A DNA stretch of 64,000 nt, taken from NCBI GenBank assembly GCA_916048095.2, contig OU696577.1:4620001-4684000 (forward strand), given 5' to 3'. This document shows, piece by piece, positions 1 through 64,000 of the stretch. The stretch comes from Sacculina carcini (lineage: Eukaryota; Arthropoda; Thecostraca; Sacculinidae). The notes below the pieces were generated by a model. The model was not told the origin of the DNA. It made no database searches and worked only from the letters and a program-made list of their open reading frames with translations. The translations under genes were made by a program, and so were the position numbers. The first letter of the stretch is position 1. Every line of letters begins with the position of its first letter.

Positions 1-49
1 AAGAGAGATATATGGACAATAGGGGAGGAGATAAACGAGGAGGGTGGAG

Positions 50-548
50 AGCAAGACATTCAGATATATCAGTATTCAGAAGGAGGCGACGGGAGGAGGT
101 CCAAACAGATATATCAAAAAGTATATCAGACAGAAGAGCAGGGTCAGAAAAGGGACAATGAATATAGAATTGGATGTCATCAGCATATATGTGAAAAGGG
201 ATAGACCAGCGTCGAAGGATAGAGCAGAGAGAGGACATATAAAGATTGAAAAGAAGAGGACCAAGGGTATATACCCTTGAGGTACGCCAGAGGTAAGAGG
301 GATCGAATTTGAGACGGAAGAATTGAACTGGATAGAGTAAGATCGATTATGCAAATAGGAGCGAAGCAATGAGAGCGCGGAATCAGAAACACCTATGTGA
401 GAAAGGTCCTTAATGAGAATTTCATGATCTACAAGGTCAAATGCTGAGCTTACGTCAAGAAGGACAAGGAGAATGATGACAAAATACCTTCATTGACCGA
501 GATGAGGACAGATTCAGTACAATGAGAAGGACGAAATCCGGATTGGTG
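50..548 (-). mobile_element. LINE reverse transcriptase remnant
   Basis: On the minus strand this reads as the palm of a non-LTR retrotransposon reverse transcriptase spread over several frames. In order it shows SGFRPSHCTES near 500-545, SGVPQG near 280, a GPLLFNLYM-type motif, and an intact catalytic IYADDIQFYI near 170-195. Frame changes between these motifs mean it is not translatable. The style (GVPQGS, GPLLF, YADD) is that of L2/Rex1/CR1-type LINEs. It abuts a plus-strand LINE ORF1 fragment at about 548, so the two pieces are in opposite orientation. The left end lies at or beyond the window edge. Confidence 0.65.
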
Positions 549-2120
549 AATGTCAAGGACATTCATCGCTACTGGGTCTCCCGCTGCGCTCTTTGCGCGG
601 GGCTTGGCCACAGTGAAGCGAGGTGCATGCGGGCCGAAACGTGTGGCTACTGTGCTGGACCCCATCGTTCCTCTCAATGCGACCGTCCACTCCCGGAGAA
701 GTGCAACAACTGCGCTTACTCCTCTCGCAATCACACTCATTCTGCTTTCCTATCTTCATGTCCTTCGTTCATCTCAGTTCGCAACTACATTCGTCATCGC
801 ACTGCTACATCTGATGATATTTTGCCTCAACCCTCCTCCCTCTCCTCTCCTGCCGCTCCAGCCTCCTCGTCTCTTCCGTCTTCCTCTCAACATCTCTCCT
901 CTCGGGCCTGACTACTTCCTCCAACATCATCCTTCTTTGATTCTCTCCCCTATGATCACTCTTCCTCATCTCTCCCTCCATCCCCAGTTCTAGTACAATC
1001 CACTCAACACTCTCCCGCATCTCTCTCTGTCGGAATCCTCAATATTCGATCCTGCCGCCACAAAACAACTTATCTGTCCCATCTGGTCTCCTTCCATCTC
1101 TTATCCATTCTATGCGTTGTCGAAACTTGGATGCTGGACATCGATATTCCATCTTTTCTATCTAACATACCCTCCGATTTTTCCTTCATCCATAAAGCCA
1201 GAACCGATCCCAAATCCCCTGGAGGTGGACTGGGCTGTATGTTTTCTAAGTCTCTTCCTATTTCTCTTCTACCTGATCCTATTCCTCCCCCTTCTTCCTT
1301 TGAGTTCATTTGAGTGCCTTTCGTCGTACCTATCCTATCCAAAATTGGGTATTCTTATCTTTTTTTCTCTGAATTATCCTCTCTTTTTGAACCTATTGAA
1401 TCTTCCTTTTCTAGTTATCTCGCCCTCGGCGATTTTAATTTCTGGGTCGAATGTCCTGCTATTTCCTCATATTCCTCGAATTATATCTCTCTCCTGGATT
1501 ATCATGGTCTTGTATCTCCTGTTCCTTCTCCCACACCCATTTCGGGCCACACTCTTGGTTTGTTATTTTCCCTTCTCCTGTTCTCTCTACCCATTCTCCT
1601 CCTTCCGAAGATTTAGTTCTTCCCCCCGACTTTTCCTTCTCTGACCATAGTCTCATTCCTACCTCAATTTCTGCCCACGGACCTCCTAATTCAATGTCTT
1701 CCCCCATCTTTTCTCGCAACTACAAAATTGTTCACCCTTTTATCTTTCACTCCCTTCTTGCAAATTCTTTCCCTCTACATATTATTCACTCTCTTCCAAC
1801 CTCGGATATATATCATCTCTTTCTACTCTATCCCTCATTAACAACCATACGTTCCCTCTGACTCTCCGTTTTTCCCGTCCTCGTTCGTCTCCTTGGAATA
1901 ATCCTAACCTCGACCGTCTGAAACGTCGTTCAACGGCGTTGGAGCGTACCTAGCGACGCACTCGCCTCTCGTGTGACTGGTCTACTTTTTGCTCTGCTCG
2001 CTCATTATATATTTCTTCTCTAGCATCCTCCAAGCAAACGTTGAACTCGTCTCGACTTTCTTCTCTCTCTCGATCTCCTGAAGCTATCTGAAACACACTC
2101 AACTCCCTTTCTGGCCTTCG
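549..2120 (+). pseudogene. LINE ORF1 zinc knuckles plus truncated endonuclease
   Basis: The first 250 bases encode a gag-like ORF1 C-terminus with clustered Cys/His knuckles (CALCAGLGHSEARC, CGYCAGPHRSSQC, CNNCAYSSR...HSAFLSSC). After a Ser/Pro-rich stretch and frame changes, an apurinic-type endonuclease follows: GILNIRSCR near 1030, CVVETWMLD near 1115 and ALGDFNFW near 1420-1445. The endonuclease runs out in pyrimidine-rich decayed sequence by about 2120, and no reverse transcriptase follows. Long Leu/Phe/Ser-rich readings in other frames are artefacts of this pyrimidine-rich strand. This is a dead fragment of a Jockey/L2-like LINE. Confidence 0.65.
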
Positions 2121-2124
2121 CTTG

Positions 2125-2460
2125 TCATGGGACCAATACACCAGTACTATCATCATGGGACCAATATACCAGTAGCCTTAAGACCTACCCAGTGTATGTT
2201 TCCATAAGCTGACAAATTACTGCGCTCTTTGCGCGGGGCTTTGCCACAGTGAAGCGAGGTGCATGCGGGCCGAGACGTGTGGCCACTGTGCTGGACCCCA
2301 TCGTTCCTCTCAATGCGACCGTCCACTCCCGGAGAAGTGCAACAACTGCGCTTCCTCCTCTCGCACTCACACTTCTGCTTTCCTATCATCATGTGCTTCG
2401 TTCATCTCAGTTAGCAACCACATTCGTCATCGCACTGCTACATCTGATGATCTGCTTACA
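2125..2460 (+). repeat. Second copy of the LINE zinc-knuckle segment
   Basis: Bases from about 2221 to 2455 repeat the zinc-knuckle segment at about 579-815 with few differences, again encoding CALC...C, CGHCAGPHRSSQC and CNNCASSSR. The junction upstream carries a short direct repeat of CATGGGACCAATA about 30 bp apart (2128 and 2154). The copy ends near 2455 and the following bases are unrelated AT-rich sequence. It is either a second truncated insertion of the same family or a local duplication. Confidence 0.7.
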
Positions 2461-3115
2461 ATTAAAATTACTACTACAAAAGTCAATAATACCAGGGTAC
2501 TATCAACTTCATTCATGTATTGCTTGATATGAATATAGCGCTCATAAACATAAACGCGAAAAAAGTCACAAAGAAACTTCAGCGCACCCAGGGGTGTGGT
2601 CATAAAGAATCAAACAGTATCAAAATTATACAGTGATGAAAACCAAAATGAGCACAAACTACATGAATACAGAAAAATTGAATATAAATAAAAACCTCTC
2701 ACTACATCAGAACAATCAATTTGGAACGTTCCCATTTCGATTACAAAATCACTACAAATCTTACGCGTGTATTAAGGATTGCCACTTACGTATATAAAAC
2801 ACTAATTACCAATGTGACGAAACTCGATTTTTTATTAAATACATCATTAAACTTCGAGCACTCCAATAAATAAATATATCACCGCTAAAAATAAAATGTA
2901 TATTTATCGTATAACATTTAACTCAATAATTCATCCAGTTTCATACGGAGTCGTGCATTGGTTTTTGACCAAGTTCTCTTTATCCGTGTTCGTTGGTTGC
3001 TTGCGTCATATTAGGTGTTTATATTTAATAGTTCCTGTTTTTATATATTTCGTTAGTATATATTTGCGCTTGATGCTGTTATATCTCTTGGTAATCGTGG
3101 TGTTGGATTGATGTT
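2461..3115. other. AT-rich interval without recognised genes
   Basis: No conserved coding signal is seen on either strand. The sequence is AT-rich and unstructured apart from short A and T runs, and ends where the left arm of the 41-bp inverted repeat begins. Confidence 0.5.
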
Positions 3116-4014
3116 CAGTTCAGTGTATCTGTTATAGCGCCTGTCATACACGGGCGAGCATCAGCTACACAGTATAAGCAAGCGGGCAAAGGTAAAGAGC
3201 TATTTACAGAAACATTAATAAAAAGAATGAAGAGCACTTATATATGAGTACAGTATGAGTAAATATTAAACTGTTCAGACTCGACTACTGCAGCTCACTC
3301 CACTTCAGCTGTCCTACTTATTCTTTAAAAATTCTTCAGCGCGTAATAAATCAGTCCTGTCGTTTTGTTTTGCATCCTATCTTCTGTCGCCATACTTCTC
3401 CTTTTCTGTTTCAATTCCGTTGGCTTCCTATTAAATCGCGCATTCACTTCAAAATCTGCTGCATAATATTCAAACTCATCCCGTCATTCTGCTCCTCTAT
3501 GCTGTCCTCGCGCCCTCAATGAATCTGCCTGGTCCTCTAAATCGTTCTCGTTCTACGGTTCTCGATTATATAACTCGCTCCCTTCTCATATCATCTCCTC
3601 GCTCACTTATCGATCTTTTACCTCTTCTCTACCTAAACATCTTGTCGAAATTTCCTTTGATCCCGTGACTCACTCCTTGACTCCTTTTGCCTCTCTCTGA
3701 TATGTGTGTGGGCGCGAATGCATGTATGCTTGTGTTTACCTATGTTTGAGTCCAATTATGTTTATTTTACTTTGTTATTTTGTTCTTCAATCACCCTTCA
3801 ATGTGTTATTCTCATTGTGTAAATATGTTCATTGCGTTATTTGAATCGTGTAATATTTATTCCTTCGTGTGTTCTTTTTATTGTTTCCGTAATTGTATTT
3901 ATAGCTTGTTTTCTTTTTTTGTAACTGTTTTAGCTTTGTCCGCTTGTTCATACTGTTAAGCTGCTGCGCGCCCGTGTATGACAGGCGCTATAACAAATAC
4001 ACTGAACTGAACTG
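3116..4014 (+). mobile_element. LINE 3' end bounded by a 41-bp inverted repeat
   Basis: Bases 3260-3700 read, across frames, as the C-terminus of an L2/Rex1-type ORF2: an LxWLPIKSRIHFKI motif near 3420, then SFYGSRLYNSLPSHII near 3550-3590. A non-coding 3' UTR follows and ends in a GAACT-type repeat at about 4014. The last 41 bases (3969-4009) are repeated in inverted orientation at 3116-3156 with one mismatch. The left arm is therefore the tail of an oppositely oriented copy of the same family, 5'-truncated to almost nothing. Confidence 0.6.
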
Positions 4015-4374
4015 TTTACCATGAACAGTAATACCATGAACACAGCTGAACTCTCGTGTCAGATGTTCGCGATTCGAGTCCTGGTCCAGGTTCGTTCATC
4101 ATCACCTCTGCTTGAGTCTACCGGGAGTCACCACTGTAGATGGGCGCATAGTGGGGCGTGCCATATAGTTTAAACTGGCTGGTGCGCGCTTAAAACGACA
4201 ATATCAACAAAATGAAGTGGTCCTGGAGCTGCGACGTCTACGTCGTGGGACCACCCTCCAATCTGGAGGCCAAACCGCAGCAACAACCGTTCCAGCCTCG
4301 TCAGAACGACGGGGCTGTCGAGCTCCTGGGATCGGCTTCGGTCACCCGGGTTCCACAGGTCTTTTTTCAGCTCA

Positions 4375-5817
4375 GTGCAACTGGCACAAATCGTGACGCC
4401 ACGCTACACATACACAAACAACAGACACTGTACCAACACCGGTCGCCTCACACTTTCATTTCCACGCATGTCACCGTATCCTGCGGGGGCGTCGAGATAT
4501 GATCCGCTCGCGATCATTTCTCGTATGTTCATACTCGCAGGAGACGTAGAACCACATCCAGGCCCAAGACACGCATACACCTGCCACATATGTACACAGC
4601 CACTCACTACACGCCGACACACGAAAGGCTCCGTTCAGTGCAGCTCCTGCATAAACTGGTGCCACACCACATGCACATCACTCCAAAACATCGCACAATA
4701 CACGAGCTCATTCATCTGCTCATTATGCGCACCAAACTCATCAACACCAGCACGTACACCGACACTGGCACATTCACCAACATCAGTCACCTCTGTTTCA
4801 TCACCATCAACATCATCGCGGTCATCAGCACCACCGACATCGCCATCATTCCCATCTTCACATACAACTCGTTCATCCTCACACTCACCAACAACTTCGT
4901 CCTCCTCACAAGCATCACTATCACCATCAGCACCATCCTCACTATCATCATCATCAGTTCTGCCATCATCACCACACTCATCAACACATTCACCACCACC
5001 ACCACCACCGGTGGTGGTGGTGGTGGTGGTGGTGACTCAACACCTCAACTCAACACCTCTCAACAACTCAACAACACTCACAACACCTCTCACCACTCAA
5101 CAACACTCTCACTCGCACAAACACCAACATACACCGCACACACAACATCAACATTCTCCAGCTCAACATCGACGGCATCAACACCAAAAACATGAACTAA
5201 CACACTTCCTCACACGACACTCCATTCACATAACACTCATCCAGGAAACAAAGTTACAACAACACCACAGAACACCCACCTTTCACAATTACACCACCAT
5301 TCGCCAAGACCGCACTAGCGGCCGAGGCGGTGGCCTCATCACACTTATACACAGAACAATCAACTACACAAACACCAGCACACAGACACAAACATTACTA
5401 CCTCCAAACGACACCACAACAGAATTACAGTCGATACAAATACGCACTGGCACACACTCACACAACACTTACACAAATTACACAAAAGCCAATTGGTCAC
5501 AATTCACACACGACACGGAACTAGCATTTACACAACTCAACACAACAGACATCACAGACATAAACAAATCAGTCCAAACATTCAACGAGATCATACACAA
5601 GGCAGACAAACAACACATCCCAAAAGGTCACAGAAAACACCACAACCCAAACTTCACACAAGAAATACACACACTCATCAAACAACGCGACATACTGAAA
5701 CACTCAGACACCACACTCACAAAATACATCAGAACAAATACACACACTCAACACAACAATCAACAGCAAAATACACGAAAAAAATCACTGAACTGGCACA
5801 ACTACATAAAACACTAG
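4375..5817 (+). pseudogene. LINE ORF, 5' part: 2A-like motif, PHD-type finger, partial endonuclease
   Basis: An open frame of about 480 codons. Near codons 51-64 it reads FILAGDVEPHPGP, a 2A-like ribosome-skipping motif with His where canonical 2A has Asn. A Cys4-His-Cys3 finger follows (CHIC...CSSCINWCH..C...CSLC, about codons 69-118), as known at the start of some CR1/L2-type LINE ORFs. A Ser/Thr/Pro-rich linker, a Val tract encoded by (GGT)n and a His/Gln-rich stretch follow. The endonuclease begins with ITLIQETKL and SGRGGGLITLIH but jumps from ELQSIQI directly to NYTKANWSQF. The catalytic GDFNAH block is therefore deleted. Confidence 0.65.
4991..5034. repeat. (CCA)n/(TGG)n perfect palindrome
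   Basis: A run of CAC/CCA triplets is followed directly by the complementary GGT/TGG run, centred on CACCGGTG near 5010. The two halves are reverse complements and could form a hairpin of about 20 bp with almost no loop. It lies inside the LINE reading frame and codes for Pro then Val. Confidence 0.85.
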
Positions 5818-6567
5818 ATCACAGATCAAACACCTCAAAATTCTATAACACACTCAAGAGCATCACACTCTCAAACAGCAATATAACACGCACACACGCG
5901 GCCATCACGACCGACACAACATCTGTACCATCAAATAAACAACAGGCAAACACACTCATTAATCATTACTCACACATCAGCCACATCACTCACACATCAG
6001 CCACATCACTCCTTCACAAGAAGACAGAAAAATCATCAGACGTAAACACATTCAGCACAGATCCACTATACACGCCATTCACACATGAGCAGACACGACA
6101 CATCATACACAGCATCAAACAATCATCAGCCTGTGGTCCAGATGGAATAAGAAACATCCATCTGAAACATCTTGGACCACAAGGCATACAGACACTCACC
6201 AACATATCTAACTACAGCTACTCACACAACGCAATACCTCTTTCTGTTCTTTCTTTCTTTCTTTTTGTTCTTTCCTCAGGAGCTCGAAGTTGCTCGGCCA
6301 GACAACTTGAGGAACAACAACAACAACACAATACCTCTCATCTGGAAAACGGGCATCATCATCACACTACACAAACAAGGCACAGACCCCACGCTACCTT
6401 CTTCACATCGTCCAATCACACTGATCTGCACACCATCAAAAATCACAGAACGCCTCATACTCAAACTCATCACACCACAAATCCCACTCACAATCACAAC
6501 ACGGCTTCAGATCACTGCACTCTATAACCACACTGCTCACATAACTCACACAGACCATGATGGGTAA
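5818..6567 (+). pseudogene. LINE reverse transcriptase, N-terminal part, interrupted
   Basis: The reading begins after a frame change near 5800 and carries RT block 1, SSACGPDGIRNIHLKHLG, near 6120-6180. At 6241 it is broken by an 87-bp insertion plus a 10-bp target duplication. The 97 added bases shift the frame by one. RT sequence (LIWKTGIIITLHKQGTD, then HRPITLICTPSKI) resumes in exactly that shifted frame. Positions 5971-6010 hold two exact tandem copies of a 20-base unit that is single in the duplicate at 8130-8162. Confidence 0.7.
6242..6328 (+). mobile_element. 87-bp LINE-tail insertion with 10-bp TSD
   Basis: The insert is flanked by perfect CAATACCTCT copies at 6232-6241 and 6329-6338. 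It contains a pyrimidine-rich lead and then CTTTCCTCAGGAGC...GCTCGGCCAGACAAC...GAGGAAC(AAC)n. That is the same sequence as the natural 3' end of the host LINE at about 7950-8005. It is a severely 5'-truncated insertion of the same family into an older copy. Confidence 0.85.
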
Positions 6568-7753
6568 CATAAACACAACAAAACCACCACACCGAACACT
6601 ACTCATAACATTAAACATCAGCAAAGCCTTCGACAGAGTTCCACGACACAATCTCACAAACAAAATACTAGACACCACACTTCACAATAACACAAAGAGA
6701 TGGTTGGCCAACTACCTCGCTGGCAGATGCGCCCATGTGAGGTACAACGGACAATCATCTCACACACGCAACATAACAAACGGAGTCCCTCAGGGCTCCG
6801 TTTTAGCACCAACACTATTCAACCTATACCTACACGACATGCCAGCACCCAACACTCCATCCATACATATATCATCATATGCAGACGACATCACTATCAC
6901 AAGCACGCACAGACACGCCGACACAGCAGTGCACACACTACAACCTTACATCAACACACTACAACAATGGTTCAGCACAAACCAACTGAACATTGCCCCG
7001 GCCAAATCCACAGCCACACTCATCACCAACTGGACATCCGAATATAACTACACACCACAAATCACTATCAACAACGCGATCATCCCACACACGCACACAC
7101 CAAAAATACTAGGCGTCACATACGACACACACCTCTCATTCAAACAACACATCACCAACATCAAAACCGAAGGCACCCCACGCCTCAACGCACTGAAAGC
7201 ACTCTCACACACAACTTTCGGACACAACAAAGACACCACAACCACCATATACAAACAATACATCAGACCCGCGATAGAATATGCTAGCCCCGCATGGGCT
7301 AGCGATCTCGCAACACACCACACCAACACACTTCAAACACTTCAAAACACCGCACTCAGAACAATCACAGGATGCACAGCTACCACACCAGTAGTCCACC
7401 TCCATCACGACACTAAAATCCTCAAACTGACACACCACCTAGACATGAGAGGCACACAAACACTCGCAGCAGCAGTCATCAACACAGCACATCCACTACA
7501 TCACCTCACAACACAAGACAACACAAACAGAAACATAAAAACAACACCAAGCACACTTTACCACAGACAAATTTTCACGTCACTTCCACCAGCTCCCCAC
7601 GCACATAAATCAAGAAACACATACACACAGAGATCGCAAGGAAAGCCATACGCTCACTACAACACAATACACTCCTACAAAGACACCCACCGGACACACA
7701 CAAATCAGAAATCACACTCACACGCAAATACAAGGTGCATCTGGCCAGGTTGA
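6557..7753 (+). pseudogene. LINE reverse transcriptase, palm to C-terminus
   Basis: A 398-codon open frame continues the reverse transcriptase. LNISKAFDRVPRHNL is near 6615-6660, NGVPQGSVLAPTLFNLYL near 6780-6835 and the catalytic SYADDITI near 6875-6900. Thumb and connection motifs follow: KILGVTYDTHLSF near 7110 and RPAIEYASPAWAS near 7265. Frame with the upstream RT part is lost near 6555. After 7753 the C-terminus decays towards the 3' end. The catalytic YADD is intact, but the element as a whole is broken. Confidence 0.75.
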
Positions 7754-8021
7754 GATGCGGTCATCATCCTGCCCTTCTGTCATATCAGAAAAGGTTGAAT
7801 GACTCAATCGATGACACTTGTCCAGATTGCAATTAGAACCACACACCATCACACACATCATGGAACACTGCACAGCACACACACAACTCAGACGCCAACA
7901 CAAAATCAATTCCATCAGGGACCTGTGGAACAACCCGGTCGGTGCCGTGTCTTTCCTCAGGAGCCCGAGGTTGCTCGGCCAGACAACCTGAGGAACGTCA
8001 ACAACAACAACAGCAACATGA

Positions 8022-8190
8022 ACTCGCAAAAGCATCACACTCTCAAACAGCAATGTAACACGCACACACGAAGCCATCACGACCGACACAACATCAGTAC
8101 CATCAAATAAACAACAGGCAAACACACTCATTAATCATTACTCACACATCAGCCACATCACTCCTTCACATGCAGACAGAAAAAAATCAT
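8022..8190 (+). repeat. Extra copy of an internal LINE segment
   Basis: This segment repeats bases 5860-6040 of the LINE lying immediately upstream (TCACACTCTCAAACAGCAAT and onward) with a few substitutions. It has only one copy of the 20-base unit duplicated at 5971-6010. It sits just after the LINE (AAC)n tail, so it is either a second truncated element or a rearranged piece. Confidence 0.75.
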
Positions 8191-8614
8191 AACAAATGCA
8201 AATCATGCAGCTGGCATACAACTATTCTAGAAAACCATGCCCAGCGTACGGCGAAGTTGTGACTGTGTCTCTAGTCTGTGAAACTGTGCAATATCTTCAA
8301 CTTTCTCTGGCGGTAGCGAAATGGCATTTGGTATCAGGTGATTACCCAGGAAGCAGATACATGTTTTGCCGTACACATTTTGCGGTAATTGGTCACGACT
8401 CCGTATTTTTGGCCTGCTTGATCATCAGGGCAAGTGTTTGGAATTTGGTGGATTCCGCCCCACGTTGACACTCTGGGTAATGAGCGGGTCGACACAGCCT
8501 CAAAACGCTCTGCCGCCCGCACTTTTTACCCAATTTTTTATTTTCTCGCTCCGTTTTCTAACACGTTTTTTAATTATAAATAACTTCATTCATTCATTTA
8601 ACTTCATAACTATG

Positions 8615-8933
8615 TTGGGCTCCGTGGTGTAGTGGTAGCTCCTCACTAGCGGGATGGCGGCAGAATAAAATTTATTTGGGTGAATTCTATAATCCGGCAG
8701 CCCCTGTCTACCCAGCAGTAAATTTGTACCATTTATCAGTCGTGTATTGTATCATGTATTATTGGTAGATGACCCTCTTTTACACGTCTTCAGTTCTTGT
8801 GGCGCTATAGCATGGAGAGGGTCGGTCCTGAAGTGGCAGCGAGCTGCAGGGGGCACACCTGTGTGCTCATAAGCTCAGGCTTCTTCTCGTGTAGCCACTG
8901 TCACTTGATTCATTTAACCTTTAACCTTTTTTT
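8615..8933 (+). mobile_element. tRNA-headed SINE, copy 1
   Basis: The 5' head GGCTCCGTGGTGTAGTGGTA resembles a tRNA-Gly/Glu 5' half with a Pol III A box. The body contains CCCAGCAGTAAAT, a GGCGCTATAGCATGGAGAGGG block and a GGTCGGTCCTGAAGTGGCAG block, ending in TTTAACC repeats and a T run. A second copy of the same body lies at 34768-35060. The B box is not clearly preserved. Confidence 0.65.
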
Positions 8934-8999
8934 GATTGCGGTGGCGGCGGCATGGAATGAAAGTGGTCCTCAAAAGCTGAAAGCAGTAAAACTGATATA

Positions 9000-9328
9000 G
9001 GATATTTGACGTGCGGTTATCACCGGCGGAGATTTGAATAGGTGGCATTGTGTCGATTTCGCGTCTGTCAAACATACGGACCTACCACCACCTACTGCTT
9101 GCACAACTATAGCCCGTGTCCGTTGCATGTAACGCGCCTCTCTCCGTGCGAGACGTCTTAATTGAGTGTCGTAATAATGAATTGAGCCATCGCCGATTGT
9201 TTGGTCGAAATTATTCTATTAACGAAAATATTAAACAGAATGCCGCTGCCGTTTTCGATGGTCGGTTGTTTGTTTTCATTGAATTATTACCATTTAGCCT
9301 TATGTTTACACAAATTAATTATGTGTGA
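9000..9328 (+). pseudogene. LINE ORF2 C-terminal fragment
   Basis: The reading VACNAPLSVRDVLIECRNNE followed by HRRLFGRN has the layout of the C-terminal Cys/His segment of Jockey-like ORF2 proteins (CxxC...LTVxHILxEC...RRxxF). Only this tail is recognisable. Upstream bases to about 9000 fit the same domain weakly. It is a truncated remnant close upstream of the first NSF coding exon and not part of NSF. Confidence 0.45.
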
Positions 9329-9590
9329 CTGATTTTGACTACCAATGAAAGTCAACTTATTTTAAATTTCAAGACAATACATTTTTGAGACAGCATTTAT
9401 AAGACATTTTTGTGACAATCATTGGATTAGATTTTTGTGTGTTTTTGTATTTGATGTCTCGTGTTGCATTAACTGGGCAGCTTCGTATGGTTTGAATGGC
9501 CGTTGCGCCGATTATCAACAGTTATCATCATCATATTGCGGTGCAGCTGCTTTCATACTTGCTATTTGAACATTGTGTGTTATATTGCAG

Positions 9591-9690
9591 TGTCCACCAT
9601 GAAGCTGAAGGTTGGTAAATGTCCCACTGATGAGCTGTCCATCAGCAACTGTGCCGTGGCCAATTCTACGGAGCCGACCCGCGATAAACA
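9591..9690 (+). CDS. NSF: NSF exon 1 (first coding exon)
   Basis: The ATG at 9599 in a good context (CCACCATGA) starts MKLKVGKCPTDELSISNCAV, which matches the start of the NSF N domain (KCPTDELS.TNCAV in the family). Coding bases 9599-9690 give 30 codons plus two bases. The donor is GTCAGT at 9691. An acceptor TATATTGCAG ends at 9590, only eight bases before the ATG, so a separate upstream 5' UTR exon is likely. It was not located. The N domain binds the SNAP-SNARE complex. The N-terminus is as short as in other invertebrate NSF proteins, but the ATG is chosen by homology and context only. Confidence 0.88.
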
Positions 9691-9734
9691 GTCAGTCTTC
9701 TCCATTACATCGCGTCCAATACTCCATATTAGCA

Positions 9735-10890
9735 CTGTCTAAGCTTGCGTACTTTTTAGTACACGTATCATTATTAAAATGAATTAACAAGATGACAAAG
9801 AAGAGTGTATACGCTATATATTGCATGATTTCAATATCCGTGTACCTTTATATCGAGAGAGAGAGAGAGATAGAAATAAGTGTAGTAATATCAGGAAAGC
9901 AAATTAAAGGAAATGAAGTGAGGCGAAGCAGCATTAGATTTGCACACACACACCCTCAACGTACAAAAGTTGACCTCAACGTACACAAGTACAAACATTA
10001 ACAAATGATAATGGACCGAATTATAATGCAAAAAATTACACTGGTCAATATTGTGTGTTGAATTTATATGAAACAGTTGGCATTGCAGAATTTTTTCCCT
10101 AATTTCATATCTGAAGCTATTTTTTTCTCAAATATCTGTATTGCAATGTGAATTTTTATATATCACAAAATTTTGTCCTCATCACGGTGTTGTAGACTAT
10201 CATGAATGATATGCTATAAAAGAAGTTATAAGTAGGGTGACCTTTTGGTGCGCTAAAAATTAAGAATAGTTGCGCTAAAAAATTTCCTAGAATCCTAAAA
10301 GGCACTAGCGCTAAAACGTTGGACTTAAATTTTTCCAAACATTTCGCTAAAACCCGTAAAAGGTTAGTGAAAATCATTTAATTATGAAAAACACTTTTTT
10401 GTGAGGAAAATTTATACTTTTTACATTCGATAACTATTACCACAATACGTTTTGAGCACTCGCGGTTGTGCTAGAATTTCATGCTTCATGAGCTTCAACT
10501 GTCACTTCACTGGCGATTTTGATGCGCTTAAAATCGCAAATTGTTGCGCTAATAAGTTTAGCTCAATGCTTCGCAAATATCGTCAATTTGAAATAATAGG
10601 GTAATACAATTTAAACACTGAAATCACTCCTTAACATTACACTTTGGGAGTTTCACGTTTTTGTTTCCACTCAATGCATTCTGAACATTCGCGGTTGCGT
10701 TAAGATTGTGTGTTGCTTGTGTGTCATATGCTTGTCTAGTCTGTCGAGTATGTCGCACTGATGCATGGTATTGACATTTAAATACATAATATAATTTGAA
10801 ATTCTCACTTGATGCTAATTTTCTCAAATGTTTCAAGGTCTAAATAGATTTTGCCGATAAAGCATCATCTGAATATGCGGTAATTATATT
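9735..10890. other. Intron 1, proximal part without recognised elements
   Basis: AT-rich sequence with a (GA) run at 9857-9870 and a (CA)5 run at about 9943-9952. Several CGCTAAAA repeats occur between 10250 and 10560. No coding similarity is visible. The CA run lies about 250 bases after the exon 1 donor. Confidence 0.4.
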
Positions 10891-10969
10891 CAAGTGTTGT
10901 CAGTGCCGGATTTAGGCATGTGGAGGTCCCTGGGCAATTTATGTGTGGAGGCCCCTGGTCAATCAATGT

Positions 10970-12250
10970 ACTCACCTAGTTGGGTTACAGGATATGAGCT
11001 ATGCTCGGACTGTCCTGTCTTTCTTCCAATAGTTGTCTACTTTTTTTTAAACAGCGTTAAACTATCGACTTCTACAATCGTCTTGTGTAAACTGTTCCAT
11101 TCATTCACACAGCGGAACGGAAAGCTATATTACTTTATGTCTTTTCTACATCTCGTTTTTCTCAATTTTTCGTTATGGCCTCGTCCTCGTTGGTTTTGCT
11201 GCACCAGTCCAATTTCTTTCGAATCCAGTATTCCTGTCATGAATCTGTAGATGTTAATTAAGTCTCCTCTCTCTCCTTCTCTCCAACGTTGGTAGATTCA
11301 TCTCATCCAACCTTTCCTCATAGGGTAGCGCACGAATCTCCGGTACTAGTTTGGTCGCCAATCTCTGTAATTTTTCAATTTTTCTTATATGTCGCACTTC
11401 GTGAGGGCGCCATACAACAGCAGCATACTCAATTCTTGGTCTGATTATTGTCACTAATATATTTCTCATCATATCTTGGTTGATGTGACTGAAGACGTAT
11501 CTCATGCGTGTTATTGCTGCATATGTTTTCCGGTATATATCATTCACATGAGCATCTGGAGACAAATTTTTTATTATAACTCCAAGATCTTTCTCTTGAT
11601 CAGTTTCCATCAGTTTCAAGTCTCCCAGCTTATACTCAAACAATGGCCTTTTTTTGACTAGTTCCAAATTTCATTACATGACATTTTGAGTCATTGAAAC
11701 TCATCAGCCCTTCGCAACTCCATCGATGCAACTTCTTCACATCGCCTTGTAGTATTTCACAGTCTGTAGCACTTGATATGAAACATTATGGGTCCCAAAA
11801 CCGGTCCCTGAGGCACGCCGCTACTCAAATCTCTCCATGATGACGTCGCTCCTCTCATTGTGGTGCTCATCCTTCTTCCTACGAGAAAATTTTTCATCCA
11901 GTCCAATAATTTTCCTTCAATTCCATCATAATTTTCAAGTTTCCATAAGAGTCTCATATGTGGCACCTTATCGAACGCTTTACGCATATCGAGATAAACA
12001 CAATCTGCCCACTGGTCTCGCTCTTGAATTGCATCAACAATCCTGCTGTAAAGGCACAACAAACTCGAAACACATGATCTGCTAGCTCTGAATCCGTGTT
12101 GAGAATCTGACAATAGCTCCTCCTCTTCCAGGTGGCGCACCCATCGGTCCTTTATAATGCCCTCACATAATTTGCACAAAATGCTTGTCATAGAAACTGG
12201 TCTGTAATTGGACGGATCATTCTTTGTTCCTTTCTGGTAAATCGGCACAA
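10970..12250 (-). pseudogene. CR1-like LINE ORF2 remnant, internally deleted
   Basis: Read on the minus strand, ORF2 starts abruptly at IYQKGTKNDPSNYRPVS (about 12240). It continues through QHGFRASRSCVSSLLC, VYLDMRKAFDKVPH and SSGVPQGPVLGPIMF (about 11770). The segment that should hold YADD is missing: the sequence goes from MFHI directly into the post-palm region. The thumb (LGDLKLMETDQEKDLGVI) and C-terminus (GDLINIYRFMTGI, then WNSLHKTIVEVDSL) run to about 10990. The endonuclease and RT N-terminus are absent. It cannot be active. Confidence 0.75.
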
Positions 12251-12289
12251 TTTTTGACTGTTTCCATTGATTGATCGTTTTTCTCTCAT

Positions 12290-13170
12290 CTCTTTTACTT
12301 TTTATTTTAGCACTTCCCTCTCATTCCAGTTTAAATCAGGCTTGATCCACACATTTTGGTATTCCGTCTTGTCTCTCAGTCTCCATGTATTTCTCAACAC
12401 TTCATCAGCTACAGTTTTCGATCTGTACTTTATTCTAATCGGTCTAGATTTTCCTGCTTGAAATCTGTGTACATCCTCTATATGATGATTCTGTGTGATG
12501 AATGAATGAATTCTGAATGATTCTGTGTACATCCTCTATATCGTTTTCCACTCCCCTCTCCTGCTCATCTATTACAGTGAGTAGCTGCTTCACTTTATTC
12601 TTTTCCTTCTCTTTCAGCTTTGGGTGGCACAACCTCTTCTTCAATGCCGAATACAACGACATTTCTGTCTCTTTCCACAATATCTTTCACCAATTTTGTC
12701 TTTTTATTAAGAACCTGAACACATGTTCTTTCCATTTCTGCCTTTTTCATTTCTTTCTGTTCTTGCATTATCTTTTTAAAGTCTTCTACTTTTCCTCATA
12801 AGAATTTTTCCACCCTGTTTGCTCCTTTTTTATTCTATTCAAATCTTCCGAGCGTTCCTTATCTTTCTCTTCAGTGGAGCTCATTCTCTTCCTGAGCTCC
12901 GCATTCTCATTCTTCAGCAGAGAGAGCTGCTCCTTCAACATTTTGTTTTCGTTCATAATTTTCTTGTTCTCCGTTCGAACGCATTCCATCTCTGGCTCTA
13001 TCGTCATCAACGAGTCGATCTTTTCTCGAAATTGACCAATTTCTTCTTGAATCTCATCAATTCTTGCAGCATTTTTTTCCACATTTATATCAACTTTCTC
13101 GCCTTTCTTTTGAGTTTCCCTGACATACTTCTACAAAGTAGCTTCTCTGACAATAACAATATCTAGTGAG
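12290..13170 (-). pseudogene. CR1-like LINE ORF1 with coiled coil
   Basis: On the minus strand the first part is a strong heptad-type coiled coil (about 13080-12790, rich in E, K, L, N; for example MLKEQLSLLKNENAELRKRM). After frame changes an RNA-binding-like region follows with IRIKYRSKTVADEVLRNTWR and WIKPDLNWNEREVL near 12320-12440. This is the ORF1 layout of CR1/L2-type LINEs. A short segment (ATTCTGTGTACATCCTCTAT) is repeated about 50 bp apart near 12470 and 12520. ORF1 is joined almost directly to the middle of ORF2 at about 12290 by a large deletion. Confidence 0.65.
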
Positions 13171-14078
13171 CACTCCCAGGACTTATCTTAAGACAGGCCA
13201 GTCCGCACATAGTCCCCTGAACCACTAGGTTCCACGCCAGTCTGCTGGAGCACTAGGTTCCACCGCCAACCGGTCGAACACACACACAGTTTCACCACAC
13301 GAAAACAGTTTCACCACAAACACCACCACACGATTTCGCTATCCGCCACTGCACAGGTTCAAGTTCAGGCTCAATGAACTAAACACCTTGAGACACGTCC
13401 GAACACGATCACAGCTGACACAAGACTGTGTGGAGGTCCTTGGGAAATCTATGTATGGAGGCCTACTCTGCTTGAGGCGGGTGGCGACCGAAGACACTGG
13501 TGGGCGCTGTAAGCTCCACCGGAAATCATCATTGCCGGTCCAGCCAGTAATTAATTTTGGTCATCTTAATCACGTTTGCAAAATGACCTTTCCTGACTAT
13601 GTACACTCGAGTATGAAAAGTATTGGCAAATAAATAGCATATGTTTTATTACCATAAATCTAAATATGTTAGTTTGCCATTCATCACGACTCTTCACACC
13701 TGACTGTACAAACAGACCAAATTTCGAAGGTGATTAGGAAGCATGAACCATACTCAGTGCCGCCAATCTTGAAACCAAAACCAAAGTTTCTTCGTAGAAT
13801 AGGGAAAACTATAGCTATATCTGTGTTTACAGACCAGACACTTTACGAGACTTGGCCCTTGCAAATTTGGTGATTATTATGTTAAATTCACTCATTGGTT
13901 TTACTGCAGTTTTCCGTGATAAAGAAAGGTAACTCATAAATATCATACTTGTGTTTTATTCCTGACTGAAAAAAGTTATATTCCTTATATATTTACTGAA
14001 ATTATTCAAGCCTGGGTCTTTTTTGAGGCGCCCTAAAATGGGGAAGCACCCTAAATGTGGAGGACCCTGGGCAGATGA
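13171..14078. other. Intron 1 interval with degenerate repeats
   Basis: A GTGGAGGTCC(T/C)TGGG(A/C)AA(T/A) segment at about 13431 resembles one at about 10919 on the other side of the LINE, and a weaker copy occurs near 14058. They may be pieces of one older repeat or of flanking DNA. No coding signal is seen. Confidence 0.35.
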
Positions 14079-14618
14079 CTAAACTGAGAATCAAATTTGA
14101 ATGAGACGTTAAATACTCTAGAAAATTCCAATATAAAAGTATATAAAATTCATGCCGAGTGCGCATTTGCACTGCCGTTTGATGTAGTTAAATTCTGGCT
14201 AGGTGCAGGATGTTGTGATGCGCTTCTCTGTTGGTTGTTGATGTTGGTTTGTCTAATAGATGAAAGAATTACGTCAAGTTGTTGTTGGACGTTTATAGTT
14301 GGTTTCCTCGTACAAATATATTGGAATATTTATATTGGAATTTTCTAGAGTATTTATCGTCTCATTCAAATTTGATTTTCAGTTTAGTTTATATTTATCT
14401 ACGATTGTTATAGGTATATATATATGCCCCTGAAGATGACATTAATATATGTCGAAAGGTGCCTCGGGCAAAAATGAGTTTTTCGGTACTACTGGGAAAG
14501 TTCTCTGAAAACCAGAGGAAGCTGGTGAGACGTATTGAGAAATGTACATACAAAAAAAAAACACAGAAAATGCTGTAGAATTTAACAGAGCATGCATTAC
14601 AAATGGCCTACTTCCAAG
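14079..14618 (+). mobile_element. Penelope-like element 5' region with snap-back arms
   Basis: This shares long stretches with 38455-38763, including CCCCTGAAGATGACATTAAT, GTCGAAAGGTGCCTCGGGCA and TTTCGGTACTACTGGGAAAG. These are typical of the non-coding terminal region of Penelope-like elements. Bases 14079-14137 are repeated in inverted orientation at 14329-14388 (about 59 bp, few mismatches), forming a hairpin-type terminus. The element is cut at 14618 by a Tc1 transposon inserted at a TA. Its reverse transcriptase probably resumes at 17632. Confidence 0.7.
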
Positions 14619-15900
14619 ATACAGTGCTGTGCAAATTAGTTCGGACAGTAATGAAATGATACGATATTTTACAACAATGATGCTTCATTTAGGGAAAACA
14701 CGTCAGAGGTGAAAAGATTGTAAAATTAATATCATATATGACCTCCTTTTGCGTTTACAAGCATTTGAACACGTTTTGGCATAGATTTGACCAAAGTTGA
14801 ACACATTTTAGCCAGTTCTTCATCATGATACCAGACCCTATTTACATTACTAATTAGCTTTTGCATTGTCGTGCAGTCTTCTTTCTGGAGCCTTCGTTTG
14901 ATTAAGGCCCATGGGTTTGCAATGGGATTGATGTCGGGAGAATTTCCAGGCCAGTCTGTAAGCGTCAGTCCACTTTCTTCGAAGAATGTGCTTATTTTAC
15001 GTGAAGTATGGTATGGTGCCAGATCTTGTTGGAAAATGCCGTCTCCATCAGGAAAGTCCTTTCTCATAGTAGGAAGCAAATGAGTCTGCAAAATAGCTTT
15101 GTATTTATCACTGTTCATCATGTCCTCTACGTCAAAGAGTCGCCCGGTACCTTTAGCGCTGAAACTACCCCACACATCTTCTTAGGTGGATGTTTGGGCG
15201 CTTGTTGAATGTGCCCCGGCCGAAGCGGCTCACCTTTGCTTCGTCTTACGACCTGTGACCTGTAACCGTGAACTTCAAAATGTGATTCGTCTGAAAAAAT
15301 CACTTTTTTCCAGGCGTATGTTGTCCATCCAGCATGCTCATGTGCCCAGTTAAAGGGTATTTTCTTCATAATGGATGTTAATAATTGTTTCATTTGAGGT
15401 TTTCTGGCAGGTCTGTCAGCCTCAAGAAGTCTTCGTCGGACAGTCGAATAAGATATATTTACGTCTGCAGTAGACAAATCTCTCTGAAGGTCTGCACTGG
15501 TTTTCTTAGGAGCCTTCACACTATTTCTGATGATAATTTTGTCATCGTGAGGCGTTGTCTTGCGTTTTCTTCCGCATCTTCCTTGCCTTCGTGTTGAAGA
15601 TTCACCAGTATCCTTTTGTCTCTTCAGAATATCACCAACAGTTTACTTAGCCACCTTCATCTTGTCAGAAATCTGTCTAATAGTGAAACCACTGTGTTCT
15701 CTAAGTGCTAGAATGCATGCACGCTTCTTAGGAGTGATATCCATCACGAAAAGGAGGTGAATAATCCTTCAAAATCAAATATGACTCAGGACGTCCGTAG
15801 CAACAGAGTTTGTCTTCACGACATATGTCAGTTGCCAAACACCACTACAACACTAATATATCTGGAAAACAAGGAAACCGTAAGCAGAATAGCCAAAAAG
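14619..15900 (-). pseudogene. Tc1-type transposase, broken
   Basis: The left terminus CAGTGCTGTGCAAATTAGTT at 14619 is a Tc1-type inverted repeat following a TA. The minus-strand transposase starts at 15740 (MDITPKKRACILALREHSGF, helix-turn-helix), meets a stop after KMKVAK, then reads through the DNA-binding region and IFSDESHFEV (first Asp). A frameshift lies near 15160. The rest follows: FQQDLAPYHTSR (second Asp) and SPDINPIANPW. The third catalytic residue, normally Glu in NPIENLW, is Ala here. The right inverted repeat is missing and sequence similarity stops near 15900. The element is dead. Confidence 0.85.
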
Positions 15901-15929
15901 TTTGATTGATGCGAAATATTATTCAAAAT

Positions 15930-16205
15930 CCAATGTAAAGACAAAATGAGCTCTGAAAAATGCCTCGGTCCGCCTTGGTCCATTTTTTTCAATTTTTTCC
16001 ATCAATTTTATGCCAGTTATTACTCGGCAGCCACTCGGTGTACACACTAAAAATTTACACCATAATGTTGGAAATTATGTTCTCTACGCGATAAGTTAAA
16101 TTTTAAAATTTGAAAAATAATTTTAGAAAAAGTTATAGCGGTGTAAAGACATAATGAGCCCTGAAAAATGCGAAAATTTTGGTCAATATTCTGCATCTAC
16201 TTCTA
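15930..16205 (-). repeat. Terminal part of the 343-bp-unit repeat family
   Basis: The sequence matches, in reverse orientation, the distal end of the large non-coding repeats elsewhere in intron 3 (for example GTTATAGCGGTGTAAAGACA and CCCTGAAAAATGCG). The match continues on both sides of 16140. It joins the Tc1 remnant on the left and GGGCGGG modules on the right. Confidence 0.7.
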
Positions 16206-17575
16206 TCTATATATAATAAGAACAGTGTTTGTGTTGTAATTTGTAATATTTTTTATTATTTGTAATATTATTTATAAATATCAATTTGTATAAATATGAA
16301 TTTCATTTTCTTTATTCCTTCGCACAACGGGCGGGTTTTTATGCTAGTATCTAATAAGAACAGTGTTTGTGTTCTGAATTATTCTTTACGACAACGGGCG
16401 GGTTTTAATGCTCAGAAAACGATATAACGGGTTTACATGCTAGAATTCTCATTGTTTGTTACGTGTTTGTGATCTGAATTATTCCTCACGACGGGCAGGT
16501 ATAAATATGAGGCGGGTGGAGGGAAAATATTTTGTCAAAATTAATATATTAAGATTCACATTTGGGCTTTTCTATTAAGTAAGACACTTATGAGTTTAAA
16601 TTTTTTTCTTTTTAAATATGTAATATTTTTTAGGAATATCAATTTTTATAAATATGAATTTCATTTTCTTTATTCCTCCGCACAACGGGCGGGTTTTTAT
16701 GCTAGTAATATATAATTAAATCGAATTATACAGTAAATGTGAATTAATTTGGCTTACAGTTTGGTTTCTATATTATATTGGCGGGCTGCGAGAACATTAT
16801 TGGTGGGCCGCGTGTTTGATACTAAGAGGGAATGAGATGATATATGATAAGATGGGATGGTTGGGTTGGGTTTGGTAGGATTGAGTCAGGTTATATTGGG
16901 TTTAATATGAATGCGGAATATAATGTATGCATATAAATGTATATGAATGTATGTATATGTTTTTTTGGCAGTAAATACTATACTGCTAAAAGTATAATAG
17001 TACTTGTGCAAATGATGTTGTGGAGTGATGTTAAGTTATACATATATTTTGGAAACATTCTGATGAAAATGCTTCATTTTTAATTATTATTCATTATTTC
17101 GTGTTTGAGTTCTGAATTTTTCCGTACGGCGGGCAGGTTTAAGTATGATGCTATTTGAGGGAAATATTTTGTCAAAATAAAAACATAAATATTCATCTTT
17201 ATACTTTTCTTTTAGACAATACTTTTAATTGGTATACTTTTTTCTTTTTAATTTGTATCTTTTCTTTTTTAATTGAATACAAATTTAATAGTAGGAATTG
17301 TTCCGCACAACGGGCGGATTTACACACTAGAATTTTCACTGTTTGTTACGTGTTTGTGTTTTGAATTATTTCGCACGACGGGCGGGTTTAAATATGAGGT
17401 GGATTGAAGGAAAATATTTTGTCAAAAAAAGAAAAAAATATTAAACTGAGTCTTTTCAATTGATTACAATTTTATGAGTGTGCCATTTTCTTATTTAATT
17501 TTCAATATTTTTTATGAATTAAACATGAATTGCATTTTAAGAATTGTTCCGCACAACGGGCGGGTTTTAATGCTA

Positions 17576-17576
<1 letters not shown>
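16206..17576 (-). repeat. Array of GGGCGGG...CTAG modules
   Basis: At least seven AT-rich modules end in variants of CGCAC(A/G)ACGGGCGGGTTT, several followed by ATGCTAG (16345, 16700, 17570). Between them are shared pieces such as TATGAGGCGGGTGGAGGGAA and ATATTTTGTCAAAA. The same modules occur in inverse orientation at 23240-24680 and 40306-41960. No coding sequence is present. Confidence 0.75.

Positions 17577-17631
<55 letters not shown>
17577..17631. repeat. (TA)n microsatellite
   Basis: An uninterrupted TA dinucleotide run between the last GGGCGGG module and the Penelope-like reverse transcriptase. Confidence 0.95.
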
Positions 17632-17635
<4 letters not shown>

Positions 17636-18930
17636 TGGATAATTTATTCACAAACGTTCCGGTGGACAGAACCATTGACATAATCATGAACCGTGTCTAC
17701 AGATGTAACGACACAAAACCATTAGAAGTGGCCGAGAAAGTACTGCGTGCGTTGCTTGCAACATCCACCAAGGAAGCGCCCTTCATCTGCCCCAGCGGAC
17801 AGCTGTATCAACAAATCGACGGCATTGCAATGGGCAATCCGCTAGTTGTTTTGTTTGCATTTTTTTTCATGGGCAACGCAGAAACAAACATCATGAAACT
17901 GCACAAACCGCTTGTATATTGCCGTTATGTTGACGACATGTTTCTGTGCGTCAAATCAAAAGACGAAGTGATCACAATCAAAAATGCATTCGAAGACACA
18001 ACCGGCCTGACATACACCAGCTAACATGCACAAAACGGACAACTGCCATTCCTAGACGTCCTCATGCAACTCGAAGGAAGAAATATGAAAACGTGTGTGT
18101 ACACGAAGCCGACGAATGAAGGACTGTGCCTCAATGCTGCAAGCGAGTGCCCAAACAAATACAAACGCTCCACCATCAGCGCCTACGCTCGTCGTGCAAT
18201 CACCCACTGCTCAGACTGGGAGACAACACATCACGAGCTTGATCGCTTGACACAGGTACTCGTGAACAACGGCTACTCAAATGACGATGTGTCCAAAGTC
18301 ATAAAGGAAACGCTCAACAATCAATTCATTCGTGATGTGCCCGAAAATGAAGATGCACAAGTGATTTATATGTACTACAAAACATCATGAGCTCTGCATA
18401 TCGTGTGGATGAAAGAATCATGCAAGAAATTATCGCAAAAAAGCGTGAAGGCCACCAGCGACACAACAAAGGTCAAATTGGTAGTTTATTATGAGTCGCG
18501 AAAAACTGTCAATGTTATTATGAAAAACAGGCCCATGATGTAGAAACCCAGCAAGTTGTAGCAACACAATGTCGTATACCGATACACCTGTCCAAATGAG
18601 GAGTATGGGCCTCATTCATACATCGGTATGACGACCACAACGCTGTCGCGACGGCTGACGTGCCACCTCAGCAATGGTGCAATCCAAAAGCACAACATCT
18701 CGGTGCACAAACAAAAGATCAATAGGGAGCAGATAGTAAAAAGCACAGAGATCATTGACCAAGAACATGACATACGGCGTCTGAAACTGCTTGAAGCAAT
18801 TTAGATCACCAACTTGAGACCAGGACGTGAAAGTTGAAGAAAACGGCATTTTACCGACTCAGAGATCCCCACGGTCTGAGCTTACTGGGTGTGCCCTTGC
18901 TGCAGCACACGCATGGCGAAGCCGATATAT
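17632..18930 (+). pseudogene. Penelope-like RT and GIY-YIG endonuclease, family A
   Basis: The reading opens with DVDNLFTNVPVDRTID and continues to LYQQIDGIAMGNPL and the catalytic CRYVDDMFLCVKSKDE (17920-17960). After a stop near 18022 it resumes with LPFLDVLMQLEGRNM and VYTKPTNEGLCLNAASECP. The GIY-YIG-type endonuclease is near 18565-18660 (VVYRYTCPNEE, then PHSYIGMTTTTLSRR) and has several stops. Penelope-like elements transpose by target-primed reverse transcription using this fusion. The RT N-terminus is absent here. The 3' end runs into a TA/TG-rich microsatellite at 18926. Confidence 0.85.
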
Positions 18931-19099
18931 ATATATATATATATACATATATGTATATATGTATGTGTGTATATGTATGTATATGTATCTGCTCCCAGGT
19001 GTGTATCAAAAAAGGAAATGGTTGATACTTGGTCCCGGATGAAAAACAGTTAATTTTGTGGCTGCCTGCGATGTTTGCGAGATAAGAATTTGGCAGACA

Positions 19100-19960
19100 T
19101 TCTCCTCTCGTGCTCAGTTTAAATAATGCCTGCAATGTTTTTCGCTCGAGCGCGCTTTCTCGCCGAAGTTGTAATGATACCAACACAGGTTGGTCCTCTC
19201 GCCATATGTTATGGACTTATCGTCTTTTGCCACAGAGTGTGACCGAGACTTTGCTGGTCGCGGAGATTTGTGCCGCGTTACGCGAGACGGCACCTGTTGC
19301 GAGGCTGCCGAGGCATCCAGCCGCACTGCGTGCTTGCTGAATTGGCGCTGCAGCTGGTTCAAACACTGTCGCATTTCAGCCAGCTCTTTAGCGCAGTAGC
19401 AGCCGTGCTCAGGTAGTGTCACTGCGTTTATTGCAAGGCTGGCACTCGACAGTGCTGTTAACACTCGATCCGCTGTGCCAGCCAGGGTTTCCAGCGGCTT
19501 CTCCGGTGGAAAAAACTGCAGGAATGGAGCAACAGCATCTGGCATCGCCTTTAGAAATATTTGCCGTATCAGTGGCGATTCGCTGTCAGAAATGTAAGGT
19601 CATGCAAGTGACGGAGAAACTGACTGGGTCGCCGGTCGCCTAATTCCTGCTGTTCCAGCACCGTACGCAATTTTTGCTCATTCTTCGCGCCCAGTCGCTA
19701 CTGTAGAGCGTTGTACAACTGCGTATAGGCGTATGCAGGTGGTTTACGATTCAGATCTATAAACTCACGGACATGATGAGACGGTAGAAGCGATGCGACT
19801 GTTTGGAAACGAATAGTATCTTGCCTAATATTCCTTCTGGCAAAATATATATCCAGCTGGAGTATCCACAAACTTGGTTCGTTTTCCACGAATGGCGGTG
19901 GTGGACCCACGACGACAGGAACAGACACTGCGTCTGATTTCACTTCACCGTCCATGCTGG
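19100..19960 (-). pseudogene. Ty3/gypsy gag remnant
   Basis: On the minus strand the gag starts MDGEVKSDAVSVPVVV at 19955 and has PPPFVENEPSLWILQLDIYF, RFQTVASLLPSHHVREFIDL and AYTQLYNALQ, which is the conserved capsid start of many invertebrate gypsy elements. A frame break near 19700 separates it from a C-terminal part. That part ends in a nucleocapsid-linked CWYHYNFGEKA...CRHYLN motif near 19120-19170. No protease or polymerase follows, so the element is truncated on its 3' side. It lies directly inside the LTR at 20142-20697. Confidence 0.75.
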
Positions 19961-20141
19961 GTTAGTATGCGAGAGTAAGCAGCAAGAACTGCAAGCGAAT
20001 GAGCCACAACTGCGAACTAGCTACAAACTACGAATGAGAGCTAATCAACGGTACGCAACGCTACTGAAAACTACACGACTCTATAATAATAGAGTACTTA
20101 TATAATACGAGTACAATACTGTTAAAATACGGGTCACCACT

Positions 20142-20697
20142 TGTTACGTGATAGCTCGTTCAGAGCGGTGTAGCACATCATATATATATTATATATACAC
20201 GGTAACAATAGTATATTGAATATCACAAGGCTGGAGACCAGCAAAACCTCGGCACGAAGGCCGCGGCACAGAATTCCATAACAGTGGTGTAGCGAGTCAT
20301 CCACTGAAACAGCTACTGCACCGTTACAAATAATAAAGGTAATAGCGCCAATGCGCGTTAAGGCCTAGGTCAATGCGCGGCAATCACAACGAGCACGTTG
20401 TCCAACACTATGTGTCGGACGATGCTCGGGTCGAACTGACACAAGGCGAGCGAGACACAGAGAGTAGCCCTGTCAGTCACGCTATTGCCAAAGTCCCAGT
20501 CCAACTGCTCGCGCACCGAGGCGACGGGACTTAAATATACTTGGCCGTGCGTGTGCATCGACCCGACCGCGTATGCAGATTAGAACACGGTTGGCCAGGC
20601 AATATCAACATACAATGTAGCCATCCGATTGGTCGCTATGTGATCACGTGAGCACGTAGGCTACTGTGATTAGCTGAACTATTTTTGCAAGCTAACA
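20142..20697 (-). mobile_element. Probable gypsy 5' LTR
   Basis: The segment starts TGTTACGTG and ends GCTAACA, giving the TG...CA ends of an LTR with a TGTTA/TAACA terminal inverted repeat. On the minus strand the bases directly inside it read AGTGGTGACCCG, a plausible primer binding site, and the gag ATG is about 170 bases further. The boundary is inferred from these signals. The second LTR is not in the window. Confidence 0.55.
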
Positions 20698-21440
20698 CGC
20701 ACACACACACAAGCTATGCCGCACGCAGACACACGCCACTTAATCTACATGGAACATTCTAGAAGGCATGACACACTAACATACAGACACATGCGGCACA
20801 TACATAGACGCATACGCGCACGCATACACATTACATTGTGCACACATTTATATAACAAATATAATATGCATGACACGCCACACCATGAACACAAATATCG
20901 AACGAACGAAACACATTTCCGTAGCACGCGGTCGACTCATGATGCAACTGTACAGGAAACAAACACACAAACAGGATCGCACTGAGGCAACTGAACATGC
21001 TGAATAGTGAGAAACTGTCTTATAGTATGGATAAACCCGCTCCTAATCAGCTGAATATGAATTTCGCTTCTTTAGCATCACATGTCGCATGTAGAGGCAT
21101 CCTGAGTTCGTGGCAACTATAGTTGATGAAATACGTCCTTAATGTCTGTATTGTTTTCTCTGAACACTACTGTGTCAAATACTAATACTACTGCGTATAC
21201 CTCTTTGTTCTTATGGATTTTCTCTCATAAGTTTTTATCCTATGTCTCTCATGTATAATTTAGGGGTTCTTGCGTTTACGTTATCTTGTATTTGTTACGC
21301 TTATTGTTCATTACTTTGGGGTTATTTACTTAGGTTATATTCTACGCTAATTCGACTATATCTCCTTTACTCTCTTGCCCGACTTGACCATTGTTTGTTC
21401 CCATGTGCCATTCATGTATTGAGAGACTTTGGTGTGAGGC
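20698..21440. other. Distal intron 1 without recognised elements
   Basis: CA-rich sequence from 20698 to 20990 and AT-rich sequence beyond. No coding similarity is seen. It ends just before the TG-rich acceptor tract of NSF exon 2. Confidence 0.4.
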
Positions 21441-21474
21441 ACGTTACAACTAGCATCCAAATGTAAAATGTAAA

Positions 21475-21494
21475 TGTGTGTGTGTGTGTGTCAG
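21475..21494 (+). promoter_or_regulatory. TG-repeat 3' splice site of NSF exon 2
   Basis: The acceptor is preceded by an almost pure (TG)n run ending in TGTGTCAG. There is no polypyrimidine tract. The same arrangement is found at every internal NSF exon. Confidence 0.8.
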
Positions 21495-21710
21495 ACACAT
21501 GGAGGTGTGCACTGCTCCTGGTGTGTCGTTCATTTTCACCACGCTTGGTCATCCCGGCGTTGAGCCCGGCTACATCGGGTTCTCGATGCCGCAGCGCAAG
21601 TGGGCCAGCTTGTCCATCGGTCAAGACATTGAGTGTCGGCTGTACAAGTTCGATAATTCGCAGTATCTCAGCTCCATCGTACTGCAAGCCGACTTCATGC
21701 AGAAGCGCAG
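21495..21710 (+). CDS. NSF: NSF exon 2 (N domain)
   Basis: Encodes residues 31-102. It joins exon 1 in phase 2 (CA then ACACATGG) to give QHMEVCTAPG, followed by IFTTLGHPGVEPGYIGFSMP, then QRKWASLSIGQDIE and VLQADFMQKR. The PQRKWA.LSIGQ.IE and DF.QK patterns are hallmarks of the NSF N domain. The donor is GTGTCA at 21711, and the intron then starts with a CA-rich tract. The segment has the same length as vertebrate NSF here, which supports both splice sites. Confidence 0.92.
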
Positions 21711-22037
21711 GTGTCACTTGCCACACACATTCATGGGACACACAAACACATACCACTGAGATTCGGGGGATAGGCGGATATCATATGGAAAACACATATT
21801 AAGTCAAGCGTATTCTACTCGGGGAGCAAAGATGAGCTCATAATTTACTCTATAAGCTGATGTGCATCTGTGTTCTGGGAATGAGCAGTTTCTCTTGCTA
21901 GCTTGCTAGCTTGCTTAAGGATAAACTCTCTTGCTATCTCTTATCTCTCTTCTTATCTCTTGCTCTCTTGCTAGCTTGCTTAAGGATAAGTACACTTAAC
22001 TATGAGTGTGTGTATGTGTGCTTGCGCGTGCGAGTAG

Positions 22038-22183
22038 CACCACAACGGAGCCGTACGATAGTGACCGTATGGCCGAGGTGTTCAGCTCTCATTTTGCGGG
22101 CCAGGCATTCACTGTCGGGCAGCAGCTGGCGTTCGCGTTTGAGTCCAAGAAACTGCTCAGTTTGACGGTGAAGAGCCTACAGG
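22038..22183 (+). CDS. NSF: NSF exon 3 (N domain)
   Basis: Encodes residues 103-151: STTTEPYDSDRMAEVF, FAGQAFTVGQQLAFAF and LLSLTVKSLQ, matching NSF N subdomain B (QAFSVGQQL.F.F). The acceptor is a double site, CGAGTAG. Use of the second AG (22037) gives exactly the family length. Use of the first (22034) would add one Ser and keep the frame. The donor is GTGAGT at 22184, phase 1. The 327-bp intron before it is the shortest in the gene. Confidence 0.92.
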
Positions 22184-22358
22184 GTGAGTGCCGTACCGCA
22201 CATCTGTCAGTCCTTCTTTCTCCGCATCCTTTTTGTCTCTTGTCTTTCAGTTGTGTTTTTTATTTATTTTTGTTCTAATCCAATTCGGCCCGAAGGGCCG
22301 AATTGATGGTATTTTTTGCCCTGCACTGATTGCAAATTTTCTAAATGTCTGTTTGTAT

Positions 22359-22735
22359 CCTATCTCCTCCTTAACCACTGGACCGATTTTGATGAAACTT
22401 GGCCCCCTTAGGGGTGAAATGGATGCAAGAAAGTCATAGGCTATGTTTTTTTACCTCCGAGGTCATTTTGAAGGTCATTGAGGTCATTTGTGTATGTTTA
22501 CCCTATCTCCTCCTAAACCACTGGACCGATTTTGATGAAAATTGGTTCCTAGGGGTAAAAAGAATGCAAGAAGGTATAAGGCTAGGTTTTGTTGACCTCC
22601 GAGGTCATTTTCATCTCATTGAGGTCATTTGTGTCTGTTTACCCTATCTCCTAAACCACTGGACCGATTTTGATCAAACTTGGTCCCTAGGGGTAAAATG
22701 GATGCAAGAAGGTCATAGGCTAGGTATTGTTGCAT
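22359..22735 (+). repeat. Tandem repeat, about 142-bp unit, 2.6 copies
   Basis: Units start at 22359, 22502 and 22643 with CCTATCTCCT. Each contains CACTGGACCGATTTTGATSA, a CCTAGGGGTRAAA block, ATGCAAGAARGT and a GACCTCCGAGGTCATTTT palindrome-containing block. The open frame across the repeat is an artefact. A similar GGACCGATTTTGATGAAA core is widespread in invertebrate repeats. The array lies early in intron 3. Confidence 0.8.
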
Positions 22736-23235
22736 ATAAACATATAAACCAGATTATAATCAAAACGTTATTCTGTCTGTGTGTGTGTGCACAAACGAGT
22801 TTTTCACATTTTGGGGATTTTATGCCACGGGTTTGAGGAAAACTGCTCAACAGAATTGACAGTTTTTTATCCACAGATTGGAAATTTTGTCTTCTACAAG
22901 ATGATATATTTTTCAAATATGTAGTGTTAACATTCCAAAAGACATAACCGTTTATTCAAGACCATGTCATTTCCACCGACGACTGATAGACTAATATTTA
23001 CTTCATCCGCCTATGATTTCTCTCTGCTGCGAAATCAACATCTGAGTTTATGTGCAAAGCGCATGAAGTATTCGCTAGAGCGCTAGCGTCCAGGACAAAA
23101 TCTAGCTAAAAATCTAAAATAGAAACATTCATATTTAGACTTTTCCATTGGTTAATAGTTGTTATGTGTTTACTCTTTTCTATTTATATTTGTATTTGTT
23201 CTCTTTTATGAATTCAATATTTATTTTATTTATAT

Positions 23236-26200
23236 AATACTAGCATTAAAACCCGCCCGTTGTGCGGAGCAATTCATTGAAATATTGCAAATTAAAAACA
23301 AATAAGGCAAACTCATAAAAACCTTAATCAATTAAAAAGTCTAAATTTCATTATTTTTAATTTTATTTTGACAAAATATTTTCACTCAGCCCGCCTCATA
23401 TTTAAACCCGGCCGACGTGCGGAATAATTCAGAACTCGAACACCATCCGTTCTGGTTCTTGAAGTCAAATCCATTAGTTTTGTATATGAATTCATTCTAC
23501 ACGGTGAAATTGAACGTTTTATTGCTGCCCGCGGGACATTTTTTTTTCATAAAAATGAGCCATCGCTTCGTTTGCGTTTGAAGCCCCTGATCATTGAACC
23601 AGCGAACCATGAACCAGCGCAATTATGTCACCTCATATTCAAGCATACATACACAGACAGACAGATAATTTCTTCTTTATGTATATATATAGCATTCAAA
23701 CCCGCCCGTTGTGCGGAGCAATTCATAACATGAAATTCATATTCAATTCATAAAAAATATGGAAAAATAAAAATGAAATAGGGTACACTCATTGAAATAT
23801 TCATCTATTGAAAATTATAAGTTTAATTATTTTTATTTCGACAAAATATTTCCCCTCAGTCCGCCTGAGTCATTTTTAAACCCGCCCGTCGTGCTGAATA
23901 ATTCAGAACTCGAACACGATCCGTTCTGGATCTTGAAGTCAAATCCATTGGTTTTGTGTATGGATTAATTCTACAGGGTAAATTGAACGTTCTATTGTCT
24001 ATAGTTGCTGCCCGCGGATCATTTTTATTAAAAAAATACCTTTTTTTAAATGAACCATTTGAAAAAATGAACTAAAAAATGGAAACACTTTTCTTAAACC
24101 CGCCCCTCGTGGGAAAAAAATTAGTGAAAATTGAAACAGAAAAACAAACCCATAGGAATGTTTAGCCAATATGAAAGTCTAAATGTGAAATTTATGTTTC
24201 AATTTAGAAAACATGTTTTTCCACAACCCGCCTCATATTTAAAGCTGCCCGTCGTGCGGAATAATTCAGAACTCAAACACGAAACAAACACAAAGAAAAT
24301 TCAAGAAAAACGACCAACAGAAAAAGTGAAATTTGTAAATTCTTGTTTTAATTATTGACGATGTTTTTCCCTCAACACTGCTCAAATTCACACCCGTCCT
24401 TCGTGTGTAGTAATTCAGAAGTGTAACACTATCAAATCAATGAAACTTTCTGTCATCTCTATAATTCCAGATTTATGCGTCCGCTAAAACAGCATATTCA
24501 TATAGTTGGCATTGCATGATATTACAACCCATATCCTTATGCAACTTAAGCTTATGCAACTTGAAATTAAACCAATTATATTATACAGTAAAATTCAGTA
24601 GTTAACTTTGTTCCCAGTAGTATTTTACCCGCCCGTCGGGCGGAACAATTCATGTGTAAATCTTGAGGACAATAAAGCCATTCTATTCAGTATAGTGTAT
24701 TCCTATTCTAGTATATTCTATTATAGTATATCCTAGTATATTCCTGTGTAATCGCAAGTGCGCATAATAGCTGTCAAATTGGTAATACATGTATGTGCTT
24801 TTGACTTTACACCGCCGTAACTTCCTTCAGATACACTTTGGAAAATTACAAATTATACCGTATTGTAGAAAACAAGATTTCTAGCACGATGGTATACTTT
24901 ATTTTTATGTGTAACAAATATTTACTGAGAAATAGTAGAAAAATGAATATATTTTAGTCGCCCGGTGTTCAAGTGTAATTTTGGATGTAAGTGAGAATTT
25001 TGCCAATTTTACACGTTTTTTGTATCATCTGTGGGTATAAATTATAACTTATATTGTAGAACACAAAGTTCTCTACACAGTAGTATATTCTTGTGTAATC
25101 GCAAGTGCGTAAATTGTGATTGGACTTCAGTGAAATTAAATCAGTGTATATTCCTGTGTAATCGCAAGTGCGCATAAAAGCTGTCAAATTGGCAACATGA
25201 CATTTTGACTTTACACCGCCGTAACTTCCTTTAGATATATTTTGGAAAATTAAAAATTCTACCGTATTGTAGAAAACAAAATCTCTAGCACGATGGTATA
25301 ATTCATTTTAATTTGTGACAATTAGTTTTTGAGAAATAGGTAGAAAAATGAATTAATTTTAGTCACCCGGTGTTCAAGTGTAATTTTGGATGTATTTGCG
25401 AATTTTGCCAATTTTACACGTGTTTTGTATCATTTGTGGGTATAAATTATAACTTATCTTGTAGAACACAAAATTATCTACACAGTAGTATATTCCTGTG
25501 TAATCGCAAGAGCGCATAATAGCTGTCAAATTGGCAATATGTCCTTTTGACTTTACACCGCCGTGACTTCCTTTAGATACACTTTGGAAAATTACAAATT
25601 ATACCTTATTGTAGAAAACAAAATTTCTAGCACGATGGTATAATTTATTTTTATGTATAACAAATAGTTACTGAGAAATATTAGAAAAATGAATTAATTT
25701 TAGTCGCCCGGTGTTCTAGTGTAATTTTGGATGTATTTGAGAATTTTGCCAATTTTACACGTTTCTTGTATCATTTGTGGGTATAAATTATAGCTTATAT
25801 TGTAGAACACAAAATTCTCTACACAGTAGTATATTCCTGTGTAATCGCAAGTGCGCATAATAGCTGTCAAATTGGCAATATGTCCGTTTGATTTTACACC
25901 CCCGTAACGTCCTTCAGATACACTTTGGAAAATTACAAATTATACCGTATTGTAAAAAACAAAATTTCTAGCACGATGGTATAATTTATTGTAATGTGTG
26001 ACAAATAGTTCCTGAGACATGGGTAGAAAAATGAATTAATTTTAATCACCCGGTGTTCAAGTGTAATTTTGGATGTATTTGAGAATTTTGCCAATTGTAC
26101 ACGTTTTTTGTATCATTTGTGGGTATAAATTATAACTTTTCTTGTAGAACACAAAATTATCTACACCATAGTATAATTTTTATAGCTGTACCATTGCTGG

Positions 26201-26852
26201 TTTATGAGGAATAGATAGCGGAATATTGACCAAAATATTCACGTTTTTTGTGCTAATTTTGCCTTTTTGCTTTTTTGTCATTTACTCTTCACACCGCCGT
26301 AACTTTTGTTTAATACACTTTCGAAAATTAAAAATTATGCCGTGTTGTAGCAAACAAAATTCCCAGCATGATGGTGTTATTTATTTAGATGTGTGATTAT
26401 TAGTTTTTGAGAAATAGAGAAAAAAGTATAGAAAATCGGACGCGTGGAGTTTAAATAAAATTTTGAATGTAGATTGATTGTTTTCCATTTTACATGTTTT
26501 ATATTTAATTTTTGGGTATAAATTATAATTCGTTGAGTAGAAGAGAAAATTTTCTACACAGTGGTATAATTTTTATAGTTGTACCATTGCTGGTTTAGGA
26601 GGAGTAGTCTTCAGAAAATTGACCAAAATTTTCGCATTTTTCAGGGTTCATTTTGTCTTTTCACCGCTATAACTTTTTTTAATTTCATTTTTGAAATTTA
26701 AAATTTACTCTTAAGTGTAGACAAGAAAATTTCCAACAAGATGGTATAAATTTTTAGCGGGTACGCCAAGTGATGGCCGAGTAGCAGCTGATAGAATATG
26801 GACCAAGGAGGGTCGAACAGACACACAGAGGATCTCTTTTATATATATAGAT
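23236..26852 (+). mobile_element. Large non-coding repeat element, forward copy 1
   Basis: This copy starts at ACTAGCATTAAAACCCGCCC. It has several AT-rich modules each carrying CCCGCCCGT(T/C)GTGCGGA, then a spacer with GGCATTGCATGATATTACAA, then CCCGCCCGTCGGGCGGAACA (24630), then tandem units of about 343 bp (markers at 24747, 25091, 25495, 25838). The end is diagnostic: GGGTACGCCAAGTGATGGCC, then ACAGAGGATCTCTTTTATAT. There is no coding frame. The hairpin-forming GC module next to CTAG and the internal tandem array suggest a non-autonomous Helitron/Helentron (DINE-1-type) family. This is inference. Confidence 0.5.
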
Positions 26853-30000
<3,148 letters not shown>

Positions 30001-30385
30001 TGATGTTGAGTTATAAATATATTTTGAAAACATTATGATAAAAAATTAGTCATTTCTCATTGTTTTGTGTCAGAGTTCTGAATTATTCAGCACGACGGGC
30101 AGGTTTAAATATGAGGCGGTTTAGGCAAACTATTTTGTCAAAATAATATAAAAATATAGAAATTTAGACTTTTTATGGGTTTACTCTTTTCTTTATTAAT
30201 TCATATTTATTTTCGCTTATAAATTGAATACAGATTTAATGGTATGAATTGTTCCGCACGACGGGCCGGTTTATATGCTAGAATTTCCATTGTCTGTTAT
30301 GTGTTTGTGTTCTGAATTATTCCGCACGACGGGCAGGTTTTGAGTTTTTATTGGTGAACGTATATACAGGTTAAATTTTTTGCTT
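30001..30385 (-). repeat. Additional GGGCGGG modules
   Basis: Reverse-orientation modules at about 30090, 30255 and 30330. They share TTAGGCAAACTATTTTGTCA with the block at 27010. One is followed by ATGCTAGAATTT. Confidence 0.65.
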
Positions 30386-32337
30386 TTTTATTTGAGACTT
30401 GAAATTAAACCAATTAAATTATACAGTAAAATTCAGTAGTTAACTTTGTTCCCAGTAGTATTTTACCCGCCCGTCGGGCGGAACAATTCATGTGTAAATA
30501 TTGAGGACAATAATGCCTTTATATTCAGTTTACTGTACGCAATAAAACCACACCATCCATGCTTGGAGCTAATATGATGCATTATAAATTGTGATTGGAC
30601 TTCAGTGAAATTAAATCAGTGTATATTCATGTGTAATCGCAAGTGCGCATAATAGCTGTCAAATTGGCAACATGACATTTTGACTTTACACCGGCGTAAT
30701 TTCCTTCAGATACACTTTGGAAAATTAAAAATTATACCGTATTGTAGGAAACAAAATTTCTAGCACGATGGTATATTTTGTTTTAACGTGTGACAAATAG
30801 TTACTGAGAAATACGTAAAAAATGAATAAATTTTAGTCGCCCGGTGTTCAAGTGCAATTTTGGATGTATTTGAGAATTTTGCCACTTTTATACGTTTTTT
30901 TATCATTTGTGGGTATAAATTATAGCTTATCTTGTAGAACACAAAATTATCTACACAGTAGTATATTCCTGTGTAATCGCAAGTGCGCATAATAGCTGTC
31001 AAATTGGCAATATGTCCTTTTGACTTTACACCGCCGTAACTTCCTTCAGATATACTTTGGAAAATTACAAATTATACTGCATTGTAAAAAACAAGATTTC
31101 TAGAACGATGGTATAATTTATTTTTATGTGTAGCAAATAGTTACTGGAAAATAGTAGAAAAATGAATTTATTTTAGTCGTCCGGTGTTCAAGTGTAATTT
31201 TGGATGTATTTGAGAATTTTGCCAATTTTACACGTTTTTTGTATCATTTGTGGGTATAAATTATAGCTTATCTTGTAGAACACAAAATTATCTACACAGT
31301 AGTATATACCTGTGTAATCGCAAGTGCGCATAATAGCTGTCAAATTGGCAACATTACATTTTGACTTTACATCGCCGTAACTTTCTTCAGATACACTTTG
31401 GAAAATTAAACATTATACCGTATTGCAGAAAACAAAATTTCTAGCACGATGGTATAATTTATTTTTATGTATAACAAATAGTTACTGAGAAATAGTAGAA
31501 AAATGAATTAATTTTAGTCACTCGGTGTTCAAGTGTAATTTTGGATGTATTTGAGAATTTTGCTAATTTTACACGTTTTTTTATAATTTGTGGGTATAAA
31601 TTATAACTTTTCTTGTAGAACACAAAATTATCTACACAATAGTATAAGTTTTATAGCTGTACCACTGCTGGTTTATCAGGACTGGATAGCGGAATAATGA
31701 CCAAAATATTAACGTTTTTGTGTGCTAATTTTGCCTTTTTGACTTTGTCATTTACACTTCACACCTCCGTAACTTTTTTTTAATACACTTTGAAAAATAA
31801 AAAATTACACCGTGTTGTAGCAAAGAAAATTCCCAGCATGATGGTATTATTTATTTAGATGTGTGATAATTAGTTTTTGAGAAATAGAGAAAAAAGTATA
31901 GAAAATCGGACGCGTGGAGTTTAAAAAATATTTTGAATGTAGATTGAATTTTTCCCATTTTACATGTCTTATATTTAATTTTTGGGTATAAATTATAGTT
32001 CGTTGAGTAGAACAGAAAAATTCCTACACAGTGGTGTAATTTGTATAGTTGTACCAATGCTGGTTTAGGAGGAGTAGTCTTCAGAAAATTGACCAAAATT
32101 TTCGCATTTTTCAGGGTTCATTTTGTCTTTTCACCGCTCTAATTTGTTTTGGTTTTATTTTTGAAATTAAAAATTTAGCCTACAGTGTAGACAAGAAAAT
32201 TTCCAACATGATGGTATAAATTGTTAGCGGGTACGCCAAGTGATGGCCGAGTAGCAGCTGATAGAATATGGACCAAGGAGGGTGGGACACACAAACAGAC
32301 AGACAGACAGAGGATCTCTTTTATATATATAGATATA
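30386..32337 (+). mobile_element. Large non-coding repeat element, forward copy 2
   Basis: It starts inside the family at the TTGAAATTAAACCAATTAAA segment and has CCCGCCCGTCGGGCGGAACA at 30465. Tandem units carry GTGTAATCGCAAGTGCGCAT markers at about 30630, 30970 and 31312. It ends with GGGTACGCCAAGTGATGGCC, (ACAG)n and AGAGGATCTCTTTTATATAT. It is the second complete 3' end of the family. The GGGCGGG-module half is lost. Confidence 0.6.
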
Positions 32338-32770
32338 GATATGTCCCGCAGACAGCAACTATAGTCAATAAAACGTTCAATTTCACCGTGTAGAATGCAT
32401 TCTTATACAAAACTAACGGATTTGTCTTGAAGATCCAGAACGGATCGACACGATCCACAACGGGGGGGTTTATATGCTAGACATTTAGGTTAGGTTACGT
32501 CAAGAAATGATCACTAACTAGGGGTTGAGTCTGTGTCGGGTTGAGTTTGTGTGTGAGGTACTAGACAATAAAATCACTATAACTTATTGTTATGTGTATC
32601 TTCTGGTCCCAAATTATTTAATCATTTTGCTTCTTCTTTACCCTCTTATGTAATCTGTCCATAATGTGTAGTTGGTTTAGGATATCAAGGCCGAATTGGG
32701 GGTATGTAGCTTTGGATCTGGTTTGTGGCCAGACAAAGCTACACGTCTACTTAATTATGTAGTTTGATCA

Positions 32771-32842
<72 letters not shown>

Positions 32843-33150
32843 GAAAAATTCCGCACTTCGTGTGGTTATTGGCGCTAGTAGATCCGTACTGCGTTCGTCT
32901 CGTAACCTCGTACGGACCTGTATATTTAAATATGCTGATAAGTCACTTTTCACAAATTATCGGTCTATCTATTACCACAATTTTCCAAAATTCTAGAAAC
33001 ATTTTTTCGAAAAGACTAAATTCTTTTATTTCCAAAAAATGATACACTGCAATCAATACGTGTTTCAATGAAAATAATCAGATAACGAAGCTATAGCAGA
33101 CACCGTTGAGCTTATACCTGCTTTATTAAAGAAAAAGTATTACAGCATGG
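32338..33150. other. Intron 3 interval with hairpin and TA tract
   Basis: A module-like GGGGGGGTTTATATGCTAG lies at about 32463-32482. A strong hairpin is at 32705-32743 (TGTAGCTTTG...CAAAGCTACA with inner TCTGG/CCAGA), and a TA microsatellite is at 32774-32841. No coding sequence is recognised. Confidence 0.5.
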
Positions 33151-33239
33151 GTATTACAGCACTTGAAAGGTATGGTATAAGAGGAATAGGACTTGATTGG
33201 ATAATAAAGTAGCTAACAGAAATGCAACAAGTGGTCTAT

Positions 33240-33794
33240 TACCGAGGAAAGTTATCACATGGGAATAGTATGGTAGGTGGAGTACAGGGGGTCCCCGCAA
33301 TTCGACGGGGATGCGGTGGTCTATCATTGGTCGAATCGTGAAACTGTTTTTCCCGTAGGAATACATTATAATTAGGGGAATAGGGACCGACCTCCAGCCC
33401 AGACCCCAAAATATCGCTTAAAATATCACTGCTCGCCCCCTGAATCGGTGGAACCAGCCCCTGCTTGCCGTTAATGTTTCTTGTGCCCTGCTGTTGGAGG
33501 ATGTTGTTGACTGTAAGCTTGCCCAAAGTGACAAGACACGTACAAGTCCCAGGCTAATGTGCATCTTGTGATGTGTCCTGTCCTCCATCCACTTGATCAA
33601 CATGTTCTCCGTTGAGACGGGAGTCCCTTGAACACAAATAACAAGAGTTGTAGATAATGTTGAAGTAGCTGCCTGGCGATAATTGTCCCTGTTCTTACCT
33701 GCCCCATATTTGCTTATAAGCTCTAGCTTATCTTTGAGAGACAGACAAATGTATTTCTTAGGCGTGGGGGCGGATGTAGATTTGCGCGGCATGA
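33240..33794 (-). pseudogene. Tigger/pogo-type transposase, N-terminal fragment
   Basis: On the minus strand the reading starts MPRKSTSAPTPKKY at 33792 and shows a CENP-B-like helix-turn-helix (LSLKDKLELISKYGAGKNRD). The second DNA-binding helix region follows (ENMLIKWMEDRTHHKM, then ASRGWFHRFRGRA), as in Tigger transposases. The DDE catalytic domain is absent and the fragment fades by 33240. It is joined back to back with the piggyBac fragment at about 33795. Confidence 0.8.
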
Positions 33795-33929
33795 TGGAGG
33801 TTGAGCAGCTGAGCGCCTTACCACGCCGGACGACTGATGTGACACTGAGGTGCGATGTGTGGTGGCGGCGCGCAGGGCAATGTCGGAAGGATGGCGCACG
33901 ATATTTGAATCAGGATGGTGGCGCGCGAG

Positions 33930-34640
33930 ACGGTTACCCCTACAATTTTGAGGCAAATTTTTGGAAGGACCAACATAGAGACCAACCTCTGGGTTCGTAC
34001 GTAGTACACAAAATGATAGCGCAATTAAAAAAGGCGGACTGTCATGTGGTGTACATAGACAACTTCTTCACAATTTATAAGCTGCTTAGCGATTTGACAG
34101 AGAGATGATTCCGTGACACTGGAACTATTCGAGAGAACAGAACGTGGGGATATCCACTGACATCTAAAAATGAAATGCGAAAGGCAAAGAGAGGCCACTA
34201 TGATTACCGGTCGAACGGAATTTTTTGTCCCTCAAATGGAATGACAGCAACGTGGTCACCATTGCCAGCAACGTTCACGGTGTTCATCCGACCCATCAAA
34301 CCGTAAGACGAATCAAAGGAGAGGGGAGAAAAAGAATTGCTCAACCCAACATCATCAAACAATATAACAATGGTATGGGAGGAGTTGATGTTTGCGATCG
34401 GCTGTTGTCGTCTTACAGACCAAGACTCCGCTAAAAAATGGTGGTCTAATCTCTTCAACCACATCCTGAATTTGGTAGTCGTTTCGGCATTCAAATTCTA
34501 CGAGCAGGTGAACCCAGTTAAGCTCTCTTGGACTTCAGGAGATAAATCGCTCTATCCTTGGTGTCAACTCGAACATCTCGTCTGCGTCTTGGAGGACCTG
34601 TCACTGCGTCAATATGTGATGGACTCAACCACTTTCTAAA
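33930..34640 (+). pseudogene. piggyBac-type transposase fragment
   Basis: The reading GYPYNFEANFWKDQHRDQPL, then LGSYVVHKMIAQL, VVYIDNFFTIYKLLSDL (second catalytic Asp region) and GTIRENRTWGYPL matches the DDE domain of piggyBac transposases. After stops and two frame changes, GHYDYRSNGI, KWNDSNVVTIASN, QYNNGMGGVDVCDRLL and KKWWSNLFNHILNLVVVSAF follow. The N-terminal third is missing and the C-terminal Cys-rich finger is only a trace. Inactive. Confidence 0.85.
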
Positions 34641-34767
34641 GAGTTGCAGTCAGGGCCGATGGGTTTTGTGTCAAAAAACACCCGACTCATGTGCGAGAAG
34701 TGCAGAACAAGACTGCATACAGTTTGCAGTGCAAAATATCATGTACAATAGTGTTTCCCAATTCGTT

Positions 34768-35060
34768 GACTCCGTGGTGCAGTTTCATTGGGCGAATTCA
34801 TTGGGCGAATTCTACAATCCCACAGCCCCTGTCAACCCAGCAGTAAATGGTACCAGATATCAGTCATGAGTTGTGAAATGCATTCTGGGGAGGTGGCCCT
34901 CTCTAATACGTCTTACGTCCTTGTGGCGCCATAGCGTGGAGAGGGTCGGTTCTGCGGTGGCAGCGAGCTGCACGGGCACGCCTGTGTGTTCATAAGCTTC
35001 GGCTTCTTCCCGTGTAGCAGCTGCCACTTAGGCATTTAACCTTTATTTTAACCTTTTAAT
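34768..35060 (+). mobile_element. tRNA-headed SINE, copy 2
   Basis: The body matches the SINE at 8615-8933: GACTCCGTGGTGCAG head, ACAGCCCCTGTCAACCCAGC, GGCGCCATAGCGTGGAGAGG, GGCAGCGAGCTGCACGGGCA and TTTAACC tail. Part of the tRNA-like head is replaced by two tandem copies of ATTGGGCGAATTC. The shared body defines the family. Confidence 0.75.
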
Positions 35061-35605
35061 TGAGTGTTTCTCTGTATATTCATGTACTTTCGAGTATTGT
35101 CTTTTAGATTTTTGTGTATATAGCTTCTATGCACTTGGATTCACTTTTATTCGGCATAAATTTATCAAACGTGAAGAAAAATGCGTTTAATACAAATCAT
35201 TTCAAAAATACCCGATTTTGTGTAGCAAAAGGCACCAACGTTCCCATTTTGGGAACATGTGAAAAATTCATGAACACAATTTTTTCCGGATAAATTCCAA
35301 CGAATATCTTCGTAGGGGATGAAATTGGAGTAGTTCATGGAATGTAATCGAAATTCATCGGCGGATTCAGGTCGCCGTAACTAAAGGGTTAATACCTATA
35401 AAACCGCCAACTTTAATCTGACCCAAACCTAACAAACCCAACCCAACCATCCCATCCTAACCGAGTCTGATATATGGTGATCTGATTTTTCAGTTTGTGA
35501 TCACAAAATGAACCGATTAGATCATAATTTGTAATCAGTATCCTAAGATTATCTACGCCAGTGGTCTCAAACACGCGACTCACCAATACCCCACAGTCCG
35601 CCACA
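35061..35605. other. Intron 3 interval without recognised elements
   Basis: AT-rich sequence with a GACCCAAACCTAACAAACCC run near 35420. No conserved coding or repeat structure is recognised. Confidence 0.4.
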
Positions 35606-36280
35606 TGCTGTCAAATTGGCAACATGCCATTTTGACTTTACACCGCCGTAACTTCATTAGGTACACTTTGGGAAATTAAAAATCTTACCGTATTGTTGAA
35701 AACATAATTTCTAGAACGAAGGTATAATTTATTTAGATGTTTGACAAATAGTTACTGTGAAATAGGGAGAAAAATTAATTAATTTTAGTCGCACAATTTT
35801 AGTCGGTGTTCAAGTAAAATTTTGATTATAATTTTGCCAATTTTACACATTTTGGCTACAATGTTTTCAATACAAAATACAAAATATTCACGTTTTCCAG
35901 GTCTAGTTTTGTCGTTTTGACTTTACATCGCTGTAACTTTCTTTAAATACACTGGGAAATTATCAACTATACCGTGTTGTGGAAAACAAAATTTCCAACA
36001 TGATGGTATACTTTATTTACATTTGTGATAAATAGTTGTTGAGAAATAGAGAACAAAGTAAAGGAAATCGGACACCCTAAGTTCAAATGAAAGTATGAAT
36101 GTAGATCGGAATTTTGTCATGTTTACATGTTTTATATTTAATTTGTAGGTATGAATTATATCCTATCTTGTAGAACACAAAATTCCCTACACAGTGGTAT
36201 AATTTTTATAGTTGTACCATTTCTGGTTTATGAGGTTTATGAATATTTGCCAAAAACGTCAACCTTTGATTTCTGGTTTG
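35606..36280 (+). repeat. Diverged copy of the 343-bp-unit repeat
   Basis: Matches the tandem units (TGTCAAATTGGCAACATGCC, GACTTTACACCGCCGTAACT, ACAAAATTTCCAACATGATG) but with more substitutions and small gaps than the copies at 24-32 kb. It looks like an older insertion of the same family. Confidence 0.7.
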
Positions 36281-36379
36281 ATTTGATTTGAGTTCTGTTT
36301 TCCAAACCTTTCCCATTAGTGCCGTTCAAGTAGAATGTGCCGCTTTATTTTTCAGCTAGCTGGCAACAAATTTTGAGAA

Positions 36380-36810
36380 GATATCGTAAATTTCATATAT
36401 ATGAACCAGTTAACGTATGCATATTTGACAGAGCCGTAGCAACCGCCCCCCGTACCCCCCGGCCGGGGGGCCCCGAATGTTTAGGGGCCCCGTTGCTTCA
36501 CGTATGATGTTCAAATTTATCATATTTATTATGTATAGCCTTTACCTTTTTGCTCAGATATTTTCACCTGGGCTTGTATTATGTGATTAGTTTCTAATAA
36601 ATGAATTCATAATTTGTTGCTTGATTTATAATGGGGGCCCCAAGTGTTACCTTCGGGGGGCCCATATGTCCTCGCAACGGCTCTGATATTTGACGAAATT
36701 GCCATTCTCAAGCGTACTTTCGAGGAGACATCACTCAAATTCGCACACGAGAACGCACTGGACGGTTGGCTTGCATTTGTCGATGTACTAGTAATTTGTA
36801 TAGTACTGGA
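36380..36810 (+). pseudogene. Penelope-like RT fragment, split by a hAT MITE
   Basis: To the right of the MITE the sequence encodes KRTFEETSLKFAHENALDGW and AFVDVLV, which match the segment after the YVDD motif of PLE family A (compare 17955-18070 and 51960-52010). The left flank contributes a few codons. The MITE at 36429-36685 interrupts it. Confidence 0.6.
36429..36685. mobile_element. hAT-type MITE, 257 bp, perfect 8-bp TSD
   Basis: Ends are CAGAGCCGTAGC and, inverted, CAGAGCCGTTGC (11 of 12 match). It is flanked by ATATTTGA at 36421-36428 and 36686-36693, an exact 8-bp duplication as made by hAT transposases. The interior is rich in GGGGCCCC-type blocks near both ends. No coding capacity. 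Confidence 0.85.
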
Positions 36811-36932
36811 CCTTTGATCGGGAACAAGGAATTCTTCTGTTATTTGGAGGGTTCCTCTATTTGGATATCCTCTATTTGGAAGGTCCACTGTATGTGTATG
36901 TATGCGTATATGTGTGTGTGTGTTTGTGTATA

Positions 36933-37302
36933 TACCGTAAATGCCCTATTTATCCGACAGGGTCTAATATTCCGGCAGGCTCTAATAATCCGGCACTTCC
37001 TGGAAAGGCTTATTGAAACTGCAACCACGATTCAGTTATAGTTCAGCAACAGTTTATTGAGCAATCCTCTTATAAACCGGCACTCTTTAATCAAAGCAGA
37101 AATAATCGTCTTCATATGTGTCCTCGTCCCTGTTATCAGTGAACTATTTTTTGTGTTGCAGTTTTTGCGCAATTCTACCGTGCGGAATGACCAAAAATAA
37201 TCCGACAGGCTCTAATAATCCGGTAGGTTCTTATAATCCGGCATCATACGCAGGGGGTCGAAAAATAATCCGGCATGTCGGATAAAAAGAGCATTTACGG
37301 TC
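36933..37302. mobile_element. Tigger/pogo-type MITE next to NSF exon 4
   Basis: Terminal inverted repeats of about 27 bp (CCGTAAATGCCCTATTTATC at left; reverse of the right end reads CCGTAAATGCTCTTTTTATC) contain the TTATCCGACA and ATAATCCGGCA repeats typical of Tigger-like termini. A TA is found on each side if the ends are placed at 36933 and 37302. The right end is 48 bases from the start of exon 4. Confidence 0.7.
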
Positions 37303-37350
37303 TATGTATGTGCGTGTATGTGTGTACGCGTGTTTGTGTGTGGCTGGCAG

Positions 37351-37489
37351 CGGCCGACCTGGCTGCGATCAAGGAGGGTCGCGAGGCGGCGCCGCGAGAC
37401 ACGAGGCTCGGTCTGCTACTGGCCAACACGGCCGTGCAGTTTGAGAAGGCCGAAAACTCGGGCATCAACATCACCGGCAAATCCAAAGG
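37351..37489 (+). CDS. NSF: NSF exon 4 (N domain to D1 linker)
   Basis: Encodes residues 152-197: AADLAAIKEGREAAPRDTRL, GLLLANTAVQFEKAENSGIN and ITGKSKG. It corresponds to the variable end of the N domain and the conserved QVAFEKAENSSLNL.GK segment. The acceptor GGCTGGCAG follows a TG-rich tract, and joining is in phase 1 to exon 3. The donor GTTCGT at 37490 is weak, but the phase-2 junction to exon 5 is exact. The exon is more GC-rich than its surroundings. Confidence 0.9.
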
Positions 37490-37950
37490 GTTCGTATTTG
37501 TGCAGTGTGCTGCTACTAGGGCTGGGCAGGAAACGCAAAAATGTATGCTCCCGGTTTCGGATCCGTAAATCAGTGGAACCGTTGGAATCGGTTCCGCTTG
37601 GACGAAAAAAAAAATATTATCTGTGCGCATAGGTATGGACTCCACAATGTTTAAAAGGCACCCAAGGAGAGAAGACTCATAAATGTTCTCGCATAGATGA
37701 ACTTGTGGATGGGAAATGTTATCAAGTATAAATACAAAATTAAGTTGCAAATTCAACATTTTATCAGTTTCATTTTAGTGGTGATTCTCACATGGTTAAA
37801 TTTTTATTATAAATTAAACATTTCATCAATTTAATTTTTGTGGGACTCCTCACATTGATTACATCACACTACATCACATTTCGCACGTTGCTGCAAACTT
37901 GTGAAATCCCACACCACCACACGGCGATTCACGCATAGGTGCGTTTGCGA
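37490..37950. other. Proximal intron 4
   Basis: Contains TAGGGCTGGGCAGGAAACGC, which resembles one hAT terminus, but no matching second end was found. The rest is AT-rich, with two ACATTTCATCA/ACATTTTATCA segments about 60 bp apart near 37757 and 37818. Confidence 0.35.
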
Positions 37951-37959
37951 ATAGGTGCT

Positions 37960-38170
37960 AGCATCAATCCTATAAAATGACAACACCGCACACAAAACGT
38001 TGTCATTAATTTGACCAACAGTCTGAAGAAGGAGACCGGCTGCTCCGAAACGTCACAAAACATTGGCCAACTACTGCGAAATATCGGCGCAAGTAATCAA
38101 AAACTTGCACGAGCAATGGAAAATACGCGCATGAAAATTGTGAGCTGTGCACTTGCAATCGAGTAAAATC
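37960..38170 (+). mobile_element. Penelope-like terminal/leader segment
   Basis: AGTCTGAAGAAGGAGACCGG followed by CTCCGAAACGT is the typical Penelope-type terminal motif. It encodes ETGCSETSQNIGQLLRNIG, then QKLARAMENTRMKIVSC. The same leader peptide pattern recurs at 39880-39990 and 40130-40270, so this is one of three related 5' segments. Confidence 0.6.
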
Positions 38171-38228
38171 TCGTGTGTATCATGGAAAATATTCTGCCTG
38201 GTCAGAATAACATCATATATATACTACT

Positions 38229-38350
38229 AGAGGGAAGAATTACGTCGGGTTGTTGTTGGACGTCCAGCAACGTAATTCTTCCCTCTATTAGACAACAAAA
38301 CAACACCTACCATAAACGTCCAACAACAACCCGACATAATTCTTCCCTCT
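38229..38350. repeat. 35-bp inverted repeat in PLE sequence
   Basis: Arms at 38229-38263 and 38316-38350 (AGAGGGAAGAATTACGTCGG and its complement, one mismatch). A further internal CGTAATTCTTCCCTCT copy is at about 38271-38286. The sequence is homologous to 14265-14300 of the other Penelope-like copy. Confidence 0.8.
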
Positions 38351-38439
38351 ATTAGACAACACAACAACATCAACAACCAACAGAGAAGCGCATCACAACA
38401 TCCTTCATGTAGCCAGAATATAACTAAAACAAACGGCAG

Positions 38440-38763
38440 TGCAAATGTGCACTCGTCATGAATTTTATATACTTTTACATTGGAATTTTCTAGAGTATTT
38501 AACGTCTCATTCAAATTTGATTTTCAGTTTAGTGTATATTTATTTGCGATTGTTATGTGTATATATACATGCCCCTGAAGATGACATTAATATATGTCGA
38601 AAGGTGCCTCGGGCAAAAATTAGTTTTTCGGTACTACTGGGAAAGCTTTCTGAAAACCAGAGGAAGCTGGTGAGACGTATTGAGAAATGTACATACAAAA
38701 GAAACAACACAGAAAATGCTGTATAATTTAACAGAGCATGCATTACAAATGCCCTACTCCCAA
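38440..38763 (+). mobile_element. Penelope-like element 5' region, second copy
   Basis: Near-identical to 14335-14618: GGAATTTTCTAGAGTATTTA, CCCCTGAAGATGACATTAAT, GGTACTACTGGGAAAGC and TTTAACAGAGCATGCATTAC. It stops at CCAAGATA, where a TA run begins (38764-38788). In the other copy the Tc1 element entered at the same CCAAGATA. Confidence 0.8.
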
Positions 38764-38814
38764 GATATATATATATATATATATATATGAAGTTGGTGTA
38801 GCCAGGTAGAATAT

Positions 38815-39560
38815 TCTCTCTCAAACAAACGAGATTAAAATCGATTGCGCATTCGCAGTTGACTAGTTTTTTCCGCGTTGTACAGGTACTCGTGAACAAC
38901 GGCTACTCAAATGACGACGTGTCCAAAGTCATAAAGGAAACGATCAACAAACAATTCATTCGCGATGTGCCCGAAAATGAAGATGCACAAGTGATTTATA
39001 TGTACTACAAAAACATCATGAGCTCTGCATATCGTGTGGATGAAAGAATCATGCGAGAAATTATCGCAAAAAACGTGAAGGCCACCAGCGACACAACAAA
39101 GGTCAAATTGGTAATTTATTATCAGTCGCGAAAAACTGTCAGTGTTATTATGAAAAACAGGCCCATGATGGAGAAGCCCAGCAAGTTGCAGCAGCACCAT
39201 GTTGTATACCGATACACCTGTCCAAATGAGGAGTGTGGGCCTCATTCATACATCGGTATGACGACCACAACGCTGTCGCGTCGGCTGACGTGCCACCTCA
39301 GCAATGGTGCAATCCAAAAGCACAACATCTCGGTGCACAAATAAATGATAAATTGGGAGCAGATAGTAGAAAGCACAGAAATCATTGACCAAGAACGTGA
39401 CATACGGCGTCTGAAACTGCCTGAAGCAATTTACATCACCAACTTGAGACCAGCCATGAACGTGCAAGTTGAAGAAAACGGCATTTTACCGACTCAGAGA
39501 GCCCCATGGTCTGAGCTGACTGGGTGTGCCCTTGCTGCAGCACAAGCGTGACGACGCCGT
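38815..39560 (+). pseudogene. Penelope-like C-terminal part with GIY-YIG, family A
   Basis: From about 38881 an open frame encodes VQVLVNNGYSNDDVSKVIKE, NKQFIRDVPENEDAQVIYMY, KATSDTTKVKLVIYYQSRKT and the GIY-YIG-type region VVYRYTCPNEECGPHSYIGM, TTTLSRRLTCHLSNGAIQK. It stops near 39344 (HK then TAA) and continues with EIIDQERDIRRLKLPEAIYI and NLRPAMNVQ. It is about 95% like 18250-18900. The RT palm is missing. A leader segment at 38819-38882 is repeated inverted at 40215-40281. Confidence 0.85.
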
Positions 39561-39571
39561 TATATATGTAT

Positions 39572-39683
39572 GGGGGGGGGGGGGGCTCGGTGAGTTGAGC
39601 TGTATATTCAGCGTCGGCTTCAGGAAAACATACAGCTCGAGGAAACCCGTATTCTGCCAACTCACCGAGCCCCCCCCCCCCCC
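39572..39683. repeat. Perfect 26-bp inverted repeat with G14/C14
   Basis: Arms 39572-39597 and 39658-39683 are exact reverse complements. Each has 14 G (or C) followed by CTCGGTGAGTTG (or its complement). The 60-base loop holds an inner inverted pair GAGCTGTA/TACAGCTC. It lies right after the PLE C-terminus. Confidence 0.9.
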
Positions 39684-39879
39684 GTTGGAGCGAAACTCGA
39701 CGCGCCCCTGCGACAGCCAGCCAACACCACTTTCACACCTACCAGACAATGACACCTAGGAGTGACACCTGGTTGCTGACATAAATAGCATGCGAATAAT
39801 TGTTTGAATGTTGTAGTGATTGTGTGTTGCTATTTGCGTTGTTATTATGTTCTCATGTGATTTGTGTCTGATGATGGAG

Positions 39880-39986
39880 TCTGGTAACTCCGAAACGTTA
39901 CGTAATATAGGGAAGTTGTTGATTTGTCTGAATAGAAGCGATCATAAATTGGCTAGAGACATGGAATCGACCAAAAACAAAATTGC

Positions 39987-40026
<40 letters not shown>

Positions 40027-40280
40027 AATTTCTGGTCAGTGTAACTCCTGAAGATGGCTAATGTTAGCCGAAAGACGTCTCGAGGAATAAATACCACCAA
40101 TGTCTACCAGTGTGTGAGAATGGAGATAGTTAACTCCGAAATATTACGCCAACAAAACATCGGTCAATTGCTGAACAGCCTTGACAAAAGAGACCAGCAA
40201 CTCGCAAGGAATATCGAAACAACGCGGAAAAAACTAGTTAACTGCGAATGCGCAATCGATTTTAATCTCGTTTGTTTGAG
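39880..40280 (+). mobile_element. Two further Penelope-like leader segments
   Basis: 39880-39990 encodes SGNSETLRNIGKLLICLNRS, then KLARDMESTKNKIAK. 40050-40280 starts with CCTGAAGATGGCTAATGTTA and GCCGAAAGACGTC and encodes SEILRQQNIGQLLNSLDKRD, then QQLARNIETTRKKLVNCECA. Between them is a TA run (39990-40022) and after them another (40280-40305). These are terminal repeats of the Penelope-like family. Confidence 0.65.
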
Positions 40281-40303
40281 ATATATATATATATATATAT
40301 ATA

Positions 40304-42416
40304 TACTAGCATTAAAACCCGCCCGTTGTGCGGAGGAATTCATAAAATGAAATTTATATTTATGAAAATTGATATTGATAAAAATATTCCAAATTAAAAA
40401 AGAAAAATGAAAACTCATAAGTGTCTTACTCAATAGAAAAGTCCAAGTGTGAATATTTCTATTTTTATTTTGACATAATATTTTCCCTCAACCCGCCTCA
40501 TATATAAACCCACCCATTGTGCGGAATAATTCAAAACACAAACACGTAACAAACAATGAAAATTCTAGCATGTGAACCCGCCCGTCGTGCGAAACAATTA
40601 ATACTATTAAATTTGTATTCAATTCATTAGAGAAAAGGAATATGAATTAGAAAAGAGTGGAGTAAACCCATAAAAAAGTCTAAATTTCTATATTTTCATA
40701 TTTATTTTCACAAAATAGTTTGCCTAAACCGCCTCATATTTATACATGCCCGTCGTGCTGAATATTTCAGAACTCAGACACGAAACAATGAAAAATTACT
40801 ACACCTTTTCATCATAATGCTTCCAAAATATATTTATAACTTAACATCACCGTCTAGCATTGAAACCCGCCAGTTGTGCGGAGCAATTCATGAAATGAAA
40901 TTTATATTTAATTCATAAACATATTGCAAATTAAAAAAGAAAACAGATATACTCATTAAAATCTTACTCAATTGAAAAGTCTAAATTTAATTATTTTTAT
41001 TTTTATTTTGACAACATTTCCTTTAACCCGCCTCATATTGAAACCCGCCCGTCGTGCTCAACAATTCATAAAATATAATGCATATTCAATCCATAGAATA
41101 AACTGTATAAAAATTAAAAAGCAAAAAATTTAACCTGTAAATACGTTCACCAATAAAAACTCTAAATGTGAATATTTTAATTATAAATTTGACAAAATAT
41201 TATCCCTTAATCCACCTCATATTTAAACCTGCCCGTCGTGCTGAATAATTCAGAACTAAAAAATGAAACAAAAACTCAACAATGAAAAATGACTAAATTT
41301 TTTATCATAATGTTTTCAAAATATATTTATAACTCAACATCACCATCTAACATTAAAACCCGCCCTTTGTGCAAAACAATAAATAAAGTAAAATGAATAT
41401 TGAATTAATAAAAAATGATTAGAAATTAAAAAAGAAAAAGTAAACCCATAAAAAGTCTTAACCAATAGAAAAGTCTAAATGTGATTGTTTTTATTTTAGA
41501 TGTGGCAAAATATTTTCCCTCGAACTGCCTCGTATTTAAACCCGCCGTCGTGCGGAACTATAAATTGAATATAATGAATCAAAAAGCAAAAAGCTTATCC
41601 AATATAAAAATATAAATTTGTAAATTCTTGTTTTAATTATTGACGAAGTTTTTTTCCTCAACACTGCTCAAGTTCACACCCATCCTTCGGGTGTAGTAAT
41701 TCAGAAGTGTAACACTATCAAAACAATGAAACCTTCTGTCATCTCTATAATTCCAGATTTATGCGTCCGCTAAAACAGCATATTCATATAGTTGGCATTG
41801 CATGATATTACAACCCATATCCTTATGCAACTTAAGCTTATGCAACTTGAAATTAAACCAATTAAATTATACAGTAAAATTCAGTAGTTAACTATGTTCC
41901 CAGTAGTATTTTACCCGCCCGTCGGGCGGAACAATTCATGTGTAAATATTGAGGACAATAAAGCCTTTCTATTCAGTATAGTGTAGCATTAATTAAACTG
42001 TACGCAATAAAATCACACCAACCATGCTTGGAGCTAATATGAAGCATTCTTAATTGTGATTGGGCTTCAGTGAAATTTAATCGGTGTATATTCATGTGTA
42101 ATCGCAAGTGCGCATAATAGCTGTCAAATTCGTAATATATGTTTTTGACTTTACACCGCCGTAACTTCGTTCAGATACACTTTGGAAAATTTCAAATTAT
42201 ACCGTATTGTAGAAAACAAGATTTCTAGCACGATGGTATAATTTTTTTATGTGTAACAAATAGTTACTGAGAAATAGTAGAGAAATGAATTAATTTTAGT
42301 CGCCCGGTGTTCAAGTGTAATTTTGAATGTATTTGAGAATTTTGCCAATTTTACACGTTTTTTGTATCATTTGTGGGTATAAATTATAGCTTATCTTGTA
42401 GAACACAAAATTATTG
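40304..42416 (+). mobile_element. Large non-coding repeat element, forward copy 3
   Basis: It starts at ACTAGCATTAAAACCCGCCC and has at least eight CCCGCCCGT(T/C)GTGC modules. GGCATTGCATGATATTACAA is near 41800 and CCCGCCCGTCGGGCGGAACA near 41914. It then has a single 343-bp unit that is cut at GAACACAAAATTATTGAGTA (42416). It is the best copy for defining the 5' half of the family. No coding sequence. Confidence 0.6.
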
Positions 42417-42833
42417 AGTAATGCAAATTATAGGAGCTACAAAAACGCGTCCGCACGCAATGACTGCACAAAAGAAACTGACAGGCAGGCAGGTTCTATT
42501 ATAAACAAATCCAATATCATGGAAGAATGCACGCACTATAAACCCATACACCGGAAGTATCTCAAAGATGTTGAGAGAGAGAGAGTTTAAGAATTAAGCT
42601 AATTTGGGAAGGTTAGAGCTAATATAGAAATAGCTAACGAAAATATAAAATACAAACGCCAAATTTAAGTGTATATACTTTACAGTTCATAAAGGTTTAC
42701 ATATTTACAGTTCATAAAGGTTGACAATTATCAGTTTCTGCCAGACAATTTTTTGACACTTTTTTTTGTCACTGTATTCGCCCTGTTTCGTCTAATTTCC
42801 TTAATACACACCACTGTGTATATGTGTGTGCAG

Positions 42834-42976
42834 CACGCAAGTGCGACAGTCGCTTATCAACCCCGACTGGGACTTCAACAAAATGGGTATCGGCGGCCTG
42901 GACAACGAGTTCAACGCAATCTTCCGGCGTGCGTTTGCGTCGCGCGTGTTTCCGCCCGAAATCATCGAGCAACTGG
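42834..42976 (+). CDS. NSF: NSF exon 5 (start of D1)
   Basis: Encodes residues 198-245: [40 protein letters not shown] and PEIIEQLG. This matches the [34 protein letters not shown] block that opens D1 in NSF. The acceptor is TATGTGTGTGCAG and the donor GTCAGT (42977), phase 1. The other two frames give no NSF similarity, which fixes the phase. Confidence 0.93.
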
Positions 42977-43320
42977 GTCAGTGGGTCATATAAGCGGCAA
43001 TCAGTGGAAGTATCTTGCTTTTTGCCGATTTTTTGTATTTATGTTTTGCTTGTTTCCATTTGAGGATAAAGTGGTTATATTGGACACTCGCTATTTAGCT
43101 GGTCGCATTATCTATATTCGTTTATTTTTGTTCTTAATAAGCCGGCGGGCGAATGTGGTGTTTTTCTGAATGATGCTCTAATTTGAACACAAGCACACTG
43201 CAGATTGCCAGTTCATACGCGGCCGCAATGTTCTCAAGAGTTTACCGTAGACAAACGGCGGTGCATCCGGTGGGTTAGTTTGAAACCACTACTTTTGATA
43301 GAGTCGCACGCCTTATAACT

Positions 43321-43351
43321 TGTGTGTGTGTGTGTATGTGTGTGTGGGCAG
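43321..43351 (+). promoter_or_regulatory. TG-repeat 3' splice site of NSF exon 6
   Basis: Nearly pure (TG)n over 30 bases ending in GTGTGGGCAG. It is the cleanest example of the UG-type acceptor in this gene. Confidence 0.8.
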
Positions 43352-43551
43352 GGTGTAAGCACGTAAAGGGTATTTTATTGTTTGGCCCACCGGGCACGGG
43401 CAAGACATTGTTGGCGCGCCAAATCGGCCAGATGTTGAATGCGCGCGAGCCCAAGATTGTCAACGGCCCGCAGATTCTCGACAAATACGTCGGCGAGTCG
43501 GAGGCCAACATTCGCAAATTGTTCGCCGATGCAGAGGAAGAGGAAGAGAAG
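43352..43551 (+). CDS. NSF: NSF exon 6 (D1 Walker A)
   Basis: Encodes residues 246-312: [40 protein letters not shown] and [20 protein letters not shown]. The Walker A motif GPPGTGKT is at residues 257-264 with the nucleotide-binding Lys at 263. The KYVGESE pore loop segment, which grips substrate in the ring, follows. The donor is GTTTCA at 43552, phase 0. D1 is the ATPase ring that drives disassembly of the SNARE complex. Confidence 0.94.
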
Positions 43552-43559
43552 GTTTCATA

Positions 43560-44140
43560 TAGACTCCCAAACTTTGACTCTTGCATGTGTCTGTGTATTT
43601 CAGTACGTATGTACTGTGTGTACTATGTACGTGTGTGTAAGATGTATCGTTTACAGTTGAATTTCTTCTGATGGTTTGCTTGTTCAACTGGTGTACTGTT
43701 TGTATGTATCTAACATAAGAGTTTCACATTGCGTTTTTCTGTAGGTATCATTTGCATTTGCATTGTGTTCCATTTCTCACCATTATGTTTTAGTCATTCT
43801 GTTAACGTGTTCAATTTTATTTCAATGGCATCAATGCGCTTACCGTAAAACCTCCATTTGAACGACTCCTCTAATTGCATGGCACATCTAATTCATCGTC
43901 AATTTGATTAATTATTCTCTTTGGGCAATAGTTTTTCCGACTGTTTTTATGAGTTATCATTATTTTTATTTTCCGACGTCCGCGTCTGTGTTTCCGCGGA
44001 CACTGTCTACGTAGCGCTCCGCTTTCTATTCGCTGAGTGGCGTGCTCCGCGTAAACGCAGGGTCGTTGAACTGTACTGGCCGCTGTCACCATGAACGCTG
44101 TTGTTTGGCGTGCTGACTGTGTAGCGGCGTGTGTTTGATT
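43560..44140. other. Proximal intron 6 without recognised elements
   Basis: TG- and TA-rich sequence near 43590-43640, then mixed sequence. No conserved coding signal until the Penelope-like fragment on the minus strand from 44840 downward. Confidence 0.4.
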
Positions 44141-44144
44141 GTGC

Positions 44145-44840
44145 TCAAGTAAGCCGTCTAGTTCTGCGATTGTATGGCGAAGCTGATGTGCATAGTTTTC
44201 TGTCGGGACTCATGGATGTGGCACAGGTATCACATTGTGGTGCGCACCTGAAACGCTCTTTTGGTGGAGCGAAAATCCGTTTCAGTGGTCGAACCACACC
44301 CGTATTTTCTCCTGGAGACCTGTTTTTGATGAGGGAATAACATTGTCGGCGACTGCTCTCACCCAGATACGGTAGTTTGATGAAATATTTGTCTTCCTTT
44401 CTTTCAGTTTGCTTGCCTACTCTCATATCTCTAATTGCCTTGTTCTTGCTCCTTTTGATCACATAGTCGGGGTAGCCATTTTGTCTAAATCGGTTCTCAA
44501 TGGTCTTAATTGAAGTCTGAAGTGTCGCCGGTGTAGTGGCTCTTCTCGAAGCCCTCACAAATTCCCTATATGTTATTGCACACTTAGCACTTTTTGGACC
44601 ATTAGACGTCCAAGATGTGATTGAACCGCTGTGGTGAGGCTTCATATATACCTCAGATACAAATTGTTCACCGTTGTAGCTGATGTTGCAGTCCAAAAAA
44701 GCCAGTCTGCCATTCTTCGGCAGCTCAATAGTAAACTCAATAAATTTTTAGATGGAATTGGCGGTAGCTAGCAACACTGCGGTGTCAATGTCGTCATGCC
44801 AAGCTACAAATATATCATCCTCATATATCCTTTCAGTTCT
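44145..44840 (-). pseudogene. Penelope-like element fragment, family B, copy 1
   Basis: On the minus strand it reads YEDDIFVAWHDD (RT catalytic region, about 44800), LAFLDCNISYNGEQF and SEVYMKPHHSGSITSWTSNG. RASRRATTPATLQ and KLPYLGESSRRQCYSLIKN follow, then the linker RPLKRIFAPPKERFRCAPQC, DTCATS. This is the region from the RT active site to the Cys-containing linker before GIY-YIG. The GIY-YIG domain is missing. Family B differs clearly from family A. Confidence 0.75.
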
Positions 44841-44860
44841 GGATGGGCTTGCCTGGTGGA

Positions 44861-44867
44861 TTATATA

Positions 44868-44944
<77 letters not shown>
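44861..44944. repeat. (TA)n microsatellite
   Basis: A TA run broken once, between two minus-strand Penelope-like copies. Confidence 0.95.
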
Positions 44945-44948
<4 letters not shown>

Positions 44949-44949
44949 T

Positions 44950-46560
44950 TAAGGATATATTCTGTTGTCTCAAAACTTGCATTTTATATCAACTCCTTTG
45001 CAGCCGTTCATCAATATACTGGGTTCCATTTCTTGTATATAAGCGGCCTCAACGTATTTTCTCTGGATGTGATCTCTCAGACCTTCATGTATTATTGACC
45101 ATTTTATCATTTCAGGGTTCGTCTGATGCTCCTCTCTGAAATGTTGTACGACTGCACTTTTATGTTTGGGATTAGTGTGCTCTATGATTCTAGTTTTGAT
45201 AGGTCGGGCCGTTCTCCCCAATGTATACTTTATGACACATGCCACATTCTATTCTGTATATCAAGTGCTTTTTCTAGCACTGTTGCTTTTTGTTAGCCAT
45301 ATGGCATGTGTTACATTTATCTGGGCAACCAAGTTTTTCTTTTGGAGGTCCAAAGATACTTTTTAGAGGTCGACCAGCATCAAACCATATCCGAACCTTA
45401 TCAGACAATCCTGTGCGTCTTAGGAGAGCCTTACATTGACGTTTGTGCGCTTCCCCGAGAAATGGCATTTTCAAATAATAGATATTCTTGTCTAAATTTC
45501 TCTTTTGTTTCCATTCTGATTCGATGGCTCGTTTTTCAATTTGTTTTATAGCATGAGGGGTGTAGTTATTTTATTTCAGGCGCTGTTTTACTTTGCCCAC
45601 CGATTTGCTCACATCCTGTGGTGCTATCGACCTCCTACAAGCCCTCACAAATTCACCATGTGCAACTGAATGTTTTGTTTGCATAGTTCCATGGGAATGC
45701 CAGTTCAAAATATAGACACTGTGAAACGGTTTCATATACAGTTCACTTTTGAATTGAATACCATCGTATTTCAATTTGCAGTCCAAGTATGGGAGGGATT
45801 TGTCTGATGAAACTTCCATTGTAAATTGTATGAAGGAACAGACAGAATTGGCGACTTCAAGAGGATGTTGAGGATCAATGTCGTCGTACTACACAACAAA
45901 GATATCATTGATGTAGCGTTTCCACAGAACGATGTATGGTAGCTTTGCCTGGATCTGTCGTTCAATATAATCAGCGTATATGATCGCTAGTTGTGGAGCC
46001 ATCGCATTACCCATAGACAATCCATTGGTTTGTTCATAGCTGTTGCCGTCATGTATAACAACATCGTTTGACATTGCTAGATGATTTAGTTGTATAATAT
46101 TGTAACAAAACCAGAAACTAAAATATATTCAGACAGGCGCGCGTGTGGCAGTGATGCCCACGCGCGCCTACAAGACGTCACGCCACAACCGCAGCTCAAA
46201 CAGGACTCCACGCTCACACCGTGGCACACGGGAGCACACACGGACACACACACACGCGCACACAGTCCTCACCCGCCGAAACAACCAATCAGCGGCGAGC
46301 CGGTCACTCGCTCGCCACCACGGGGCATGAACAATGCACAGCGTGACCCTCATGCATACATACAAACACGAACGCAAACGCGAATAACACACACACACCA
46401 AACCACACACACTCCGACGAGCTCACACACACTCTCGCTCACAATCACACCACAAATATCGTCGGATTTTATCATGCAGAGAACATTGTCTTTTGGTTTG
46501 TTATTTTCCAAAAATATTCTCATCACATCATATAGACCGAGTTCTTGTTTTGTCCAATTT
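44950..46560 (-). pseudogene. Penelope-like element, family B, copy 2
   Basis: On the minus strand: RT block NSYEQTNGLSMGNAMAPQLA and IIYADYIERQIQAKL near 46000. LPYLDCKLKYDGIQF and YMKPFHSVYILNWHSHGT follow, then MPFLGEAHKRQCKALLRR. The linker RPLKSIFGPPKEKLGCPDKC comes next, and the GIY-YIG part CVIKYTLGRTARPIKTRIIE, HTNPKHKSAVVQHFREEHQT lies near 45050-45245. Stops and frame changes are frequent. The RT is interrupted at 46100/46455 by a solo LTR. Confidence 0.8.
46101..46454 (+). mobile_element. Solo LTR, 354 bp, perfect 5-bp TSD
   Basis: It begins TGTAACAAAACC and ends CACACCACA. It is flanked by AATAT at 46096-46100 and 46455-46459. Near the left end is a GC-rich hairpin (AGGCGCGCGTG...CACGCGCGCCT). 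CCAATCAGCGGCGAGCC (CCAAT box) lies in the middle and CA-repeat tracts fill the rest. A related copy is at 53758-54141 and a reverse one at about 57828-58114. It sits inside a Penelope-like RT. Confidence 0.85.
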
Positions 46561-46565
46561 GGTGG

Positions 46566-46569
<4 letters not shown>

Positions 46570-46622
<53 letters not shown>
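46570..46622. repeat. (TA)n microsatellite upstream of exon 7
   Basis: A TA run followed by further TA-rich sequence to 46702. The acceptor of exon 7 follows within 35 bases. Confidence 0.95.
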
Positions 46623-46625
<3 letters not shown>

Positions 46626-46735
46626 CGTGGAATATATATATTTTATACGTATTATACGTTACATATTTTATATATATTTCGTGGTATATATATATATATA
46701 TACGTCGTATGTATGTGTGTGTTTTTGTTGTGTAG

Positions 46736-46901
46736 ATGGGTGTAAATTCCGGCCTGCACATAATCATATTTGATGAGTTAGACGCCATATGCAAGCAGCG
46801 TGGCAGTGTGTCCAGCGGCTCGGCCGTGCACGACACAATTGTCAATCAGCTGCTGTCGAAAATTGACGGCGTCAAACAACTCAACAACATCCTGGTGATC
46901 G
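46736..46901 (+). CDS. NSF: NSF exon 7 (D1 Walker B)
   Basis: Encodes residues 313-367: [40 protein letters not shown] and [16 protein letters not shown]. Walker B is IIIFDE, with the catalytic Glu at residue 326. The exon starts exactly at ATG after GTTGTGTAG, phase 0. The Met is internal and not a translation start. The donor is GTGCGT at 46902, phase 1. The match to vertebrate NSF is continuous without gaps. Confidence 0.94.
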
Positions 46902-47039
46902 GTGCGTTGCCCGCCCCATCGCTACTGTTGTCGTTTTTTGTTCCTCGTCTCTGCTTTGCTTGCCCAAGTATATTGCTCCCCTCCACTTTTGAATCGAATT
47001 TATTTTTATCTATATTTACCTAATTGTAATTACACGTAG

Positions 47040-47590
47040 TCAAGTATAATGCTCTCCCACTTTTGATGCTGAAATTTGCGACGATTACGGTACTAAGCTT
47101 TCTTTCTGTCCTTTATCAACACTGTGAACCTCATCAACCCTATCAACCTTTATGAACACCTGTGATATCTTCTCTTAGCAAAAACAATCAAAGATAAAAA
47201 AATTGCAAACGACATTTTCCCCGTTGCCAATTGGCTTCTGCATGCTGACACACACTAAATGTTATGAATTAGCTTGCAACGTAAGTGACCAATAATGGGC
47301 AAAATATCACTTCGCAAACATGATACGCATTGACTAATTGTACATCTGTAATTAGCAACTGAAGAATGTGAGTATGTTGACTGGAGCGGAATATATTATT
47401 CAAGATGCACATACGAACAACACAGGCACACGAATGAATATGACGCGAACAAGCAGCCATACCTGCATTGATAACCGACACATACACGGAGCCACACACG
47501 CGCACATTTGTGTACACTTCACTAAAACAAATGGTCTGAGAGAACAGAACAAACAGACATTCACTTTAAGCTGGCAATTTACATAACACT
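47040..47590. other. Proximal intron 7 without recognised elements
   Basis: Mixed AT-rich sequence with scattered CA-rich pieces from 47400 onward. No conserved coding similarity. Confidence 0.4.
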
Positions 47591-47591
47591 G

Positions 47592-47592
47592 T

Positions 47593-47656
<64 letters not shown>
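47592..47656. repeat. (CA)n(TA)n compound microsatellite
   Basis: A CA run (47592-47608) passes directly into a TA run (47609-47656). It borders the Penelope-like fragment that follows. Confidence 0.95.
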
Positions 47657-47660
<4 letters not shown>

Positions 47661-47689
47661 GAACATTTTTCTCGCACCGGGAATAATTA

Positions 47690-48310
47690 TAGATTTATAG
47701 AAATAACTTCTTGGGGTACTTTTTCTGAATAAATTTGAGTACTAACCTTTCGGTCACACGGCTTCTTTAGGTACTAAATTAATTTCTAATTAACGACCGA
47801 ATTGCACGATCCAACAACAACAATAAAAACACATGTCACATCACAATTGAATCTTTTACCGCTAAAATAGAAACAAAATCTAGTTGCCAGTTCTTGTGAT
47901 TAGATTTAAAATTGATATTCTAACTCCAGTGTCTTGCAGACGTTGATCAGTGTTGCATCGTCGTTTTGACATATGTAAGCTGCTTCTGCGTATGTTCTCA
48001 TCGTATCATCTCTGCTGCCCTTATAGATGATGCGCCAGGTGATGGTCAATGGAGAATTGGTGTGATGCTCCCTGTCATGTTTGTAATGACACCATTCCTT
48101 TTTGAGCTAATATGCTCCTGAACTCTTATTTTTACTGATCGACAAGTTTCACCTATTTAAGACTTTTCGCAGATTGTGTGATTTATTTTATAAAGAACAT
48201 TTTTCATCCAACATTGGAACCTTGTCGAACAGGAGCATGTAACGCAAATGGAGTCGCATGTCTGTCGTATTTGGTAGGAGCAAATATTTTTTTCAGTGGG
48301 CGACCTGGGT
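47690..48310 (-). pseudogene. Penelope-like element 3' end, family B, copy 3
   Basis: On the minus strand the region 48050-47910 reads as the end of the GIY-YIG domain: IWRIIYKGSRDDTMRTYAEA followed by AYICQNDDATLINVCKTLE. It parallels WSIIHEGLRDHIQRKYVEAA in the copy at 45100. Upstream (48180-48300) the Cys-containing linker is recognisable. The terminal motif CTAAAGAAGCCGTGTGACCG followed by AAAGG lies at about 47745-47775. Confidence 0.7.
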
Positions 48311-48812
48311 CAGAGAAGATGCGCACTTCGTTTGTTCCTTCCGTTAGTTATCTTCGTTCTTCTCTTTTCGAGTAATTGTTTAACTTGTCGTTTGATCCCT
48401 CCTCACATACTATCACTCCCTATGCTACGGTCTGTTATCATGGTTTACTTTGCTCTTGTCATGTGCTTACTGTTGTAGATATTTTTCTCTAATTGTGTTG
48501 CCGTTTTTATGTGTGATTTGCTCTATATTTGAAGTTTGTGATTTGTGTTATTTGGTGTTAACTTTGGGGTTACGCTGCGCGCGTGTGTGTATGTGCGCTA
48601 AATCAAATATATTTTTTCTTTGTTTTTTGTTTGTGCTTTGTCTACGAGACCCGTTCTCCTGAGCAGTGTCTGACACTGTCGCTTGTTTGCTTCTCCCAAT
48701 AATGACAACTTTTCGTAATATTTACGTTCCTTCTTTTTCTTTTCCAGTATTGCCAGCATTTATCAGTGCCGTATATTTTGTTTTTTGTATTATCTTAATG
48801 GGATACACTGTG

Positions 48813-49878
48813 TGGTGCACCACGTGTAACTGCGTCTCGCGCCACCTGGCGGTACCTGCCAGAAGCGCAGTGTCCTGTGCAGCTGTGTATGTCTGTGTGT
48901 CGTGTTGTCTTTGTTCGTAATTGTGCGTGTTTGATCTTGTGTGTATGTTTGTCTGTACTTGTCTTGCTCGTCCCTTGTATGCACAAATATAGTCGGTCCA
49001 AAACACTCACATTGCGAACATGTGTAATTCCGTGGTTTCCTAAACGCCACATTGGTTCCCCGAGTGAGGATGGTGTGGTGATGTGTTAGATCACTGCGGC
49101 GCCTAATCTATGCGCCTCCTACCTACGCCGCGCCTCTGTTAGCAGCCGTCTGTGCCTCGCCAATAGATGCAACGCTCCACAAGCTGTTGACAAAATTAAC
49201 CAGCAGCACATCATCCGGGACCGACTCCGTCCGGCATCGTACCTAATCGCTCATCTACCACCGCCGGACGTAAAACCACTGCATGGCAACCGTCTGCGCA
49301 ACAAGGAGACGAGTCAATGAAGATTGCCTCGAATCCTTGCTGGCTGCAGTTTCTGCACAATAATCCGACGTCGTACCGAAAATCTACTTACATCTACTCC
49401 GAAGTTTGACTGACGGCCTACCTCCGAAGTTCTACCGATGATCTACCGTTCAATAATCGGCGAAAATCCACCCCTAAATTTGTCTCCGGACTGCGCAGCA
49501 CTAGGTCGACTTTATTTCTCGGAATTCGCTTGGCCTCGTGCTGCCGTGCAGTATGGCGCCCTAGTGCATCACACTAGTGAAAAATCACCGACTCCGATTT
49601 CTCCAATACCGCTCCGCTTCTGGTGGGGGGAGTCCCGTGGTGCGCCACGTGTAACTGCGTCTCGCGCCACCTGGTGGTACCTGCCAGAAGCGCAGTGTCC
49701 TGTGCAGCTATGTGTATGTCTGTGTGTCGTGTTGTGTTTGTTCGTGATTTCGCGTGTTTGATCTTGTGTGTATGTGTGTCTGTACTTGCCTTGCTCGTCC
49801 CTTGTTGTATGTACAAATATAGTCGGTCCAAAGAACTCACGTGAATTTGCGTCGCTCCGTGGCGAGCCAAACGTCACA
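48813..49878 (+). mobile_element. TRIM-like mini LTR retrotransposon
   Basis: Two direct repeats, 48813-49051 (239 bp) and 49638-49878 (241 bp), both start TGGTGC(A/G)CCACGTGTAACT and end AACG(C/T)CACA. They share TGCGTCTCGCGCCACCTGG and ATATAGTCGGTCCAAA. The 586-bp interior starts TTGGTTCCCCGAGTGAGG (possible primer binding site) and ends GGTGGGGGGAGTCCCG (possible polypurine tract). It has no coding frame of note. This is the plan of a terminal-repeat retrotransposon in miniature. A clear target duplication was not found. Confidence 0.7.
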
Positions 49879-49977
49879 TCCCGTTCATTTTCAGGCGATT
49901 CTCTACGGTTCTTAAGATTATAATCTTATCTTGAAACTCTATTGAACTAAGATTATAGATTATATTGAAATATAATC

Positions 49978-50007
49978 TTGAAACTCCAATAATTATTGGA
50001 GTTTCAA
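49978..50007. repeat. 30-bp perfect palindrome
   Basis: The segment starts TTGAAACTCCAATAA and the second half is its exact complement. A related TTGAAACTC piece lies at 49931. It lies just outside the TRIM-like element. Confidence 0.9.
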
Positions 50008-50504
50008 CTCATTACTGTTCATTCTGAAGAACACATTACTTTCGGCCAAAGGAAATGATTTGACAAGGCGACAATCAAAACAATGACTCCTATTGGCATT
50101 GGATTGCGAGTTTGAAAAATTGAATACAAACGCTATTGACCTATGATGACCTATGATATTTTCCCATTGACTGGGATCGAGCAAAACAAGCTGAATTTCT
50201 GCAGGGGAGAACTAAAGACAAAAAAGAAGAAAGGTCGTGTTCTATTAACAAAAGTGAGGGAGAATAATCGTATTGAAGACTCAAATATTTTTCCGCGCTA
50301 GGAGTGCGTGGCGTTTGTGAGTAAGACCGACGGCGTTCCTCAATCTGATTTTTTGGACAAAGGTCCGTCATATGTACCACTGCAATACAGCATCAAGGAC
50401 AGTTCGCGCTTAACGAAAGAGTGTGGCGCTACTAGCGAGAAATGTGTGGCAAAAAGATAAAAGACGGCATGCAGCTTATTTGTACCGCTCATACTGTAGT
50501 TGAC

Positions 50505-51790
50505 ATGAATCTTTTTTCAATTATATGGCGGTGCATGTAATCCGCATAATGGCCAGTTGCGGTGCCATAGAATTGTCCATTTATAGTACTTGCACCTGTT
50601 CATAATGCACCTTATCTTGAATAATTACATCGTTAGAAAGGGCTAAATCGATTAGCACTGTTGGTAGACATTGCTACGCCAATGTTGACAAACACGCGTT
50701 TGTCAACGACATCGGAAACGCTCGGCCAATTGCGTTAAATTCGCTTATTAAATTTTCTTAAAAGAGCAGCTTGAAGTATTTGGTCGATTAGCAGAAAACA
50801 CGAGTTTTCTCGAACGCTATATTGGCGCCGTCCGCAAACAATACAAATAGTCGTCGAGGACACACACAGATGGACGATACACATAGGTCGATAAAACACA
50901 CGGCAAAAATGAGCGAGTCGAATAGTGCGCGATATTGAGGCACTTGACAGCGAGCGATGAGCGGTACTCCACAGCGCTATACGCGTGCCTAAGTGTATTT
51001 TGGATTTATGCCAGTATCGGACAATGAGCGTGCTCACCGGAAGTTGTCCGATACTCACATAGATCTTCGCTGCATGGGAATACTTGCGCAATGCACAGAA
51101 TGAGATATTTTACAGGGCACGCGACGCGAGACAATAATTGCACTCATAAAGCAATACACAACACACTCCATAACATATACATGCAATAACATACGTGCCG
51201 CAAATATAGACATGCATGTTTGTGCATTTATACAGCGATAATAATTATAACATTAAAACATCATAACACACATATAAACTTAAACAACAGTGCACATTTA
51301 AAACAACATAATACATTAAGTACCTTGAACCGTGAACAAATCAGCAAAATATGTAAAAGTGCAGCGCCTACAGCACTACATCATCCACGTTCATCAACGT
51401 AAATAATTCATCTCTATCTTTGTTATAGCTTCGTATGTAAGAAAGCTTCGTACGACTTCTAGCAAGCGTACAGAGTTGTTGCTGGAGCTGCGCGATATTC
51501 TGTACAGGTTAATATTTAACGAAGTCATTCCTTTGGTTCTGTCTTGTGGTATGTTTTGAAGCCATTTCAGAAATTCGTCCCTGCTTCTGATGTGCACAGG
51601 GACATTATAGAGAAGACTATCTAACACTTTGGCCAGACTCTTCGATTGTTTTGTCGCTGGACCGTTCAGTGTAGCGACCATGGGCCTGCCTTTGAGTTGA
51701 TCTGCCTTATGATCCTTTGGCAGAACATACGTGAACTTGGACATTGGAAAACTGCATTTCATTTCATTTAGATAGGCTATGGTTTGTTTG
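50505..51790 (-). pseudogene. Penelope-like RT pieces, family B, copy 4
   Basis: 51394-51762 on the minus strand encodes the RT N-terminal part: KFTYVLPKDHKADQLKGRPM, then VATLNGPATKQSKSLAKVLD and IRSRDEFLKWLQNIP. 50505-50690 encodes LALSNDVIIQDKVHYEQ followed by NSMAPQLAI, parallel to the block at 46000. The interval 50700-51390 has no clear coding signal. All parts have stops or frame changes. Confidence 0.6.
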
Positions 51791-51949
51791 TTTTTCTGTA
51801 TTTAGTAGCTATTAAGTTCAGTACTCTGTTGAGTCTTGCTTTTCTTGCGATGAGGTGTATTATGAACAGGTGCAAAGACTCTCAATGGACAATTGTTTGA
51901 CACCGCAACTGGCCATTATAATATTGTAACATCGTTTTAATGATGTTAC

Positions 51950-52412
51950 ATAATTTAAATTCACGCACGAGAACGCACTCGACGGTCGGCTGACATTTCT
52001 CGATGTGCTAGTACAGCTGAATAACGGAGAGCTCAGCACAAACGTGTACACCAAGCCGACAAATCTGGGACTGTGTCTGAATGTCATCAGTGAATGTCCA
52101 ACAAGATATCCGCGATCCACAATCAGCGTATATGGCCGTCGGGCACTGACACACTGCTCAAGCTGGGCTTCAACGCACAAAGAGTTCGAGCGTGTCACAC
52201 AGGTTCTGCTCAACAATGGTTATCCGAACTAGCAAATTTTAGACGTGATTGCTACAGTGCTGAAAAAACATTTTCAGAGCAACTCTTTTAGCGACGCCCA
52301 ACAGTATATCATTTTATACTGCAGAAATGGTATGTCTTCTGCGCTCAAAGTCGACGAACGCGTCATAGATATTATCGAGAAGAATGTATGGCCCACTGAA
52401 TCAGAAAAAAGG
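51950..52412 (+). pseudogene. Penelope-like RT C-terminal fragment, family A
   Basis: Encodes FTHENALDGRLTFLDVLVQL, NNGELSTNVYTKPTNLGLCL, NVISECPTRYPRSTISVYGR and STHKEFERVTQVLLNNGYPN. After a stop it continues with SDAQQYIILYCRNGMSSALK and VDERVIDIIEKN. It aligns with 18030-18440 but is clearly more divergent, so it is a distinct subfamily or older. It ends at a TA run (52433-52490). Confidence 0.8.
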
Positions 52413-52430
52413 TAAAATGGTATATGTGTA

Positions 52431-52432
<2 letters not shown>

Positions 52433-52490
<58 letters not shown>
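52433..52490. repeat. (TA)n microsatellite
   Basis: A TA run between the Penelope-like fragment and a 32-bp-arm hairpin. Confidence 0.95.
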
Positions 52491-52492
<2 letters not shown>

Positions 52493-52560
52493 GGTCGATT
52501 TTGATTATTGGTGTGACTTGGACATATCCCAAGTCACACCACTAATCAAAATCGACCGGT
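52490..52560. repeat. Hairpin with 32-bp arms
   Basis: Arms 52490-52521 and 52529-52560 (ACCGGTCGATTTTGATTATT and its complement, one mismatch) surround a 7-base loop. It may be two transposon termini joined head to head, or a foldback element. It precedes a Tc1-like transposase. Confidence 0.85.
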
Positions 52561-52599
52561 TGTCTGTGAACTTTCAATGAGAAGCGGTTGCATTCCAGG

Positions 52600-53735
52600 A
52601 CGTTGCTGGATTTTGTCGTTATTTGTCGTTGCCTCAGGCTGGAGTTTTTCCGTATTTTGGGACAATGCAGCGTGGCCCAAAGCTGCCGAACGAACACATT
52701 GCAGAGATATTGTCAGCGTATGTGGCTAGAGAGTCAAACAAGGATATCTCCACACAAACCGGAGTAGCACTTCGTAGTGTCTAGACATGAACAGAAATTC
52801 CAAAGCTCCAGTCGGTTGCGGTTCATCACATCAAACTTGAATTGATTCAGGGAAAGTCGAAGCCGAGCTGAGGACAAAGACAAAAGAAATCAAAGCAAAA
52901 ATCAACAACTTCTGTGTAAGGTATCTGTGAAGATAGTGCAGCGCCGCCTCAAATATAACCTCGGGTTTGAGCATGGATTTACGACGTGGTGCACCACGTC
53001 GTAAATCCATGCTGACGGGGAAGCAGAGGCAGAACAGAGTGAAATTTTGCAGACAGTACAATGACTGGCACAATGAGCCTTGGAAAAATGTATTATGAAG
53101 TGAACAGGTAACGTGTTGCGTGAGTGCGAGCAGGGGCGACAAGGTGAGACCGCGACCAGGGTCACATCCGTACACCCCAGGTACATACATGGGACGGTTA
53201 AGTACCCAAATATTTTCATGGTTTGGGGTTAATTCGGGTATTGTGGCGCTGGTAAATTGGTGTTGTTGCGGAAAAATACTATGGTCAGTAAAGAAGGTCA
53301 GTTGGAGCTTCTTTTTGACCATTTGGAATACTGTTATGGTGCATGCAGGTCCGAAATCTTCAAATATGACGGAGCTCCAGCCCAAACAGCCAAACCGATC
53401 AAACAATGGTTCGATTTTGTGGGAATATATTGCATACTTAACTGGCCTGACGATAGACCCGATTTGAATTTCATTCAATATATTTGGAGGCTCTCAAAAC
53501 ACAGACTACGCAAAAGGGACACTTCAACAGTCCCAAGCTCGTCAAGCCGATCCAGAACAGCTGGAACACTTAAAATATATTTGATTCAGGGTCTTTCTGA
53601 GTAAGTTCCATGATGTCCGCATGGTTGTGTTCAGATAATTGGACTTCCCAAATAGCATTGCTGATATGTACGATGCCTCTCCTTGTCATTTTTCTTAAAT
53701 TTTACAATAAAGTTGTTCCGCGCCAATACTTATGG
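52600..53735 (+). pseudogene. Tc1/mariner-type transposase, heavily decayed
   Basis: A helix-turn-helix start MQRGPKLPNEHIAEILSAYV followed by RESNKDISTQTGVALRSV is at 52664-52780. The catalytic part near 53360-53500 reads FKYDGAPAQTAKPIKQWFDF, then LNWPDDRPDLNFIQYIWR. The DGAP Asp is kept, but the Glu of the usual NPIENLW is Gln. Many stops and frame changes lie between, and a 40-bp palindromic segment (ACGACGTGGTGCACCACGTC) is at 52981-53002. Clearly inactive. Confidence 0.7.
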
Positions 53736-53757
53736 CGTTGACTGTATGTAAAATGTT

Positions 53758-54141
53758 TGTAACGAAAACAAAACAACTGAAATATATTACAGATAGGCGC
53801 GCATGGGCATCACTGCCCCAAGCGCGCCTACAAGACGTCACAACCCTACAGCACTTCCAACACGACTCCACGCTCTCACCGTGACACACGGGAACACACA
53901 CGGACACACACACACACACGCACAGCCCTCACACCCACCGCAACAACCAATCAGCGGCGAGCCGATTACTCGCTCGCCGCCGCGGGTCATGGACAATTCA
54001 CAGCGTTACACTCATACACACATACAAACACAGTAAACGACGCAAACGCAAACGCGAATCACAGACACACACACACACACTAAACCATACACACTCCAAC
54101 GCGCTCACACACACTCTCACACAATGCATAATCAAACCACA
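53758..54141 (+). mobile_element. Solo LTR related to 46101-46454, upstream of exon 8
   Basis: It begins TGTAACGAAAAC and ends AAACCACA. Flanks are ATGTT at left and ATGTA at right (4 of 5). It shares the AGGCGCGC hairpin, CCACGCTCTCACCGTGACAC, CAACCAATCAGCGGCGAGCC and long CA tracts with the other copy. Its right end is 60 bases from NSF exon 8, and the TG-rich acceptor tract fills the gap. Confidence 0.8.
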
Positions 54142-54201
54142 ATGTACATATGTCTGTGCGTGTGTGCATGTGTATGTATATGCTTGCGTGTGTGTATTTA
54201 G

Positions 54202-54371
54202 GTATGACAAACCGCAAGGATATGATTGACGAGGCTTTGTTGCGTCCCGGCCGATTGGAGGTGCAGGTGGAAATCGGTCTCCCCGACGAGAAAGGTCGCG
54301 TGCAGATCCTCAACATTCACACGGCCAAGATGCGTACTTTTGGCAAGCTGCACTCCGACGTTGATGTGGAA
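54202..54371 (+). CDS. NSF: NSF exon 8 (D1, arginine fingers)
   Basis: Encodes residues 368-424: [40 protein letters not shown] and [17 protein letters not shown]. This is the second region of homology of AAA proteins, with sensor Asn 371 and the arginine-finger pair Arg 382 and Arg 385 in LLRPGRLE. The acceptor GTGTGTATTTAG follows a long TG-rich tract. The donor is GTGAGT at 54372, phase 0. The match to the family is gapless. Confidence 0.94.
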
Positions 54372-55030
54372 GTGAGTTAATCGTGGCTTCGCTGAGATGA
54401 TCATCCCTGTCTGTCTCAGTTTGTGGTGGACGTTCTGCAGCTATGGAGGGCTAAATTCATGAGAATGTACATGTCGCGTATTGTGTGTGACTCAAAGGTG
54501 TTTTATGGTGTGTATACGTCACATTTGTGATTGTGTGTGTAGATGGTTTAAAACAGTGTTACATGCCGGAAGTGTTCGGTAATGCGTTAAATGTTTTCAA
54601 TCGTTCATGAATGTGTGAGCGTATGGGCTGCGAGTATCTAAATGTTTCTTGATGTCCGCGTGTGTTATAATATCACACAAACACCATATGTGTCTAGTTT
54701 TTCGCTTCACATCACATTGAACTACACTGAGTGTACAGTTGCTTATTCATTTATACATAAGTGGTTTAGGGAGCGTATCCCCGAGCAACCTCATTCCGCC
54801 CAGAATCGAACTCGTCACCATGGGTTTTCGCGTTTGTGTATATTTGTATGTGTGTGTTCATAATTCATAGTTTATATTATCAGCTGTCACATAAACGAAT
54901 TGAGCAAAACAGTATAGAGGCACAATATCCATCGTGCGGACTCTGTTAGACGAACATAAATTGAGACAATACGTGATTATGTAGTGACAAATCTTATATG
55001 TTGTAGTTGTGGTGTAATAGGTGTTCGTTG
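54372..55030. other. Proximal intron 8 without recognised elements
   Basis: Mixed sequence with short TG-rich pieces. No conserved coding similarity. It ends in a TG repeat at 55030-55070. Confidence 0.4.
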
Positions 55031-55079
55031 TGTGTGTTTGTGTGTGTGTGTATGTGTGTGTGTGTGCTCACACACACAC

Positions 55080-57560
55080 ATATTTTCCTTATGTTAATCC
55101 GGGACCACTATCTGAGCCAGTTAATTCGTTCTCCCACGAGAGGCGATAACGTGTTGGACGTTGTCTTGACAAACAACAACGACATTTTTGAAGAATACAC
55201 TATAAATAAGACCCATATATCAGACCACAATGTGATTACACTGACCACCAACTTTCTTCAGACCCAAGTGGTGACAGATTACGTCAATATGAACTCAATC
55301 ACGTTTAGTTGTTTGAACTTTCATAGCCAATCGATCTTCTGGAACGACTTGAAGAACGACCTGACGAGAGTGGATTGGCATCAAAATATGCTCGAGCAAG
55401 ATCCTGGAGCTCAGTACAATGTCCTGATCTCTAAGTGCGTGGATTTTCATTGAGACACGTGTCTCACAAGAAGCCACCCCCTACAACGCACATACCGCGA
55501 CACAGAAAAGTCTTGATGAGAAGGAGATGAAAGTTGCGTAAAAGACTCGTAACGACTATTGATTTCCGGCGCAGAGCACAATTAGAGGAAAAAATTGGAT
55601 CCATAGAAGATCAATGAAAGAGTCTGTGGAAACTGAAAACAACAGAAAGGAGGAGCATGCTGTGTACTGCATTAAGAGCAACCCTGAGTACTTTTATAAG
55701 TATGCGGCCAGCAAATCGCATACAAGAACGGGTGTTGGTAGCCTGGTAGATGCCGACGGTCGGCTCATGGATGACCCAGGAGATTTTGCTGATGTCCTTC
55801 GACAGCAATATGAGAGTGTCTTCAGTACTCCAGACAAATATGAAATCGTTACAACTCCCACAGATCTGTTCTCGGATACTAAAGAGTGTCTGACGGACGT
55901 TGAACTCACTCCAGGTGGTATTGTGCAAGCAATCAACGAGTTAAGCGTCAACACAGCCGCTGGTCCAGATCAGTTTCCTGCAGCATTGTTGAAGGCTTGT
56001 GCCGAAGAACTCTGCATTCCTCTTTTGTTGCTTTATCAAAACTCTTTAAGGACTGGAATTGTTCCAGCTGGTTTGAAAAATGCGAAAATTACACCGATAT
56101 ATAAAGGCGGCAGTAGAACCTATCCAAAAAACTACCGACCAGTGTCTCTCACTTCCCACATCGTCAAGGTATTTGAAAAGATTCTGGTGAAGGAGATGGC
56201 AACATATCTGGAGGACAAGTGTAAGCTAAATGAGAACCAACACGGATTTCGTTCAGGTCGATCCTGTTTGTCGCAGTTGCTCGCACACTACAACACTGTG
56301 TTGAAGTATTTGGATAACGGCCAGGACGTTGACGTGGTCTACTTGGACTTTTCAAAGGCTTTCGATAAGGTGGACCACGGCATACTCCTACGCAAAATTC
56401 GCCAAAGCGGAGTATCGGGAAACCTCGGACGTTGGCTGCACTATTTTCTAACGGACAGAACACAGACTGTGGCAGTGAACGGTGCTGAATCCAGGCAGTC
56501 GAAAGTGGATAGCGGAGTACCACAGGGAACTGGGCCCACTGCTGTTTATCATCTATATTTCTGATACTGATCTGAATGTGCAGCACTCGTCAGCTGCGTC
56601 GTTCGCGGATGACACTCGCGTCATGCGGCCGATTGCCTCGTCGGCAGACACTTATTTGTTGCAGGCGGATCTCGGATCCCTGTATCAGTGGCTGAGCTGA
56701 ACAATATGGCGTTTAACGACCATAAGTTTGAACATGTTAGCTACAGACACAATGTAGGCTGCGGTTACTCGCACTGCTTTATTGCCCACGATAATTCTCC
56801 CATCGCTATCAAACAGCACGTTAGAGATTTGGGTATCACCATGATTAGCGATGGAAAATTTACATTGCACATACAGAACGTGGTGAAGAGAGCCCGATTC
56901 CAAACTGGGTGGATCCTTCGTACATTCCGAACTCGAGACGAAACACTAATGCTGACTTTATACAGGTCGCTTGTGCTGCCGCTGCTGGAGTATTGCTGCC
57001 AACTCTTGAGTCCCTGGAAAGTCGGAGAAAAGCAGCTACTTGAAGGAGTTCAGCGGTCTTTCACCGCAAAAGTGGTTAACGTCAGGCATCTGGGATACTG
57101 GGACAGGCTTGTGGCTTTGAAGCTGTACTCGTTGGAGTGGCGCCGTGAGAGGTATCTTATCATCTATCTGTTCAAAATATTGACAAGTAGGGTGACAAAC
57201 AGTGTTTGTATCCATCTCTACACTCACGTGCGCTTGGGTCCCATGTGTCATATCGAAAAATCGAATCCCAGAGCGGCTGCCAGAATAAGAACACTCAAGG
57301 AGAGTGCATTATCAGTTGGAGCCCCTCGCTTGTTCAACGCGCTGCCCAGACATCTGCGTGTTACGGATGGGTACAGTCTGGAACAGTACAAACATAAATT
57401 GGACGAGTTTTTGACTATATTACCGGACCAGCCAAAACTGCCGCATTATAACATCCGAGCATCTAGCAACTCAATCGTGGACCAGCTGGCGCTGAGACGA
57501 GCGGACGGACATTTTTAGCGGTGGTGCATCAGCATGGCCACGGGCGAGACTGCCAGCCCA
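55080..57560 (+). pseudogene. Jockey/CR1-type LINE, 5'-truncated, near-complete RT
   Basis: It starts inside the endonuclease C-terminus (IRSPTRGDNVLDVVLTNN, SDHNVITL). RT motifs follow: TAAGPDQFPAALLKACAEEL, KNYRPVSLTSHIVKVFEKIL, NQHGFRSGRSCLSQLL, VVYLDFSKAFDKVDHGILL and DSGVPQG near 56510. A frameshift lies there, then PLLFIIYISDTDLNVQHSSA and SFADDTRV (catalytic region, 56605). The C-terminal part 56688-57518 is one open frame with LPLLEYCCQLLSPWKVGEKQ and GAPRLFNALPRHLRV. Few lesions, so a fairly young copy. It is flanked by TG repeats on both sides. Confidence 0.85.
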
Positions 57561-57827
57561 AAACCCGAACTACAGGAACTAAAAGTGTGTGTATGTGTGT
57601 GGGTGTGGGTGTGTGTGTGTGTGGCTTATGCTTCGTGTATTTGCTGGTTGAAGCTATAGGTGTCAGGAATCAAGAACATTAGATTGATAAATATTGATTT
57701 AACGAATTTCTTTCAGTCCTAACCTAACCTAAAATCTATGAAAAATATAGAAACGTTTTTGTGCGTTTTTAATGTTCTTGAGTCCTAATTGTTTTTAAAT
57801 CCTTACACATTTAGCCTAGACCGTATT

Positions 57828-58114
57828 TGCTAGCTTAATGCTTTGCGCATTGTGTATGTATGCGTGTGTGTGTGTGTGTATGTGTGTGTGTGTGTGTGTG
57901 AGTGTGTGTTTGCAAAGTGCAGTGTTTGCAGGGCGCGTTCTGGGTATCGCGTGGCGGTTTGATCGGGTGTTGAGATGTGAGGATGTGTGTGTGAGGAGTC
58001 GGTGTTCGGGCGTCTTCGCTGTGTGGTGTGGTCTTGTAGGCGCGCGTGGGACATTGCTGTCCCCCACGCGCCTGTGTTTTAATGTATCTTGTTTCAGTTT
58101 TTTTTCATGTTACA
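57828..58114 (-). mobile_element. LTR-family copy in reverse, upstream of exon 9
   Basis: The right end (GTTACA at 58109-58114) and the adjoining GTAGGCGCGCGTGGGACATT...CCCCACGCGCCTGTGT hairpin are the reverse complement of the left ends of the LTRs at 46101 and 53758. The left part is a TG repeat corresponding to their CA tracts. The CCAAT part is lost. No convincing target duplication, so the outer limits are approximate. It ends 63 bases before exon 9. Confidence 0.6.
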
Positions 58115-58177
58115 TATATATTCACACATAAATGTATGCCGCAATTATTACAATACAATGTATGTGTTGTGGGTTAG

Positions 58178-58366
58178 GAGGTGGCGCAGCATACGAAAAA
58201 CTTCAGTGGCGCCGAAATTGAGGGTCTGGTGCGTGCTGCACAGTCGTCGGCGCTCAACCGTCTCATCAAGGCCTCCAACAAGGTGTCGGTCGATCCGGAC
58301 GCCGCTATTAAGATATGTGTACAGCGCGCCGACTTCTTCCACGCCATGGAAAACGACATCAAACCG
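58178..58366 (+). CDS. NSF: NSF exon 9 (end of D1)
   Basis: Encodes residues 425-487: [40 protein letters not shown] and [14 protein letters not shown]. The [14 protein letters not shown] block is the C-terminal helical part of D1 containing sensor 2, and ENDIKP is where D1 passes to D2. The donor GTGCAT (58367) is followed by a CA-rich tract. No D2 exon is recognisable from here to 64000, so the gene continues to the right. Confidence 0.93.
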
Positions 58367-58425
58367 GTGCATACACATTTACACATACATGCAGCATTTA
58401 CACATACAGCATTTATACATTAGTG

Positions 58426-58752
58426 CAGGGGTTCTAAACCGGGGTATACATACCCCTTGGGGGTATGGGAACAAAAGACCGGGGGTATGGGAATTTATTT
58501 CGGGGTACTGGTATAAATTATCAACGGTTTATGAATAATATATTTATCAATGACTATGTTATTTCCTAGTAATGCGTGTCTAGTACAGTAAATTAAAGCG
58601 ATTGAAATGCTCGTGGATCTGGATCACATACTGACAAATGATAGGATTGGTGAAAATTATTTGAACAGCCAGGTAAAGGGGGTATGGGACCATATTCGAC
58701 AATCCATCAGGGATATGGAACCATCAAAGGTTCAAACCATCATCAACCCCTG
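58426..58752. mobile_element. hAT-type MITE, 327 bp, perfect 8-bp TSD
   Basis: It starts CAGGGGTTCTAAACCGGGGT and ends AACCATCATCAACCCCTG. CATTAGTG is repeated exactly at 58418-58425 and 58753-58760. The CAGGGGTT termini and the 8-bp duplication are hAT features. GGGGGTATGGGA motifs recur inside. No coding capacity. Confidence 0.88.
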
Positions 58753-58760
58753 CATTAGTG

Positions 58761-60520
58761 TGTCGATTTTCAACTTTTTTTGGAAATTCAACTAGTGTCA
58801 AGCTGCGGTAGATGCAGTTTTTCATGCTGGTTCCGAATATATACGGTTTATTGCAATTAATTTGACAACTTTTCCCGGACATTAAGTTAAATATACAATT
58901 TTTCAATCATATAGCGCGCGCGTAGCGTTTAATTAGCTGATTGAATTTTAATATTATTTTCGAATTTTATTCGAAGTCAGCTTGTAAAAGATGCAGTTTT
59001 CATTCAAATTTCAAACATATAAATTTTTATTGAAGTTAATGTCTTGTTAGAATCAGCAGAAAATGCGGTTTTTTATAATATTTCGGTCGTGTAATAGTGG
59101 ACTGTTTTAATCGATTTTTTATTTTCCTGCAATATTTATGGTAAAGTGATGATAGTGCAAAACAATGTAACTTTTTCACACTAGCAATACAATTATTAAT
59201 TAAATCTGAAATGCACATTTTCAATGTTGTTTCAATGTTGTTGCACAATCAATGTTGATTTTGTGGTGGTTTCATCACGCACATTGTCACATATATAGCA
59301 TACGATATAAACTACAAAACGACAGGCGATATAATCGAACGACAACACAAACGACTGAATTAGGTATAAAATACATACTATTTTAATTATAATATCACTT
59401 TGATACAAAATCAGGACGCATGTCTCCTAACACATGTTGACAAGAATGTACCGATGTCGATTTTTGTAAACACACAAGCTAAGTGAAGAATGGCACTATC
59501 AGAGCACTTCTATCTACACTTTGTGAATTAGAGGAAAAATATGCAATATCAAATAATTTTATTTTAAATTTAATTTTATTTTTATTTTCAATCGCATACG
59601 TGATATTTTCCTTCGTGATATGTTCAATCGTGATTGTTGGTGGTTCTGGCCCCCTCAGGGGCACGATGTGTATCTACCCCGACCATATTTTATTATTATT
59701 ATTATTAATTACAGGCAAATCCAGTAGCATGGGAAGAGTACAAGCACTATTACCACCCTAAGGTGGCCCCATGTACCGGAAGCGCCCAAAAGATTCAGAG
59801 AGAGAGTTCGAAAAGAAAAAAATTCTCGAAAGAGAGTTGGAAAGAAAATAATAAATAAATATCAATAAATAATAAACCATCATCCGATAACAATCCATAA
59901 TGTCACTCCGCCCACGTTCCTCAATAAATAATAACAATCAACAATAAATATGTGATTCAGTAAATAACAGCCATCAATAAATAAGAATAAATATTAATAA
60001 ATAAGTAATAAATAACAATCAAGAACAATAAATATGCTTCAATAAGAAACATCCAACAATAAAAATAAATTTTTCATCATATCAGTTGATTGGAGGAATA
60101 TTTGTATGATGCTGTGATTCAATTGCTGATTTTTCCATGCCGGTCGAAAAAACACTTCACAATGCCGCTATATATAATGTGCGATGAGGCTATACAATGA
60201 AGAATGAATCAATAACGGTTAAATATACACAAAACGCTGTCAACGTAACACAGGCTAATTCACACGTCAGCTATCTATCGCACCAATCTCCGTTCGCACC
60301 GCTCTCTCCTGCCACTGCCCACTCCACCACGCAACTCCCCTCCACACACACACACCTACTCGCAATTTGTCTCTCAATTAGTCTCTTGTTTAACAGCCAA
60401 TCAGCGACCGACACTACTGTCACGTGACACTACGTCACCGCGCACAATGACAACCGGATCCAGTGCACGCAGTACACGCTAGCACTCAACTAACTGCCCA
60501 CACGCACACACAACCACACG
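58761..60520. other. Intron 9 interval, possibly including a 3' LTR
   Basis: 58761-59760 is AT-rich with no recognised gene. 59850-60060 is dominated by AATAAAT repeats. On the minus strand, TGATCAAGGGGACG at about 60519-60532 looks like a polypurine tract next to TGTGGTTGTG, so a 3' LTR of the Ty3/gypsy element probably ends at 60518 and extends left. Its other boundary could not be fixed without the second LTR. Confidence 0.35.
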
Positions 60521-60549
60521 TCCCCTTGATCTATAGATCAATCATTGTA

Positions 60550-61662
60550 TCATTCCACCTCATAATCAGCCATCCAAGCTGGCGGTCGGCGCTGTCTTTG
60601 CGAGCGTATCACAGTATGCTCTCCGGATACTTCATCTCCAGACCCTTCTAGATGAACTTCCACTGCATCAGCTTCACTCTCTGTATCTCTATGCTCACTT
60701 TCATCTTGCCGATTTACCGGACGGATATCCAGAATGTGCCTCGCAACACCATCCACACATATATTGTTCGGTGTGTTAACATTCGTCACAGTGCCTGGGG
60801 TCCACTTTGATGTATATCTGACATCTGCAGGTATTACCCACACTTCATCTCCAACTTTTATAGTTGACTCAGGCTCGTAATAATCCATTTCTGTATCAAG
60901 CTGTGGACACCGCCACTCATAGCTCTGCACAGCATGATGAGGCACTGAAGAAGTCTGTTGACCACTCCTTGGTGACACATTATACCAAAATACCGCCATA
61001 AGGGGCGTAATCTGAGCACGCTCGGCAATTATCTTGATTGTGCGGTGGTTTCTCTCCACTATTCCATTTCCGCTGGGACGATGTGCGGCACGGAAAAAAC
61101 GGGTTACGTTCCATTCCTGCATGAGCTGCTGTATTGTCGCAGGCTTGAAGACAGTACTGTTGTCCATTAACACTTCCAACACTGGACCCCTCTCTCGAAA
61201 CACCTCGTCTAGTGCCCTGGCGACTTCTTCGGCAGTTTCCACTCTCAGTTCACGCCAAATCGTAAATCGTCCTGGGCCACAGTCTACCATTGACAAATAT
61301 TTACGCTGTCTGTAATGCGTCACGTCGATTGCCAATCTAGACCATACGTCGGTGACATGCAAGTAGCCTGATGCATGGCGCACTGGCGCTGGGTCTATAC
61401 GTTGGCACTGCTCGCAGGTACGCACTATGCAATTGGCTTCTCTCCGCGATATACTCGGATCAACTTTCTTTGCATGAAACCATGTGCGATCAACGCCCAT
61501 ATGGTGAAGATTGTGCAGTTCTCTCAATCTTTCCTTACTCATGCAGCATATATCGGCTGGCGTCTTCAGCCATGCCTTGTTCACTCTCGTGAGAACATCG
61601 GCCTTGTTCTTATCAGTTGGAACTATGCATATTCTCACGTTCAATTTCATCTCATCGACCAA
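60550..61662 (-). pseudogene. Ty3/gypsy-type integrase
   Basis: A minus-strand frame of 370 codons with a zinc-binding start (HNLHHMGVDRTWFH...CIVRTCEQCQRIDP, the HHCC motif). The catalytic core follows: Asp in LAIDVTHYRQRKYLSMVDCG, Asp in EVLMDNSTVFKP, Glu in NGIVERNHRTIK. The C-terminal part (VGDEVWVIPADVRYTSKW, VDGVARHILDIRPV) has the usual SH3-like layout. The D,D,E triad is intact. It inserts the cDNA copy. It is the last pol domain; no envelope-like frame follows. Confidence 0.85.
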
Positions 61663-61670
61663 ATCTTTCT

Positions 61671-61725
61671 GACCAAATCAAGTTCAAACCGACCAAATCA
61701 AGTTCAAATCGACCAAACCAAACTG
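61671..61725. repeat. Short tandem insertion inside pol
   Basis: GACCAAATCAAGTTCAAA occurs twice in tandem, with further partial copies (GACCAAATC, GACCAAACC) on either side. It separates the RNase H frame from the integrase frame, so it looks like a local expansion that breaks pol. Confidence 0.7.
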
Positions 61726-62000
61726 ACCCATCCAACAACCGTAGCCGAATCAGTGCGAATCTCCAGATTCTTCAGATCCCACTTAAGCGCTAGATTCACA
61801 CCCCTAGACACAGCCTCCAGCTCGGCTACTTTAATGTGGTGAAAATCATTCTTTTTCCGCTGCCACGCTGCGTCCTCTGCAACTACACCTCCGATTTCTA
61901 CTACTGCGCCCATGGTTATATTGCTGGAATCACACCAAACAATGCCATCTTTCGTTCTCGGAACACTCCATCTACCCTTCACAGGATCGTCTCGCAACAC
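61700..62000 (-). pseudogene. Ty3/gypsy-type RNase H
   Basis: On the minus strand WSVPRTKDGIVWCDSSNITM, GAVVEIGGVVAEDAAW and HHIKVAELEAVSRGVNLAL show the RNase H fold, with the catalytic Asp in WCDSSN, Glu in VAELEAV and Asp in IRTDSATVVGW. A frame change near 61985 separates it from the RT. Confidence 0.8.
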
Positions 62001-62885
62001 TCTCCACTACTTCTTTGGCCATTCTCCTCACATCTTCACTAATAACCTCGTCCCAATCGGTATTTTCCGTTCGTCGTTTCATAAAGCTACAGGCAATTCG
62101 GAGCCAGCCTGCGATAGGGTAGTGGCCAACCAATTGACCACACACCGAGAAGAGGTCCCTTTTTGTAATGTTGTCTTCTATCGGAGATATCTGGTTGCCT
62201 CGTTCAAACATAAGTACCCCGTGGTGGTTCCGACTAACCTTTAGTCCGAGCACTGCTCCACCATCGATCGGAACGGGCGCCTTTGCATCAAGCCCGAATT
62301 TCTGAAGATGTTTGACAACTTCAGTAGTAGAAACTTTCGATACATCAACCATGACGTCATCTATGTATGAATCCGTAGAGTCTCCTATTTTTTCACTCTC
62401 ATTCAACACAGTGCGAAGAATTTTTGTCATGATACGAGGAGCGGAACACAATCCAAATCCTAATCTCGTCAGGAATTAAGTAACACCCTTATACTTTACC
62501 ACTTGATATTTCCACAGTCGACGAGATACCCAAATCTGCAGGTAAGCGGATTTCAAGTCTACAAGTGCTGCACTATCCCCGACCCGTCTCCAATTTCTGA
62601 TCTTCTCCGAGCACACATCAATAAACTCATCACCGGTATGACAGCTGACAAATTTGTTTAGCTCTCTGAAGTCTATAACCGGTCGGACCTTGCTTTTCGT
62701 AGCCCGTTTCACTGCTAGCAATGTAAAAATGCCTTTGTCTTGATTTGTGTCACATGGAACTAAAATTCCATCGTCAATCCATCTGCTTACCTCTGTTTGA
62801 AAATCCTCTTGAATATCGTCAGTAACCGTTCTTTTGTACAACTCAACCGATTTTGTCAGGATAGGATCATCTCCCTTCAAATGTC
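61972..62885 (-). pseudogene. Ty3/gypsy-type reverse transcriptase
   Basis: Minus-strand RT with VRPVIDFRELNKFVSC, ALVDLKSAYLQIWVSRRLWK, GFGLCSAPRIMTKIL and the catalytic SYIDDVMVD (about 62355-62380). An in-frame TAA near 62476, just after KYKGVT, interrupts it without changing frame. A second stop lies near 62885 ahead of the RT. The domain order protease-RT-RNase H-integrase is that of Ty3/gypsy elements. Confidence 0.85.
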
Positions 62886-62977
62886 ATTCAATTTCCCATG
62901 ATTGTCCGTCGAATCTCGCTGAAAAATCAGTATCGTTAATATGGCAGCGTAGTGGTCCCGTCGGCATTGAAATTTTG

Positions 62978-63361
62978 TCACTTTTTTTCGCTTGTGTCTC
63001 CGCAAACCGCCCCAGCATACTCACAAGGCGATACATGTTGTATGTCGGCTAAAGGAACAAATATGACTCCATCTTTCCCTATAGTCACATATTTGAAAGC
63101 TCTCATCAAGTTCATTCCCAAAATCACATCAAAATCTAAAGCAATATCTCGGAGAACAAATGCTTGCGAACAAACTTTCATATCGCTCACAACAATTTCA
63201 ACATTGCACGAGCCTCTACAAAGAATCTCACGACCATCAACCGTCAACACATGTCGCGGATCATCTCTGCATTCTGAGACAAGTTTCTCTGAGACAATAG
63301 TGGTTGAACACCCCGTGTCCAGCAACGCCTTCACTTTCCTTCCTGACAACACTATGTCCAC
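62978..63361 (-). pseudogene. Ty3/gypsy-type aspartic protease
   Basis: On the minus strand VKALLDTGCSTTIVSEKLV carries the DTG active site, and VILGMNLMRAF supplies the later ILG motif of retropepsins. It cleaves the gag-pol polyprotein. The frame differs from gag, as expected for frameshift expression or decay, and ends at a stop near 62978. Confidence 0.85.
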
Positions 63362-63390
63362 TACAGGGAGTGAAGAAAATATCGCCGACT

Positions 63391-63999
63391 CTAATTTCTT
63401 GGGGAAGCTATTGGCGCAATAGCCTCCCCGTTGCCGTTTCCCTGATCACATGTTGCAGCAATATGACCCATTTTACCACATGCATAACATCGAAAATTAT
63501 CGAATGTTCTACGTGTGCAATTTCGAGCCAGATGCTGACCACCACAGTTGAAACATTTGACTTTGAACTGTCTCTTCGCAGCAGGGTATGTAATGGCCGC
63601 CATTGATACAGCAACGTCGTTCCTCGTTAGAATTCTGGCTTTGGTCAATAAAGAGTCCATGTTCACTTGGTTAACGTCCTGTTCTTGAAGGCCGGCAGAA
63701 ACTCGGTCCGGAAAACCACTGATGAAAGCCAGCTTCACCACCAGTTCTAGGTCATCTCCTGTCCAACCACTTAACCCCGCTAATCGCCGCAACTCATTTG
63801 CAAAAACATCCACCTGTTCACCACGCCATTTAGCAGTCTTGAAGCGGTCGAAAGCGGTCACTGGGCTGTCAGAAAACGCCTCTCGTAACCTGGACTTGAT
63901 CATGTCATAGTCTGCTTGAGATTCATCAGAAAGCTCAAGATATAACGCCAACGCCTGTCCCTGCAGGAAGAGTGGTACAAAACTGGCCAAATCAATCAA
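63391..63999 (-). pseudogene. Ty3/gypsy-type gag, cut by the window edge
   Basis: An open minus-strand frame of 202 codons. The capsid part has FVPLFLQGQALALYLELSDE and a SRLREAFSDSPVTAFDRFKT segment. The nucleocapsid has two CCHC knuckles, CFNCGGQHLARNC and CYACGKMGHIAATC. No stop occurs before 63391. The start and the 5' LTR lie beyond 64000. The frame is intact within the window while pol is broken. Confidence 0.85.
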
Positions 64000-64000
64000 C

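What the first reader, a model, noticed from the sequence alone, without database searches (positions are those of the whole stretch)
9591..58178. All internal NSF acceptors use UG-repeat tracts instead of polypyrimidine tracts
Upstream of exons 2 to 9 the last 20-45 intron bases are TG-rich, often pure (TG)n: exon 2 GTGTGTGTGTGTGTCAG, exon 5 TATATGTGTGTGCAG, exon 6 about 30 bases of (TG)n, exon 8 GCTTGCGTGTGTGTATTTAG. None has a run of C/T. Eight of eight is unlikely by chance in one gene, although TG repeats are common here. Such acceptors may depend on UG-binding factors (CELF, TDP-43 types) or on structure rather than U2AF.
Basis: partly seen in the sequence, partly recalled or inferred. 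Interest (0 to 1): 0.75.

Follow-up and report, generated by a model that had tools for sequence, protein, structure and literature searches.

The report
UG tracts replace pyrimidine tracts at acceptors
In this arthropod genome the ends of most sampled introns carry alternating T and G instead of the usual run of C and T, so its splicing machinery probably reads a different signal from other animals.

Summary
NSF here is a 14-exon, 738-aa gene; exons 10-14 lie beyond the window. All 8 acceptors in the window, and 12 of 13 in the gene, are more TG-rich than 95% of windows from NSF intron interiors. In 79 introns from 17 genes on 10 contigs, TG exceeds CA before 75 acceptors; at raw protein-match edges, with no splice site chosen, before 79 of 80 exons. 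From -30 to -7, G is 30-38% and C 7-13%; pyrimidine runs are shorter than before decoy AGs, and upstream AG is avoided. The acceptor signal thus appears rewritten across the genome. U2AF1 is present. The U2AF2 model passed its cut-off at two places, both intronless, with diverged RRM2 domains. TDP-43 has three genes. Most likely U2AF still reads these acceptors with relaxed specificity, and UG-binding proteins modulate or assist. The AC-GT intron bridging known from fish was tested and is not general here. Closest known cases are fish AC-GT introns and the larvacean Fritillaria with duplicated U2AF.

The parts
9599..9690 (+). NSF exon 1 (from ATG); an acceptor-like ttgcag lies just upstream at 9585-9590
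   Evidence: tblastn with recalled human NSF, spliced frame
21450..21494 (+). intron 1 acceptor tract, 17-base pure TG run, CAG
21495..21710 (+). NSF exon 2
21711..21760 (+). CA-rich start of intron 2
   Evidence: sequence
21993..22037 (+). intron 2 acceptor tract, TG fraction 0.41
22038..22183 (+). NSF exon 3
37306..37350 (+). intron 3 acceptor tract, TG fraction 0.59
37351..37489 (+). NSF exon 4
42789..42833 (+). intron 4 acceptor tract, TG fraction 0.28, also a 7-base pyrimidine run
42834..42976 (+). NSF exon 5
43307..43351 (+). intron 5 acceptor tract, about 27 bases of TG broken by one A
43352..43551 (+). NSF exon 6 (start of the first AAA domain)
46691..46735 (+). intron 6 acceptor tract, TG fraction 0.41, also a 5-base pyrimidine run
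46736..46901 (+). NSF exon 7
54157..54201 (+). intron 7 acceptor tract, TG fraction 0.54
54202..54371 (+). NSF exon 8
58133..58177 (+). intron 8 acceptor tract, TG fraction 0.28, ends gttgtgggttag
58178..58366 (+). NSF exon 9; five more exons follow outside the window, up to about 12 kb beyond its end
58367..58425 (+). CA-rich start of intron 9
   Evidence: sequence

Best explanation
The polypyrimidine tract of U2-type introns has been replaced, across this arthropod's genome, by a U/G-alternating tract between branch site and AG. The tract gives what the spliceosome needs from a pyrimidine tract: many uridines (about 45%) and a stretch free of AG, so that the first AG after the branch site is the right one. 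The U2AF1-U2AF2 heterodimer most likely still reads these sites, through a U2AF2 whose RRM2 has changed and tolerates G at every second base. UG-binding proteins (three TDP-43 genes, three CELF loci) assist or tune the choice. The tract probably arose by growth of TG microsatellites that selection tolerated, or favoured, just upstream of acceptors. Shown here: tract, position, strand asymmetry, AG avoidance, factor genes. Inferred: use by U2AF, role of TDP-43 and CELF, position relative to the branch site, evolutionary path.
For: Strand asymmetry: in 79 introns (17 genes, 10 contigs) TG runs of 5 or more bases lie at -64..-5 in 66 of 79 and CA runs in 7 of 79; TG run coverage exceeds CA in 65, CA exceeds TG in 2, 12 ties. 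By dinucleotide fraction TG exceeds CA in 75 of 79. Choice-free test at protein-match edges: 79 of 80 upstream; downstream 40 for TG and 46 for CA of 87; inside coding 40 and 38 of 86. Against 634 decoy AGs inside introns, at -40..-5: TG/GT 0.50 vs 0.19, G 0.33 vs 0.21, C 0.10 vs 0.18, longest pyrimidine run 3.3 vs 4.5. AG occurs at 0.21-0.28 of expectation in the last 40 bases, and the previous AG lies at a median of 58 vs 17 bases. U2AF1 found. U2AF2 in two inverted single-frame copies: RRM1 81% alike, RRM2 61%, last 114 aligned residues identical; human N268, N271 and N289 (numbering recalled) changed in both. Three TDP-43 genes with both RRMs, whose six scored acceptors are each more TG than CA. 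U2 snRNA in 46 full-length matches.
Against: No transcript confirms any junction; all rest on protein homology, GT-AG and phase. Junctions outside NSF were chosen with human-like donor weights; 18 of 79 have low scores and at least one (cctD, 281 bases) looks misplaced. A few acceptors are not UG-like (three introns of CCT-C and two of CCT-E at a TG fraction of 0.10-0.18; one of six TDP-43 acceptors is mainly T-rich). No branch-site motif was found, so the place of the tract relative to it is assumed. TDP-43 and CELF copy number is only suggestive, and the U2AF2 changes could be unrelated; from recall, N268 and N289 also differ in plants.
Confidence: 0.6

Rival explanations
1. AC-GT bridging introns as in fish: CA repeats near the 5' splice site pair with UG repeats near the 3' splice site, bring the ends together and make U2AF2 unnecessary.
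For: CA runs of 10 or more bases follow the donor in 14 of 79 introns, some strikingly long; introns 2, 9 and 13 of NSF start CA-rich, without such runs.
Against: CA at donors is not clearly above interior level (14 of 66 vs 22 of 167 windows outside NSF, P = 0.16; 0 of 13 in NSF) and does not go with TG at the acceptor (9 of 14 vs 34 of 65, P = 0.56). An intron's own ends do not pair better than ends of different introns (1555 of 2000 shuffles as good), and reverse-complemented intron starts pair at least as well. U2AF2 is kept.
Confidence: 0.1
2. A UG-binding protein (TDP-43 or CELF type) has taken over acceptor recognition, with U2AF secondary.
For: Three TDP-43 genes with both RRMs and three CELF loci, one in a single open frame.
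Against: In people TDP-43 at (UG)n before CFTR exon 9 represses splicing (PMC12171016, passages). U2AF1 and U2AF2 are retained. The third TDP-43 copy has W113F, F147Y and G148A (human numbering recalled) in RRM1.
Confidence: 0.17
3. UG tracts fold into pUG quadruplexes that mark the acceptor.
For: 13 of 79 introns have a pure TG run of at least 23 bases in the last 120; 23 is the minimum for the fold (PMC12962679, passages).
Against: 66 of 79 do not reach it with pure repeats; many are only G/T-rich. Interrupted tracts, which can also fold, were not scored.
Confidence: 0.04
4. Neutral: TG microsatellites are merely abundant here and drift into intron ends.
For: (TG)20 is matched 258,687 times forward in the genome, overlapping places counted. 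Introns outside NSF have TG bias inside too (48 vs 22 of 167 windows), and TG at donor and acceptor of the same intron go together weakly (rho 0.25, P = 0.026).
Against: A neutral repeat has no reason to prefer TG over CA at acceptors; 75 of 79 and 79 of 80 show it, with a peak in the last 50 bases. NSF interiors have few TG runs and no TG excess over CA.
Confidence: 0.06

Closest known systems
AC-GT introns of fish and lamprey (Lin et al., Genome Res 26:12; paper not held, known from recall and from passages in PMC7404189 and PMC12962679)
   Same: UG repeats near the acceptor in place of a pyrimidine tract.
   Different: There paired with CA repeats near the donor and U2AF2-independent. Here most introns lack the CA partner, pairing is not intron-specific, and the signal is in nearly all introns sampled, in an arthropod.
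Fritillaria borealis introns with duplicated U2AF (PMC13326754, passages)
   Same: Genome-wide shift of the intron-end signal together with duplicated U2AF2 whose copies differ.
   Different: There the terminal dinucleotides change and U2AF1 is duplicated too; here AG stays and the upstream tract changes. One U2AF1 gene was found here, plus a ZRSR-like match at 35% identity.
CFTR exon 9 (TG)m(T)n acceptor (PMC12171016, passages)
   Same: (UG)n directly upstream of an acceptor, bound by TDP-43.
   Different: There UG tracts weaken one exon; here they are the usual acceptor in the sample.

Membership tests
AC-GT bridging introns | UG repeats close to the 3' splice site | tested here: met
   43 of 79 have a pure run of 10 or more within the last 120 bases
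AC-GT bridging introns | complementary CA repeats close to the 5' splice site | tested here: not met
   14 of 79; outside NSF not clearly above interior, P = 0.16. Met by single introns.
AC-GT bridging introns | the two ends of the same intron pair specifically | tested here: not met
   1555 of 2000 permutations as good; wobble pairing makes this a weak test
AC-GT bridging introns | splicing without U2AF2 | not testable with these tools
   U2AF2 model passes its cut-off at two places
U2-type GT-AG introns | GT...AG ends | tested here: inconclusive
   all 79 junctions use them, but GT-AG was required when 66 of them were sought; the 13 of NSF agree in homology and phase
U2-type GT-AG introns | pyrimidine tract upstream of AG | tested here: not met
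   mean longest pyrimidine run shorter than at decoy AGs; 8 or more bases in 2 of 79 vs 7.9% of decoys
U2-type GT-AG introns | U2 snRNA, U2AF1 and U2AF2 encoded | tested here: met
pUG-fold RNA | 23 or more bases of GU repeat (or 12 suitably spaced G) | tested here: inconclusive
   13 of 79 by pure repeats; spaced G not scored

The most novel reading that the evidence does not exclude
An animal lineage has recoded its constitutive 3' splice-site signal: UG-repeat tracts are the normal acceptor element. Its duplicated U2AF2, with altered RRM2, has co-evolved to read alternating U/G, and an expanded TDP-43 family, a repressor at such sites in people, has been turned into a helper or made harmless.
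Probability: 0.3. Interest if true: 0.88.

Novelty: new variant of a known kind. Interest (0 to 1): 0.7.

Why it matters
Depletion of G just upstream of the acceptor and a pyrimidine tract read by U2AF2 are taken as near-universal in animals (recalled). Here G is nearly as frequent as T there. If transcripts confirm it, this is a natural experiment on how far the signal and its reader can move, on what the tract really does (bind U2AF2, or just stay AG-free), and on how a cell copes with TDP-43, which represses a UG acceptor in people. Gene finders trained on other animals would also misjudge acceptors in this genome.

Tried and rejected
AC-GT bridging was my leading idea after seeing CA-rich donors; co-occurrence and own-versus-cross duplex tests did not support it as a general rule. 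Duplex energies were a poor tool, because UG can pair with UG by wobble. A branch-site motif could not be isolated: enriched words at -75..-18 were mostly parts of the TG tract. The species could not be named: no COX1 match in the assembly and no eukaryotic reference collection; 94 cuticle-domain matches point to an arthropod (that the domain marks arthropods is recalled). An NSF-specific feature was rejected. Literature: in eight answered searches I saw, among the titles and abstract starts listed (10 to 25 per search, 2 in the last), no paper on UG tracts as the general acceptor of an invertebrate; the library holds open-licence papers only. Papers were seen as listings, abstract starts and 'find' passages; none was read whole.

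Rows dropped before counts: 2 of 59 CCT matches (C12:8442276 and C4:6617563) were not fetched, being lone matches in long open frames. 8 of 88 match edges had no usable upstream stretch or were first exons. Exon pairs with a profile gap of more than 6 or an overlap of more than 25 positions got no junction. Six TDP-43 acceptors were scored; the others of the three genes were not fetched or not scored.

Full report
What was checked. The window lies at contig C9:4620001-4684000 of a 264 Mb, 43-contig genome. Joined at GT-AG sites in phase they give an unbroken 738-aa protein, 60.5% identical to that query over 734 columns. Pfam gives CDC48_N (just under its cut-off), CDC48_2, two AAA stretches and the NSF lid, and the N-terminal part matches solved NSF N domains such as 1qdn and 1qcs. 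So the acceptors under discussion are well placed, although no transcript was available.

Is it chance in NSF? In windows taken from the interior of the NSF introns the TG/GT dinucleotide fraction averages 0.131, with a 95th percentile of 0.256 (8593 overlapping windows). All 8 acceptors in the window exceed that, and 12 of the 13 in the gene. The interior of these introns has few TG runs: 6 of 525 windows of 114 bases have one of 10 bases or more.

Is it NSF-specific? No. Pfam searches gave 59 exon matches to chaperonin (CCT-type) genes and 129 to kinesins. I used 57 of the 59 and 31 of the 129. From these, 66 junctions were inferred in 16 genes; with 13 in NSF, TG dinucleotides exceed CA at -44..-5 in 75 of 79. 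Because choosing an AG could bias this, I repeated it at the raw edges of the protein matches: in the 60 bases upstream TG exceeds CA in 79 of 80; downstream in 40 of 87 with CA ahead in 46; inside coding in 40 of 86 with CA ahead in 38. Six acceptors of three TDP-43 genes, not used before, were each more TG than CA, though one is mainly T-rich.

What the acceptor looks like. Between -30 and -7, T is 38-46%, G 30-38%, C 7-13%, A 9-18%. Restricting to 61 better-scored junctions changes little: TG exceeds CA in 58. Against 634 AGs inside introns the acceptors have more G and T, less C and A, and shorter pyrimidine runs (mean longest 3.3 vs 4.5; 8 or more bases in 2 of 79 vs 7.9%). The base before AG is C (75%) or T (21%) in those 61, but that was favoured by my junction score. 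AG is rare in the last 40 bases and the previous AG lies at a median of 58 bases, against 17 at decoys. This is the AG-free zone that PMC10946897 (passages) argues is one reason for a pyrimidine tract; a (TG)n tract fulfils it by construction.

The bridging hypothesis. In fish, CA repeats at the intron start pair with UG repeats at its end and replace U2AF2 (PMC7404189 and PMC12962679, passages; the original is not held). Some introns here look so. But CA runs of 10 or more occur at 14 of 79 donors, TG runs at 11 of 79; outside NSF it is 14 of 66 donors against 22 of 167 interior windows (P = 0.16). CA at the donor does not go with TG at the acceptor (P = 0.56). An intron's own ends do not pair better than shuffled ends (1555 of 2000 shuffles as good). 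Bridging may serve a minority.

The readers. U2AF1 matches in three pieces on C21. The U2AF2 model passed its cut-off at two places, both single open frames, inverted and about 1.9 kb apart on C26. Their last 114 aligned residues are identical, RRM1 is 81% and RRM2 61% alike. Positions that align to human N268, N271 and N289 differ in both copies (P/G, T/S, H/H), while K195, F199, K225, R227, K260 and F304 are kept (numbering recalled, with K225, R227, K260 and F304 also named as RNA contacts in PMC4786784, passages). That N268, N271 and N289 contact the RNA is recalled; N268 and N289 do not occur in the main text of that paper. TDP-43 has three genes with N-terminal domain and both RRMs, two of them head to head. 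CELF has one single-frame and two multi-exon loci. U2 snRNA gave 46 full-length matches, most in one array. [quoted passage not shown]

Reading. The simplest account is that U2AF still reads these sites and that the pyrimidine tract has turned into a UG tract which stays rich in U and free of AG. Whether U2AF2 has adapted, or whether TDP-43 or CELF proteins take part, cannot be told from DNA. The case is a new variant of known departures from the pyrimidine-tract rule. In eight searches of an open-licence library I saw no report of a UG tract as the ordinary acceptor of an invertebrate among the papers listed, which is weak evidence of absence.

Limits. No RNA; species unnamed, arthropod by 94 cuticle-domain matches (meaning of the domain recalled); mostly conserved housekeeping genes; junction choice partly mechanical; branch sites not identified.

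Noticed in passing
C26:1032220-1036659 (locus L049): The two U2AF2 matches above cut-off are single open frames, inverted neighbours with an identical C-terminal part and diverged RRM2; looks like a retrocopy that was duplicated and is homogenised in part.
   Followed up: partly
C29:892679-895583; C26:5883107-5886230 and 5886767-5890281: Three TDP-43 genes, two of them head to head; the third has RRM1 aromatic changes.
   Followed up: partly
C11:1881371-2062534 and elsewhere: Eight full-length kinesin motor domains in single open frames within 0.2 Mb, and others elsewhere; apparently amplified intronless kinesin genes.
   Followed up: no
C20:6202438-6429946: Array of U2 snRNA genes with the same score, often about 1.2 kb apart.
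   Followed up: no
window 25142-26175 and 30617-31646: Two nearly equal arrays of a 341-base tandem repeat inside NSF intron 3.
   Followed up: no
window 11757-12320 (-), 15127-15642 (-), 55563-56564 (+), 60550-62475 (-): Mobile elements in NSF introns: two reverse transcriptase matches, a Tc3-type transposase, and an integrase match under its cut-off with DUF7047 nearby. Scanned as they stand.
   Followed up: partly
window 4216-7753 (+): Open frames of 533, 402 and 402 aa (stop to stop) in strongly C- and A-skewed DNA just upstream of NSF; the 533-aa frame has no Pfam match, the others were not scanned.
   Followed up: no
window 9560-9599: An acceptor-like ttatattgcag eight bases before the NSF start codon, so a 5' UTR intron or a trans-splice site is possible.
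   Followed up: no
window 22031-22037: The exon 3 acceptor reads gagtag: two AGs three bases apart, both in frame, so one codon may be optional.
   Followed up: no
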